A stretch of DNA of 64,000 bases, from NCBI GenBank assembly GCA_037176725.1, contig JAZBRS010000026.1, positions 60,614,501-60,678,500 on the forward strand, written 5' to 3'. The position numbers were made by a program, and so were the translations under genes. Position 1 is the stretch's first letter, and every line of letters starts with the position of its first letter. Origin of the DNA: Posidonia oceanica. Lineage: Eukaryota; Streptophyta; Magnoliopsida; Alismatales; Posidoniaceae. The notes beneath the pieces were generated by a model. It was not told where the DNA came from. It ran no database searches and saw only the letters and a list, made by a program, of their open reading frames with translations. Shown here piece by piece: positions 1 through 64,000 of the stretch.

Positions 1-373
1 CTTATCAAGAACTAAAGATTACATTTATAACATATTGTATAAAAATATACAACACTAATAACAAACACAAAATGGTGAACAATCTGATTATGTTGTAGAC
101 AAAGGCATGATTTACTAGTATTTCTTGAATAATATAAATTATCACTCTAAAGTTTATAAATAATTCATAGTAAAATGCAACAGGGAGAGAAGGAGGAGAC
201 AAAATCAGAAGATGGGGTGGGGAGAGATTAGAAAATGTCAAGATGGAGCGGGTGACTGATTGGTGAGAGAAGATTGCGTGAGGAGAATATTAGATGGAGT
301 TGTAGAGAGAAGAGATAAGGGTTTTATAAATAATTAATTATATATCTAATATGTATTTATAAATATAAATCAT
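1..373. other. AT-rich sequence, no gene seen
   Basis: This stretch is AT-rich with short runs of TATA and AATTAA. I see no open frame with family resemblance, no tRNA and no clear repeat. It borders the hAT-like terminus that starts near 374. Confidence 0.5.
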
Positions 374-573
374 TAATTATATATATACCTTTGGGTTTCA
401 GGTCGAGTCGGATAACTGGTCCCTGAAACCCATACCCAACCCAGAAAGTTCGAGTTTGAGACTTTTTGACCCTACCCAACCCATGATACAAAAAACCCAA
501 TCCAACCTAACCCAACCCACACGGGTCAGATTGGTTCGATTTTCAAGTCAACCCGGACCCACGTACACCCCTA
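374..573. mobile_element. hAT-like transposon terminus (remnant)
   Basis: The segment ends in a sequence whose reverse complement begins TAGGGGTGTACGTGGG. It is followed inward by many degenerate copies of GGGTTGGGT / ACCCAACCC, the subterminal repeat style of plant hAT elements. No matching second terminus is visible, so only one end is present. It directly abuts the 3' end of the Ulp1-like gene, whose reading frame runs into it and is cut off there. Confidence 0.45.
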
Positions 574-1881
574 TTGGGAACTTATAAGCATTGTCTTCAA
601 TTATCAATCTTCTGAGTATCTGACTTGCAATTTCGGCCCTGAATTTGCTGATGTCATTCTGGGTGAATGTGATCTTGTTTCCTAGGGCAATGTTCTTGAT
701 GGCCTTCATCATGAACATGCCACAGTCTACCGAAGTTTTGAGTTGCAGAAGAAAGTCTTTAAGAATAACCTCATCCCAATTGTCCATGTCTGGTATAAGA
801 CCCTTTTTGAGAAATAAAGTACAAACCAATCACTCTGTAAAAAAACAAAGTAAACATAACTACATAAATATCAACACAGCAATGAAATATAAATCTTTTT
901 AGTAAAACTGTTTCAATGGTTTAGTGCTACTATTATGTAAGTACATGTTAAGTTCAATAAAAATAATAACATGTTGTGAAAACATACCCATCTAGATATT
1001 TCCATGTCTGAGTGGCGGTGATACAGTGAGTTGTAGTAAAAAATCTTCTTCTTTTCCATATTCAGTTCTATTAGGTGCTTGCCAATGGAAGTTTTGATGG
1101 ATTTGTAGTAATATTTTTTTTGCAATACTTGAAATTTTTGGCTAACTCTGAAAGCATGCCATGCATTCTCTTCAAATTTTCTTCATTTTTGGAGTCGTCA
1201 TCTGATATCAACCCTTTGATGTATTGCTACACAAGTAAAATCAAAATTGTGTTACAGTCACATAAACAGTAATACAGTTTCCAATGTTTCATGTGTAATT
1301 TTAAGTGTAATGTGACTTACTGATGAAGTTGCATCCATGATGTAGACTCCAGATTTCAAGAAAGGTTGTAGAAGTCCTTTATTATCTCAATGTATACCTC
1401 TATAAGCTATTGAAGACCCAATATTAGTTACAATGAATACATTATGGTATAGTATATATGTATACTTACCAATCCATATATGTATCTTTCTCATAGATTA
1501 AAGATTTTATATCTGCTCCTGGACACACCTTTCCATTAATTCTATAGCCTTTTTTGACCTACATGGATATATAGATGATCAGTTACAACAGTTTGATCAA
1601 AATAGTATTACAAATCTAGAGATTTAGCATCACATACTTACAATTTTTTGTAATTTGCCAAGAATGAATCAATCATATGGTAATCAAAATATAAAATACT
1701 ATTTACACCATCAAATTTCCTTTGTCTGATGAGCATCATCATTGTAAAACATAGAACATAAGTTAATGTTTTGGAAAAAAGTATTAACAATAGTGAACAT
1801 AACAGACCTTAGTTGTTATTTGTGGTGTTGTGTTGCTCGGGAGTGCTTTAGAAGTCTTCTTTCTTGACTTCATCTTCATTT
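574..1881 (-). pseudogene. Ulp1-like (C48) cysteine protease gene, C-terminal part, transposon type
   Basis: Decayed multi-exon gene read right to left. The first exon of this block (about 1881-1809) encodes a basic segment (KMKSRKK) followed by a GT donor. Later exons encode DYHMIDSFLANYKKL-like sequence, then GKHLIELNMEKKKIFYYNSLY (about 1080-1000, the Ulp1 core with HW changed to HL), and finally SVDCGMFMMKAI...FTQNDISKFR (about 730-620). The DCG carries the family's catalytic Cys. The His of the catalytic triad appears degraded in the HL motif. Such Ulp1 domains are typical of plant MULE or CACTA transposon genes. The 3' end is truncated by a hAT-like terminus at 573. The gene is interrupted at 1881 by a copia element and resumes at 7055. 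Confidence 0.7.
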
Positions 1882-3011
1882 TGCAAGAATCTTAAGGCTT
1901 CTCTAGAAGGGGGTGAAAAGAGAATTTATAGATAATAAGTCATTTACATAACTTACATTAACAAACACAAGTAAATAATATAAGTAAATGGAGTTGAAGA
2001 TTTAAAACTATAAGCATACAGAGAAAGAGATGAGAGAAATTGAAGTGCAAGTAGAAGATTTATAGTAGTTCGGCCTCCCCGGCATACTCCACTCCTCGAG
2101 AACCCCTCGAGAATTTCCTTATACCGATCATGATTATGGGCCAAGATCCTACTGCTACACTCTTTGACGAAACTCTCGCCATGACTCTGCAAAAACCGCA
2201 GTTGGTGCTCCTCACAACCCGAGAAGCAAGTAGGCTTTGAATGGAAATTGATTTACACTTGAAGCACACTACTAATCTCCCAAATACATAGGTAAGAAAG
2301 TTTAGGATAGGAATGGAATTGGGAACTCTCTTGCTAAACTAAAAAGGAAATGGGAAATGCATGAAAACTCTTATCAAAAAGGTAACTCTTGAAGCACTTG
2401 TGTGTAGGTGTTCTCTTTGTGTCAAGGGGGTGCCTATATATAGAAAAATGGGTAGCAAGTGATGTGTCTAACGTCCATATTGCTCCCTAATGGCTATTCA
2501 TTCGGTAGACCAAAATAAATTCGGTTGACCGAATGACTCACAACAGACAAATCACAGTTGTTCACAACAGACGGGCAATTCGGTAGACCGAAAATATTTC
2601 GGTATGCCGAATTGATTTACAGTTGTGAACCTCTGTAAGCCTAGATTTCGGTATACCGAAATAATTCGATAAGCCGAACTATACCCTGAACCTATTAAGT
2701 TAAATGTTTTCATTGTGCTCGACTTTGAATTTTAGGCTTGGCTATTTTCCTAGGATTTTGGAATATTTGGGAGATTATTACAAGCTCGTCGAATACAACA
2801 AATTACATTTATGAAGTACATTTACAATAAGAACTTGATCTCCAATCTACAAATGATTTGACTTGAATTGTCACGTAAGCTCCTTTTAGTCCATTTCGCC
2901 TTCTTCTTGTGCCAAGGTCTATAAGAGCTCTTTCTTGATCTATTAAGAAGGGTTAGTACACAAATATGTTTTGTTATCATCAAAATCAAGATGAAGCTAA
3001 TTTAGCCAACA
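1882..3011 (-). repeat. Copia element 3' LTR
   Basis: About 1130 bp. On the minus strand it begins TGTTGGCTAAATTAGC at 3011, right after the polypurine tract, and ends near 1882 with a form of CCTTACA (here mutated). It is visibly diverged from the partner LTR by substitutions and short indels. It contains six 14-bp palindromes of the type TTCGGTANACCGAA at 2501, 2520, 2579, 2598, 2647 and 2665. Confidence 0.8.
2501..2678. repeat. Three doublets of TTCGGTANACCGAA palindrome (3' LTR)
   Basis: Six near-perfect 14-bp palindromes start at 2501, 2520, 2579, 2598, 2647 and 2665. They form three pairs with 18-19 bp between starts within a pair, and pairs 78 and 68 bp apart. Some copies have one or two substitutions. 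Confidence 0.75.
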
Positions 3012-3024
3012 CTCTCCCCCTTCC
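3012..3024 (-). promoter_or_regulatory. Copia polypurine tract
   Basis: The minus strand reads GGAAGGGGGAGAG immediately before the TGTTGGC start of the 3' LTR. This is the expected plus-strand primer site for reverse transcription. Confidence 0.8.
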
Positions 3025-4114
3025 TAATGATGACAAAACTACAAATATTTCAAAGCATTGAATATGTAAAATAAAAACATCAATGCTCCCCTAATTATAT
3101 GAGTGCAATAAAAGAGTATCTAAGTTAAACACAAATATGCTCAAGTGTGACTCAACTAAACTCAAATTAACATGATAAGCTCAAATAGCTTTGGAATATC
3201 TATCCCTCTCCCTTTTTTTGTCATAAGCAAAAAAATAGAAGGTGTAAATTCAAAGAATAGAACAATATAAGCAAGTACATTATCAAAAGATAAAACATAT
3301 TCAATAAGCATAAGAATCATCAAAATCACTTTCATAAAGTAATAATTTAACCAAATAACATATGATAAAAATAAAAGATATTCAATAAGCTCCCCCTTAC
3401 TTCAAGCATGGGTAAAGCTAGAGAATTATTCAATAAAGATCGATACACATCATGCATAGCAAAAAAAATTGTATCAATTATCATTATTAATATAATTATG
3501 AGCATGAATATGTAGTTTTGTAAAACTCCCATCCCCTTTTTAACATGAGTAAGATAATGCAAGGAATCCAAATGTAGAAAAAGTAATAATCTTAAGCATT
3601 CTTAATATGATATACCAAAAGTGGTGAATTTTAAGAAAATAATCAAAAAAAGAAACTTAGCATCCATAACTAGCTAAGCCACAAAAACTTCAACTACAAG
3701 CAATCCGGTAGACTAAAGAAAGTTGGAAGACCGAATTCTGTGCAAGAACATAAGTATATTAATTCAAGAAAAATTGAAATGAAATTTGAAAAAAAATAAA
3801 TAAAAATCATGCAAAATCAAGATAAATGAATTGAGTGATATTATATCCAAATAATTTCATTAAGCATTCAATTTTCAATGAAAGACTTATAAACAATCAT
3901 GTTTGACTTAAAACAAATAAAGCACAATTTTTTATTAGAAAGGATAATACGATTACCGACATTTGTCAATGAATTATAGTCCCATGTTCCTTCTTCTCCC
4001 TAATTGCCCTCAAACACCTATAGTACTAGAAACAAGTAAAGATTTAGGTACCCACTTTATCTTGGGTCCAAATGTGTTAGTCTTAGGAATTCAATCATTT
4101 TTTACGTTGGGAAT
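3025..4114. other. Non-coding internal region of the copia element
   Basis: AT-rich sequence between gag and the polypurine tract. I looked for RT (YVDD), integrase and RNase H motifs on the minus strand and saw none. Pol has been lost or was never present in this copy. Confidence 0.6.
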
Positions 4115-5493
4115 CTATTTTCCATTTTCTACTTTCTTAACGACAAATTCATATTTTTCATCATTTTTAACCATTAACATATGAAATACCCTTTTTGTGC
4201 ACATTTCTAATTCTATACTTACATCAAGAGTTTTCTTTCTAATTGAAAACTTACTAACATCATTAACTAAACTCTCACTCTTGATTTTTAAGGATGTTAT
4301 GTCATATTCTAAAACATCAATTTTGCATTTCATGATATTTAATTCACTTTTCAAAACACTATTTTCTATTTCAAATGAATTATTCTTACTTCGCAATTCA
4401 TCATTTTCATTTGAAATCTATTATTTTTCAAGAGATACGTCAACAAAACTTTTGTTTAAGCTTTTGCATTTAACATTCAAAGATTGATATTTTGAATAAA
4501 GATCATTAAAAGCATCAAGTAGTTCATCCATAGAAAAATCATCAACATTATCTAAAGATGATGCCTCACTAGATTTTGCTATGAAGTACATGTAAGCTAC
4601 GTCACGAACAGGTGAAATTTTTTTATCGGTTGAAGAGTCACTATCATCCCATGTAGCTTGAAGAGCCTTCTTTTTCTTGATTTCTCTTTTGTCCTTCTTG
4701 TTTAAGCTCCTGTGCCACTTCTTTTGAGATCTTCCTTCCTTTAAGAATTTCTTGAACTTGTGAGTAATAAGAGCTAGATCTTTCTTTTCATCTGAATCAT
4801 CCGACTTAATAGAGGCTTTAAAAGCAATACTCTTCTTCTTTGGAGTATCTTTAAGTTCCTTCTTCTTCATTTGAACTTCATAGGAAGTAAGATTTCCTAT
4901 GAGACTTTCAAGAGAGTATGTTGACAGATTTTTTGCTTCTTCAATTGTAGAGATCTTCTTCTCCCAATCTAGAGTAAGTGATCTAAGAGCTATTCTAACT
5001 AAATCGCTTTGAGAGTAACATTTACCAAGAGATTGCAAACTATTAGTATTCTCATTGAATCTTGTAAACTTATCACTAATAGATTCATATGGTTTCATTT
5101 TAAACATTTCATACTTATGAACAAGCATATTGATTTTAGTCTCTTTGACTTGACTTGTTCCCTCATGAGTGACTTCTAAAACATGCCAAGCTTCATGAGA
5201 TGTGCTATAATTAGAAATATGATTAAATTGTTCTTCATTTGTAGCACAAAACAAAATATTTAACCCCTTAGCAGCTAATGTTGCTAATTTCTTCTCGTTT
5301 CCATTCCACTCCTTATAATTTTTTTAGTAGGAGTACATCCATTTACAACTATATTCCATAAATCAAGATTGCTAGATTTAAGATATATTACCACTCTACT
5401 ATTCCAATAGTTGTAATTTTTGCCATCAAAGAATGGTGTTCTGTATATACTTTGACCTTCTACAATACTAATGTTTGATAAAGTTGAAGCCAT
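4115..5493 (-). pseudogene. Copia gag (main copy, decayed)
   Basis: The N-terminus reads MASTLSNISIVEGQSIYRTPFFDGKN, then YNYWNSRVVIYLKSSNLDLW: the DUF4219/UBN2 gag fold of plant copia elements. A one-base frameshift occurs near 5290-5320 (TPTKKIIRSG instead of SPSKKNYKEW). The frame then continues from 5254 with the UBN2 body (AWHVLEVTHEG, KMKPYESISDKFTRF, LVRIALRSLTLDW). The lysine-rich region that normally carries the CCHC zinc knuckle has no knuckle here. Two adjacent stops near 4414-4420 precede a coiled-coil tail (4396-4115). In an intact element the product would form the virus-like particle. Confidence 0.75.
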
Positions 5494-5573
5494 TATCTAG
5501 AAGATGATTAAATCTAAACTTAGATAAACAAAGCTCTGATACCAAATGTAAGGATCTTAAGGCTTCTCTAGAA
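5181..5573 (-). repeat. 393-bp tandem duplication, copy 2 (LTR end + PBS + gag start)
   Basis: This block repeats 5574-5966 with a 393-bp offset. It has 27 bp of the LTR terminus (5547-5573), a perfect 12-nt PBS complement (5533-5544) and the gag start (ATG at 5493 versus 5886). The LTR fragment is joined directly to gag at about codon 104 of the other copy, as expected from strand slippage or template switching during reverse transcription. Confidence 0.75.
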
Positions 5574-5886
5574 CATGCCAAGCTTCATGAGATGCGCTAT
5601 AATTAGAAATACGATTAAATTGTTCTTCATTTGTAGCACAAAACAAAATATTCAACCCCTTAGCATCTAATGTTGCTAATTTCTTCTCATTTTCATTCCA
5701 TTCCTTATAATTCTTTTTACTAGGACTACATCCATTTATAACTATATTCCATAAATCAAGATTGCTAGATTTAAGATATATTACCATTCTACAATTCCAA
5801 TAGTTGTATTTTTTGCCATCAAAGAATGGTGTTCTATATATACTTTGACCTTCTACAATACTAATATTTGATGAAGTTGAAGCCAT
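5574..5886 (-). pseudogene. Copia gag N-terminus (duplicated 5' copy)
   Basis: Begins MASTSSNISIVEGQSIYRTPF and runs about 104 codons in frame to SHEAWHVLE, then reads into the LTR fragment at 5573 and stops. It lacks the frameshift of the downstream copy (it has SPSKKNYKEWNENEKK), so it is closer to the ancestral sequence. Translation from this first ATG would give only a truncated UBN2 domain. Confidence 0.75.
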
Positions 5887-5925
5887 TATCTAGAAGATGA
5901 TTAAATCTAAACTTAGATAAACAAG

Positions 5926-5937
5926 ACTCTGATACCA
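5926..5937 (-). promoter_or_regulatory. Copia primer-binding site (initiator Met tRNA)
   Basis: The minus strand reads TGGTATCAGAGT just inside the 5' LTR. The canonical copia PBS is TGGTATCAGAGC, so one base differs. A perfect second copy lies at 5533-5544 because of the tandem duplication. Confidence 0.8.
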
Positions 5938-5939
5938 AT

Positions 5940-7054
5940 TGTAAGGATCTTAAGGCTTCTCTAGAAGGGGGTGAATAGAGAATTTATAGATAATAGGTAA
6001 TTTAAATAACTTATATTAACAAACACAAGTAAATAATATAAGTAAATGGAGTTGAAGATTTAAAACTATAAGCATACAAAGAAAGAGATGAGAGAAATTG
6101 AAGTGCAAGTAGAAGATTTATAGTGGTTCGGCCTCCCTGGCTTACTCCACTCCTCGAACACCCCTCGAGAATTTTCCTATGCCGATCTTGATTCTGGGCC
6201 AAGATCCTGTCGCTACACTTTTTGACCAAACTCTCGCCAAGACTCCGTAAAAATCGCAGTTGGTGCTCCTCACAACCCGAGAAGCAAGTAGGCTTTGAAT
6301 AGAAATTGATTTATACATGAAGCACACTACTAATCTCCCAAACACATAGGTAAGAAAATTTAGGTAGAAATGGAATTGGGAACTCTCTTGCTAAACTAGA
6401 AAGGAAATGGGAAATGCATGAAAACTCTTATCAAATTGGTAACTCTTGAAGCACTTGTGTGTAGGTGTTCTCTTTATGTCAAGGGGGTGCCTATATAGAG
6501 AAAAATGGGTAGCAAGTGGTGTGTCTAACGTCCATATTGTTCCCCAACGGCTAGTCATTCGGTAGACCGAAATAAATTCGGTAGACCAAATGACTCAGTT
6601 ATTCACAACAGACGAACAATTCAGTAGACCGAAAATATTTCAATATGCCGAATTGATTCTCGGTTGTGAACCTCTATAAGCCAAGATTTCGGTATACCGA
6701 AATAATTCGATATGCCGAAATGTGCCCTGAAGCTATTAACTTAAATGTTTTCAATGTGCTCGACTTTGGATTTTAGGCTTGGCTATTTTCTTAGGATTTT
6801 GGAGTATTTGGGAGATTATTACAAATTCCTAGAATACAACAAATTACATTTACATGAAGTACAATTACAATAAGAACTTGATCTCCAATCTTCAAATGAT
6901 TTGACTTGACTTGTCACATAAGGTCCTTCTAGTCCATTTCACCTTCTTCTTGTGCCAAGGTCTATAAGAACTCTTTCTTGATCTATTAAAAAGCGTTTGT
7001 ACACAAATATGTTTTGTTATCATCAAAATCAAGATGAAGCTAATTTAGCCAACT
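5940..7054 (-). repeat. Copia element 5' LTR
   Basis: About 1115 bp. On the minus strand it runs from near 7054 (GTTGGCTAAATTAGC) to 5940 (GATCCTTACA), next to the PBS. The same six-palindrome block occurs at 6558, 6577, 6620, 6639, 6688 and 6706, with two copies eroded (for example TTCAATATGCCGAA). Confidence 0.8.
6558..6719. repeat. Three doublets of TTCGGTANACCGAA palindrome (5' LTR)
   Basis: Partner of the block at 2501-2678, with the same doublet spacing (18-19 bp). Several arms carry C-to-T or G-to-A differences from the other LTR. Confidence 0.7.
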
Positions 7055-7462
7055 TATTTTCCTTGTCATTGATGATGGTGCTTTATTTGTTTCATCCTTC
7101 TTCAAAAATTTCACATGTGCAACTCCCTGATCACTTTTCGATTACTTTATTATCTATTATAGCCTATTCAACAGTGGAACATTATCCTCCTCATCTTCTT
7201 CTTTCGGGACACTACTGTTTGGCTCTTCTGATCTTCCTTTATTGATAGCTTCATCAACATTCACATTTTGCTCAGTGTTGCTTGCCTCTCCGTTCTTCAA
7301 CCCTTCATTATTTTTTGTTAGTTCATTTAATTACTTCTTTAGTAATTAACTCTTGATAGCTTCTTTAATATATCAGTCATACCTGCCTTGCAAAAACCAA
7401 TCTGAACATCAAGTTGTTTGACATGTTCTTTCAAACAACTGAAGTCCTTCTTCAAATTGGTA
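7055..7462 (-). pseudogene. Ulp1-like gene, middle part
   Basis: Continuation of the Ulp1-like gene between two insertions. The minus strand encodes a coiled-coil-like TNLKKDFSCLKEHVKQLD followed by VQIGFCKAG, then an acidic linker (EPNSSVPKEEDEEDN), with stops and small frameshifts in between. The order N-terminal segment (10.0-10.6 kb), coil and acidic linker (here), protease (0.6-1.9 kb) is the usual order in plant transposon Ulp1 proteins. Confidence 0.5.
7458..7462. repeat. Target-site duplication TGGTA (left)
   Basis: TGGTA immediately left of the solo LTR; the identical 5 bp follow it at 10000-10004. Confidence 0.85.
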
Positions 7463-8054
7463 TGTAACACCTAGGGTCTGTATGGTCCAAGCAAATCTGG
7501 CAGGCACATATAGTAGGCGCGAACTACAAGCACACATTATAGCCGCGCATAGCATGCGTGTACCATCGACGCGCATGACCGGTGCGAATGGCTAGCGTGC
7601 CCTGTCAGTTCGGAACTCAGAATGTTGTAAATTCTGTATTGGGAAATTAATTTCCGTTTAGATGTATTCTTGATAATTGTGAGGTGAGCCTTGTTGTGTG
7701 GACTGCAATTTGATTACCTGTAATTGTATATATATTTATTGGGTAATCACAGTGGATTTGTGGTTGTCTCCCTCTTTGGACTCTCGATTCCCTCTTATCA
7801 TGTTTGTGGTTTCCCCTTAGTTCTTTGTATCGTGTCGAAATCTTGGAGTGTTGCGACCTGTGAATGTGTGCGGTCGAGGGAGGAACATAACGCCAAATGG
7901 TCACAGAGCCACCCGTGACTTCCTCTTTCTTTTGTCACACGTGAACCCTGTGTGTGCGTTGAGCCACGTGAATTCCCTTCTTTCTTTGCATGCTTGTGCC
8001 ATGCCACGATAACCTGCATGCCCGTGTTTTACGTAAAGATGTTGGGTGTGGCAT

Positions 8055-8062
8055 TATAAATA
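8055..8062 (+). promoter_or_regulatory. TATA box of the solo LTR
   Basis: TATAAATA followed by GGGAGGG, about 590 bp into the LTR. It could still drive transcription towards the right. Confidence 0.5.
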
Positions 8063-8982
8063 GGGAGGGTGGTGTTAGGCTAAGAGATGCATGTGAAAAA
8101 AAGAAAAAGAGAAGAAGGCTCGAGAAAGGAAGAAGGAAAACAGAGTAGAGAGGGAGAAACAGAGAAGAGAGGAGGAGAGAAACTGAGGGAGAGGGAGAGA
8201 AGGTCGCGAGAGGAAGACGAATTCGCTACTGTCGCTGTGGTTGCCATCATGCAGTGAGGACGAAGGGTGGGACGTCGGGGAAGTCACCGTGCGGTGTCGT
8301 GTTTGTGTCAAGGACGCCGTCGTGTGGTGAGGTACACGTTCTACAACATCTTTTCCTCTCGTTTAAGCTTGTAATTGATGCTAATGTGTTGTTTGGAATG
8401 ATCTTGAAGCATGGTTGAAGTTTTCACAATTTTTGAGCATTCTTCGGAGATTCTTCAATGACTTTCACCGACGCATGGTTACTGTTGGGTTATATGAGAC
8501 TTCTTGCTTTGACCTTTTGTATATTGAGCCACGAGTGTCGAATTTCTGTGATTTTTGTTCCAAATGGTAGATTACTTCGAGCTCTTCGTTTTGGTATGTT
8601 TTGTGGAATTTTTCGTGGCTTGTATTGAGATCAGATCAAGTTCCCAAGGCTGGCGATTTCTTTGGGCTCTGCTCCGATTTTCTATTGACAAGTTTTTGAG
8701 GTGGGGCACGACTGGCAAGCGTGACCCACCAGCGCGCCCCATTGGCGCGCATGGGTAGCGTGCCTGGAGCGTGCTGCACCTGACAATGGTCAAGCCGGCT
8801 CCAGGTGTGCTGTTGTGCTCCTTGGGAATCTTAAAATTGTATTTTGTGTTTTATAAAGGATTTGTGTGATAGAAAAATGTTTTAAAAATGGTTTTGGAAA
8901 AATGTGGAAAAGATTTTAAAAAGAGCTGCATAAGTTTGCAAAGGTTTTGGGAAAATGATTTTTGAGGTTTTCCGTGGTTTTT

Positions 8983-9176
8983 GGTAGGAGCCACAAGGGC
9001 CTTGGATCGCATTGGTGGACCAAGGACGACTGATACCTCTAGTGGACCAAGTGCAAGTCTGAGGTCATGGTTGCCGAGTGGTAGGAGTCACAGGACCGTT
9101 GGACTGTACTGGCGGACCAGGGATGACTGATACCTCTAGAGTGTCAGGTACAGGTCCAAGGTTGTGACTGCCAAGT
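8983..9176. repeat. 97-bp tandem repeat inside the solo LTR
   Basis: Two copies (8983-9079, 9080-9176) and the first bases of a third. Shared landmarks are GGTAGGAG, GGACCA(A/G)GGA and GACTGATACCTCTAG. Confidence 0.7.
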
Positions 9177-9999
9177 GGTAGGGCCCAGGTAGGAGACCTA
9201 GGTGGCCCAAGTTGAGGACATAGCCTATGTTTTTCCTAGAGTGGACCTTTGGAGGGTTTTTAGAGTAAGGACCTGGGACAGACCAACTCCTACACAGGGT
9301 GGTTCATCCGTGGCAGTGTAGTGTGCTTCGGTGACTGCTTCTTGGCTAGTTAGTCGCTGGTGGCCATAGTGACACGATCAGTTTTGACGGTGGGTGCGTG
9401 TGTTGCAGTTTTCTGTGCTTGGATTCAGATTTTTCAGCTTTGGTCAAGAAAAGACCTTGGTTTTGAGATGTGGTTTTGTGGTGGTCCTCTCAACTTGGTT
9501 TGGCGTAGAGTAGCCATCCCAAGGGTGCATAATGGATTTCAAATAATGCATGTGTTTTGAAGGAAAACAGAAAGAGTTTTGAAAAGCATGTTTTAAAAAG
9601 AAATTGTATGCTTCTCTGCTATAGAACCTTGTAGATTTGGTGCCTTTGCAGACTTCAGGTTTGGGACTGCTAGGAGAGGCAGCTGTGTGGTTTTGGGAGT
9701 TGACTGCCAGAAGCTCCAGTTTTCGATTTGTTGTTTCTGATTTTTGGTAGGCGTGTGTTGGGTGACAATTAGATGTCACTCATACGTGTTTTCGCTGGTT
9801 TTCTTTCAAGTGCAAATCGTGGAGCTGTAGTCCAGTCTAGTGCATATAGTTGGTGCCACATAGCTGCACACCATAGGTTCTGGGTAGAAATAGGTTTTGT
9901 TCAATATTGTTTCAGTTATTTCTTCATTTAGTTAATATTCTTGCAATTTTTTGGTAAGTTATTTATTTGATGCTAGTTTGTGGCGCCAAGGGCATTACA

Positions 10000-10004
10000 T
10001 GGTA
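10000..10004. repeat. Target-site duplication TGGTA (right)
   Basis: Identical to 7458-7462; it marks the insertion point of the solo LTR. Confidence 0.85.
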
Positions 10005-10606
10005 TGATCATTTTCTAAAGTAGACAGGCTTCGAGCTTTGATTTCAATTCCAACTTTTTTCACCTTCTGCAAATTAGTTAAATAATTTAAATCTCATCAA
10101 TCAGTGATATATCTATGTAACAATAACAAATTTCAGTATTACTAATGTGAAATAGTAAAGAATCTCATTGCTACTAATATATCTAAACACTGTTTTAGTT
10201 CAATAAAACTAAACTATGATATAAATAGTGTAGACGAAATAGTCTAACCTTAGTTGATGAAGGACCTGATTGTGTTTTTCCACAGTCATCAACAATCTTT
10301 TTTTTGAGGTTATCCTACAAAAGTAGTCACTTGCTAAAAATACATATAATAAATATAGAATCCTAAGTAGTCTAATAAATAGTTGTATTAAACAAATGTA
10401 TTAGTATAACTGTTTACCTTCTTTCTTTTTGTAGGTAGGATATTGTCAATTGATTGACTTATTTTACACCATCTATTGAATAATGGTGTTGCAATCAGAT
10501 TTGGTGCTTGTAATTTACTATTCTTCTCATATGCCCAAACCTGTAAGTATGATAGACCCTTAAGGTTTGATAGTTTGATCTCTATATAGTACTTGAAAGT
10601 TATCGT
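10005..10606 (-). pseudogene. Ulp1-like gene, N-terminal part
   Basis: The minus strand (about 10600-10430) encodes TFKYYIEIKLSNLKGLSYLQ, then VWAYEKNSKLQAPNLIATPL and FNRWCKISQSIDNILP, then a basic tail. This resembles the upstream, DUF1985-like region of plant transposon Ulp1 proteins (the LQVW.YE...IATPLFNRW pattern). Putative introns follow (about 10430-10320). The gene is cut at 10607 by the LTR of another element, so its start is not in view. Confidence 0.55.
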
Positions 10607-11686
10607 TGTCGGTGTGGGATATTTCGTCTGACTCGGTTCAGATCAGAAGCTCTGAGCGAACGTCCTAAAGACACCAAAGTGATAGACTTGATGACATAGT
10701 AGAAGAGTCAGAGCTGAGCAGAAGACCCCTAGCGAATAGCCTAAAGGCACCTAGGAGATCGACATGAAGACCTAGGCGAATAACCTAAAGGCACCTAGGA
10801 GATCAGCATGAAGACCTTAGGCGAACAGCCTATAGGCACCCGAGAGATTAGCATGAAGACCCCAGGTGAGTCGCATACAAACACTAAGGCAAGTGGCATG
10901 AAGGCCATGTAGAAGACCCCACCCGAATAGCCTAAAGACACCTGAGACATCAACCAACCAGGACGTGCCGCATGTGCACCTGACCAAGCACTGAGACCAC
11001 TTCAACATTAATGCTAACCGAGCGCCAAGCCTAAGGAACTATTCTGGCAATGACACGTGGCCCCATCAACACTCTGAAATCATCAAGTGCCATGCCTCAC
11101 ATGCCCTGATAGCACACCAGGTGGAAGACCAGGGGTTAGACTTCTTTCCGTTCAACATGTACTACATACAAGAGCAAATAGACATCACTGCAAGCACACC
11201 GGGATGGCCTTCGATGTATACCACCATACAACATGTCCCTAACAAGTCTACCAAAGCCACCTGACACACTTGGCAAAGCCCCTAACTATATATGGCTCCC
11301 CCATCAGAGCTCGACACTTGTCTAGAGCAACATTACCAGGAGATATGCACCACAGCTACCTCCCACTATTGCCCTCAAGTGTAAATTTACCACTCTTGAA
11401 TGCAGTGAGGGATCTTAATCTGATCCTTTCTCTAAATCTTCTTTTCGAGTTCTTACACTCTTCCATCCTCTCTTTAAAACCTGATCTCCCCTCGATAACT
11501 TAAGCATCGGTGCATCCTCGACCGAGCGGTCGAGCATCCTCTTACTGTTTCCTTCTATTCGCAGACTCTCTTTGAGGAGCAGCTATCTTTGCTCAGCAGC
11601 CATCCCAACTCTTCGACAACACTCAACCAACACTTCCAACCCAGAACCGATGAGCAATGTAGTGTGTGCTGAGAGGGGTGAGATCA
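10607..11686 (+). repeat. 5' LTR of a gypsy element (element D)
   Basis: Begins TGTCGGTGTGGGATATTTC and ends GAGATCA, immediately before a PBS-like sequence. About 1080 bp. It contains a 45-46-bp tandem repeat at about 10733-10868 (units end GATCAGCATGA). It interrupts the Ulp1-like gene; the 5 bp before it are ATCGT. The matching 3' LTR is not in the window. Confidence 0.6.
10733..10868. repeat. 45-46-bp tandem repeat in LTR D, three copies
   Basis: Units share AGAC..TAGGCGAATA.CCTAAAGG followed by CACCTAGGAGAT and AGCATGA. Confidence 0.65.
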
Positions 11687-11688
11687 GT

Positions 11689-11706
11689 TGGTGCCGTTTG
11701 TAGGAA
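11689..11706 (+). promoter_or_regulatory. Primer-binding site of element D
   Basis: TGGTGCCGTTTGTAGGAA follows the LTR end. It is a mutated form of the TGGCGCCGTCTGTGGGAA sequence found after the 5' LTR in many plant gypsy elements. Confidence 0.6.
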
Positions 11707-11772
11707 ACATCACACCGTGCACTTCAAGTTGGTTCAAGTCATTACCACTCACCATTCACCTTGGAGCCTTCC

Positions 11773-12030
11773 ATGACACCAGAAGTTTTCTAAGCACTTC
11801 AAGAGCAAGTCGCATGCCTAACCAAGGAACTAAGGAAGGTGCGGGAAGACCAAGTGGTAACCCCACCAGCATTGGCAGAGGTAGTGGACCCAGCTGTCCC
11901 AGTGGAACCAACGAGGCCACGACGACAACTCTCCTTTCAACCGCCACAAGAAGTTTTGGGCTCCGATGAACTCTACCACTTGGAGCCGGTATCCTCCACT
12001 AGGCTGGTCGAAGTCTATTGCTACGTTTAG
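11773..12030 (+). pseudogene. Gypsy gag N-terminus, truncated (element D)
   Basis: ATG at 11773 (MTPEVF), then an in-frame TAA where a Gln codon (CAA) is expected. The frame continues with ALQEQVACLTKELRKVRED, a coiled-coil start typical of gypsy gag, and a Pro-rich stretch, ending at 12030 in unrelated MITE-like DNA. No capsid core, protease or pol follows. Whether the rest was deleted or lies beyond element A cannot be told here. Confidence 0.6.
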
Positions 12031-12398
12031 TACACTGGAATGAAAATAGATAGAAATGGAATGAACACTAGAATGGAATTTGGAATGGAATAGTTTTATT
12101 CCATTCCTGTGTTTGGTATGCAATCAAAATGCAGAGTGGAATTGGCAGACAATTCCTTTCCACTATTTGGTACATAAGAACAAAATCAGAATGAAAATAC
12201 AAAATCTATATATTAACATCTACATATTAACAAAAATATCCTGTCAACCTGGAAAAAGATTTTGAAAAGAGTGTTTTTTTAAGGGGGCTGTGGAGGAAGA
12301 CAATGGCTAGAGGACGAAGGGAGGCTGCCGAGGTAGAGCTATTGCTACAGAAATGAGAAGACGGGCATGGGATGGGAAAGCATCAAGTGTTGTTTTTG
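12031..12398. other. MITE-like remnant and unassigned DNA
   Basis: Begins with GGAATGGAAT-rich sequence around an imperfect palindrome at about 12082-12106, a style seen in small plant DNA transposons. No clear pair of termini or target-site duplication was found. The rest (12250-12398) shows nothing I can name. Confidence 0.3.
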
Positions 12399-12736
12399 GG
12401 GTAAATTACAGTTCACCCCCCACAACTATTCATGTTTTTTAGTTTAGTATCTTAAACTTTTTTTCGTTATAACTTGCCCCCTCAACTACCACCATTAAAC
12501 AACAAGACCTCTTTCGTCAGGTTTGAAGGATTACAGTCTTTTTTTTGGACAAATTTTCCTTTCTTCCCATCTTCTTCCATTTGCCTCCCTCAACTATTCG
12601 AGTTTTTCAGCTTCGTACCCTAAACTTTTTTTGTTACAACTTGCCCCCTCAACTACCTCTATTATACAATAAGACCCTTTCATCAGGTTTGAAGGGTCAT
12701 GTGACTTTTACAATAATTCTTTCAGATAATTTACCC
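12399..12736. mobile_element. MITE-like element with GGGTAAATTA inverted ends
   Basis: 338 bp starting GGGTAAATTA and ending TAATTTACCC. The inside holds two copies of an about 140-bp unit with CTTGCCCCCTCAACTAC and TCAGGTTTGAAG. The family is not determined; a Mutator-like or hAT origin is possible. No target-site duplication was recognised. Confidence 0.45.
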
Positions 12737-12968
12737 TTCTTTCCCATCTTCTTCAATTTTTTCTACATCATAAACCCTAAACCCAACTTCACCACTAAAA
12801 TTTTCTCCTTTCACCTTCTTTCCCAAACATTTTTTTTCTCTATTTTCTTGATAGACTTATGATCTCGAGCTTTGTCAATACCATAGGAAGATCTCGAGCT
12901 TCTTCCCTATCAACATCAAGCATATCTCAACTAAAGGTCTCGACTCGCTCGAAAAGGATATCGACGAC
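12737..12968. other. Unassigned flank of element A
   Basis: Pyrimidine-rich and then TCGAG-rich sequence without a recognisable gene. ACGAC at 12964-12968 is the expected place of the element A target-site duplication. Confidence 0.35.
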
Positions 12969-13640
12969 TGTAGTAATCCTGAAATTCTGATCGTCCATGC
13001 ACGATGCCAAAGCTCGCGTGCATCGATCAAAATAGGCTCACTATATGCGGCAGGATCCAAGGGAAGAAACTTGACTCGGAAATGTTGGCAAAAGAAGGAA
13101 AGAAGAAATGATAAGACAAATAGGAGTCACCACTAGGTCTATTAAGTTGGAAGACAGGGAAAACCGAGGGTAAAGCATGAAAAGACATGCAAAACTAGAT
13201 ACAAAGAGGGGGCAAAGGGATGCGATGCAACACAATGTGATGCTATGCTATGCTAAGCTATGACTCGTGCCTAGGATGAAGGAAAGGTCAATGCGGGCCA
13301 AGAGAAAGGGCAAGGACTCCTGTTACACACGGGGAAGCTGTTAGGCACCCCTGATACGTCCGAGAGTCAGTCTTTCTTAGGCAATCTCGCTTGTTAATGC
13401 AGGAAGATGCTTGCCTAATGCCTAAATGCAATGAATGTCTGATTGCTATGCATGGGAAATAAACGTACTATCTATGTGCTCAGCAGCACTACTAGTGTTC
13501 CGAACTAGGCGAACCCTGGTTCGTGAGAACTCCTAAGCAGTAAGCATCATAGCCCTAATGCAAATGCAGGAGATAAACAAAACTACAGGGAAAACCAAGC
13601 AATGCAAACGACATGCAAGGGATAACCCAAAGTGGGCACA

Positions 13641-13780
13641 GAAAACGATGCGAAAGTGCTGAAATCGATGCAAAGGCGCGGAAAACGACGCAAGGGCGCA
13701 GAAAACGATGCAAAGATGCAGAAAACGATGCAAGGGCGCAGAAAACAATGCAAAGGTGTGGAAAACGATGCAAAGGCGTG
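13641..13780. repeat. 20-bp tandem repeat in LTR A, seven copies
   Basis: Consensus GAAAACGATGCAAAGGCGCG. It occupies the place of the 30-bp array of LTR B (49586-50270) and shares its GAAAACG/CGTTTTC core. Confidence 0.8.
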
Positions 13781-13904
13781 GAAAAACAAAACATGGGTCA
13801 GGTAGCATGCATGGGGGTTGTAGTACGCATAAGAAGCCATAAAACACGGAAAACGACAGACGAAATCAAGTCGGCGTTTTAAAATCAAATTCAGCCAAGT
13901 GCAA

Positions 13905-13967
13905 GCATTGAACGCTGGCAACTCCGGCGTCCAACATTGGACGCTGGCATTGCTGGCATCCAACACC
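13905..13967. repeat. Palindromic cassette 1
   Basis: Arms ATTGAACGC, centre GCGTCCAACATTGGACGC, right arm GCATCCAACACC. Confidence 0.75.
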
Positions 13968-14143
13968 TGCTGGAGGCATATAGCATGCAATTTTCAAAAA
14001 GGATGCATTCTAGCTATATGAATGCAATGCTGATGCAGAAATGCAGTAGATTGGGTGCATGACATGTGGGGCAAACATGACAACAGAACAGGAGCAGATT
14101 CAGAGCAAGGGGCAAGCTAAGATTAGGAATTAAAACAAGCAGG

Positions 14144-14204
14144 GCGTTGGATGCCCGTGGGCATGGCATCCAACGTTAGACGCCAATGAGGCTGGTGTCC
14201 AACA
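14144..14204. repeat. Palindromic cassette 2
   Basis: Arms GTTGGATGC, centre GCATCCAACGTTAGACGC, right arm TGTCCAACAC. The TGC/GCA change appears in both halves of the first stem. Confidence 0.75.
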
Positions 14205-14373
14205 CAGGCCAGAAGACAGCAAACCAAATAAGCATACAGATGACAAATAAAATAAGTATGCATGCATTTGGGCTACTGTAAGCAAACATAAATTAGACAT
14301 GCAAGCACAGGATGCATAAGAAACCAAGAAAAACAACATCTGCAACATGTGCCAGGCATAAAGCTCAACCAGA

Positions 14374-14433
14374 GCGTTGGACGCGAGCTGAACCGGCATC
14401 CAACGTTGGACGCCAAGAACAGCAGCGTACAAC
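14374..14433. repeat. Palindromic cassette 3
   Basis: Arms GTTGGACGC, centre GCATCCAACGTTGGACGC, right arm GCGTACAACGC. Confidence 0.75.
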
Positions 14434-14603
14434 GCACTGGGAGGCACAAACACACAAGAACTTGCATAAAAAATACCATGCTATCTAAGAAAGCTGAAGA
14501 ACAATTGCAATAGAAGCTAAGCAAGCAAGTGAACACAGGAATCATGTAAACAAATGGATCAGAGCATCAAGCAAGCTTAAAAAACCAAAACATATGAACA
14601 GGG

Positions 14604-14666
14604 GCGTTAGACGCCGGTGACAGCAGCGTCCAATGTAGGACGTTGAAGCCCCCAGCGTCCAACACC
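14604..14666. repeat. Palindromic cassette 4
   Basis: Arms GTTAGACGC, centre GCGTCCAATGTAGGACGT, right arm GCGTCCAACACC. Confidence 0.75.
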
Positions 14667-14985
14667 TACAGAATGCAAAACCCACCTGCAAAGGGGGAGC
14701 TCAGCTCTAAACCCCAATAAACATGCTTGCAAGCTACTGATGACATGCCAGACCAAGAAAAAATTTCATAGTAAGCATATAATCCACAAGAGGCAAGAAG
14801 GAAAGAGCATGCATAAGAGTAAAGGATAAAAAACCAATAGAAAATAGCATGCAACTCAAGAGGAGACTAGAAAGCCTAAGCATGGTTGCCATAAGGGCCA
14901 GGCATCACTAAGTAAGCATGGATCAAGCATAAACCTCAAAAGGAAACAAGATACAAACATGGCAGCAGAATAAAGCTAGCAGACA

Positions 14986-15048
14986 TGTTGGACGCTGGAT
15001 GAACCAGCGTCCAACGTTGGACGCGGCTCACCCATGCGTCCAACACAG
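14986..15048. repeat. Palindromic cassette 5 (closest to consensus)
   Basis: Arms GTTGGACGC, centre GCGTCCAACGTTGGACGC (perfect palindrome), right arm GCGTCCAACAC. Two back-to-back hairpins are possible. Confidence 0.8.
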
Positions 15049-15228
15049 GCAGACTGCAGACAGAACTAAAGCATGTAAAAATGATTCAAAACATGATCCA
15101 AACAAAAGGCAAACATGGCATAGCATCTGCAAACATGTAAAGGAAGCATGCAGCATGGATTCACAAAAAGCAAGTAACAGCAAAGCAAGGTGAACTTCAA
15201 AGCAAAAACAAGGCAAACAAGGCAGGGT

Positions 15229-15286
15229 GTTGGACGTTGGCTACTGCCGCGTCCAACGTTGGACGCACCAGCCTGGGCGTCCAACA
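15229..15286. repeat. Palindromic cassette 6
   Basis: Arms GTTGGACGT, centre GCGTCCAACGTTGGACGC, right arm GCGTCCAACA. Confidence 0.8.
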
Positions 15287-16135
15287 AACTGAAGATCCTC
15301 CTGGACAAGAATCACGACCAAAACGATCCAAAACTTCGAAATAACTTGCTAGTAAGCAAGTGTGATTGACAACAAGCATGATGGTATGCTTGGTGCCGAA
15401 ATTAGGCGGGTGGATTGCTCCACCCACCTCTTCCTCCTCGCAGTTGGAAAACTAAGGCGAGGAGGGGTGTGTGCAGTGCAATGATGCATGGAAACCATAT
15501 GGAAACACTCAACCTATCATGCATGAGCTACGGGAATGGATAACCAACCTGTGCGTGGCTTGGAACGGCGGTTCGTGCTTCTTCGCCGGGGTCACGGAAG
15601 CTTGCAGCAGGCGTACTCCGACGAGGTCGCGCGACTTGCTGGGGGCATCGGAGAGGGCGGCGAAAGGTTGAGAGGGAAGGTCGGTATTCGCTCTACGCTC
15701 TGGTGTGGTCGAATTTTCTCTCTGGCTTGTGTGGTGACTAGTGCAAAGGCTCAAAGGTGGCTGTTTTGTTCTGGTTTGCATGGGTTCCTCCACCAAATGG
15801 CAGAGGTTACAAGCGGAATTGGTGGGTATGGCAGGCAATGGCAGGGGCTCTGGGTGAGGGGAAGGCACGAGGAATGTCAAGTGGAGGGCATGGGCATGTC
15901 AGACAGCCGGGGAAAGCCACAGCGGTGGCAGGAGAAGCGGCTGGTGGCAGTGAGAGTGGGAGAGAGCGGAAATGGGGCTGGGGCGGAGGAGACGGCTAGT
16001 AAGTGCACTTACTCGGCCTTGGCAGCTAGTGGATGGCCTAGAGTGCATGAGGGGACGGGTAGTAAGTGCGGAGGGGCGGTGGAGTGGATGGGAGGTGAGC
16101 CGAAGGTGGCGGAGCAGCTGCTGCTGCAACCGAGT

Positions 16136-16198
16136 CATTGGACGCTAGAGCAGAAGGTGTCCATCGTTGGACGCTACCCGTGCCAGCGTACAACACAC
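16136..16198. repeat. Palindromic cassette 7
   Basis: Arms ATTGGACGC, centre TGTCCATCGTTGGACGC, right arm GCGTACAACAC. It lies about 220 bp inside the start of LTR A. Confidence 0.75.
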
Positions 16199-16415
16199 CC
16201 AGGATGCGAAAGGCTGAAATGGGCTTGGGCATGGGCTTCGAAAGGGTTTAAAAATGTGTAAAAGGATTGGGTTAAGGCTTTGGGGTTTAGGTAAGGTTTT
16301 AGGCTTGGTTTCGGGGTAGAAATGGGTTAGTTTGAAAAGGAGTGCCATCCCAGAGTCCAAACAAGCCTGCAGGAGAAAACACCAATTACCGGGTTGTCAG
16401 AATGGGGTGTCTACA

Positions 16416-16428
16416 AATGCCCCTCCCT
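16416..16428 (-). promoter_or_regulatory. Polypurine tract of element A
   Basis: The minus strand reads AGGGAGGGGCATT directly before TGTAGACACC of the 3' LTR. This fixes the orientation of element A and the LTR border. Confidence 0.75.
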
Positions 16429-16875
16429 AAGCGAGGTCAAGCGTAGCGAGACCACTGCTCAGGGTAGACAAGACACCCTACCTGACGCTGGCAGGAGCGC
16501 AAATTGCTGTAGGCATGAGCCATTTACCCGGCGGATGCACCAGAAATCATGACTCAGAGCCACAATGCAGATGCAAATGCAGATGCTGATGCAAAGCGTG
16601 CCAATGCAGATGCAATGCATGCCAATGCAGTTATTTATCATGCAATGCCGTTAGTAAAAGAATGCGGTGCTGATGTAGGAGAGATGCAAAGAAAGCTGCA
16701 GTGCAATGCATGAGTTCAGTGATTAGTCCGAACTCACAAAAGGGATGCCTGACAAGACTGACGGGCTTGGCATCCGAGCAGTTAGGACTGCTAGCCCAAC
16801 AAGCAAAGGGTTAGACAAATTGACGGTTGTCAACCGAGCAGTTAGGGCTGCCAGCCCGCAGGGGAACAAAAGTAG

Positions 16876-18336
16876 CTTGTCCTCGCCTGAGGAAGCAAGC
16901 AAGAAAGAGAAAGGGGGAAGGCAAGTGTGGGCATCGTCCGCCCGGAGTGAAGCCACGCAAGGGCTGATCCTCGCACGAGGATACAGGGAAAGACTCTAAG
17001 CATACGGGGTCCGAGAAGAGCTTGTCCTCGCCTGAGCAAGCAAGCAAGAAAGGAGAAAGGGGGCAGGCAAGTGTCGGCATCGTCTGCATGGAGCGAAGCC
17101 ACGCAAGGGCTGATCCTTGCACGAGGATACAGGGAAGGACTCCGAGCATACGAGGTCCAAGAAGAGCTTGTCCTCGCCCGAGGAAGCAAGCAAGAAAGGG
17201 AAAAGGGGGCAGGCAAGCGTGCGCATCGTCCGCACGGAGCGAAGCCACGCAAGGGCTGATCCTCGCACGAGGAAACAGGGAAGAACTCCGAGCATACGGG
17301 GTCCGAGAAGAGCTTGTCCTCGCCCGAGGAAGCAAGCAAGAAAGGAGAAAGGGGGCAGGCAAGCATGGGCATCGTCCACACGGAGCAAAGCCACGCAAGG
17401 GCTGATCCTCGCACGAGGATACAGGAAAGGACTCCGAGCATACGGGGTCTGAGAAGAGCTTGTCCTCACCCAAGGAAGCAAGCAAGAAATGGGAAAGGGG
17501 GCAGGCAAGCGTGGGCATCGTCCGCACAGAGTGAAGCCACGCAAGGGCTGATCCTCGCACAAGGATACAGGAAAGGACTCCGAGCATACGGGGTCCGAGA
17601 AGAGCTTGTCCTCGCCCAAGGAAGAAAGCATGAAAGGGGAAAAGGGGCAGGCAAGCGTGGGCATCGTTCGCACGGAGCAAAGCCACGCAAGGGCTGATCC
17701 TCGCACGAGGATACAGGGAAGAACTCTGAGCATACGAGGTCCGAGAAGAGCTTGTCCTCGCCCGAGGAAGAAAGCAAGAAAGGAGAAAGGGGGCAAGCAA
17801 GCATGGGCATCGTCTGCACGGAGCGAAGCCACGCAAGGGCTGATCCTCGCACAAGGATACAAGGAAGGACTCCGAGCAAATGGGGTCCGAGAAGAGCATG
17901 TCCTCGCCTGAGGAAGCAAGCAAGAAAGAAAGAAAGGGGGCAGGCAAGCATGGGCATCGTCCGCACAGAGCGAAGCCACGCAAGGGCTGATCCTCGCACG
18001 AGGATATAGGGAAGGACACCAAGCATACGAGGTCCGAGAAGAGCTTGTCCTCACCCGAGGAAGCAAGCAAGAAAGGGGAAAGGGGGCAGGCAAGCGTGGG
18101 CATCGTCCGCACGGAGCGAAGCCACGCAATGGTTGATCCTCACACGAGGATACAGGGAAGAACTCCAAGCATACGGGGTCCGAGAAGAGCTTGTCCTCGC
18201 ACGAGGAAGCAAGCAAGACAGGAGAAAGGGGGCAGGCAAGCATGGGCATCCTCCGCACGGAGCGAAGCCACACAAGGGCTGATCCTCGCACGAGGATACA
18301 AGGAAGGATTCCAAATAAATGGGGTCTGAGAAGAGC
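16876..18336. repeat. 146-bp tandem array, ten copies
   Basis: CTTGTCCTCG (or a variant) recurs at 16876, 17021, 17167, 17313, 17459, 17605, 17751, 17897, 18044, 18190 and 18336. The period is 145-147 bp. Each unit holds palindromes of the type TCCTCGCNCGAGGA. Long open frames on several frames result from the repeat and its GC content; since 146 is not a multiple of three, they are not a real gene. Confidence 0.85.
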
Positions 18337-19260
18337 TTGTCCTCACCCGAGGAAGCAAGCGCAGCCTTCGTGCTGACGGAGATGGCAAAGGCTTGTCCTC
18401 GCCCGAGAAAGCAAGCAGAGGATTCCACGCGGACAGAATCCAAAGGGGGCTAGTCCTCACCCGAGGAAGCAAGCAGCAGTCTGACCCTCGCCCAAGGAAA
18501 TAGACAGGGGACTTCATCCGCACGGAGCGAAGTCACCCAGGGGCTCGTCCCCGGTCGGGGGAAAAAGCGGGCCTGATCCTCGCCCAAGGAAACAGGAGGG
18601 ACTTCGTCCGCATGGAGCGAAGTTGCAGGGGGGCATGTCCTCGCACGAGGAAGCAAGCAAAAAAGGAAAAAGACTTGTCCTCGCCCGAGGAAGCAAGCAG
18701 GCGAGACCCCGTCCGCACGGAGCGGAGTCACGCAGAAGGCAAGAAGAAAGAGGCTTATCCTCGCCCAAGGAAGCAAGCAAGCGGGACCCCGTCCACACGG
18801 AGCGAAGTCACGTAAAAAGAAAAAGGCTTGTCCTCGCCCGAAGAAGCAAGCAAGAAAGGAAAAGGGCTTGTCCTCGCCCGAGGAAGCAAGCGGGGCGCGC
18901 ATACGCTCATCCTCGACCAAGGAATAAGCGGGCCTGATCCTTGCCCGAGGAAATAGGGAAACTCCATCCGCACGGAGCTGCGAAAGGCTTGTTCTCGCTC
19001 AAGGAAGCAAGCGGGCCTGATCCTCGTCTGAGGAAATAGACAGGGGCTTTGTCCGCACAGAGCCAAGCAGGGCTTGTCCTCACCCAAGGAAGCAAGTGAG
19101 CCTGATCCTTGCCTAAGGAAACAGACAGGGGCTCTGTCCGCACAGAGCTAAGCAGGGCTTGTCCTCGCCCGAGGAAGCAAGCGGGGCCTGACCTTGCACG
19201 AGGAAACAAGCGAAAGACTTTGTCCGCACGGAGCGAAGTCGCAAGGAGAAAGAAAGGGGA
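18337..19260. repeat. Degenerate shorter-unit extension of the 146-bp array
   Basis: Same building blocks (GTCCTCGCCCGAGGAAGCAAGC, split by variable spacers, and GTCCGCACGGAGCGAAG) in irregular units of roughly 70-110 bp. It looks like an older or recombined edge of the array. Confidence 0.7.
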
Positions 19261-19293
19261 GAGGGAGCGATACCAGAGAGCAGCTAAAAAGAT

Positions 19294-19699
19294 GCCCCTA
19301 GTATCAAAAAAGCAAGGAAATGTAGACAAAACTAACGTGTTTGCCAAACGAGTAGTTAGGGATACCAGCCCGAAGTGATTCGGGCAAAGGCGGTTGCGGC
19401 GATGCATGGGTCTGCAGAGGTTCTTACGTGCATGTTGATCGCGAGGGGAGCTTTGCTGCAACTCCCTTGCTGAGGCTGCGGGTTGCATGGTGAAGCGCCC
19501 CTAGTATCAAAAAAGCAAGGAAATGCAGACAAAACTAACGTGTTTGCCAAACGAGTAGTTAGGGATACCAGCCCGGAGTGATTCGGGCAAAGGCGGTTGC
19601 GGCGATGCATGGGTCTGCAGAGGTTCTTACGTGCATGTTGATCGCGGGGGGAGCTTTGCTGCAACTCCCTTACTGAGGCTGCGGGTTGCATGGTGCTTG
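19294..19699. repeat. 203-bp tandem duplication near the DUF7745 ORF of A
   Basis: Copies 19294-19496 and 19497-19699, nearly identical, both starting GCCCCTAGTATC. The motif ACGTGTTTGCCAAACGAGTAG occurs in each; a close reverse-complement match lies in element B at about 63800-63850, so this is old 3' region of the family that was duplicated in A. Confidence 0.75.
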
Positions 19700-19952
19700 C
19701 GGAGGGAACTACTCTAGATCTATTGCAGGGCTGCTCTAGGCTGCTTGCATAGGCTAATGCTCTGAAGTGCTAGATACGGGTCCTGTAACATCTTGGCAGG
19801 AACAGATATGCAATAGGCAAGGCATGTAACACAAACAAATGGCATGAAATGTCTTTGTATTGAGTGAATCTCTGGTTACACGCCTCTGATAGCCCAAAAA
19901 AAGATAGAGCATGATTCAAAAGAGCTAAACAAACAAACAACTACACAGACGC

Positions 19953-21276
19953 CTAGTTAAGTCGAGCCTTCTTTGCTTTCTGGGAGTCAGGAAACTGGGG
20001 GCGCCAGGAGGAATCTCGTTGAGGGGCCAGAGTCCCTGCACCTCAGCGACATACTCAAAAGTGCATCCTGAGCCCTTCACAGCTGTGATGTCCGTAGACT
20101 TCACTCCATGCCGCATCAGGTCTGCTAGTCCTGCTGTGGCTGCTGTTGTGCTGAGAGGGTAAGTCTGCATGAGCCTGGGTGCGGTGCTATCAATAAAGGC
20201 ACCCTGCTGGAAACCAAACTGCCGCATGACCCGGATAGGGTGGTAGTCCACACCCCTGGTGAATCCTAGCAGCACCACGAGTCGCGTATCGTGGGCATCG
20301 AAGAAGACGGTGAAGGGTTCAGCTGCGGATGGGATGACTCGCCAAGTCACTACATCATCCGTCAGCTCAGACAGCTTCTTGTACTCTTCTGGTACGCTCT
20401 TGATCGTCCTTGCATGGCCGCTACTGTAGTATGTTTCAATGACATGCCTTTGAGGGCGCAGAAGATCCATCTCTAGGTGTGCAGCTAGCCAGATCTGCAC
20501 AAGTGCTCCGCAGCCGTGGAAATGGCGGCAGCGGTGTGCGACGCGGTCCATCCCGCGGTAAGTCTCTACAAGGACGACTGGTGCCAGGTCGATCTACCGG
20601 GTCACCACTGTGAGTGCAATCTCTGTAATCTCGATTGCAACTGTCATCCGACCATGCGTGAAGATCAGTTCGCCTAGAAAGCGGATGACAAATCCCCAGA
20701 GCCACAGCTCATCTCCGACTTCAGCATGCTTTTCCATAACTGCATCAAAGTATGCTAGGTGAAGCAGGGGCGTGGGCCCGCTAGTGCTGATCAGTCTTTG
20801 CTGGCAGTTTTTGGTAGAGAGTCCAGTCAGTTGGCTCAGGACCGCAGTGTACCCGTCGTGCCTCATGAAGACTGTAGGTCCCATGATCTTGGAGAAGCCA
20901 CAGATCCGGTGCAGTTCCTCCAGCGTGGGAGTCAGCTCTGTCCTATCGAAGCGATAGCATGATGCGCTGGCTTCCAGAACCTTGCAGTAGTGCACAGGAG
21001 ATGCCAGCTTACTTCGATGTCAGCTGCCTTCAAAAGCGTGGAAGGGATACCCCATGTGCGCAGCTTCTTGCGATCGGCTGCCTTCAGAAGCGTGGAAGGG
21101 ATACCCCATGTGCGCAGCTTCTCGCGATCGGCTTCAGTGAGTTTGCCAATCCACTCTCGCAGGGCATCTGAGCAGTGCATGGAGGTGACCAGAGTAGGAT
21201 AACCCATTGTGCGGGAGGGAAAGTACAGGCTACTGGTGCAGAAATCTCAGGTACCTGTAACCAAGGTTGCAGTTCA
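19953..21276 (-). pseudogene. DUF7745 protein ORF of element A, decayed
   Basis: Homologous along its length to the intact ORF of element B (62236-63522). Conserved blocks include RTELTPTLEELHRICGFSKI, VSWHLLC..ARFWKPA, HRCRHFHGCGALVQIWLAAH and YHPIRVMRQFGF. Damage: a frameshift at about 20960-20995, TAG near 20597 where B has Gln (CAA), a frameshift close to the C-terminus, and an in-frame 54-bp tandem duplication (21023-21130) repeating KLRTWGIPSTLLKAAD. It is read in the same direction as pol, between integrase and the 3' LTR. DUF7745 is a plant domain without proven function; its layout resembles the plant mobile domain. Confidence 0.75.
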
Positions 21277-22700
21277 TCAGATCAGATATAAGCATGTAAC
21301 CACTGGCTGATAAAGATGCAGATTTCAAAGCTAGCAGTTTAGCATGTTCAACAATTAGCATTTAGAGTGCAGATATTAAGGCACTTCTTCTTGCAGGAAA
21401 GTGGTTGGTCAGAGCTCTGGACCGATGCAGCTTGAAGAAGGTCGACGCATGCTTGATAGAAGTACTGTCTCAACGCCAAGCCATGTTTTGTCAAGCGGGA
21501 AGATAGAAGGAGGGGAAAGACTGATGCTGTGCATGCATGCATGGTTTATGATTGATATGCGCAGATATGTGCGTGGTTTACAATAGATGCTATAGATATG
21601 TGTATGATTTTGCTTATATGTTGTAGCCTTTAGCATATGGAGTGCTTAGCGCCTACTGCAGAGGAAGAGAGGGGTCCCTGGCTCACTGGACTCTACTCAA
21701 ACTCTTAACTTGCTGGTGGCGCTCAGGAAAAGGTTATTTGCAGTGCGTGGGTGGTGGGTAGTGAGGATAGGCTCCAGGCCAAACTCCCAAGGACCTACAC
21801 CTACTCTTTTTTGCTCCTTTTTGCTCCCTCATAGGCGTGTAGGTTTCCCTATCCCTAACTTGGAGGTAACGGGCACCTGGTTGAAGCTGGGGAACTGCTT
21901 GCTAGGCCTTGCTAGGTTTATAGGCTCTACAGGGCTTGTGTATTCCCCAGACGCAAACTTTGCTCCTCTCTAAGATAGGTAAAGGGGGCGGGATAGCGCT
22001 ACTTGCCTTTTCTTTCTGGAGTTGACTTTTGTCTTTCCTCCTTTTTTCATGCTTCTTTTTTCTTTCTTTTTCTTTTGTTCTTTTCTTTTTCTCTTCTTTT
22101 TTTTGGCAGGCTTCCACTATCCCTGGCTTAGAGGTAATGGGCGCCTGGGTTTGAGGCAGACTTGAGGCTCCCAGGTGTGAAATAGAGGACCATCTCCGAA
22201 GCAGTTCGGAGGGACAGGGTTATGCTACACACCTCTATCTCTAAGGCCTACTTCTGCCTTCGCCTTCTATTCGCCTTTTCTTTTATGCCCATGCTTAGAC
22301 ATATTCTTTTATGGCTCACACTCTTGCTCGCACCCTAGCATTTTATCTCCCTCAGGAGGTGCAAGTCCTAAGGGGTTCGGTTATTTCGCTTGTTCTCGTT
22401 TGAAAGGTGACTCCCTCTCTAGCTAAAACGCCTAAGTAGTGTCGGGTGAGGCAAGGTAGACTCCTTCCAGAGCAGGCGAGCTCATTCGATTTCATCATCA
22501 GGCCAGATGCAATGCATGATTTTTGCTAAGAATTCGTAGGTTTTTTGCTTGAGATAAGCTGAAAGAGGTGGAAATACAAGGATATGTGCAGAGAGTGCGA
22601 GAATGCAAAGGGGCAAGATTGGAATGTAGAAGAATGTGCAAGGGTAATGAGAATGCAAAGGATGGGACGGGAAAGAACACTTTGCAAGGCAAGGGCTGGT
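21277..22700. other. Spacer between integrase and DUF7745 ORF in element A
   Basis: Non-coding. It has a polypyrimidine block on the plus strand (about 21990-22110), meaning polypurine in the sense of the element, as in the equivalent spacer of B (61365-61660). No further gene is seen. Confidence 0.55.
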
Positions 22701-25700
22701 CTACTGATAGTACTTCTTGAGGTAGCATGCATTGACCGACTCTGACTGCCCAGTCTGGTCTATGTCCTCAAGAATTGCTGCACTACCTGAGAAAGCCTGC
22801 TTGACCACAACGGGGCCACACCAGTTGGGTCGGAATTTGCCTCAACCGTCTGGCAAGTGGATGGCTCGCAAGACGAGGTCTCCTGGTTGGAAGCTCCTAG
22901 GCCGCACCTTTTTCAGGTATGCTCTTGCCATCCGCTTCTGGTAGCAGCAAGCGTTGTGCATTGCTTGCAATCTACGCTCATCAATCAGGTTGAGCAGGGC
23001 GCAGCGGTCCTCGACCCTTTCTACTTCTTCCAGCTCTGCTTCTCACAGGATTTGCAGCGAAGGGATCTCCACTTCGACAGGCAACACTGCCACCATGCCA
23101 TACGCCAGCGAGTACGGGGTGGCTCCTGTCGAGGTCCGCACTGATGTCCTGTACGCCCAGAGTGCGTACGGAAGCTTGTCATGTCAGTCTTTGTGGGTTT
23201 CTGCCATCTTCTTCATTATTTTCACAATGTTTTTGTTGGCAGACTCCACTGCTCCATTCACCTGCGGCCGATAAGGTGAGGATCTGTGATGCTTGATCTG
23301 GTGCTTCTACAAGTATTCCTTGATCCTCTTTGCAATGAAGTTCGAGCCATTGTCAGAGATGATTGCATGCAGGACCCCATACCGGGTGACAATGTTATTT
23401 CTGATAAACCTCTCTGTCACCGCGGCTGTGACCGCCTTGTAGGAGGTTGCTTCCACCCACTTAGTGAAGTAGTCTATCGCTACCAGAATGAAGCGATGAC
23501 CATTCGATGCAGCAGGGTGTATAGCGCCGATGACGTCAATCCTCCAAGTGGAGAAGGGCCATGGCGAGAACATCCTATGCAATTCCTGTAGGGGAGTGTG
23601 CATAAGATTACCATGGATCTAGCAGTTGTGGCATCTACGCACAAACTGGCAACAGTCTGCCTCCATGGTTGACCAGAAGTAGCCTTGCAGCATGATCTTC
23701 TTGGCCAGCAGCACACCATTCATATGTGTACCACAAGTCCCTGCATGAACTTGGAGCATTAGCGTGTCGGCCTCTTGCTTGCTCAAGCAACGCAGGAGCA
23801 TCTAACTGTATGACCTTCTGTATAGCTACCCTGCCCCTAACACATACTTCGATGCCAGATGCGCCAAAGTTCTTCTATCTGCTACTGAGGTGCCAGGCGG
23901 GTGGTTGCCAGACTCCAGGAAGGCTTTAATGTCACAATACCAAGGCTGCTCTTCTACCGGATCCGCCTCCTCTATGCTCATGCAGTGCGCAGGCTACTCC
24001 ATGCATGTAACTGATACATCCACTGCTCGGTCTTTAGGTATACTGAGCCAGGATGCCAAGGTTGCTAGCGCATCTGCATATGCATTCCTTGCCCTGTTCA
24101 TGTGCGAGAAGCGGATGCTTGCAAATTCTTCTATCAGCTTTAGCAGGTGTTTGTAATATGGCACAAGCTTTGGATCCTTTGTTCTCCAATCGCCATTCAC
24201 TTGGGAAATCACCAGCATGGCATCGCTGTGCACATGCAGCTTCTGCGCCTCATGCTCGAGCATGACCTTCAATCCCAGAATGCATGCTTCGTACTCTACT
24301 TCATTATTAGTGCATTTGAAGGTCAGCTTCTTTGCAAAGGGGATCATCTGCCCCTGTGGCGTGGTTAGCACTGCGCCTATGCCTCGACCCTTCTTGTTGA
24401 CAACGCCATCAAAGTACAGTTGCCATTCCTCTAAGTCCTCAGGGTCCTCCTTGCCAGAGTCTTCCATTGCAAAGAGGATGTCCTCATCCGGGAACTACGT
24501 CTGGAGAGGCTGGTATTCAAGCAAGGGAAAGTCTGCGAGGTGATCTGCCATGACTTGGCCCTTCATGGCTCGCTGCGTGACAAAGGTGATGTCGTACTGA
24601 GACAACAGTACCTGCCACTTGACGCATCTGCCTACCATTGCTGGCTTCTAGAAGAGGAACTTGATAGGGTCATGTCGCCATAGGAGCCGGACTGGATATG
24701 CCATCATGTAGTGCCTCAGCTTCTGTGCGGCCCAGAAGAGGGATAAGCAGGTCTTCTCCATTGTGCTATACCTGGCTTCGCAATCATTGAATTTCTTGCT
24801 CAAGTAATAAATTGCATGCTCCTTCCTACCAGATCCATCATGCTGGCCCAAGACGGCGCCCATGGAATGCTATGTGGTAGAGAAGTAGAGAAGCAGAGGT
24901 CTCCCCGGCATGGGAGGGACCAAAACAGGAGGCTTGGTAAGAAGCTGTTTGATCTTGTCAAAGGCAGCTTGGCACTCCTCGCTCCAGTTAATCTGTGCAT
25001 TCTTCTTTATGAGCTTGAAGATCGGTTCGCATATAGGCGTGAGCTGTGCAATGAACCGACTGATATACTGCAGGCGTCCGAGCAGGCCTCGGACCTCTTT
25101 CTCTGTCTTGGGGGTGGCATGTCCACGATGGCTTTTGCCTTCATCGGGTCCACTTCAATCCCCCTCTGGCTAACAATGTAGCCCAGGAGCTTGCCAGAAG
25201 ACACCCCGAATATGCATTTGCTGGGGTTAAGGCGCAGTTTACACTTTCTCAAGCGGTTAAAGAGCTTCCTTAAACAGGCAAAGTGATCCTCAGGCTTTTT
25301 GGTCTTGGCAATCATATCATCCACGTAGACCTCCACTTCTTGATGCATGAGGTCATGGAAAAGTGTAGTCATGGCCCTCTGATAGGTTGCACCAGCATTT
25401 TTCAGCCCAAATGGCATAACTTGGTAGCAGAAGACATCCCAAGGGGTGATGAAGGATGTTTTCTCCATGTCTTCTTCTGCCATTCTGATCTAGTTATAGG
25501 CAGAGAAGCCGTCTATAAAGGAGAGCATTTTATGCCCTGTAGTGTTATCGACTAGGATGTCAATGTGCGGCAGTGGGAAGTCATCCTTGGGACTCGCCTT
25601 GTTCAGGTCCCTATAGTCGATGCACATGCGGACTCGTCCATCCTTCTCGGGCACTGGCATGATGTTTGCAAGCCATTCAGGGTATAGGACGACCTTGAGG

Positions 25701-28700
25701 ATGTTAACATTGTGCTGCTTCATGATCTCCTCCTTGATCATGAGTAGCCACTGCGGTCACCATCGCCTTAGCTTCTGCTTTATTGGCCTTGCGTCTGGGT
25801 CCAAAGGCAGGTTGTGCACAACTATCTCAATGTCAAGGCCAACCATATCCTCATAGCTCCAGGAGAAGACATCTGCATACTCCTTCAAGAATGCGATGAA
25901 TTCTGCTCTAGCCTGGGGCGACGGATGGGCGCTAATGCGGACCTCTCTGACTTCTTCTACAGTGCCGATGCTGACAACCTCTGTCTCCTCTTCGACATGG
26001 AGGTTGGGGCCTTCTGGATCGTCGTCGTGGGGCCGGAACTCAGGCGACGGTTCATCATTCTCATCTTTGCCTGCATCATCCTCCTCTCCATATGCAATAA
26101 GCTCCGAGATGATCTCCTTCTCAAAGGTGGGGTCTGAGATATCGAAGGAGTGCAAGTGTTCCGCTGCTTGGCCCTAGTGACACTTCAGGATGGTTACGCT
26201 TACCTGAGTGTTTCTGTATCCTTGGTGCGTGACCTCTGTCCTAGCAACCTCCTCAGCTGGCTCTGCCTATTCTGACTCTACTGACTCTGCTGTGCATGCT
26301 ACTGCCTATGCTGAAGCTAACTGTGCTGCTGCTTGCTGTGCGGGGGTTGCATGTGCTACTACTTGCTGCTGTGCTGTTGGTGCCTGCTGTGCTATCACTT
26401 GTGCATGTTGTGCTGCTGCTGGTGCATGTTGTGCTAATGCTGCTACTTGCGGTGCTGATGCTTGTGCTTGCTGCACTAGCGCTGATGCTTGCGGTGCCAC
26501 TGGTGCTGCTTGTGGGGCTGATGCCGCTGGTATCTGCTATGCTACCACTTCCTTTGCATGTTCCGGTGTGCATGCCAGGGATATATCAGGCTGGCGGCTG
26601 ATCAATGCACTGTCGCCTGCTGCACTACCTAAGTGGGGCGTGCACTACACAAACCATCTAGACCCACCTCCTGGTTGCAGGGTTATCAGCTCATCTGGTC
26701 TAGTGGGTGCCTCGACCGCTAGATCTTCCTCTAGGACCATGATAGAGGGATCTGCGGCCATGGCCTTCCCCTTCTTCTGTGTTGTCTCATGCTCTGTGAC
26801 ATCCTGCACCAGCGACACGAGCTGCTCCTGGAACAACTGCTCCAAGTCTCCCACTGAAAAATCAATCTGAGCATCAGCAGCCGCTCCTCCCTCCTCATCC
26901 GAGGGCGAGTCGACATAATGCGACTACCGGGCTTGCAGCCAGTCTTGGCTCGACTGCTGGGCTTTCTGCCGCTTGGGGTACTTGTTTCGCTGCTGTTGGG
27001 TAGACTACCAGGGTCACTGCTGCTACTGGAGTGGAGGCACAACTGCTCTTCTGGGGGGCCAATGGCTGGGCCGCTGTGCTTGGGGACGAAGCACCGGTGC
27101 CCGTGGGTGACAGTGGTTGTCTCCTGGTAGCAGCGGCAAGAATCTTCCGCATAGCAAGATCTGCTGAAGCTGATACTGGTGTGCCAGACAGAGCTGCCTG
27201 GCTTGTTTGTGGCGTTGTCGATAATGCGGGCCGAGTCACGCAGCCGTCTGATCCGACTGACTGCGCCGTCAGAGAAGGTGATTTCCATGCTGGCGCGACT
27301 GCGGCCACAAGCTGACTACTGGATGACGCCGGAGGGCGTGCTTCTGACTCTGGCGCTGCAGCTGCGGCTGTCGGTGACTTTGGTGAAGCTGCAGGAAGAG
27401 GAGAAACTGTCAACCCCGCCCCAGGGCCTACCAATTCTGCGGCTGCATGAGTGAGTGCCGAGCAAACTGACCGAGACGCAGTCACGCTGAGCTGATCCTA
27501 ACTGCTGGTTGGGGCTGCCTCAATTATGCCGGGCTCCTCCTCATCTGAGTAGTAGTCCTCAATGCGGACCCATTCTTCTACCGACAGCGGAGAGCTCGGG
27601 CATGACAGCTGCTGTGCTGGGGCCTCACCACTGTTTGAATCCAGGATACCTGCACTAGTGAAGTTAGTGAGGTCCTGTGGGATAGCCATCCTCTGATCCT
27701 TAAGCTGCATGCATCTGTCTTTGCTGGACTATGGGTCCTATCCGAGACCTTCGGAATCTCTTCGCTCTGCTGCTCTGATCGGCTTAGCGATTCCATGGCC
27801 GTATCGCCCAAGCGGCGTTCCCTTGACATAGCCCCACTTGTGACAGACGTTTTCGACCATCCGGAAGGGGTTATTGTGAACGGCCAAGGAGTTGACACGT
27901 TCAAGATCAGGTATAAAGCTAACCGGCTCACACCAATTAACTCGATACAAGGCATCTGAAAGCTCAGGGTCAAAAGGGATAGTCTGCGAAGAGATAAGTG
28001 CAACCGCTTCAATCCGCTCCTTCTCAAAGTTTTCCGCCATTACAACGATAACATCGTCGCCACGACGAAACTTGATCATGCAATGGAGGGTCGAGGGGAT
28101 GACCTGATGCTTGTGGAGCCAAGGGCGCCCAAGCAAGAAGTTAAAGTTAGGCTCCAAGTCAACAATGTAGAATTCCACATCAAATGTGACCGGGCCAATG
28201 ATAAGAGGAATAATCAAAATCCCTAAAGTGTCATGGTGAGTATTGTCAAAAGCTGTCATTCCCTTTATCGCCGGGGTGATATCCTCGACTTTGAATCCGA
28301 GCCAGGCTGCAGTGTGCAATGGGCAGACATTAAGGCCTGACCCATTATCAACCAGCGATAGGGGAATGCGGAAGTTTTTGTATTGCACCGTGACAAAAAA
28401 GGGTTGGTTATGATTAGTCCCCGTCGGAGGTAGTTCATCGCTCGTGAAAGAGATGATCTGAGGCTCCGCGATGATGCCAACCACGCTTTCCAGGGCCGTG
28501 GGTTCTATAGCTTGGGACACACGGGCTGCTTGGAACACTCGGAGAAAAGCCTCACGGTGTTCAAAAGAGGATTGTATAAGGTCCCAAATTGAAATATTGG
28601 CTTTAACCCTCCTAAGCTGGGAGGTACTGTCAGTTTTGTGGTGCGGCTTTCTAGTGGTAGGAGGGGATGCTTTGAGGGTTGGCTCTACCAAACTAGGTGC

Positions 28701-29160
28701 AGGGGGTTGGCTTGATGCTAGGGGTGCTATGGGTTGGCTATCTGGTAGGGGTGCTGCTGGTAGGCTTGCTGGTGGGGGTGCAGCAGGTGCTGGACGGCTG
28801 GGCCTTACCACCGGTGCTGCGGGCTGGTATACCCTCCCCGATCGTGTGACTTCTACGCACGTTGCCATGGCATAGTTGTAGGGCACGCAATGGGGGTCCT
28901 AGGTTAAGTCAATAACCGTAGGGGCCTGTGCTGCGAGCACAAGAGGGGCTACAGGAGGGTTGGCTGGGCGATAGGGAGAAGGGTGCGGATGCTGGTAGGT
29001 TGCTGGAGGCCTTGGCTAAGACTTAGCTAACAGGCTGATTGGGGGCCTACCAAAATAGGAGGCAGGGGTTTGGGCCTGCGGTCTAGCTTGAAGGTGTACA
29101 GGGGCAGGGGCCTGAGGGTGCAAGGTAGGGCGAGCGGTGGAGCGCCTCAGCCTGGCAGCG
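22701..29160 (-). pseudogene. Gag (partial)-protease-RT-RNaseH-aRNaseH-integrase of element A
   Basis: Read right to left: protease with VDNGSGLNVCP and LLGRPWLH (28886-27738), variable linker, RT (25741-24650; YVDDMIAKT near 25330), connection RNase H, second archaeal-type RNase H (24467-23994; YFDGVV, NNEVEYEA, NAYADALA), integrase (about 23830-22703; SDNGSNF, VNGAVESANK). It ends CYLKKYYQ and TAG at 22701. Damage includes TAG at 25488-25490 (B has CAG), TGA before the RT (CGA expected), a frameshift near 25100 and at least one more between RT and RNase H. The linker at 26262-26545 is an Ala/Gln repeat expansion absent from B. The two RNase H domains identify the Tat lineage. Confidence 0.85.
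26262..26545 (-). repeat. Ala/Gln-rich trinucleotide-like expansion in the A polyprotein linker
   Basis: GCT/TGC/TGT-rich sequence; in the gag-pol frame it reads AQHAPAAAQHAQVIAQQAP and similar. Element B has a Ser/Val/Glu-rich linker here. Confidence 0.6.
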
Positions 29161-29182
29161 TTTGAGATGGAATTGGCTTCAG

Positions 29183-29245
29183 GGCGTAATACGCCATAGT
29201 GTAAGGCGTATAACATTGGACGCACAATATCAAGCGTACAACACC
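29183..29245. repeat. Palindromic cassette 8
   Basis: GCGTAATACGCC, centre GCGTATAACATTGGACGC, right arm GCGTACAACACCC. It sits at the A/C junction. Confidence 0.7.
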
Positions 29246-29620
29246 CTTAACAGTGTTCCTCCGGCTTTCTCCTGTCTTTTCTTTTCTGCTTTTTCTCCTT
29301 TTCTCCTTTTCCTCTCTTTTTTTTGTTTTCTCTTTTTTTTTGCTCTCTTCTTTTTTTTCTGATTTTTTTTTGCTCTCTTTTTTTTTATATATGATTTTTC
29401 TTTTTCTTCTTTTTTGTTTTGGCTTTTCTCTTTTTTTTTCTTTTTGAAGGATTTACAAATGCAAAGGAAAAGAAATTACAAGAACTTGGAATTTTTAATA
29501 CAGATTCCTAAAAGAAATAAAAATAAAACTGAACTGTCACTGTTATGGGTTTTTCCAAATGTCTTCCCCGGCCAAACAAATCACAAAGGAACTAAAAAAA
29601 TATAATAGCCACACAAAGAA

Positions 29621-29681
29621 TACGTTAGACACGAAACCTGCTGCGTACAACATTATACGCAGGGATCTCAGCGGCTAACGC
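29621..29681. repeat. Palindromic cassette 9
   Basis: GTTAGACAC, centre GCGTACAACATTATACGC, right arm GCGGCTAACGC. Confidence 0.7.
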
Positions 29682-30388
29682 CCTATTTCAGAGAACAGCA
29701 CAGAAACACTTTCAAACAGCGATTTAAGGTTTTAATTTTTGTTTTCGCTTTGAGATTATTGCTTTAAACCTGCTGTAGCTCTCTGGGTCCCTTAAGGCTT
29801 AGGTATGGCTTTTTCTTTTTTGGAATTTCTAAGGCTCCTCACAAGATAGGTGAATATGATTGGTACTACCCCCTACCTCAGCTCCTAAGGGTGCTAGGGG
29901 GAGCCTGAATACACTTAGGTCCCTACCCCGTAGAGGTAGAGCCCAGCGTACTCGGGATTGATCGAATCGCTCACGTATCCATACACAGAAGAAATAAACA
30001 AACCACTGAAAAAAGAGGGGATACAAGTCAAGGCTTGAGGTTCTAATTAACTTTCACAAAAGGCCAAGGAAGAAGGAGGGCCCTTAGTAAAAGATAATGA
30101 CAATACAAGTACCTTTCCTAAGTCCTTTGCAAAAAAGGTGCTTGGGACCTAGATCGTAACTTATATAACCCAAGAAATGATACAAACAATTAGTTCCCAA
30201 TGAGGGCCATGCAAGACATATAAAAAGATGTGATTTTTTTTGTTATTATTTTTTGGCAAAGCACCCAAAGAAATTGAAGTTCCGGTCCCTACGGCAGAGC
30301 CGATCACCTCACACCTCAATTCTTCAGGCCAGTTATAACAAGGAAAACTAAAAGAAATTTTAAAATAGAAGGGTTTCTGTTCAGTAGT

Positions 30389-30447
30389 CGTTAGACGCGG
30401 ATATTGCAACGTCCAATGTTAGACGCACCAGATCACACGTATAACGT
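30389..30447. repeat. Palindromic cassette 10
   Basis: GTTAGACGC, centre ACGTCCAATGTTAGACGC, right arm ACGTATAACG. Confidence 0.7.
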
Positions 30448-31588
30448 ACTGACAGTATTTTTCAGAAAAAGCAGTAATTTTTAATAGATCACCCCCACAC
30501 CCAAGAATCCAGGGAGAAGGGGGAGGTGATTTCAGTTATTGAGACGTAGAAAACAAACGGAAAAGATCACGACGCCTCAAAACACTATGAGGAATTTCAC
30601 CGCTTCTTTAAAACATACCAAAAAATAAGAAACTAAAACTAAACTAAGAATGTCAATAATGAAGGAGGAAGAAGAAAGGAAGGGTTACTTACCTTGCACG
30701 GGGGCACTTTTAGTCGTCCCACCGTGATCGCCAGACTGTGGATATGGGGATTTTGGAAGGCAAGGTGAAGTAGAAGATGAGATGGGAGGTTTGGGGAAGA
30801 AGAGACTTCTTTTGGCTCTCTCTCTTGCTCGCTCTATCTTCTCTTTCTCGGGGTCCCCTTTTTTTCTATCCGACTCCATCACTCCACGTGTGATGGAATC
30901 GGTGTGATCACTACTCTCGGTTCACTTTCGTCGGCCCTCGAGATGCCTTTGGGGAGATGTAGAGTGGTTGCGGGTTCAGCTACCTTGGGACAACGCCAGC
31001 GTTGCCCAAGGGTGCCCGTGCTTGGTAAGCTCTTTCTTCTTTCTTCCTCCTTGTATGACAAACGTTAGCAAAGCAAAACAAACAAGACAATATAAAAATG
31101 GATCAATATGTGTAGTAACCTATCCAGAATTAGTAGAAAAGAAAATAAAGAAAGCGTAGTGAGATACGTACCCGAGGGGTTTGATCCCCCCGGTTGCAAC
31201 TAAAAGAGATGTATGCTTAGCTAAAATAATATATGAACTTGAAATTAAAATGCTTGATTATGCTACGGAATTAAACATGTGATATCAGAAATGAAAAGGA
31301 AACGAATGAAATAGAATCCCTTCTGTCTATGCACAAGGTGCAAACTGTGTTGGCATGAAGCCAACAACGACAAAAAGGATCCTCAAGCTTTTTCTAAGAC
31401 TCTCTTTCCTTCAAAATCTCTCTTCTCACTTTCAATTCTTAAGGACCTCACTTCTCTAAGATTTTTAATCTCAAGAGCATGTGAGTTCCAAAAATTCCTC
31501 CACTCCTTTTCTCTCTCAAAATTCCCCCCTTGAACTCAATAGGGGAAGGACACAAATGCCAAGTCAGTAGAGTTTCCTGTTTCAGAAG

Positions 31589-31648
31589 TGTTATATGCTG
31601 GAAAACCAGCGTATAACGTTATAAGCGAGAGTACCCGCGTATAACGAC
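31589..31648. repeat. Palindromic cassette 11 (ATA-core variant)
   Basis: GTTATATGCTGG-AAAA-CCAGCGTATAAC forms a 12-bp hairpin with one G.T pair. GTTATAAGCG ... CGCGTATAAC forms a second. Both arms carry the changed core. Confidence 0.8.
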
Positions 31649-31817
31649 CTCCGAGGCATAACTGCCAGGATCAGAGAAGATTCTCCAATTAAGGAGTCTT
31701 TAAGTGTGATTAAACTCGGCTTTGATGGCTTTAACCAGTCAACAGATTCCAAAGAAGGTAAAAACATGATTTTTGGATTAGGCCAAATAAGGAAAGCTTT
31801 GGCTGACTAGGTTGCCA

Positions 31818-31905
31818 CGTTGGACGCTGGAAAACCAGTGGCCAATGTTAGCCGCTGGAAAATCAACGGCCAACGTTGTATGCTGAGGAGCCAGCGGACA
31901 ACACC
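31818..31905. repeat. Palindromic cassette 12 (one extra unit)
   Basis: GTTGGACGC, GTGGCCAATGTTAGCCGC, ACGGCCAACGTTGTATGC, GCGGACAACACCC: four junction blocks instead of three. Confidence 0.7.
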
Positions 31906-32113
31906 CTTAATCAGTTTAACTTCCAAATTCGGTTAGGACGTGAAGAACACTTAGGTTGCCAACATTTGGGGCTTAGAAAGGTATAACATTTTGGACTTTG
32001 AGGGGAACATTTGGCTCAAGTGAGACTCAGGAATGGGTGGCGAGCTTCTAAGAGCGACCTAATGCAAGAGACTATCCTAACATGAAGGGAGTGCCAAAAC
32101 AGGGTATTTACAG

Positions 32114-32126
32114 ATTGCCTCTCCTT
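32114..32126 (-). promoter_or_regulatory. Polypurine tract of element C
   Basis: The minus strand reads AAGGAGAGGCAAT, then TC, then TGTAAATACCC. It is placed as in element A. Confidence 0.6.
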
Positions 32127-32279
32127 GAAGATGGCGAGACGATACCCCCGTGTGGCGCTACCTGGGGGTCATAAATGAAATTCAATGCCTGCTACCACCA
32201 AACTTGAACGGGACGCACAGAGGGTCGGCTAAAGAAACACGGCCAAGGGGATTGCCCAAGGAGAACAAACTAACGACAT

Positions 32280-32435
32280 GCCACGAGGATGGCCCGTGGG
32301 GGTCAAACTAAAGGACGCTGCCGTAGGAATGGCCCGCAGGGGTCAAACTAAAAGACATGCCACGGGGATTGCCTACCGGGGTCAAACTAAAAGACATGCC
32401 ACGGGGATTGCCCGCAGGGGTCAAACTAAAAGGAT
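32280..32435. repeat. About 39-bp tandem repeat, four copies
   Basis: Units share GACATGCCACGGGGATTGCC and GGGGTCAAACTAAAA. They look like relatives of the 44-bp unit at 33775-34755 (ACATGACGTGCC...GGATGGCC...GGGAGTCG). Confidence 0.7.
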
Positions 32436-32659
32436 GGATAGCTAATGATTCCGACGACCACTCAATGCGAATGCAATACAATGCGCTATGCATAGATGCG
32501 TGCTGACGAGAATGCAAAAGGGGTCATGATATGCAATGCATGACCCTAGGTAATGAGGTTTCTCCATCATCGTCGGCTTTAATTTGTATACTGGGTTGGC
32601 TCAGGAATTTTTCTCACCACCCAAGGCGGACTGACACATGTGTGAATGCAATTTGTCTT

Positions 32660-33035
32660 GATCAGGTGCCCTTTCCTCGAGCGTAGCCTACACTCTCCTA
32701 GGGGACCGTCGTCTCATGATATGCGGGTTGGTGAGCGAGAGGTCCATGATGCTCCCAGGCAAAAGGGGAAATGACCTCTTCTCTGCTGGCCATGTTGGCT
32801 CTATTCGTCACAATTAGGTGTCCTTTCATTGAATGTTGCCTACATTCTCGACAGAGACCGTCATCTCGTGACCCGGAATCAATGAATAATGAGTCCATCG
32901 ATACCATTGGCGTTATTCATCAGAATCAAGTGTCCTTTCATTGAATGCCGCCTACATTCTCAATGGGGACCATCATCTTCTGACCCGGGAGTTAGTGAAC
33001 AGGAGGTTCACTAATACCGTTGGCTTTGCTTTGTT
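32660..33035. repeat. Three degenerate copies of a 110-150-bp unit
   Basis: Copies start near 32660, 32811 and 32923. Shared landmarks are TGTCCTTTCATTGAATG and CCTACATTCTC, followed by GACC.TC.TCT..TGACCCGG. Confidence 0.65.
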
Positions 33036-33039
33036 GACT

Positions 33040-33755
33040 CGGTTATGCTTCGAGGTTCTTTCTGCTGATTGGTTTTGCATTGTTTGTCCGGTCGTGCTCC
33101 GGGGTTTGCTTTGTTGTCCGGTTGTGCTCCGGGGTACCTGCTTTTGATTGGCTTGCTTTGTATGTCTGGTTGTGCTCCGGGGTTTGCTTTGATGTCCCAG
33201 TTATGCTCCGGGGTTCTTTGCTTTGATGTCCCGGTTATGCTCCGGGGACTTTTGCTTTGATGTCCCGATTATGCTCCGGGGATCTTTGCTTTGATGTCCC
33301 GGTTATGCTCTGGGGATCTTTGCTTTGACGTCCCGGTTATGCTCCGGCGATCTTTGCTTTGGTGTCCCGGTTATGCTCCGAGGATCTTTGCTTTGGTGTC
33401 CTGGTTATGCTCTAGGGATCTTTGCTTTGATGTCCCGGTTATGCTTCGGGGATCTTTGCTTTGATGTCTCAGTTAAGCTTCGGGGATCTTTGCTTTGGTG
33501 TCCCGGTTATGCTCCGGGGATCTTTGCTTTGATGTCCCGGTTATGCTCCGAGGATCTTTGCTTGATTGGTTTGCTTTGTTATCTCGATTGTGCTTCGGGG
33601 ATCTTTCTTTGATTGGTTTGCTTTGTTATCCCGGTTGTGCTCCAGGGATCTTTCCTTAATTGGTTTGCTTTGTTATCCCGGTTGTGCTCCGGGGTTCTTT
33701 CCTTGATTGGTTTGCTTTGTTATCCTAGTTGTGCTCCAGGGTTCTTTGCTTGATT
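33040..33755. repeat. About 36-bp tandem array
   Basis: Around twenty degenerate copies of CTTTGATGTCCCGGTTATGC followed by TCCGGGGATCTTTG. Open frames across it are by-products of the repeat. Confidence 0.8.
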
Positions 33756-33774
33756 TGCCAGGGGGATTGCCCAA

Positions 33775-34755
33775 GGGGGCGGAAATAACAACATGACGTG
33801 CCTATGGGATGGCCCAAGGGAGTCGAAAATAAAAACATGACGTGCCTAGAGGATGACCCAAGGGAGTCGAAAATAACAACATGACGTGCCTAGGGGATGG
33901 CCCAAGGGAGTTGAAAATAACAACATTACGTGCCTAGGGGATGGCCCAAGGGAGTCGAAAATTAAAACATTACGTGCCTAGGGGATGGCCCATGGGTGTC
34001 GAAAATAAAAACATGATGTGCCTACGGGATGGCCCAAGGGAGTCGAAAATAAAAACATGACGTGCCTAGGAGATGGCCCAAGGGAGTCGAAAATAAAAAC
34101 ATGACGTGCCTAGGGGATGGCCCAAGGGAGTCGAGAATAAAAACATGACGTGCTTAGCGGATGGCCCAAGGGAGTCGAGAATAAAAACATGACGTGCCTA
34201 GGGGATGGCCCAAGGGAGTCGAGAATAAAAACATGACGTGCCTACTGGATGGCCCAAGGGAGTCGAGAATAAAAACATAACGTGCCTATGGGATGGCCCA
34301 AGGGAGTCGAGAATAAAAACATGACGTGCCTAGGGGATGGCCCAAGGGAGTCGAGAATAAAAACATGACGTGCCTAGTGGATGGCCCAAGGGAGTCAAAA
34401 ATAAAAACATAACGTGCCTAGGGGATGACCGAAGGGAGTCGAAAATAAAAACATGACGTGCCTTGGGGATGGCCCAAGGGAGTCGAAAATAAAAACATGA
34501 CGTGCCTTGGGGATGGCCCATGGGAGTCGAAAATAAAAACATGACGTGCCTAGGAGATGGCCCAAGGGAGTCGAAAATAACAACATGACGTGCCTAGGAG
34601 ATGGCCCAAGGGAGTCGAAAATAAAAACATGACGTGCCTTGGGGATGGCCCAAGAGAGTCGAAAATAAAAACATGACGTGCCTAGGGGATGGCCCAAGGG
34701 AGTCGAAAATAAAAACATGACGTGCCTTGGGGATGGCCCAAGGGAGTCGAAAAGA
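33775..34755. repeat. 44-bp tandem array, about 22 copies
   Basis: Unit ACATGACGTGCCTAGGGGAT followed by GGCCCAAGGGAGTCGAAAATAAAA. The start-to-start distance is 44 bp (for example 33791 and 33835). The peptide repeats seen on the minus strand rotate through all frames and are not a gene. Confidence 0.85.
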
Positions 34756-34838
34756 ATACTTCTTTGGCTTTGTTTGCTTTGTTGACCCGGTTATGCTCCA
34801 GGGTTCTTGCTGTTCTGCTCTCAATTCTGCTTTGACTC

Positions 34839-34927
34839 GTTGGACGCTTGATTGTTAGCGTTCAACGTTGGACACCTGAAGAAGCGCGGCTAACGTTGGA
34901 CGGCATTGCGGTCGCGTATAACGTCGC
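34839..34927. repeat. Palindromic cassette 13, upstream of PMD gene 1
   Basis: GTTGGACGC, GCGTTCAACGTTGGACAC, GCGGCTAACGTTGGACGG, GCGTATAACG. It ends 97 bp before a TATA-like box. Confidence 0.75.
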
Positions 34928-35023
34928 GAGACAGGCTGCTGTCTTTCCTGTCCGGGCACTACCGTTTTGGCAGTAAATCCCCAATTTTCTTTGAGTTTCC
35001 ATTCCGATGAAGGCTCCACGGCC

Positions 35024-35030
35024 TATATTA
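35024..35030 (+). promoter_or_regulatory. TATA-like box of PMD gene 1
   Basis: TATATTA, about 95 bp before the ATG at 35119, with a pyrimidine-rich leader between. Confidence 0.4.
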
Positions 35031-35118
35031 GACCTCCTCTTGGCTTGAATCTTGTGGTTCAAACATTTATCTTCCTTCCCTAATTGATTCTTGCTTGCTA
35101 GGGCTTGTGCTTCTCCTC

Positions 35119-36454
35119 ATGAATTTGAGTGATATCCCACGTCAGGCTTTCCAGGTGGCTGTCTTCTCCTCTTCTTTTGACATGGTGCAACTCCGGCTGG
35201 AGGCTATACCCAACCATTTGGCGAACCTGTTGGTGCATGAGAAGGTACTCTCTGTTTTCATCATTTCCCCATACTCCCACTCTCGTACTTCTGCTGACTT
35301 TTCCTTACTTCATAGCCCCTATCTTCTGCCAACAACGACCGTGACTCGAAAGCCTATCAGTTGGACTGGGTTCAACAATTCTGCTCTTGGGCTTTGAAGA
35401 AGTATCAGGAGCGCTTGGAGGAGGCTGGTCTCTATCAGGCCCTTCGCCAGCTACGGCAGCCTGTTGACTGGAAGGTGCTCTTCGGCCTCTGTGGGCTGTG
35501 GAATCCCTTGACTCACACGTTCTTTTCTTCTTCTGGGGAATTGACCATTCTTTTGGAGGAGGTGAGCGCCCTCCTAGGTACTCGACATGCCGACCCAGCC
35601 ATTTACTGCAGGGATGCCTACCTTTTGCCAATCGGGGTGGTAGGTTCCTTTTCTCTCTTAAAGCGCATCTTCGGCTCTGTTGTTGTGCCGGAGGACCTGG
35701 TGCTGGATGGCTGTATCAAACTTTCCTCCTTGTGGAAGTTTTTCTGGAAACAGCGCGACAGCATCCGCTCTGAGGCATCTTGCTTGGAATGCGTCTTTAT
35801 TCTGATCGGGGGACTGGTGCTCTTCCCAAATGAAGCTCTGACTATTAGTGCCTATCATGCTGAACTAATGTGCATCTGTGTGCGCAACCTGGAGAAGTGT
35901 TTGAGTCAATCTGTTTTGGCTTATCCAGTGCCTGCCTCGGGGGACCATTCTTTGGCTCGCCATTCCTAGTTCTACACTGGCTGGAGGAGCATTTTCCTCT
36001 GCCTGCTTTTGATGCTAGCCTTTGCTTGGAGGAGCTCATTCCCCGTTTATGCGCTTGCGAGGTCAAGTCCCAGATGGACTCCTTCAGTCCCCCCTCGTCT
36101 TTCAAGACAGTGTCTGACCTGGAGTATTTCCTGACGCAGATTGGGGCGACCGAGTTTGTGAGGTACAATCCTCAGCGATGCTTCTCGATGCTGGGTACTC
36201 CTCGGGCTATACCTCCCTTGCCGCGCTTCTCTGATATGATTCTCCCGCGTTTGAGGGACACTCCTGGGGATATCATCCAGGTCTTCTATCAAGCTAGTAC
36301 TTGGGACGGGAAGGGGCGAAACCGAGTCCTTTCTGCATGGAAGAACTCGAATGCGGACCTTGAAGCCATTTCTCTTGCAACTTATGACGCTTGGTATGAG
36401 GGCGTGCGTCCTAAATTGTTCATTGAATTTCCTTCAAAAAGACAAAAGATGTAG
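35119..36454 (+). pseudogene. Plant mobile domain (PMD) protein gene 1
   Basis: Exon 1 35119-35244 (MNLSDIPRQAFQVAVFSSSF...HEK, 42 codons), intron 35245-35315 (GT..AG), exon 2 from 35316. The mobile-domain signature is GLWNPLTHTFFSSSGELTIL then LEEVSALLGTR; further domain blocks are LECVFILIGGLVLFPNE and SPFLVLHWLEEHFPL. One frameshift near 35925-35940 separates the two halves. The C-terminus is basic (FPSKRQKM), a possible nuclear signal. PMD proteins such as MAIN and MAIL1 are nuclear and affect transposon silencing in Arabidopsis; whether this copy works is unknown. It shares its intron position and C-terminus with gene 3. Confidence 0.7.
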
Positions 36455-36572
36455 TTAGAAATGTATCACTTATCATCAATAAAATTTATTTTGTCTCTTT
36501 GGTCTCTTTTGAATGAATTTGTATGAGTTGAATGACAATATCAGAATTCAGAACACTTCCCCTAACTTAAAG

Positions 36573-36724
36573 CATTGTACGCTCAAAATGGAGCGTCCAA
36601 CGTTATATGCTAGAAAACCAGCGGCTAACGTTTTAACTCGCAAAACGTTGAACGCGTAATAGGACGCGTATAACATTCTTTCTTCCCGAGGCGTTGGACG
36701 CTGGAATTCATGCGTACAATGTTG
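36573..36724. repeat. Palindromic cassette 14, between PMD genes 1 and 2
   Basis: Extended form: ATTGTACGC, GCGTCCAACGTTATATGC, GCGGCTAACGTTTTAAC, GTTGAACGC, GCGTATAAC, GTTGGACGC, GCGTACAATG. It ends 6 bp before a TATA box. Confidence 0.75.
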
Positions 36725-36729
36725 AAAGG

Positions 36730-36736
36730 TATAAAG
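36730..36736 (+). promoter_or_regulatory. TATA box of PMD gene 2
   Basis: TATAAAG directly after cassette 14 and about 114 bp before the ATG at 36844. Confidence 0.45.
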
Positions 36737-36843
36737 CCCTCATCCTACGTCGCGGGTGGCCATCTGCTCTTCCTCCCTTCTTCTTCTCCAGCGACAGCGT
36801 CTTCTCCAGCGACTCTCCACCCCATTCCGGTGAACATACCTTG

Positions 36844-39730
36844 ATGGAGAGGCAAATTTCGCACTTTTATACTCAGGTGGCCAAAAGAGCTCGAACCGGC
36901 CCTTCCCCTTTCGGCGAGGCAGCGGCGAAGGCATAGACTGGGGCTACTGCGGCGTGGGACATGGCGGCGAGGGCTGCGGGAGGCGCCAGTGAGATCGTGG
37001 CAGGCGGGGGCACGCTGGCGGGGGCGAGTTCGACGGCTGCAGGGGTGAGTTCGGTGGCTGCTGTGCCTGGCCCGGCCGCTGGGGTGGCCGTGGAGGCCGG
37101 CCGGACTGCGGCAGGGGTGGTGGACGCTGGTGGAGCCGTGGCGGGGCTTGGGGCGACGTCCGGTGGCGATGCCAAGGCAGCGAGAGTGAAGACAAGGGCT
37201 GCCGGTGGTACCGCGGAGGCCGAGGTGGCGGTTGGTAGCGATGCCGTGGAGGCGAAGGCGACGGCTAGTGAGGCCACCATGGGGGAGGACTCTGTAGAGA
37301 CGACGGCGGAGGCGGTCTTCGGTTCCAGTAGTTCCTTCAGCTTGGAGGATTCAGAGGAGACGATCTCAGAGACGAGGCCAGAGGTCAGCCTAAACGAGAC
37401 AGGGCCCTCGGAGGTGCCCGAGGCGAGGCCAGTCGACCCCTTCCTTGCACAGTTTGGCGAGGACGACGGTTGGTGGCGGAACATGGTTGACTTCATCTGA
37501 CGGGAGGCATTTCTTGTCTATCCCGGACTTTCCCCTCCGTCCGATGTTTCTAGACGCGGTTGCAGAGCGATGGAGCTTCCGGACGAGCTCGATCGTTATG
37601 AGGGCGGGCGAATTTGTCCTCTCCCTTGAGGACGTGGCGCGGCTAACTGGTCTCCGGGTCATGGGCACACCAATGACAGGGCGGGTGCGCCCGGGCTACT
37701 CGGTTTTGACACAGGAGCTTGCTGGACGCCAGTTAGCCATGAGCGGGGAGCAGCCCATGGTGATCACTTCCGCGGTTCGCCGAGTGAGTGAGCTGGCGAA
37801 GACAGTAGCCGAACTGGGTGTGGAGGCTGACCAGCAGCTGCGGGCCTTTCTCCTGGTGCTGTTCGGGGAGGTGCTCTTCTCACACTCCTCCTCGAAGCTC
37901 TCGACGTGGTTCCTTCTTCTTCTGGTGGACCTAGAGCGTGTAGGAGAGTACGCCTGGGGTGCGGCAAACTTGGTGCACCTGTACTCCACCCTATTCCGCT
38001 TCACCGACGGTAGTTCTCGCCAGCTGGGCGGGAACCTGCCTTTCCTTCAGGTAAATCTGCATATTTAAGCTTGCATTGGATATTGTATTCTTGCTAACAG
38101 CTTCCTCATTTTGCTTGCAGATGTAGGCATGGGACCACTTCGCCTATCTGCACCCTGCCCCTCCTTCAGTTCCTCCTAACGGTGTCCCCATTCCTCGAGA
38201 ACTGTTTTAGGCTGCTGCTGAGCAGGCCTTCGAGCCAGCAAATGACAATCGCTATGTCGGTCGTCTGCTTTTCGAGCTTCTTGTCCCGGCTCAGGTAACT
38301 TGCTTCTTTTAATTTCAGCTTCTGTTTATTTGTTTATGCCGCTTGCTAACATATATTGCTCCTTTCAGGTGGTTTGGCGTCCCTATGCTGAGGGAGAGCA
38401 TGCGGACGTCCCCGAGATTGCCCGTGATCGGGCCATTTTCGACCGGGACGTATGGATCCACTACTGGAACCACTGCCACTTCCAGCAGATTGGCAAAGCG
38501 CTACGACAGCTAGGGCACCGGCAGGCTCAACCTTCACCTCCTCCTCACCGAGTTTGCCAAGAGACACGCGGCGGGGGCAGCCGTGCTCGCCACTGGGTGG
38601 ACGTCTACGGTCCACAGCTCCTGGACTGGGCTCGTCGTGGTTCCCCTACTCCGACGGATGCTACAGAGGAGGACGAGGCGGAGTGGGCTGAGTGGATAGA
38701 CCGGGAGTTTTCCTCTCTGATGATCTTCCACCGGTCCCACTTCCTTGGGCGCGGGAACCTTCCTTTGGGGGACACAGATCCCAGGGAAGCGATGGTTTCC
38801 CGTGCGGTCCTGTTGGAGGAGGTTCAGTCTTCTCGAGCCCAGCTGGAGATAGCGGTGAGCTTCTAAATTTCATTTTGTAGACTGCTAATTCAATTTGGCT
38901 AACTTTCTTTCTTTGTTTTGCAGCTCAAGGCGGCTGATGAGCGGGCTCAGCAGGAGCGCCACTTGACCCAACAGCTCTCCGTTCTGACCGGGGAGATTGA
39001 TCATCTGTAGGCCTCTGCCTCTCAGGTACTTTCATAAGTAGCTTTTATAGTTTGGTTATGAATTGTAACTGACTTGAATCTTCATTTTCAGCCTTCAACT
39101 AGCAGCGTTCCTCCTCCAAACCGCTCAGAGGAGATCTCCCATCTCCAGGAGAAGGTAAATATGCTTTCATTTTGTTTCTGCTTTTAAAACTCCCTTGGTC
39201 CTGACGCCATTGCTTGTAGGTCGCTTATCTAGAGGGCAAGTTGAGGGAGCAGGCTGGTGACTTCATAGTTGCCAACTCTGTTGGGAGGTTGGAGGAGCTG
39301 GGGGGGACAATGGCCGCTAGCAACGATCGGATCCGGGAACTAGAGCAGCAGGTTGCTGATAGGGACGTTGAGATTGCCCAATCTCAGGTGGTACGATTTA
39401 ATTCAGCGCTTCTTTATGTCTTCCATGTCCTCTCTTATATCTGATATTTTGGGCTGCTTCTCTCCTCAGGGCACGGCGGGTGTTATCTCCCAGCTTGAGC
39501 TTGAGCTTGGGCATTACCGGACGTTTGCTTTTTCAGCTGGTGCCAGGCTCGGGGTGCCTGTTCCCTCTGTGCCGAGCCGTCGGTCGAGTAGCCATTATTC
39601 TCGGTCTGTCTCTAGGGCCCCGTCAGGCGTTTCGATTTGACAGTCGCCTCGTCCCCCTACTGCCCCTTCTCTGGCTCCTACTTCAGCTCCTGCTTCAGAT
39701 CCTGAGGGTGAGGGAGAGAGTGCCCCCTAA
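36844..39730 (+). pseudogene. Plant mobile domain protein gene 2 with coiled-coil tail, eight exons
   Basis: Exon 1 (36844-about 37498) encodes MERQISHFYTQVAKRAR and a long Ala/Gly-rich region. It has TAG at 36934 where Gln fits, and a frameshift near 37499. The mobile domain follows: FLSIPDFPLRPMFLDAV, SLEDVARLTGLRVMG, LVDLERVGEYAWGAANLVHL and RQLGGNLPFLQ, ending at 38050. Exons: 38121-38294, 38369-38854 (VVWRPYAEGEH, QIGKALRQLGHRQ), 38924-39025, 39092-39154, 39220-39387, 39470-39730, all with GT..AG borders. The last four encode a coiled coil (RLEELGGTMAASNDRIRELE). Further stops (exons 3, 5 and 8) are TAG or TGA where Gln or Arg is expected. The layout (PMD plus coiled coil) is common in plant transposon-linked PMD genes. 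Confidence 0.75.
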
Positions 39731-40195
39731 CTTTTGTACTTCAGGGGTATGCTCCGGTGACCTTGTAGAACAATTGTATATTTTGAAAAGATATAGATTT
39801 CTGCACACTCAGTAAACTTGTCAAATACTTCTTTTAAATTACCTTTCTTAAAGCTAAAGTGAGCTTAAGCGACCAATATGGTAAAATAATGGCCCTTAAT
39901 CCAAATTAACTTAAAACCATCATATTCAAGTGAAATGACATAGTTATAAGGAAAGATTTCACCTGGAAGCTTAAAAATCGAATTTTGAAGTCGTCGACGC
40001 CTTAACGAGCCATTTACTTGATGAAACGAGCAACCAGAGATTCCGACTGGCCCGAATGTCCAAAAAAATGAAACCAACACTCACACATGTATTTCAACTT
40101 AGTTAAACCTCTGGAATGGGCAAAACAGGCGCATGCAACTCAATCACGGATCAGGGGGCAATCCAGCCAAGTTCAGTAACTTAAGTCACTGATAA
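39731..40195. other. 3' flank of PMD gene 2
   Basis: Non-coding. It ends with AGTAACTTAAGTCACTGATAA, similar to the sequence before cassettes 14 (CTAACTTAAAGCA) and 16 (TAGTTTAAGTCACAG), so the intergenic module includes more than the cassette. Confidence 0.5.
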
Positions 40196-40331
40196 AACGT
40201 TATACGCCTCATCTGCTGCGTCCAACGTTATCCGCTTAAAGTTCTGCGTCCAACGCTGGGAGCTGCTCTAAACGTTATACGCGTCAAATGGCGCGGCTAA
40301 CGTTGGACGTGCCCCATCTCGCGTACAACGA
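40196..40331. repeat. Palindromic cassette 15, upstream of PMD gene 3
   Basis: Double form: GTTATACGC, GCGTCCAACGTTATCCGC, GCGTCCAACGC, GTTATACGC, GCGGCTAACGTTGGACGT, GCGTACAACG. Confidence 0.8.
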
Positions 40332-40441
40332 AGCGAGCCCAGAAACTTTTCTTTCCTTTCCTGTTCTTAGCTAATCTTCCGGAATGCTTGTGAAATTTTC
40401 TCAATGCTCGCGTGAAAGATTTCCGACGACCTTCCTATGCT

Positions 40442-40448
40442 TATAAAA
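40442..40448 (+). promoter_or_regulatory. TATA box of PMD gene 3
   Basis: TATAAAA, 104 bp before the ATG at 40546 and 111 bp after cassette 15. Confidence 0.5.
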
Positions 40449-40545
40449 GCTTGGCCACCCCTTTATTTTTCATGCATACTTGCCCCTTTTCTCTCTACTG
40501 ATTTCTTCCTGATTTGTGCTTCTTCCTTCCCTCTCTTTTGTTTTC

Positions 40546-41881
40546 ATGGCTTCTAGCTCAGTCCCCAATGTCTCCATGCATAACAAGAAGGGGGTCGTAA
40601 AACCTTTGGAAGAGATTGAAGGACATATGATGTCCCTTATCAAAACGGGGAAGGTATGATCTTCTTCATTGGTCCCTTCACACTCCTTTGTTCCTCATGC
40701 TTCCGAATTTCTTTCCAGGAAATCCTCAATTTTACCAAGACACCTTACTTTGACAATGACTTCCCCTACTACTCCACTTGGGTGAAGGATTTTGTGCTTT
40801 GGGCTCGAGAGAGGAAATCTGTTTTGGCCCGTACGTGCTTTGATTGACTTTTGGATTTATTGGGCACAAACTTGGACTGGCCCCTGCTTCATGCCTCATG
40901 CGCCTTTTGGAGTCTTAAGACTCATACTTTCTTCTTTGGGGGTTGTGAAGCGACAATCCTAGTAGAGGATGTTCATGGCCTGCTTGGTGTGACTCAGATT
41001 GGAGCGGCCCAGCCAGATATTGACTTCCCATTGCCGTATGGAACAGCAGATATGCAAACATATATAGACCGTATCTTCACCCTTCTGCCTACCTTCTAGT
41101 GATCAGAGGTCGCAGACTCAACTTGACGCATTTGTACTTCAGCTTTCAGCGGATTGAGGAATCTGCCTCTCAGGATCAGCTGTTGGTGTGTTTGCATTTA
41201 CTAATTGGAAGCCTCACTTTATTTGTCACCAAGGATTTCTCCTTGTATGTCTATCATACTGAGTTCTTGATAGGCCTTACTGAGCATTTCTGGCGCTCTC
41301 CTTCAGTGGCCATTCTTGCTACCACATATCTTGGCTTAACCAGCGTTTCCACCGGAGGGGATTTTGTAGGCTCTCCTTTCCTTCTTTCCAGGTGGCTGCA
41401 GGTCCATTTCCCAAGGCTCGGGCCCGTGAAGACAAATTTGATTGAGGAAAGGGTTTGCTCTTTATCTGCTGCCCCTATTGACATTTCTGCGCCTTCCACG
41501 TCCCTTTCTCATAAGCACTAGGTGCGAGGTTCTTCAGTTGAGCTAGAGCTAATAGGGCCCACCCACTTTGTAGTGTACAACTCCCATCATTGCTTTAAGA
41601 TGGTGGGGCAAAAGAAAGAGGTGCCGCCTCAGCTGAGCTATTCCTCGTATTTGGGTCCGGGAGCGCAGTCTTCCATTTGATGCAGTAATGGTGTACTACA
41701 TTCGGGCTCTCTGGTCATCTCTGGACCGCCATGATGATTCAGAGGAGCCATCAACTGCTCCTTGCTGCCTACCATGGGAGGATGCGCACTAGAAGTGATA
41801 TTCAAAGCTACTGCCCAAGCCTATGGAGTGGGTTGAAGCGACGGGCGTGCTGCACAGAAAAAGGAAGAAGATGGTTAGATA
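40546..41881 (+). pseudogene. Plant mobile domain protein gene 3
   Basis: Exon 1 40546-40653 (MASSSVPNVSMHNKKGVVKP...KTGK), intron 40654-40718, exon 2 from 40719 (EILNFTKTPYFDNDF). Signature: WPLLHASCAFWSLKTHTFFF and ATILVEDVHGLLGVTQ, then LHLLIGSLTLFVTKDF and SPFLLSRWLQVHFP. Damage: TGA at 40845-40847 (CGA or similar expected), a frameshift near 41095, TAG at 41519-41521 (CAG expected) and further decay towards the C-terminus (HRKRKKMVR, stop 41879-41881). It is a paralogue of gene 1 with the same intron position, similar length and the same type of basic end. Confidence 0.7.
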
Positions 41882-42066
41882 GGCAATCATTGTAATTTTT
41901 ATTTTTAGGGACCATGTATCTTTTCAAGGGAATTAATATATATATTTCATTTTTCATCCTTGTTCATGTGTTTTGGATTGTTCTGAGTTTAGAAATACTC
42001 CCTGGTGGCTTTGATATTTGATCAAGGGCCCTTTGTCCAAAATCTGTAGTTTAAGTCACAGTTAAA

Positions 42067-42199
42067 ATGTATGACGCTCAAACTGGCACTTATAACGTAA
42101 GACGCAGAAAATCAGGCGTCCAACATCCCTCTCTTGATCGTTATACGCTTCATATGGCGCGTCCAACGTTGGACGCTGATATTTGCTCGTTTAACACCC
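42067..42199. repeat. Palindromic cassette 16
   Basis: Double form: GTATGACGC, TATAACGTAAGACGC, GCGTCCAACATC, GTTATACGC, GCGTCCAACGTTGGACGC, TCGTTTAACACCCC. It is not followed by a recognisable gene. Confidence 0.75.
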
Positions 42200-42666
42200 C
42201 TGAACTGTTTTCCTGCATTACCTCAGCAAATTCGTTGGTCCATCTAAGGGTATTATTGCCCCTAGTCCAAAGTGACTTCTGGAAGCTTAGAAACATCCTT
42301 AACATTGCGAAATCAACATGGTCACAAAACACTTGGTAACAACCTATATACAATGCATACTTTAAGCAAACCTAATGCTATGAATGGGTAAGAAGTCTTA
42401 ATGCAATGGAGAAACTTAGGTTTTGAATAACAAGTATTGGCCTCAGCTTTGTTGTCTAAAGATGATATGCCAAACGAGGGACTGTCTCTTCTTGAGATCC
42501 CAATCTTACCTTGTAGGCGAATACCAAGCGACCGTCCTGAATAGGAGGGGTCGAGTACAATGCAGAGTCGTAAAATGTCCTAGATTTCTGCATCACTGGC
42601 CTCCACTTGTTATCAGTTTCATGAGATGATGTTGGTTGGGTAGATTTTACCCTACTCACTATTTTT

Positions 42667-42856
42667 GGATTTTTGATTTTATCATTTATTTGGCTTTTGA
42701 TTTTATCATTTTTTTCGATTTTTGACTTTATCATTTTTTGAATTTTTGACTTTATCATTTTTTTGGATTTTTGATTTTATCATTTTTTTTGGATTTTTTA
42801 TTTTATCATTTTTTTGGATTTTTGATTTTATCATTTTTTTGGATTTTTGATTTTAT
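42667..42856. repeat. T-rich minisatellite, about eight copies of 24-25 bp
   Basis: Unit TTTTATCATTTTTTTGGATT followed by TTTGA. Confidence 0.85.
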
Positions 42857-43602
42857 GGAAGATGAAGAATCCTTCGGGAAGTTGGGAAACTGGAGACCTC
42901 ATGGTTGGAAAACCTTGACAGTTTGGTCCCTTGTGCATCCTAGAGTCAGAAAATACCTAGGGCTTGCTCTGGCACCTAACTGCCCCTAGACCTAGGCCTC
43001 TGCCCCTTGCCTCTTAATGTACAGTGCTGGATGCGGATAGAAGGAAAGTCCATGCCCTATCCTAAGATGTCGGCTGAAGGTTTGAAGCCTAAACCCCTCC
43101 TAGTTCAATGTTGATTCCTACTACGCTTAGTATTCCCTAGCTTTGCAGTTTTGACTCTTGGACAGCTTCTTTGCTGCCGTCTTTTCCACTCTCTTTCTTT
43201 TTCCTTACACATGGACGGCTTCTTTGCTGCCTTCTTTTCTGATTTGCTTTCTTTTCTAGTTACTTTGGCAAGTAGTCTCACCCCTTCCGAGTGCTCGGTC
43301 AATAGATACTCATTCTTTGACGAACCGAGACACTCTTTCATTTGGTACACTCCCCGTTTTTTTGCGCTTCTAGGTTTTGGCCTTAGATGCCTACCCAATT
43401 TGTACTAGGGTAATGCGCCTGACTCGAGAGATGTGTGTGGACTTGTTATTCATGAACTGCGAGAGGGTTCCTTATGATTTGCCTCTATCTCAGTGTGGGA
43501 CCATTTCCTTTCCTTCTCCCACAAGGTGTTTGTAGGGTGAGGCTAAGGCAAGATTCCTAGGCTTCAACAGCAGAGGGCCCTTGAGCACGGGTAGTGTAAT
43601 GG

Positions 43603-43610
43603 CTCAGTGT
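43603..43610. repeat. hAT target-site duplication (left) CTCAGTGT
   Basis: Matches CTGAGTGT at 44871-44878 at 7 of 8 bases. Confidence 0.75.
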
Positions 43611-44870
43611 TAGGGGTGCAAACGGATATGGTATATCCGTAAAATATCTGTATCCGTATCCGTTTATGAGCAGATACGGATATCCATATCCGCCCAGGAG
43701 CGGATACGGATATCCATATCCGCCCAGGAGCGGATACGGATACGAATATGGATATGGTTTTTTGAATTTGAACGGATACGGATACGGATACAGATATGTC
43801 TTTTGAATTTTCAACAGATACGAATACAGATATGTCTTTTGAATTTTCAACGGATACGGATACGGATACGGATAATTTACAGATATCCGTATATGTATAT
43901 ATATATATAGACAACTTTTTATATCTCAACATCTAACCATTAGATTAAAAATCTAAACTGCTAGATATGATCGAAACTATTTAAAATGCTTGTATATGAA
44001 AAATCAAGTGATTTTGAAATTCCTAAATACTAAATTTAACTTGTACTTGTTATAGCTTATTATAGCTCATAAAGAACCATTGAATTTGTATATGAATAAA
44101 TCTATATGCTATGGGTTTCTAAATGATATGAATTTTGGTGTGTACCTAATCTAGATGATGTATATTAAGATCCATGGATTACATTTTAGTTTTGAAACTT
44201 ATAACTTAGAGATCTAGTGATTCTTGCTTTAAAACCATTGAATTTGTACATGAATAGATATGTACATTAAGAGTTTCTAAATGATGTAGATTTTAATGTG
44301 TATCTAATCCAGATGATGTAGATTAAGATCTATGGATTACATTTCGATTTTTGAAAATTATTTATCTAGTTTACAAATATTTTACTTTGTCATTTATAAG
44401 ATTTTACTAACTTTAATTAACAAAAATGTTACAAAATGTGACAGTTTTTTATTAATCATTAATTAATTATACATCCATAATGGTGGAATATTAAGATTTG
44501 GATTCATAATTTCATCTCTTTTTGTAAAAGTTAAGTCTAACTTATCATTATGTCTAATTTATTTTTATTTTTGATATATATATATATTTTTTCATACATA
44601 CTAAATAACTTAAAATATATAAATATATGAAAATCTTATTAACAGTTTGATTAATTATGTAATATGTATATCGTCATATCCGTTTTTATATCCCACTTTA
44701 TCCGTATCCGATTTCCTTTTATCCGTTCCGTATCCGTATCCATTTTTTGAAGATATGAATATGTAATTTTCCTGTCCGTATGATATCCGTATCCGCATCC
44801 GCATTACGAAAACGGATACAGATATGGTAACACCCATATCCATACTGTATCCGATCCGTTTGCACCCCTA
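43611..44870. mobile_element. Non-autonomous hAT element, 1260 bp
   Basis: Perfect 17-bp terminal inverted repeats: TAGGGGTGCAAACGGAT at the left and its reverse complement at the right end. An 8-bp target-site duplication is present with one mismatch. Both ends carry many subterminal copies of GGATACGGATA / TATCCGTATCC (43630-43880 and 44690-44850). The middle is AT-rich with no transposase frame, so mobility would depend on an autonomous hAT elsewhere. Confidence 0.85.
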
Positions 44871-44878
44871 CTGAGTGT
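44871..44878. repeat. hAT target-site duplication (right) CTGAGTGT
   Basis: Partner of 43603-43610. Only 6 bp separate it from the 5' LTR of element B. Confidence 0.75.
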
Positions 44879-47800
44879 GCATATTGTTGACACCCCATTT
44901 TGACAGGCCGGATCGATTGGAACCTTCTAGTGACTGCTGGACCCAAATCTAGACCCAAACCCACACCTTTCTCTCCTTCTTTCCCCTCAAAACAAGCCCA
45001 AACTCGACCAAGGATTACCCCCCTTTCCCGGACATGAAAACTGACCAAAATCCGCAGGAAAACTCACCCCTGATGACTTAGCAAATCCACCAAAAAGCCT
45101 GCAAAATTTCAAATCAGAACCCCTCCCAAAAATCCTAGGAAACTTAGGCAAAACTACCTTTTTCTACACCTTGAAACCCCTCTAAAACCTTCTCAGAATC
45201 AAACCAAAACTTCAGAGCCAGCTCCTCAAATCCTAGACCCTACACCCGCCAAGTTTCATCCCTTTCCGAGACCTCTGAGCCCTCTTTTCGGCCAAGTTAT
45301 CGTTTTCTCTCTCCGGGATTATCGTTTTCTCTCTCCTCTCTCTCTCCTGATTATCGTCTCTCTTTTCATCCCCTTCTTGCCCTTTTTCTGGCTTGGCTGC
45401 GGGCCCCCTTTGTACTTCTATCCCTTCTCTATCTTATTCCTATTTTTATTTTATTTTTAGCATTTTCCCTGAACTTTAAAAATCATTTCCCTCAAACCTA
45501 TCTCTTTTCCCTCTATTTCCCTCCTTTTTCCATTTCCTCCCTTCTTCTCTTTTCCTTTTCTTCCTTTTGCTAAAATCCATAAAAAAGCCTAAAAATCTCT
45601 AAAACTCTAAAACATAAGACAAACAAACCAGAACTCTAAGAAAAATAATTTAAAAACATAAAACAAACAATTAAAAACTTAAACCCAATTAAACCAAGCT
45701 AAAAAGAAAATCAAGCATGCAAACTAAAAGATGCAAAACAAACTAAAAGAAAATACTGTAAAATCAAAGAAAAAACTGAAATAAAATCAAAAGCAACCTA
45801 AAGTAAAAACTCTATCAAAGGAATTAAAAAAAACGAACCCTAAAAAGAAGCAAAACAATCAAAAACATTAGGATAAATAATTAATGAAAGAAAAAGCCTA
45901 ACTTAACAAACCTAAAAAAAAAACAACCTAAGAACTTGATTAAAAAGAAAATGAAAAACACGCCAAAAGATTTAAAAATGCTCCACCAAACCAGAGAAGC
46001 CCAATCAAAAAACATCGAGAAAATCCACAAATAAAAAATCAAAACATAATTCAAAAGACTTAAGAAAAGAAAACCTTAAAACTAAAAGCCAAAACCCACT
46101 CTAATTAATATAAAAATAAATCCTAAAAATCCTAATTAACATCCTAAAATACTTAACAAGAAAACACAATTTTAAAAACAATTTAAAAAGATTTAACAAA
46201 CACTTAATCAAGTGGAAAACAAATTAAAAACGAAAGAAAGCCCTAAAACCCTAATCAAGCCCAAAACACATTAATTAACCCCAAAACAGTCATTAAAAAA
46301 TCTAATTGAAACCATAACCCACAACACAACCTTCCTAGTATATTTATTTATTTTTAATTTATTTTTTCTAATTTTATTTCCTTTCTTTTCCCTCTCTTTC
46401 TTTCTTTCTTCCTTTTTATTTTTCTTTTCTTCCTTACTGGGCCCATCAGCCCGTTTTCCTTTTTTCTTTCTTTTTTTTTCAAAATTCCAGGCCCGGCCCG
46501 CATCCACAGTGCGTCTTCCTCCTTCCCTCCTTCCGCACAGCACCGGCCGGTACAGTGCCTGCAGCCTCTGCGCGCCGCCTGCCATTTCCAGCCCCTGCCA
46601 TGGCCAGGCCTGCGCTCGCACGCTCTCTGCCAGGACCGGACCGGCGTGCGCCGCTTCGCGTCCGTGCTCCTGCCACCGTTTCCTCGGCAATCAATGGCCG
46701 CAGTTCCGCAGTCCTACAACCAAGAAAGGAGCTGTCCATAGAGCCATAACGGGAGGGGAAGGAGAGAAAAAAACGACCCAGAATTCATCCCGGAGACGAG
46801 ACGAAGACCCCGATGCGATCCCCAGCGAGAGAGAGAGCCGAATTCCCTCTGGAATCCACCCCAAAAACCAGTAGCTCCCCCTCTTGACTCCACTGCGAAT
46901 CAAAGGCCGAAACCTCCCCAGAATCCATCGGAATTCATCCCCCAATCTCGCCCGAACTCCCTAGAACGCAACCTTCGATTCCACAGCAAAATCACCCCCC
47001 TAATCACCTAGCTTTTCAACTGTAAACCAACCAGAACCCACTCCGCAATTCCCTCCTCCAGAGCTCACAGCATCCTTCCAAACCACACCCAGAAGCTCAC
47101 CAGACCTCCACCTTTCCAGGCCACCTCCAGCAAACCCAATCTTCCACCACAGACCCCAAGCTCCACCACAAACACCTTGCCCCATTTCTGACCAAAATCA
47201 GCCCAAACCTTCAAACTCCCTCCACTCGCTCCAGAACCCTGAGCCAAGCATTCAAACCTCTCCGCCAGCACCCCAGCAATCCCCCGGAGCGCTCCGTTCC
47301 AGCCGAGGAGCAGCAGACAGCTCCCCCGGCCTCCGGCAACCCACAGTCCACCCAGAAAATCCAACCCTTCGTCCGAGCAGCTGAAGCCTCGCCTGATCGT
47401 TCGAGCAGCTCCAGAAGATCGTCCTGAAGCTTTGCCAACCGCCGCAAGCTGCCAGCATCCACCGCAGCGACCAGACGACGAGCCCCGGCCGGCTCCAACT
47501 CTACCGAGGTCGGGAGCGCTCTTCAGACGTCACCGCAGGTATTTCCTTACCTTCCCCGCGCTCTCCCCTCTTCCTGCTGCTTCTCCGCCGGTCAGAAGCC
47601 GATTCGATGCATTCCAGACGCTACTGCAGCCCGCCGGACTTCTCTTCTTCTCCGGCGTCGGTCGCCTGCTCTCCGGATGCTCCGGCCAGCGGAGCGCCTC
47701 CCCGACGATCCCCAGAGCTCCGCACGGTCGCCGGCTACCCCCTCCGTCGAGCAGCGCTTCCTCAGCCCCCCGCGTCGGCGGCTACGTGCTCTGACGGCCT

Positions 47801-47879
47801 TCTGCTACAGTGCTCGTCGCCGTCGACCAGCACTATTCCTTTATTTTTCCTCTTATATAGTTTTAGGTGTAAATATTGC

Positions 47880-48790
47880 AGATCTGGTTTAAGTTTTTTT
47901 AATTTTTGCGTTTCAGTCCTCTGTCCATTTAATATGCTTAGTTTTTAATTAAAAACCATGCTAAATTGCAGCTTTTATTCATGCTTTTCTGTATTTGCAA
48001 TCTAGTCCTGTTACTGTGCTGTGCTGTTGTATTATTTTGCATTTTAGCCTCTCTGTTTTCGATTTTTGCACTTAAGTCCTGCCCTAAATCAGATCATTTA
48101 ATTGCATGCATTTTGCCATATCATATTGCATCCTGTGTCCCCATGCTTTACTGATTTTGCACTTAGGTCCCTGCACTGTGGTAACTTAGGCTTTATTTCT
48201 GATTTTTGCATACTGCATTGCATATTTGCCCCTCTGTTTTTGCTTTTTTGCATTTAGGTCCATTTTAAATGGACAGTAGCCTCCTGCATGCATTTTTTAC
48301 TTATTACATTGCATTTTGGCCCCTGTTTTTTTAAAAAATTGCACATCAGTCCTGTCTTCTGATTTCAGAGCATATTTACCATACAAAATTGCATATTTGA
48401 CCCCTGCATGATTCAAAAATCACACATAGGTCCTTGCATCTTTTAAAAACCATGTAAAAAGACTGTTTTGCCCCTAAAGTTGCATCTTAGCTCCTATGCT
48501 TACAAAATTGCATATAGACCCTCCACTTACATTCCCAGACTCCCTAGAACCCTGTTTTCTGGAAAATTTGCACTTTAGACCCTAGTTTTTTCGAAATTGC
48601 ATTCTAACCTCCTTTTGTTTTCAAAACTTCTTCTGATGCATATCCTCTTTTCAAAATAGCTTTCTCAACCCAGTCTTTTGCAAAATAACCCTCTGCCTTC
48701 TCCTGTTTTCAAAACCCTCTTCTGTGGACCCCATCCTTTGTGAAAACTTGCATTTAGCCCCTTTTCTTTTTCAAAAATGCTTTTGAACTC
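47880..48790. repeat. Degenerate TTGCA(C/T)TTAGGTCC repeat region in LTR B
   Basis: About a dozen diverged units built on TTTTGCATTTAGGTCCCTG, roughly 50-80 bp apart. Confidence 0.55.
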
Positions 48791-49585
48791 CTGTCTTTTC
48801 CAATTTTCTCCCCCTTGTTTCCTCTTGCTTTTGCATGCATTCTGCATCCATTTAGTCTTGCATCTTAGCATCCTTTTGCACACACTAAGCACCTTTAGCT
48901 CCCCTTCACTTGGGAGGACCTTTTGCACACCCCTAGGACCTCCTGAACACTTAGATCTGCTCTTCTCCCCTGTTCTGGCCTTTCTGCCTTGAAGCTGCGA
49001 TATCTTCCGATCCGGCCATTGGATCTCCTCAAGTAAGCTGCCCAGGCGACCGCAGCGAAGCGCTCTTCAGCATGGACCAGACAGATCTCAGATCGGGCTC
49101 TCGGATTTCCAGGTATGTCCTCCTGAACCCCTGCATTGCATTCATTTGCATGCCATTTGCATAGTTTTCCTCGTTTTCGATTTCTGTCTCTTTAAGCATG
49201 TAGAATAGGGCCTCCTCCTCTTGTCTACCAACTCAGATCCCTGTTTCGCGTACTCTTGGGCGTTTTGTGTTGAGTTTTCCCTGGATTCGCCACTTAATAT
49301 GACTTTCTTCCCCCTTTTCCACGATCCGATCGCATCGCGAACTTTGGGCAACGTGCGAGACACACCGTGGAACGGTTTAGTGGGAAATGATCGCAAGAGA
49401 GGTGGTAATCCCCCCGTTTGCTCACTCTCCCTTTTGTAGGTCTTCACACCTACTCTGTGTGGCCCCGAACAGCGCCTGTTCTCACAAATGCGTTGTTCTA
49501 CCTCCCTTTTAATGCTCCTAGTCTTTTCCTTGCATTTGCATTTGCACAGCTTTTTCCGAGGTTTTATCTCGCAATTTTTGGCACC

Positions 49586-50270
49586 GTTTTGCGTGCCCTT
49601 TAGTTTTCTCGCTCCGTTTTGCGTGTCCTTTGGTTTTCTTGCTCCGTTTTCTCGCAGTTTTTGGCACCGTTTTGCGTGCCCTCCCGTTTTCTCGCTCCGT
49701 TTTGCGTGTCCTTTGGTTTTCTTGCTCCGTTTTGCGCGTAGTTCCGTTTTCTCGCACCGTTTTCGTGCCGCTTCTTTGTCTTACACCGTTTTGCGTGCCC
49801 TCCCGTTTTCTCGCTCCGTTTTGCGTGTCCTTTGGTTTTCTTACTCCGTTTTGCGCGCAGCTTCATTTTCTCGCAGTTTTTGGCACCGTTTTGCGTGCCC
49901 TCCCGTTTTCTCGCTCCGTTTTGCGTGTCCTTTGGTTTTCTTGCTCCGTTTTGCCGTAGTTCCGTTTTCTCGCACCGTTTTGCGTGCCGTTTCTTTGTCT
50001 TGCACTGTTTTGCGTGTCCTCCCATTTTCTCGCTCCGTTTTGCGTGTCCGTTGGTTTTCTCGCTCTGTTTTGCGTGCCCTCTCGTTTTCTCGCCCCGTTT
50101 TGCGTGCCGCTTTGTTTTCTTGCTCTGTTTTGCGCCCCTTTTCATTTTCCCGCACTGTTTCGCGTTCTTGTTCTGTTTCTCACATCGTTTCGCGTGTCAG
50201 CCTCGCTCCTTGCATCGTTTTGCATTCTTGCCTCGTTTTGCGTGTTTTACGCCGTTTTCTCTGCATGTCG
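49586..50270. repeat. 30-bp tandem array in LTR B
   Basis: About 20 copies of CGTTTTGCGTGTCCTTTGG followed by TTTTCTTGCTC, some truncated. The period of ten codons keeps long frames open on both strands. Confidence 0.8.
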
Positions 50271-50952
50271 CTTGCATTGCCTGTTTTCCCCGCTGTTTTG
50301 TTTTATCGCCCGCATTTGCATATAGGGCAGTGATGCTTACTGCCTGGAGTTCTCACGAGCCAGGTTTCGCCCGGTTCGGAACACAGACAGTGTTGCTGAG
50401 CGCTTAGATTGCACGTTTACTTTCCTGCGCTGCATTCCCTCACTTAGAGCACACCTTTGAGCATCCAGATAGGCATTCATTGGCACTTAGGCATCTAAAA
50501 TCTGTACTTCCCTGCATATGCGAGCGTAAGCCTAGAAAGACCGATTCTCGGGCGTGTCGGGGGTGCCTAACACCTTCCCCGCGCGTAACAGGAGTCCTTA
50601 CCCTCTCTTGGCCCGCAATGACCATATCGCCCTTATCCTAGGCACGAGTCACATCATTTGCATTCATTCGCATCTTATTTCTTCTGCATTGCCTTGCATT
50701 GCATCTTTTGCCTGGTTTTGCGTGGTTATTCACGCATTTCCCCGATTTTCCTTGTCTCCCGATTTAATAGACTTGGTGGCGACTCTGATTTTGTCTTATC
50801 TTCTTCTTTTCTTCCTCTTTTTCCCTCTTTTAGATGTTTTCGAGTTAGGTTTTCCTTCTCGGACATAGCCGCTTATAGTGAACCTGATTCTGATCGGTGC
50901 ACACGAGCTTTGGCAATGTGCATGGACGATCCGAACACTGGGATTACTAAAG

Positions 50953-50970
50953 TGGCGACTCCGCTGGGGA
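50953..50970 (+). promoter_or_regulatory. Primer-binding site of element B
   Basis: TGGCGACTCCGCTGGGGA, the tRNA-Arg-type PBS of Tat/Ogre/Retand elements, one base after the LTR. Confidence 0.8.
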
Positions 50971-52269
50971 ATACTAGACTCCGACTTTCGCCTTCGCTTT
51001 CGCTCGCTTGGGATTTGCTTTCCTTGTTTGCCTTTTGTGCCTTCTTTGCCTGTTTTGCTCGCTTTTCTGTGCAAGCTCCTTGCAAGTCGCTTCGTCGCTA
51101 CTTTGCTTAGGTTTTGCACCTCTTTCGCCTCGATTTGCACTCTCTTTTGCTTGGCTCTGCTTCTCTGCTTGTTTATTTGCCTATTGTCTTGCTTATGCTC
51201 TTACTTCCTTTACAGCTTACTAGTCTCTACTTTCCTTGCCTTACTTACTTTTATCGCTTTATTGCCTGCATAATGCATGACTACATACTTGTTTGGCAAC
51301 AATACATGCCTTTTGAATGATGAATGTTTGCTTTTGCACGTTTGCTATGTCACTACACACGCACATGCTCTGTATATATGCATTTTGTCCTGATGAATGC
51401 TTTCCCTTCACCATCATGCTCACAAACACTCGCACATGCCATGCACCCGCCTTTTGTTTTGTTGTATGTTGATTGCTTGCCATGATTGATTGATTTTCTT
51501 CCCTTTCGCACAATGCCATGCCCAGGATAGTAGAGACTGATTGTCTTTCTGTGGTTAACTAAAAACGGCAAGTAAAAATAAGATCTAAGGTAACTAGAGC
51601 CACCAACACACTTCCACCCTCTTGGGGTTAATAAAATACGCAAGATAAAAAACTCTAATCATTTGCATAAGCATCATATAGGGCATGCATCTTCTCATCT
51701 GAGTCCACCTATCAGTTTGCGAAGGATGGTCCCGGCCTCTCACCCCGATGCTTTGGCATGGTGTGAGTCGGTCGGTCTGTCCCCCCTTGTCCGGGGTCGT
51801 GTCGGTGTTAGTGGAGGGTACTTCCTACGCTTAGGCGAGGTTGAGGCCACCAACGCACCACCCTGTCATTACCTGAGCTTTGGGCCGGGAGTTAGACAGG
51901 GGCCTACTTTTCTGACTTGAGTCGGTGACCCGTACACTTGTGGATATCCGGAGTAGACTACCAGCTAGGGAACACCAGATTGGTGAGAGAGAGAGCATGC
52001 TAGAAAGCATACATGTCATTCATGCCATAACTTAATGCATTTTGCATTTTTTCTTTTTTAACCTTAGTTTCCTGTTGTGTCTTTAACAGAGTTCAGTAAG
52101 CGATCTCCTTAGCCGGAGCTCAGGTTCCTCCCCTTGCTGACATCTCTGCTAAGACACCCCTGCTCGACCATCTCTTTCTGAGCTACTCGTCTTTGCGAGC
52201 ATAGCTCCTCGTAGAGCCCGTCCCCTTTTCCCTCGTCGCAGTCCCATTTTGACTCGCTCTCGGTCAGCA
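50971..52269 (+). other. 5' leader of element B
   Basis: 1.3 kb between PBS and gag. It has no long reading frame, so the extra ORF that Ogre elements carry before gag is absent. The stretch 51670-51960 (GAGTCGGTGACCCGTAC, GGATATCCGGAGTAGAC) looks like the conserved packaging or leader region. Confidence 0.5.
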
Positions 52270-55200
52270 ATGGCCCAGCGCACCGTCGAACCCCCTCTTG
52301 CCCTTGCCTCGGAAGTGGTTCCCGCTCCGGCCCCTCCGATTCCCATTTCTAACCCTTCTGTGCCCTCTGTGACGCCAGGATTTTCCCTTCTGTCGTCTGG
52401 GGCACCCCAGTTTGCTGTGGGACAGTGGCAGACACTCGCTCCTCCTGATCCAGTCGCCGAGTCTATCTTGATGGCCACTTCTCGTGTTCTGGAGGCACCA
52501 CTGACCCCACCTTCTCAGGGATTTGTCACTTTTGACCCCCCTTCTGCTGCAGCGACTCTCGCCCTAGGACTCCAATCTCCTGGACAGTCCGGATCTCTTG
52601 GCTCTGGCTCCTCGCCGGGACTGCAATTCAGTGTTCCCACCGACGGGACACCTGAAGAGCAGTACCAGCAACTGATGGACACTATCCAGCGGCTGCAGGG
52701 TATAGCTCTATCAGTCCGCCCTCCTTCCCCTCCTGTTGTTCCTGAGGTCCCTGTGCGGCCTGCTCTCGCACATCTTGCATTGCACTCTGCACTTCCGCCT
52801 AGACCATCGTCCCAACTGCTCACGGTTCCGACGATGGGGGCACGTATCCCGCCTCTGGCATCTGCACCGCACCACACACAGCATGCACCTCCGCCACCTG
52901 GTGGCCAGTCATTCGGACTGGTGGGAGCACAGTATCTCGCAGGCCCGTCCCCCGGCACTGCCCCGGTACGGCCGCTGATGCTCCATCATCCTGCACCCAC
53001 CACACAACATACCATCTATCCTCCCCCTTTGCATCAGGCTCAGAATTCCACATACATCCCTCCTTGCACTCCACCACAGCACGGGTATGCCGGCCATCAC
53101 CTTGCGTCACCAGGCGACGTGATGGTAGATCCAGAGGAGCACCTCGGTGCGACCCAATCGGCATACGTGGTCCCTGGCCCCGCTGCCCCATCACCTGTAG
53201 CAGCTATTCCAGACCCCATCAACAACAGGATGGATGTTCTGGAGAAGGCACTGCGTCTAGTGCAGGGCACGGACCACCAGACCTACCAGTTCCGAGACCT
53301 CTGCTGTTTCCCAGAGGCGGTACTCCCCCCAAAGTTCAAAATACCGGACTTTGAGAAGTATGATGGTAGGAGCTGCCCCATAGCCCATCTGAAGGCGTAC
53401 TGCGGTGATCTCGCCCAACTCCAGGCGGACGAGAGGTTGCTGATCCGCCTGTTCCAGAAAAGTTTGTCTGGTCCGGCCCTCAAGTGGTTCACCTCGCTTG
53501 ACATGGCTACGATCAAGACTTGGAACGACCTAAGCCAGGCGTTCTTGGAACAGTACTCCTTCAACCTCGATCTGGTCCCGAAGCGCGCAGACTTGATCGC
53601 AACCAAGTAGAATCCGGGTGAGCCGTTCGGGGAGTACGTCGGCCACTGGCATGCCCTTGCCTCGCAAGTTCAAGATAGGCCCTCCGACGAGGAGTCTATC
53701 GAGATCATCATAAAGGGGGCACAGCCGTCTACCGGAGCTTTGCTTAGCATCCAACCTGTCACAACCTTCACTGCTTTGATCCGAGCTGGCACTCGCGTAG
53801 AGAGTTCGTTGCGGAGTGGCAACTTCCCCGCACTCTCTGTGCTTGCCAAGCAGGCCCCCGCAAGCAACAACGGCAGCAGCAGCAGCACCATCAACAACAA
53901 TAGCAGCCTCAACAACAATCGTCCCAAGAGGAAGGATCCGCCGAAGCCCATTGTCGCATACGTCGACTCCCCTGCTGCGCCCGTTCGTCTGGCGTCTCGG
54001 CCTGCCCCTCCTCAGATCTATTACGCACCTGCACCTAGGGCACACCCCACACCACCGATCACTACCACCGCTCGACCGGTCTATCCTGCCGCACCGGTTC
54101 AGCAAGGACAATTCCAGAGGCCGAGACGGCCACCCGTTGAGAAGCGGAAATTCGCCCCACTGGTGGAACCGCTCACTGCCATCCTCCCGAAGGTTGCATC
54201 GCTCCTGAAATTTTCGGAGGTTCGCCCGCCACCAAACCCACTACCGCATTGGTTTAAGGCGAACCTTTTCTGCGATTTTCATCGAAGCGTCGGGCATTCG
54301 ACTGATAATTGCTTCACTCTCCGGAATGCTATCCAGGATCTGATCGAATCGGGAACGATTGTGATCGACACGCACGAGGCATCCACTTCTGCACCATCTC
54401 ATGCACCTGCATCAGCATCTATCCCAGCTAATGTTGTCCGCCGACCCCTGCCGGAGCACTCCTATTCAGGAGGCGCAGGGACCTCAGGAATCCACTCTTT
54501 GTTTCCTTCCGGATCTCTCACGTCTGTGGTAGATCCTTCCGAGCTTATCCATGATGTTTCTGCTCCATTTCCAGTCTCTCTCTATCTTGTAGCTGTCGCC
54601 GGTTCCGAGTCGGGCGTTCATATGATCCGACCGCGCACCAGGCCGGAGCGTCCTCCCGCATCAGCCGCCATGCTTTCCCGGGCCCAAGCCCCAATACATC
54701 TCCTAGCCAGACCTCAGCCAGTGTTTCCCGTACACCTATCAGCAAGACCTCAATCCCCACCTAGCTTGCCTTCCCAGCCACCCTCCTATCCATACCCTCC
54801 TCAGCCTGTAGCCCCTCTCGTGCTCGCTGCACGCACTCTCGTGGTTATCAACCTAACCCGGGATACCCATCGCGTACCCTACAGCTACGCCACAGAAATG
54901 TGTGCGGAAGTGACGCGATCGGGGAGGGTCTACAGACCTCTGGTACCAGTAGCCAGGCCTAGTCACCCAGAACCTGCAATACCTCTGCCCTTAGCCCAGC
55001 CTACAGTCCCACTACCTTCAGGCCAGCCTCTTGAGTCCACCATAGTTGAACCTGTTCCTAAAACCGTACCACCTACTACCAAGAAATGCCAACCTAAAGC
55101 CGATATCACTTCCCAGCTCAAAAAGGTTAAAGCCGACATATCCATCTGGGACCTGATACACACTTCTGTCGAACACCGCGAGGCCTTCCTCTGCGTGTTC

Positions 55201-56493
55201 CAAGCCGCCCGTGTATCCCAAGCCATAGAACCTGCCGCCTTGGAAAGCATGGTCGGAATGATCGCAGAGCCCCAGGTCATCACTTTCACGAGTGATGAGT
55301 TGCCTCCGGCGGGGATTAATCACAACCAACCCTTGTTCGTCACAGTACAATTCAAGAACTTTCGCATTCCCCTTGCACTGGTCGATAATGGGTCAGGCCT
55401 TAACGTCTGTCCCTTGCGAACAGCAACCAAGCTCGGATTCAAGGCCGAGGACATTACTCCGGCTGTAAAGGGAATGACAGTTTTTGATAATACTCACCAT
55501 GACGCTATAGGGATTCTGATTATTCCTCTGATCATTGGTCTGGTCACATTCGATGTGGAATTCTACGTCGTCGACTTGGAACCTAACTTCAACTTTCTGC
55601 TTGGGCGCCCTTGGCTCCACAAGCATCAGGTTATCCCCTCAACCCTCCATCGCATGATCAAGTTTCGCCGAGGCGACAATGTTATCGTTGTCATGGCAGA
55701 GAATTTCAAGAAGGAGCGGATCGAGGCGATTTCCTCTATCTTTTCGTGGACTGTCCCCTTTGAACCTGAACTTTCGAACGCTTTGTATCGCGTTAATCGG
55801 TGCGAGCCGGTTAACTTTTTGCTAGATCTCGAACATGTCAACTCCTTGGCCGTTCATAACAACCCTTTTCAGATGGTCGAGAACGTCTGTCACAGGTGGG
55901 GCTACGTCAAAGGGACACCGCTCGGGCGACATGGCCAAGGAATCGCCGAACCAATCATGGCGGAAGAACGAAGAGACAACGAGGGTCTAGGGTACGACCC
56001 TCACGCCGATAAAGGCAAGCGCCCGCAAGTAAAGAATCAGAGAATAGTCATACCTCGGAGCCTAGCTAACTTCACAAGCACAGGTATCCTGGATTCAAAT
56101 GCAGTCCAGGCCGTAGTGCAGACGGAGCCGTGCCGAAGCTCTCCGCCACCAGAGGGGGACTGGGTCTGCATTGAAGACTACTACTCGGACGAGGAACAGT
56201 CGGGCACAACAGGGACAGTTCAGACTTGCAGTGGAAGCCAGCCAAGCCCAGCAGCGCCTCGATCAGTTTGTTCGGTCCTTCCGACCGCAGATCATGAAGC
56301 AGCAGACTTGACAGAACCCTCGGCGGATTTGACAGTCTTTGATCCTCCTGCAGTCATGTCAGCAACACCAGCACCAGCTCAAGCGCAGTCGGCCAGTTCG
56401 CATGCAACCGTTGTCACACCGACACAACCGCCACCCTCTCAGGAGGGTCAATCGCTGAGTCCAGTCAGCAGCATAACTCAGCCCTTTTCATAA
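52270..56493 (+). other. Gag and protease section of the B polyprotein
   Basis: The capsid core reads KFKIPDFEKYDGRSCPIAHL and LSGPALKWFTSLD (retrotransposon gag family). The first stop (53608) lies inside it; NPGEPFGEYVGHWHALASQV continues in frame. The zinc knuckle is CDFHRSVGHSTDNC, a CX2HX4HX4C variant of the usual CCHC, as in other Tat elements. The protease has VDNGSGLNVCP in place of the common DTGA and LLGRPWLH downstream. Long Pro/Ser/Ala-rich linkers separate the domains. Confidence 0.8.
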
Positions 56494-57933
56494 GCCTCAT
56501 CTCAGGCAACGCAGCCAGCCCAATCAGTCACGCTTTCTCTTGCGGCGGACCGGCAACTTTCATGGCAAGATCCTATGACATCAGAGGCCGTGCTCTCATC
56601 ATCATCATCAGTCACGGAGAACCAGCTGAGCATCGCGGTCTCCCAGTCCTCGAGCCTTCAAGAGAGCCCCTCTGCCCATCCTCTGACAGCAGCAGTCACT
56701 CTGGCAGCATATCCATCTGCAATCCCTCTGACTAGACCATCTGGGCCTCCCTTGCCGAGGCTGTCGCAATCAGGCACGTCCATGACTCAGAACATACAAG
56801 CATCAGAGACAACAATCCATCTTGCAGCCGAGCCAGCGCCACAAGCCCTCGGCGCCTACTATGTCGATTCACCCTCAGATGAGGAAGAAGGAGGGGCGAT
56901 AGAAGCCCAGGTCGATTCATGGATGTCTGATTTGGAGCTGCTTTACCAAGAACAGCTCAAATCCATAGTGGAAGACCTGGCACAGCACCAAGCCGCAAAA
57001 AGGAAAGGAAAAGCCGTAGTTACGGATCCTCCTCTGCGAGAGAACCACACCTCCATCATGGCCCTGGAAGAAAATCCAAGAGTGCCGGACTCCTCTAGAC
57101 CCAATGAGCTCATTACCATTCAACCCGAAGGTGGGTCTAGTTGGCTTGTGCAGCACATGCCTCATTCGGGGAGGATAGCGAGCGGCAGTATCCAAGTCAG
57201 CCGCCAGTCTGGCATGCCCTCCACAAGTATGTTAGCAGACTCAGAAGAAGAGACACCAGTAGATCACGCAGCAGCAGTAACAAGACAGAAAGCAGAATCA
57301 GTGACAGAGTTGTCAGAAGTTTCAGTAGCAAAGTTATCAGCAGTATCAGTCACAGAGCCAGCAAGGCCTTCAGCAGTGTCAGCAGAACATGCAGCGATGT
57401 CATCAGCAGTAGGACGGACAGAGGAAGCCATCAGGGCAGAGGTCGCACACCGAAGATACAGAAACACTCGGGTAGGTGTGACCATCCTGAGGCGTCACCA
57501 GGGTCAAGAAGCGGAACTTCTACACTCCTTCGATGTGACAAACCCCACTTTCGAAAAGGAGATCCTCTCAGAACTTGTTGCATACGGAGAGGAAGATAAT
57601 ACAGGCGAAGATGAGAATGATGACCCATCACCTGAGTTCCGGCCCTATGACGACGACCCAGAAGGTCCCAACCTGCATGTTGAGGAAGAAACAGAGGTCA
57701 TTAATCTCAGCACGGCCGAAGAAACTAGAGAGGTTCGCATCAGTGCCCTACTATCACCCCAAGTCAGAATAAAGTTCATCGCGTTCTTGAAAGAGTACGC
57801 AGACGTCTTCGCCTGGACCTATGAAGACATGGTTGGCCTTGATGTCGAGATAGTGGTCCACAACTTACCCCTGAAGCCGGACGCCAAGCCAGTAAAGCAA
57901 AAACTGAGAAGATGGCGACCATAGTGGCTGCTC

Positions 57934-59106
57934 ATGATCAAGGAAGAGATAATGAAGCAGCTTGATGTTAACTTTCTAAAAGTCGTCCTTTACCCTGAAT
58001 GGCTTGCAAACATCGTGCCAGTGCCCAAGAAGGACGGTCGGATTCGGATATGTATCGACTACAGGGACCTGAACAAGGCGAGTCCCAAGGATGACTTCCC
58101 ATTGCCTCACATTGACGTCCTAGTCGACAACACCGTGGGCCACAAGATGCTATCCTTTATGGACGGTTTCTCCGGCTATAATCAGATCAGGATGGCAGAA
58201 GAAGACATGGAAAAGACTTCATTCATCACCCCCTGGGGGGTCTTCTGTTATCAGGTTATGCCGTTTGGGTTGAAGAACGCCGGCGCAACTTATCAGAGAG
58301 CCATGACTGCACTCTTTCACGACCTCATGCACCAAGAAGTGGAGGTCTATGTAGATGACATGATCGCAAAGACCAAAGAGCCTGAGGATCACCTTGCTTG
58401 CCTGAAGAAGCTCTTTGACCGTCTGAGGAAATACAGACTGAGACTTAACCCCAGTAAATGCGTGTTTGGGGTTTCATCTGGCAAACTTCTGGGCTACATT
58501 GTTAGCCAAAGGGGGATTGAAGTGGACCCGATGAAAGCTAAAGCCATCGTGGAGATGCCACCCCCTAGAACCGAGAAGGAGATTCGAGGCCTACTTGGGC
58601 GTTTACAGTACATCAGTCGCTTCATTGCACAGCTTACGCCCATCTGCGAGCCCATTTTCAAGCTCCTGTGGAAAAATGCACAAATTGACTGGAATGAAGA
58701 ATGTCAGGCCGCATTCGATAAGATCAAGCAACTGCTGGTCAAACCCCCCGTCCTGGTCCCTCCCACACCAGGAAGACCTCTGCTCCTCTACCTCTCAACT
58801 ACGCAGCATTCCATGGGCGCCATCTTGGGCCAACACGACGAATCTGGTAGGAAGGAGCGCGCCATCTACTACCTAAGCAAGAAATTTAATGAATGTGAAG
58901 CCAGGTACAGCACGATGGAGAAGACCTGTCTGTCCCTTGTCTGGGCCGCGCAGAAACTGAGACACTATATGATGGCGTACCCAGTTCAGCTCTTGTGCCG
59001 TCATGACCCTATCAAATTTCTTTTCCAAAAGCCGGCTTTGGTGGGCAGATGTGTCAAGTGGCAGGTTTTGTTATCTCAATACGACATCACCTTCGTCACA
59101 CAGTGA
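57934..59106 (+). other. Reverse transcriptase and first RNase H section of B
   Basis: All RT blocks are present: WLANIVPVPKKDG, CIDYRDLNKASPKDDFPLP, FSGYNQIRM, MPFGLKNAGATYQR, YVDDMIAKT, LNPSKCVFGV, GYIVSQRGIEVDP. The connection RNase H (RPLLLYLSTTQHSMGAIL, ARYSTMEKTCLSLVWA) is the weakened original domain. The open stretch ends at TGA 59104 (FVTQ then stop). Confidence 0.85.
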
Positions 59107-59109
59107 TCT

Positions 59110-60975
59110 ATGAAAGGCCAGGCTATGGCAGATCACCTTGCGGATTTCCCTTTGCCCGAGTATCAGCCACTCCAGACGCAGTTCCCGGATGAAGACATTC
59201 TCTTTGCAATGGAGGACTCGGAGGAGAAAGACCCTGAAGAGCAAGAGCATTGGCGGCTGTACTTCGACGGTGCTGTCAATAAAAAGGGTCGGGGCATAGG
59301 CGCAGTGCTGACCACGCCCCAGGGGCAAATGATCCCTTTTGCGAGGAAGCTGACTTTCGCATGCACGAACAATGAGGCAGAATATGAAGCATGCATCCTG
59401 GGTTTGAAAGTCGCCCTCGAGCATAAGGCGCAGAAGCTACATGTGCACGGTGATGCCATACTGGTGATCTCTCAAGTGAACAGCGACTGGAAGACCAAGG
59501 ACCCGAAGCTCGTGCCGTATCACGAATGTCTGCTGGGGCTAATAGAAGAGTTCGAAAGCATTGACTTCACATACATGAACAGAGCAAAGAATGCGTATGC
59601 AGACGCACTAGCAACCTTGGCATCTTGGCTCAATATACCAGAGAACAGCAAGGTAGATGTGTCAGTCACCTGCATAGAGGAGCCCGCCCATTGCATGAAC
59701 ATAGAGGAAGCAGATTCGGCCGCGGAGCAGCCATGGTATCATGATATCAAAGCATTCTTGGAATCCGGCAGTCTCCCACCTGGCACCACCGCGGAAGATA
59801 AGAGAACTTTGGCGCGTCTGGCGTCAAAATATGTGTTGGGGGCTGGGCAGTTATACAGAAGATCGTACAATCAGATGCTACTACGCTGCCTGGACAAGCC
59901 GGAGGCTGATACCCTAATGCTTCAAGTACATGCAGGGACCTGTGGCCCGCACATGAACGGTGTCCTCTTAGCCAAGAAGATCATGCTCCAAGGATATTTC
60001 TGGCAAACCATGGAGGCGGACTGCTGCCGGTTTGTGCGTAAATGCCACAACTGTCAGGTCCATGGTAATTTTATCAAGGCCCCTCCTCATCAGCTGCATA
60101 ACATGTCCTCGCCGTGGCCTTTCTCCACCTGGGGGATCGACGTCATTGGCGCAATACACCCCACTGCTTCAAACGGCCATCGCTTCATCATGGTAGCGAT
60201 AGACTACTTCACTAAGTGGGTGGAAGCAGCCTCTTACAGAACAATCACCGCGGTGGCAACAGAAAAATTCATCAGGCACAACATCGTTGCCCGATACGAG
60301 GTCCCTCACTCCATCATCTCTGATAATGGCACGAACTTCATCGCCAAGAGAACTGAGGAGTTCCTACAGAATTTCAGAATCAAGCATCACCGCTCCTCAC
60401 CATATCGGCCTCAGATGAATGGAGCAGTGGAGTCTGCTAACAAGAATATCATCAAAATCATGAAGAAGATGGCGGAAACCCACAAGGACTGGCACGATCA
60501 GCTCCCGTATGCACTCTGGGCGTACAGGACATCAATCCGGACCTCAACAGGAGCCACCCCATACTCGCTGGTGTACGGCATGGAAGCAGTATTACCCGTC
60601 GAGGTGGAGGTCCCCTCGCTACGGATCTTACGAGAAGCTGAGTTGGAAGAGGCAGAATGGGTCGAAGACCGCTGCGTCCAACTGAATCTGATTGATGAGC
60701 ACAGACTACAAGCCATGCATAACGCTCACTATTACCAAAAGCGAATGGCTAGAGCATTCCTGAAGAAAGTCCGGCCCAGAAGCTTCCAGTCCGGGGATCT
60801 TGTTCTACGCGCCATTCATCTACCTGACGGTCGAGGCAAATTCCGACGTAACTGGCGCGGTCCCTTTGTAGTCAAACAGATCTTCTCAGGCGGCACAGTA
60901 ACTCTTGAGGACATGGACCAGGTCGAGCAGTCCGAGCCGGTCAACATGTGCTACCTCAAGAAGTACTACCAGTAG
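59110..60975 (+). other. Second (archaeal-type) RNase H and integrase section of B
   Basis: Second RNase H: YFDGAVNKKGRGIGAVL, NNEAEYEACILGL, HGDAILVISQV, NAYADALATLASW, with all four acidic positions kept. Integrase: HHCC finger (LQVHAGTCGPH ... CHNC at 2592-2595), core GIDVIG, SDNGTNF and NGAVESANK with DX35E spacing, then the C-terminal SH3-like region (GDLVLRAIHLPDGRGKF). 621 codons without interruption. Confidence 0.85.
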
Positions 60976-62235
60976 CTGGGAGTAGCCCTTGCGGATCCTT
61001 CCTCCCACTTGTCATATCTTCACCACTCGCATGTCTTTGTATCTCTTTTCGCTCTATCTCCTCCCTACTTCACTTCATTCCATTTCCTACATTTCCTGAC
61101 ATTGCAGCACTCTTGTGCATCCCTGCTTATCTCGTTCACATTCCTCATCAAATCATGCGTTGCATAGTTGCCCGGTGATGAAAATCGGAGGTGCTTGCCT
61201 ACTGCGAAAGGAATCTCCCAACTTCACCTGATACTACTTAGACGTCTTGACTAGTGAGGGAGCCACCACTCAATGAAAGCGGGCGAAGTGCCCAAATTCC
61301 TAAAGACTTACGCTCCTAGAAGAGTACTAGGTGTTAGCCAGGAAGCAATACATATTTCAGCTTAGATATGCAAAAAAAAAGAGAGAAAGAGAGAGCCAAA
61401 AGTCGGTACCTGGAAAAAACCCTAACACCCATTTCCCCTAGGGAAGGGACAGCGGAGACCTGCAAGCCAAAAGAGCAAGAAAAATGAAAAAGAATGAAAA
61501 AGAAAAAAAGAAAAAAACAAAAAACCAAGGAAAAAGGAGAATGATGGAAAAAGAAAGGGAGGGAGACAAAGGCCCCATTCCCGCAAAAACAAAAAAAAAA
61601 GCAAAGAAAGAAAAAGAAAAAAAAGAGAATAAAGGCAAGCAGGGTAACCCCGCACCTCTCACCTACCCCAGAAAAGAGTCAAAGCCCGGATCAGGTCCTC
61701 CTCGCTTCCAAAATGGAAATGAGGAGAGCCCTGCACACCGACATGAAAAGAGAAGGAAGAGGTAGGAGCGAGTGTAAGTCCTTGAGAGTTTAGCATGGAG
61801 CCCGTCTACTCTACACCACCACCAAACATCACCAACACCCTTTCCTAGAGTGCCACCAACAAATCAGGAGTCCGAGTAGAGTCCGGTGAGTTAGGGACCG
61901 CTCCTTTCTTATGCAGCAGACACCAAAGTACCCCGATACTGAGGGCAAACTACACCAATCACGCATGCATCCGCATTTTCCAGTCATCTCCACTCCTTCT
62001 GATCATTCTACTCCGCAAAAGCTTACTCCAGTGCTGAGACAGTACTTCTACTCAACACGAGTTGGCACCGTCAGGCTGCAACAACCCGGGACTCCCGCCA
62101 ATCCCCGCCGCATTGACAGAATTTCTTTACTTACATATGTTCAATTGCCATAGTCTGAACTTTTACTGTTTAAATGTGTTGGACTGTCTCTACCAGTTTC
62201 AGAATCTGCTTTCCGAATAATAGTCTTGTGTCTAT
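60976..62235 (+). other. Spacer between integrase and DUF7745 ORF in element B
   Basis: Non-coding, with a long polypurine run (61365-61660). TCTCTACCAGTTTCAG near 62200 looks like a 3' splice site, suggesting the downstream ORF could be expressed from a spliced RNA. This is inference only. Confidence 0.5.
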
Positions 62236-63522
62236 ATGAGATCTGATAATCCACAGTCTTGGCAACAGGTATCTGAAGATTTTGTGACAGCCGTCCGCCT
62301 ACATTCTGCAATCTGCGCAATGGGTTTCCCCACATTGGTGACCCCGACATACTGTTCCGAGATCCTACGAGAATGGATCGGCAAGCTTACCAAAGATGAC
62401 TGTGAGAAGCTGCGCCTGTGGGGCATTCCGACCAAGTTGCTAAAGGCTGCTAATGTAGAAGTAAGCCGCCATCTCCTATGTGCTGCTGCGCGATTCTGGA
62501 AACCAGCACACCACGTCTTCCGTTTCGGTAGAACTGAACTGACACCTACACTGGAAGAAGTGCGCCGAATCTGTGGCTTTTCCAAGATCCTAGGGCCACC
62601 CATCTTCATGAGGCGTGACGGATACATCGCAGTCCTGAAACAGCTGACCGGCCTCTCTACCCGAAGTTGCCAGCAGAAACTGATTTGCACCAGCGGGCCC
62701 ATGCCTCTGCTTCGCCTAGCGTATTTTGATGATATTGTGGAAAAGCGCGCTGAACTCGGAGATGAGTTGTGGCTCCGGGGGTTTGCCACCCGTTTCCTAG
62801 GCGAATTGGTCTTTACTCATGGCAAGACGACGGTGGTCGTCGAAATCGCTGAAATAGCACTCGCTGTGGTGACTCGCCAAATAGATCTGGCACCAGTTGT
62901 CCTGGCAGAAACATACCGCGGACTGGACCGCATCTCGCATCGCTGCCGCCACTTCCATGGTTGCGGAGCACTCATCCAGGTCTGGCTAGCCGCACACACT
63001 GAGATAGACCTTCTGCGCCCCCAAGTACATGCTTTCGAGGCCTACTGCAACAGCGGCCATGCCAAGGCAGTCAAGAGCGTCAAGGAAGAACACGAAAGGC
63101 TATCAGGACTGACAGATGACACAGTAACCTGGCGCATCATTCCTTCTGCGGCCGAACCATTCACTGTCTTCTTCAATGCGCGCGACATGCGGTTGGTTGT
63201 GCTACCGGGACTCACCGCGGGTGTGGAATACCACCCTATCAGAGTCATGCGCCAGTTCGGCTTCCGGCAAGACGCCTTTGTCGACAGCACAGCACCTAGG
63301 CTCCTTCAAGAATATCCCCTCAGTACAATCGCCCCGACGAAGGAGCTGGCCAACCTAATGCAGAATGGGGTGCGATCAACAGACATCGCGGCTACAAGAG
63401 GCGTGGGGTGCACTCCTGAGTACGTCACCGAGGTGCAGGACCTCTGGCCCATCAATGAGATCCCACCAAGCGGTCCCTTGTTCCCTGACTCTGGAAAATC
63501 GAAGAAGGCCCGAATCAGTTAG
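62236..63522 (+). CDS. DUF7745 protein carried by element B
   Basis: 428 codons, ATG 62236 to TAG, no interruption. The DUF7745 pattern is followed throughout: LREWIGKLTKDDCEKL, WGIPTKLLKAANVEVSRHLL, AARFWKPAHHVFRFG, ELTPTLEEVRRICGFSKI, FLGELVFTHG, CRHFHGCGALIQVWLAAH, VTWRIIPSAAEPFTVFF, VEYHPIRVMRQFGFRQDAF. It ends in a short basic tail (GKSKKARIS). No signal peptide or membrane segment is seen, which argues against an envelope role despite the env-like position after integrase. The domain is plant-specific and of unknown function. The pseudogene at 19953-21276 is its counterpart in element A. The start is supported by similarity of A up to the same point. Confidence 0.8.
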   Translation: MRSDNPQSWQQVSEDFVTAVRLHSAICAMGFPTLVTPTYCSEILREWIGKLTKDDCEKLRLWGIPTKLLKAANVEVSRHLLCAAARFWKPAHHVFRFGRTELTPTLEEVRRICGFSKILGPPIFMRRDGYIAVLKQLTGLSTRSCQQKLICTSGPMPLLRLAYFDDIVEKRAELGDELWLRGFATRFLGELVFTHGKTTVVVEIAEIALAVVTRQIDLAPVVLAETYRGLDRISHRCRHFHGCGALIQVWLAAHTEIDLLRPQVHAFEAYCNSGHAKAVKSVKEEHERLSGLTDDTVTWRIIPSAAEPFTVFFNARDMRLVVLPGLTAGVEYHPIRVMRQFGFRQDAFVDSTAPRLLQEYPLSTIAPTKELANLMQNGVRSTDIAATRGVGCTPEYVTEVQDLWPINEIPPSGPLFPDSGKSKKARIS

Positions 63523-64000
63523 AGCCGTCATGCAGCTGTCACTCTATTTTCCTTTCAAGTTGTGCTGTACTTTTTAGCCTGCCACAGGCGTGTAACCGAC
63601 AGTTCTATCAATGCAAATGTGTTTTGTGCTGGCTACTCGCATTTCAAAGCTGATTAATGCATTCCATGCTCCTCGCCGCACATCCGGAGGCCCCTGGCCC
63701 GACTTGTTGCCCGCGTGACGAAAGTCCTTGACAAACGACCCAGGCTCCAGGATCTCTGCGGACCCACGTCGTCAAATCCTGCTGCCGGACATCCCCAGCT
63801 ACGTCTTCATCGGGCTGGTACCCCAAACTACTCGTCTGACAAACACGTCAGTTTTGTCCATCCTTCGCCTTTCGATGCCAGGGACGTTTCGACCAACCCC
63901 TGGTATCATCCTGATACCAGGGGCATCTTTTCCGATGCCCCGCGGTATCTCATCCATGTCACCGCCTTCCTCTTTGCCGGTCGATAAGTCCGATATCTTA
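63523..64000 (+). other. 3' region of element B (start)
   Basis: Non-coding. The first 120 bp match the sequence next to the A ORF (CAGGCGTGTAACC). GATGCCAGGGACG and a GGTATCATCCTGATACC hairpin follow. The part at 63800-63850 is the reverse complement of the 19325-19376 motif in A. The window ends before any tandem array or LTR. Confidence 0.55.

What the first reader, a model, noticed from the sequence alone, without database searches (positions are those of the whole stretch)
13905..42199. Sixteen copies of a palindromic GTTNNNCGC / GCGNNNAAC cassette
A compact module recurs at 13905, 14144, 14374, 14604, 14986, 15229, 16136, 29183, 29621, 30389, 31589, 31818, 34839, 36573, 40196 and 42067. 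The basic form is GTTGGACGC, 10-16 nt, GCGTCCAACGTTGGACGC, 12-16 nt, GCGTCCAACACC (about 60 bp). It can fold as two back-to-back hairpins around AACGTT. All copies have the same polarity (the right arm tends to end in ACACC). They occur in LTR A, the LTR-like block of C and the PMD gene region, but not in element B although B is the same family as A. I know no named plant repeat with this layout.
Basis: seen in the sequence. Interest (0 to 1): 0.8.

Follow-up and report, generated by a model that had tools for sequence, protein, structure and literature searches.

The report
Paired-motif arrays in plant retrotransposon promoters
Short clusters of a nine-letter DNA motif, arranged in mirror-image pairs at a fixed spacing, recur in two related plant retrotransposons and just upstream of extra genes that one of them seems to carry; they look like docking sites for a DNA-binding protein that would switch these elements on or off.

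Summary
In detail: 16 of 16 listed places hold the cassette. Profiles built from one element's arrays find the other's (7 of 7 A places; 7 of 9 C places).

Arrays consist of 28-29 nt units, GTTNNNCGC-N10/11-GCGNNNAAC, usually in twos. The palindrome is explained by independent copies of one half-site (GTTRKMCGC), not by RNA hairpins: in C the variable NNN does not covary between arms (41 matches, 40.6 expected). The polarity claim fails: 9 of 18 arrays fit better forward, 9 reversed.

Half-sites and spacing are kept while spacers (29% identity) and nearly all flanks are near random. Arrays lie in the 3' LTR of Tat-type element A, in a probable LTR of C and in C's internal region. There three of four clusters end 10-113 bp upstream of a TATA box of a plant-mobile-domain (PMD) gene or gene remnant (post hoc p 0.0003 to 0.003). 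Between arrays A1-A6, CpG is absent (42 expected). B's LTR has no arrays.

Best reading: binding-site arrays for a dimeric DNA-binding protein, host-encoded or the element's own PMD protein (VANC-like). Genome-wide distribution could not be checked.

The parts
13907..13964 (.). array A1, two 29-nt units, LTR A
14146..14203 (.). array A2, two 29-nt units, LTR A
14376..14433 (.). array A3, two 29-nt units, LTR A
14606..14663 (.). array A4, two 29-nt units, LTR A
14987..15044 (.). array A5, two 29-nt units, LTR A (best profile match)
15229..15285 (.). array A6, units of 29 and 28 nt, LTR A
16137..16194 (.). array A7, two 29-nt units, LTR A, about 220 bp inside the LTR start
29186..29242 (.). array C1, units of 29 and 28 nt
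29624..29679 (.). array C2, two 28-nt units
30390..30445 (.). array C3, two 28-nt units
31590..31645 (.). array C4, two 28-nt units
31819..31902 (.). array C5, three 28-nt units
34839..34922 (.). array C6, three 28-nt units, ends 102 bp before the TATA at 35024
36574..36720 (.). array cluster C7: four 28-nt units (36574, 36602, 36647, 36693), ends 10 bp before the TATA at 36730
40199..40329 (.). array cluster C8: four 28-nt units in two pairs, ends 113 bp before the TATA at 40442
42069..42195 (.). array cluster C9: four 28-nt units in two pairs (first unit degenerate); no gene seen downstream on +
12967..16415 (-). 3' LTR of Tat-type element A (starts TGTAGACACCCC; purine-rich tract just before; far end matches the end of B's 5' LTR)
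29150..32115 (-). probable 3' LTR of element C; borders approximate, set by eye; likeness of its start to that of LTR A reached by 24 of 5000 shuffles
35024..35969 (+). PMD gene 1: TATA 35024, ATG 35119, GT-AG intron 35245-35315, exon with a PMD match below the curated cut-off (26.4 bits, cut-off 34.9); antisense to element C as inferred
36730..38866 (+). PMD gene 2 region: TATA 36730, ATG 36844 (frame stops after 30 codons, so the start or the gene model is uncertain), PMD domain in another ORF, 37394-38068 (E 8e-28)
40442..41521 (+). PMD-like gene 3, decayed (stops in frame): TATA 40442, ATG 40546, intron 40654-40718
   Evidence: ORF 41024-41521 has no Pfam match; kinship to gene 1 is by eye, from layout and from P0006
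44885..50952 (+). 5' LTR of element B, without arrays; PBS at 50953-50970

Best explanation
The cassettes are cis-regulatory binding-site arrays. The functional unit is a 9-10 bp half-site, GCG(T/G)NYAAC followed by a purine (on the other strand GTTRKMCGC), placed in inverted pairs: two half-sites abut at AAC|GTT, and pairs face each other across a fixed 10 or 11 bp spacer, four half-sites per usual array. A protein that binds as a dimer or tetramer reads them in double-stranded DNA and drives or de-represses transcription from the LTRs of elements A and C and from the TATA promoters of C's PMD genes. Shown: half-site conservation, fixed geometry, no covariation of the triplets within an element, little flank similarity, position before TATA and ATG at three places. 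Inferred: that a protein binds, that it acts on transcription, and which protein it is. A host factor is somewhat more likely than an element-encoded one.
For: Half-site end letters 85% identical between A and C arrays while spacers are 29% identical (26% expected by composition). Arm triplets vary independently: C 41 matches of 75 against 40.6, p 0.51; junction 19 of 36 against 19.3; 83.6% of cells paired against 82.6% in shuffles. Purine after AAC at 40 of 40 ends of 20 listed arrays, a position not used in the search. At E 0.01 only array sequence aligns between LTR A and C; 11 of 480 flank comparisons exceed z 3. 3 of 4 TATA-like hits on the + strand of C's internal region have an array end within 130 bp upstream (random placement p 0.0003; 26 of 8899 circular shifts, 0.003). 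The five gaps between arrays A1-A6 hold 0 CpG against 42.3 expected; the arrays there hold 30 CpG in 347 nt.
Against: No binding, expression or methylation data. The TATA test was made after seeing the pattern. On the - strand 1 of 4 TATA-like hits (41940) also has an array within 130 bp upstream. The internal clusters also lie just downstream of the preceding genes (C7 after gene 1, C8 after gene 2, C9 after gene 3), so a role at gene ends or borders fits too. The fourth cluster has no gene behind it. Gene 2's assigned ATG opens only 30 codons. No TATA matching the pattern was found in LTR A on either strand. Conservation of the six fixed letters, and CpG content inside arrays, are partly built in by the search. 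Some flanks do resemble each other (C8a/C9a left z 6.8, C5/C7a right z 5.1). B, with a PMD ORF and an LTR whose end matches A's, has no array. Spacer complementarity in C is above expectation (p 0.01).
Confidence: 0.6

Rival explanations
1. Element-encoded system (a special case of the best reading): a PMD protein of element C binds the arrays in its own promoters and in C's LTR and counteracts silencing, as VANC does for VANDAL transposons; element A has gained arrays and exploits it.
For: Arrays sit before PMD genes and in LTR A and the probable LTR of C; VANC21 binds a 9-bp motif dense in noncoding parts of its own transposon, with gain and loss between related copies (passages of PMC5735166); A has arrays and its relative B has none in its 5' LTR; an antisense-ORF domain of Retand elements (TRP28) is thought to bind DNA (abstract of PMC11963269).
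Against: No evidence seen that PMD binds DNA. B has a PMD ORF but no arrays. VANC21 motifs are in one orientation, these are inverted. A's and B's PMD ORFs are 73% identical in DNA, so A's own PMD is not an obvious partner.
Confidence: 0.2
2. RNA or single-strand hairpins: the arrays act as double stem-loops in the transcript (packaging, dimerisation, small RNA source) or as cruciforms.
For: Many units are near-perfect palindromes, e.g. 31590-31617; spacer bases next to the arms in C show an excess of complementarity (32 against 21.7, p 0.01); pooled triplets 78 against 71.5, p 0.09.
Against: Within A and within C the arm triplets do not covary; on 18 arrays pairing and covariation are within reach of shuffles (91 and 74 of 500), also across the junction (80 and 75 of 500). 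The slid-partner control is far lower, but that follows from the shared consensus.
Confidence: 0.1
3. A tiny mobile or copied palindrome (MITE-like or hairpin-templated) that spreads without function.
For: Same module in mostly unrelated flanks; spread over two elements.
Against: No direct repeats at the array borders: none of 20 has 5 bases or more with up to 3 bases of slack, and 2 have 4 (1.2 expected on re-pairing, p 0.36). Spacers diverged to near chance while half-sites and spacing did not, which a neutral recent spread does not predict. Position before TATA boxes.
Confidence: 0.08
4. Remnant of an old tandem repeat (unit about 230-240 bp in LTR A) that carried the cassette along.
For: Four of the five gaps between A1 and A6 are 172-184 nt (the fifth 323); one of ten gap comparisons has global z 4.0 and 7 of 10 are positive.
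Against: Nine of ten gap pairs have global z below 2, and local scores are at most z 1.1; does not explain C.
Confidence: 0.1
5. Gene-border elements: arrays mark the spaces between or after the PMD genes (insulator or 3' end role) rather than promoters.
For: The four internal clusters lie before gene 1, between genes 1 and 2, between genes 2 and 3, and after gene 3.
Against: Does not explain several arrays inside each LTR; distance to the TATA boxes is short (10-113 bp).
Confidence: 0.06

Closest known systems
VANC-binding motif arrays of VANDAL transposons (Arabidopsis)
   Same: Short 9-bp motif with some tolerated variation, many copies in noncoding parts of a mobile element, gain and loss between related elements (passages of PMC5735166)
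   Different: Another class of mobile element (VANDAL, not LTR); motifs in one orientation within larger tandem repeats; no inverted pairs with fixed spacing described in the passages read; binding protein known
Antisense aORFs in LTR retrotransposons such as maize Grande (gene23) and Retand
   Same: [quoted passage not shown] own promoter reported for gene23; tandem repeats nearby (passages of PMC7264820 and PMC11963269)
   Different: PMD-type genes with introns, three in a row, each preceded by a palindromic array and TATA box; C's pol and so its gag-pol direction were not seen
MYB / mitosis-specific activator (MSA) sites, core AACGG (recalled)
   Same: Y-A-A-C core, TCCAACG resembles the MSA core
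   Different: No G at the second base after AAC at 40 of 40 array ends; a conserved GCG and strict inverted pairing are not, as I recall, part of MSA
Tandem repeats between pol and 3' LTR of Retand/Tat elements
   Same: Same element class; this window has such blocks (16874-18360, 33762-34753)
   Different: Those are long head-to-tail blocks; the cassettes are dispersed, 28-84 bp arrays in LTRs and before genes

Membership tests
Tat lineage of Ty3/gypsy (elements A and B) | additional RNase H domain after RT-RNase H, then integrase | tested here: met
   B: RVT_1 and RT_RNaseH in 57925-59106, then RVT_3, H2C2 and rve in 59107-60975; A is 80% identical in DNA over 22701-26242. The lineage definition is partly recalled (title and abstract start of PMC10508981 seen)
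Tat lineage of Ty3/gypsy (element C) | pol with additional RNase H | not testable with these tools
   no pol of C in the window; C is placed here only by likeness of its LTR start and purine tract to A's (24 of 5000 shuffles reach the score) and by layout
Retand | antisense ORF with TRP28 (PF04195) between pol and 3' LTR | tested here: inconclusive
   10 window ORFs scanned with Pfam, no TRP28; three of the ten gave no match and two a PMD match below its cut-off
VANC-type anti-silencing system | short motif dense in noncoding regions of the element | tested here: met
VANC-type anti-silencing system | motifs arrayed in the same orientation | tested here: not met
   half-sites in inverted pairs
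VANC-type anti-silencing system | element-encoded protein binds the motif and lowers methylation | not testable with these tools
   no binding or methylation data
MSA / MYB3R sites | core AACGG (recalled) | tested here: not met
   no G at the second base after AAC at 40 of 40 array ends; 33 of 40 are C or T
Tandem satellite | long head-to-tail array of the unit | tested here: not met
   1-3 consecutive units per array
Structured RNA element | compensatory changes in stems beyond chance | tested here: not met
   a weak spacer signal remains; no Rfam match at gathering threshold
MITE | target-site duplication at the borders | tested here: not met
   longest border repeat 4 bases in 2 of 20 arrays, as in re-paired flanks

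The most novel reading that the evidence does not exclude
An LTR retrotransposon carries its own sequence-specific regulatory circuit: TE-borne PMD proteins bind palindromic half-site arrays in their own promoters and in the LTR, keep these CpG sites free of methylation and so counter host silencing, and a second Tat family (A) has acquired the arrays and exploits the factor while its relative B has not.
Probability: 0.17. Interest if true: 0.85.

Novelty: new variant of a known kind. Interest (0 to 1): 0.6.

Why it matters
In the papers I saw, sequence-specific anti-silencing is described for VANDAL transposons, and the function of antisense extra genes of plant LTR retrotransposons is called unknown. 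A defined 9-10 bp half-site shared by LTRs and the promoters of PMD genes gives a concrete bait and a concrete candidate protein, so the question can be tested by a DAP-seq experiment. Even if the binder is a host factor, two retrotransposon families sharing the same spaced array would be a clear case of convergent or borrowed promoter control.

Tried and rejected
Hairpin RNA: rejected as main reading by re-pairing and shuffle tests. Shared polarity: rejected. Insertion scars: none. Larger duplicated unit in LTR A: little support. Rfam and tRNA search: nothing. Literature for the motif letters: 171 papers hold at least one of five strings of 9-12 letters; 30 of the 171 listings seen, by title and abstract start; by title none reports a plant repeat, and the passages were not opened. 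Papers with palindromic, LTR retrotransposon, promoter, tandem and Ogre: one, on plant Y chromosomes, listing only. Other collections: the degenerate 18-mer core has 5 matches in viral contigs, each an isolated site without an array; array patterns have 0 matches in genome contigs and viral contigs; these collections are of bacteria, archaea and viruses, so this says nothing about plants. Relatives of a PMD protein (P0005) and of B's integrase ORF in viral contigs: none confirmed. Transition-blind scan of LTR A for decayed copies: 8 half-site-like words lie outside arrays, and paired units outside arrays with up to 2 mismatches occur at 3 places in or next to the LTR (14292, 15876, 16436), no more than elsewhere in the window (68 in all). 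CpG caution: CpG-free stretches also occur elsewhere (1196-1838, 48060-48592), GC dinucleotides are enriched in the A gaps (87 against 42), and three CpG that straddle an array border (14145, 14375, 14605) are counted in neither class, so CpG loss is not by itself proof of methylation decay. Rows dropped: of 44 scan hits scoring >=12, 39 at the listed places were analysed and 5 elsewhere (17258, 17696, 23472, 28433, 54433) were left out; a degenerate unit at 42069, below the threshold, was added from then on.
Full report
What is there. The window is plant DNA made of nested LTR retrotransposons. Element B (+ strand) has a 5' LTR from 44885 (TGTTGACACCCC) to the primer-binding site at 50953-50970 (recognised by eye), gag from about 52.2 kb (by eye), RT, RNase H, an extra RNase H, integrase to 60975 and a sense PMD ORF at 62224-63522. 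Element A (- strand) matches B over pol (80%), part of gag (75%) and the PMD ORF (73%); its 3' LTR runs from 16415 (TGTAGACACCCC, after a purine-rich tract) down to about 12967, where it matches the end of B's LTR (72% over 710 bp). The extra RNase H places A and B in the Tat lineage. The nearest named relatives of B's integrase ORF are angiosperm proteins at about 53% identity (120 of 2685 hits listed), so the species was not identified. Block C starts at about 29.15 kb, inside A's gag by my reading. Its left part looks like an LTR on the - strand with a purine tract near 32.12 kb; the likeness to LTR A's start scores 52, reached by 24 of 5000 shuffles (in one search the largest of 500 shuffles was 54), and two other places in the window score higher against A's boundary. 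To its right lie tandem repeats (32.2-34.75 kb) and genes on the + strand: a PMD gene with one intron (Pfam PMD E 5e-6, below the curated cut-off), a second with PMD E 8e-28, and a decayed third, of which only the ORF 41024-41521 was scanned, without a match. Six proteins of unnamed source resemble gene 1 (70-91% identity over 24-65% of it), so it is probably a repeated, element-like gene. I read C as a Tat-type element whose pol lies beyond the window, with antisense extra genes as in Grande and Retand (passages of PMC7264820; abstract and passages of PMC11963269); this is inference.

The cassette. 39 units were analysed (14 in A, 25 in C); a 40th, degenerate unit at 42069 was added only to the array lists. 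Half-site middles: in A, 23 of 28 are GGA; in C, of 50, 14 ATA, 14 GGA, 6 GTA, 5 AGC, 4 AGA and 7 others. So the half-site is GTTRKMCGC with near-fixed ends and a tolerant middle. Units are 29 nt in A (13 of 14) and 28 nt in C (24 of 25). Arrays hold two units as a rule, three in C5 and C6, and C7 also holds two single units.

Why DNA and not RNA. If the arms were kept for pairing, the middle triplets should change together. They do not: in C, 41 of 75 positions match against 40.6 when right arms are dealt out anew; in A 37 of 42 against 37.1; across the junction 19 of 36 against 19.3 in C. Pooling A and C gives 78 against 71.5 (p 0.09), where the two elements' different triplets alone raise the count. 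On 18 aligned arrays, 83.6% of cells pair against 82.6% in shuffles (91 of 500 reach it); the covariation score is 0.152 against 0.135 (74 of 500); the junction palindrome gives 84.6% against 82.9% (80 of 500). The unit search favoured complementary triplets, so the test leans towards pairing. An excess in the three spacer bases beside the arms in C (32 against 21.7, p 0.01) is unexplained; a few related units may contribute.

Why function is likely. Array ends and spacing are kept where most else has changed: fixed half-site letters are 85% identical between A and C and spacers 29% (within A spacers are 31%, within C 35%, against 26-27% by composition). Of 480 flank comparisons (16 array places, 100 nt, 60 shuffles each) 11 exceed z 3, the highest being C8a/C9a left (6.8) and C5/C7a right (5.1). 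At E 0.01 the matches between LTR A and C are all array sequence. A base that no search used, the one after AAC, is a purine at 40 of 40 ends of the 20 listed arrays. In C's internal region four TATA-like hits lie on the + strand; three have an array cluster ending 10, 102 and 113 bp before them (ends 36720, 34922, 40329; TATA 36730, 35024, 40442) and an ATG 95-114 bp after (35119, 36844, 40546). The chance figures (0.0003 by random placement; 26 of 8899 circular shifts, 0.003) were computed after the pattern was seen. Results against: on the - strand one of four TATA-like hits (41940) also has an array within 130 bp; gene 2's ATG opens only 30 codons; the cluster 42069-42195 has no gene behind it; and the later three clusters also follow the ends of the preceding genes.

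CpG. The five gaps between A1 and A6 (1032 bp) contain no CpG where 42.3 are expected, with TG (58 against 34.5) and CA (138 against 88) in excess but GC too (87 against 42); the arrays in that zone have 30 CpG in 347 nt. Outside against inside arrays, CpG observed/expected is 0.48 against 1.30 in C's left block and 0.63 against 1.67 in C's internal region. Part of the contrast is built in because the motif contains CG. B's LTR has a similar T-rich, nearly CpG-free zone (47840-48998: 3 against 37.7 expected) without arrays. The simplest account is a CpG-poor zone common to both LTRs in which A alone carries, and keeps, CpG-bearing sites.

Who binds. A host factor is plausible: YAACR recalls MYB cores, but the MSA core AACGG is not met (definition recalled). 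An element-encoded binder is the more novel option: VANC21 binds YAGTATTAY, dense in the noncoding regions of its own transposon, and motif sets are gained and lost between related copies (passages of PMC5735166; of PMC10398659). The PMD proteins MAIN and MAIL1 act in silencing and gene expression, and 25 of 26 genes down-regulated in all the mutants studied there except ddc share a promoter motif (passages of PMC7156037; I did not see its letters). Against it: no proof seen that PMD binds DNA, inverted rather than same-way motifs, and B with a PMD ORF but no arrays.

Limits. All evidence is from one 64 kb window.

Noticed in passing
43611-44870: Probable non-autonomous hAT-like element (class by recall): 17-bp perfect inverted ends TAGGGGTGCAAACGGAT / ATCCGTTTGCACCCCTA, 8-bp flanks CTCAGTGT / CTGAGTGT (7 of 8 alike), rich in CGGATA repeats; 14 bp left of B's LTR.
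   Followed up: partly
29150, 43611-44885: Nesting: C appears inserted into A's gag, and B and the hAT-like element into C, so A's 5' half and C's pol should lie right of the window. Inferred from layout.
   Followed up: partly
47840-48998: T-rich, nearly CpG-free zone in B's LTR (3 CpG against 37.7 expected), in a similar relative place to the array zone of LTR A; may be a leader intron (guess).
   Followed up: partly
1881-3010 and 5939-7053: Direct repeats 91% identical flanking an ORF on the - strand (4421-5323, gag-like by eye, copia assignment a guess); a 393-bp tandem duplication lies at 5175-5966.
   Followed up: no
16874-18360: Ten-copy tandem repeat of 146 bp with the word CTTGTCCTCGCCCGAGGAAGCAAG, between A's PMD ORF and its LTR.
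   Followed up: no
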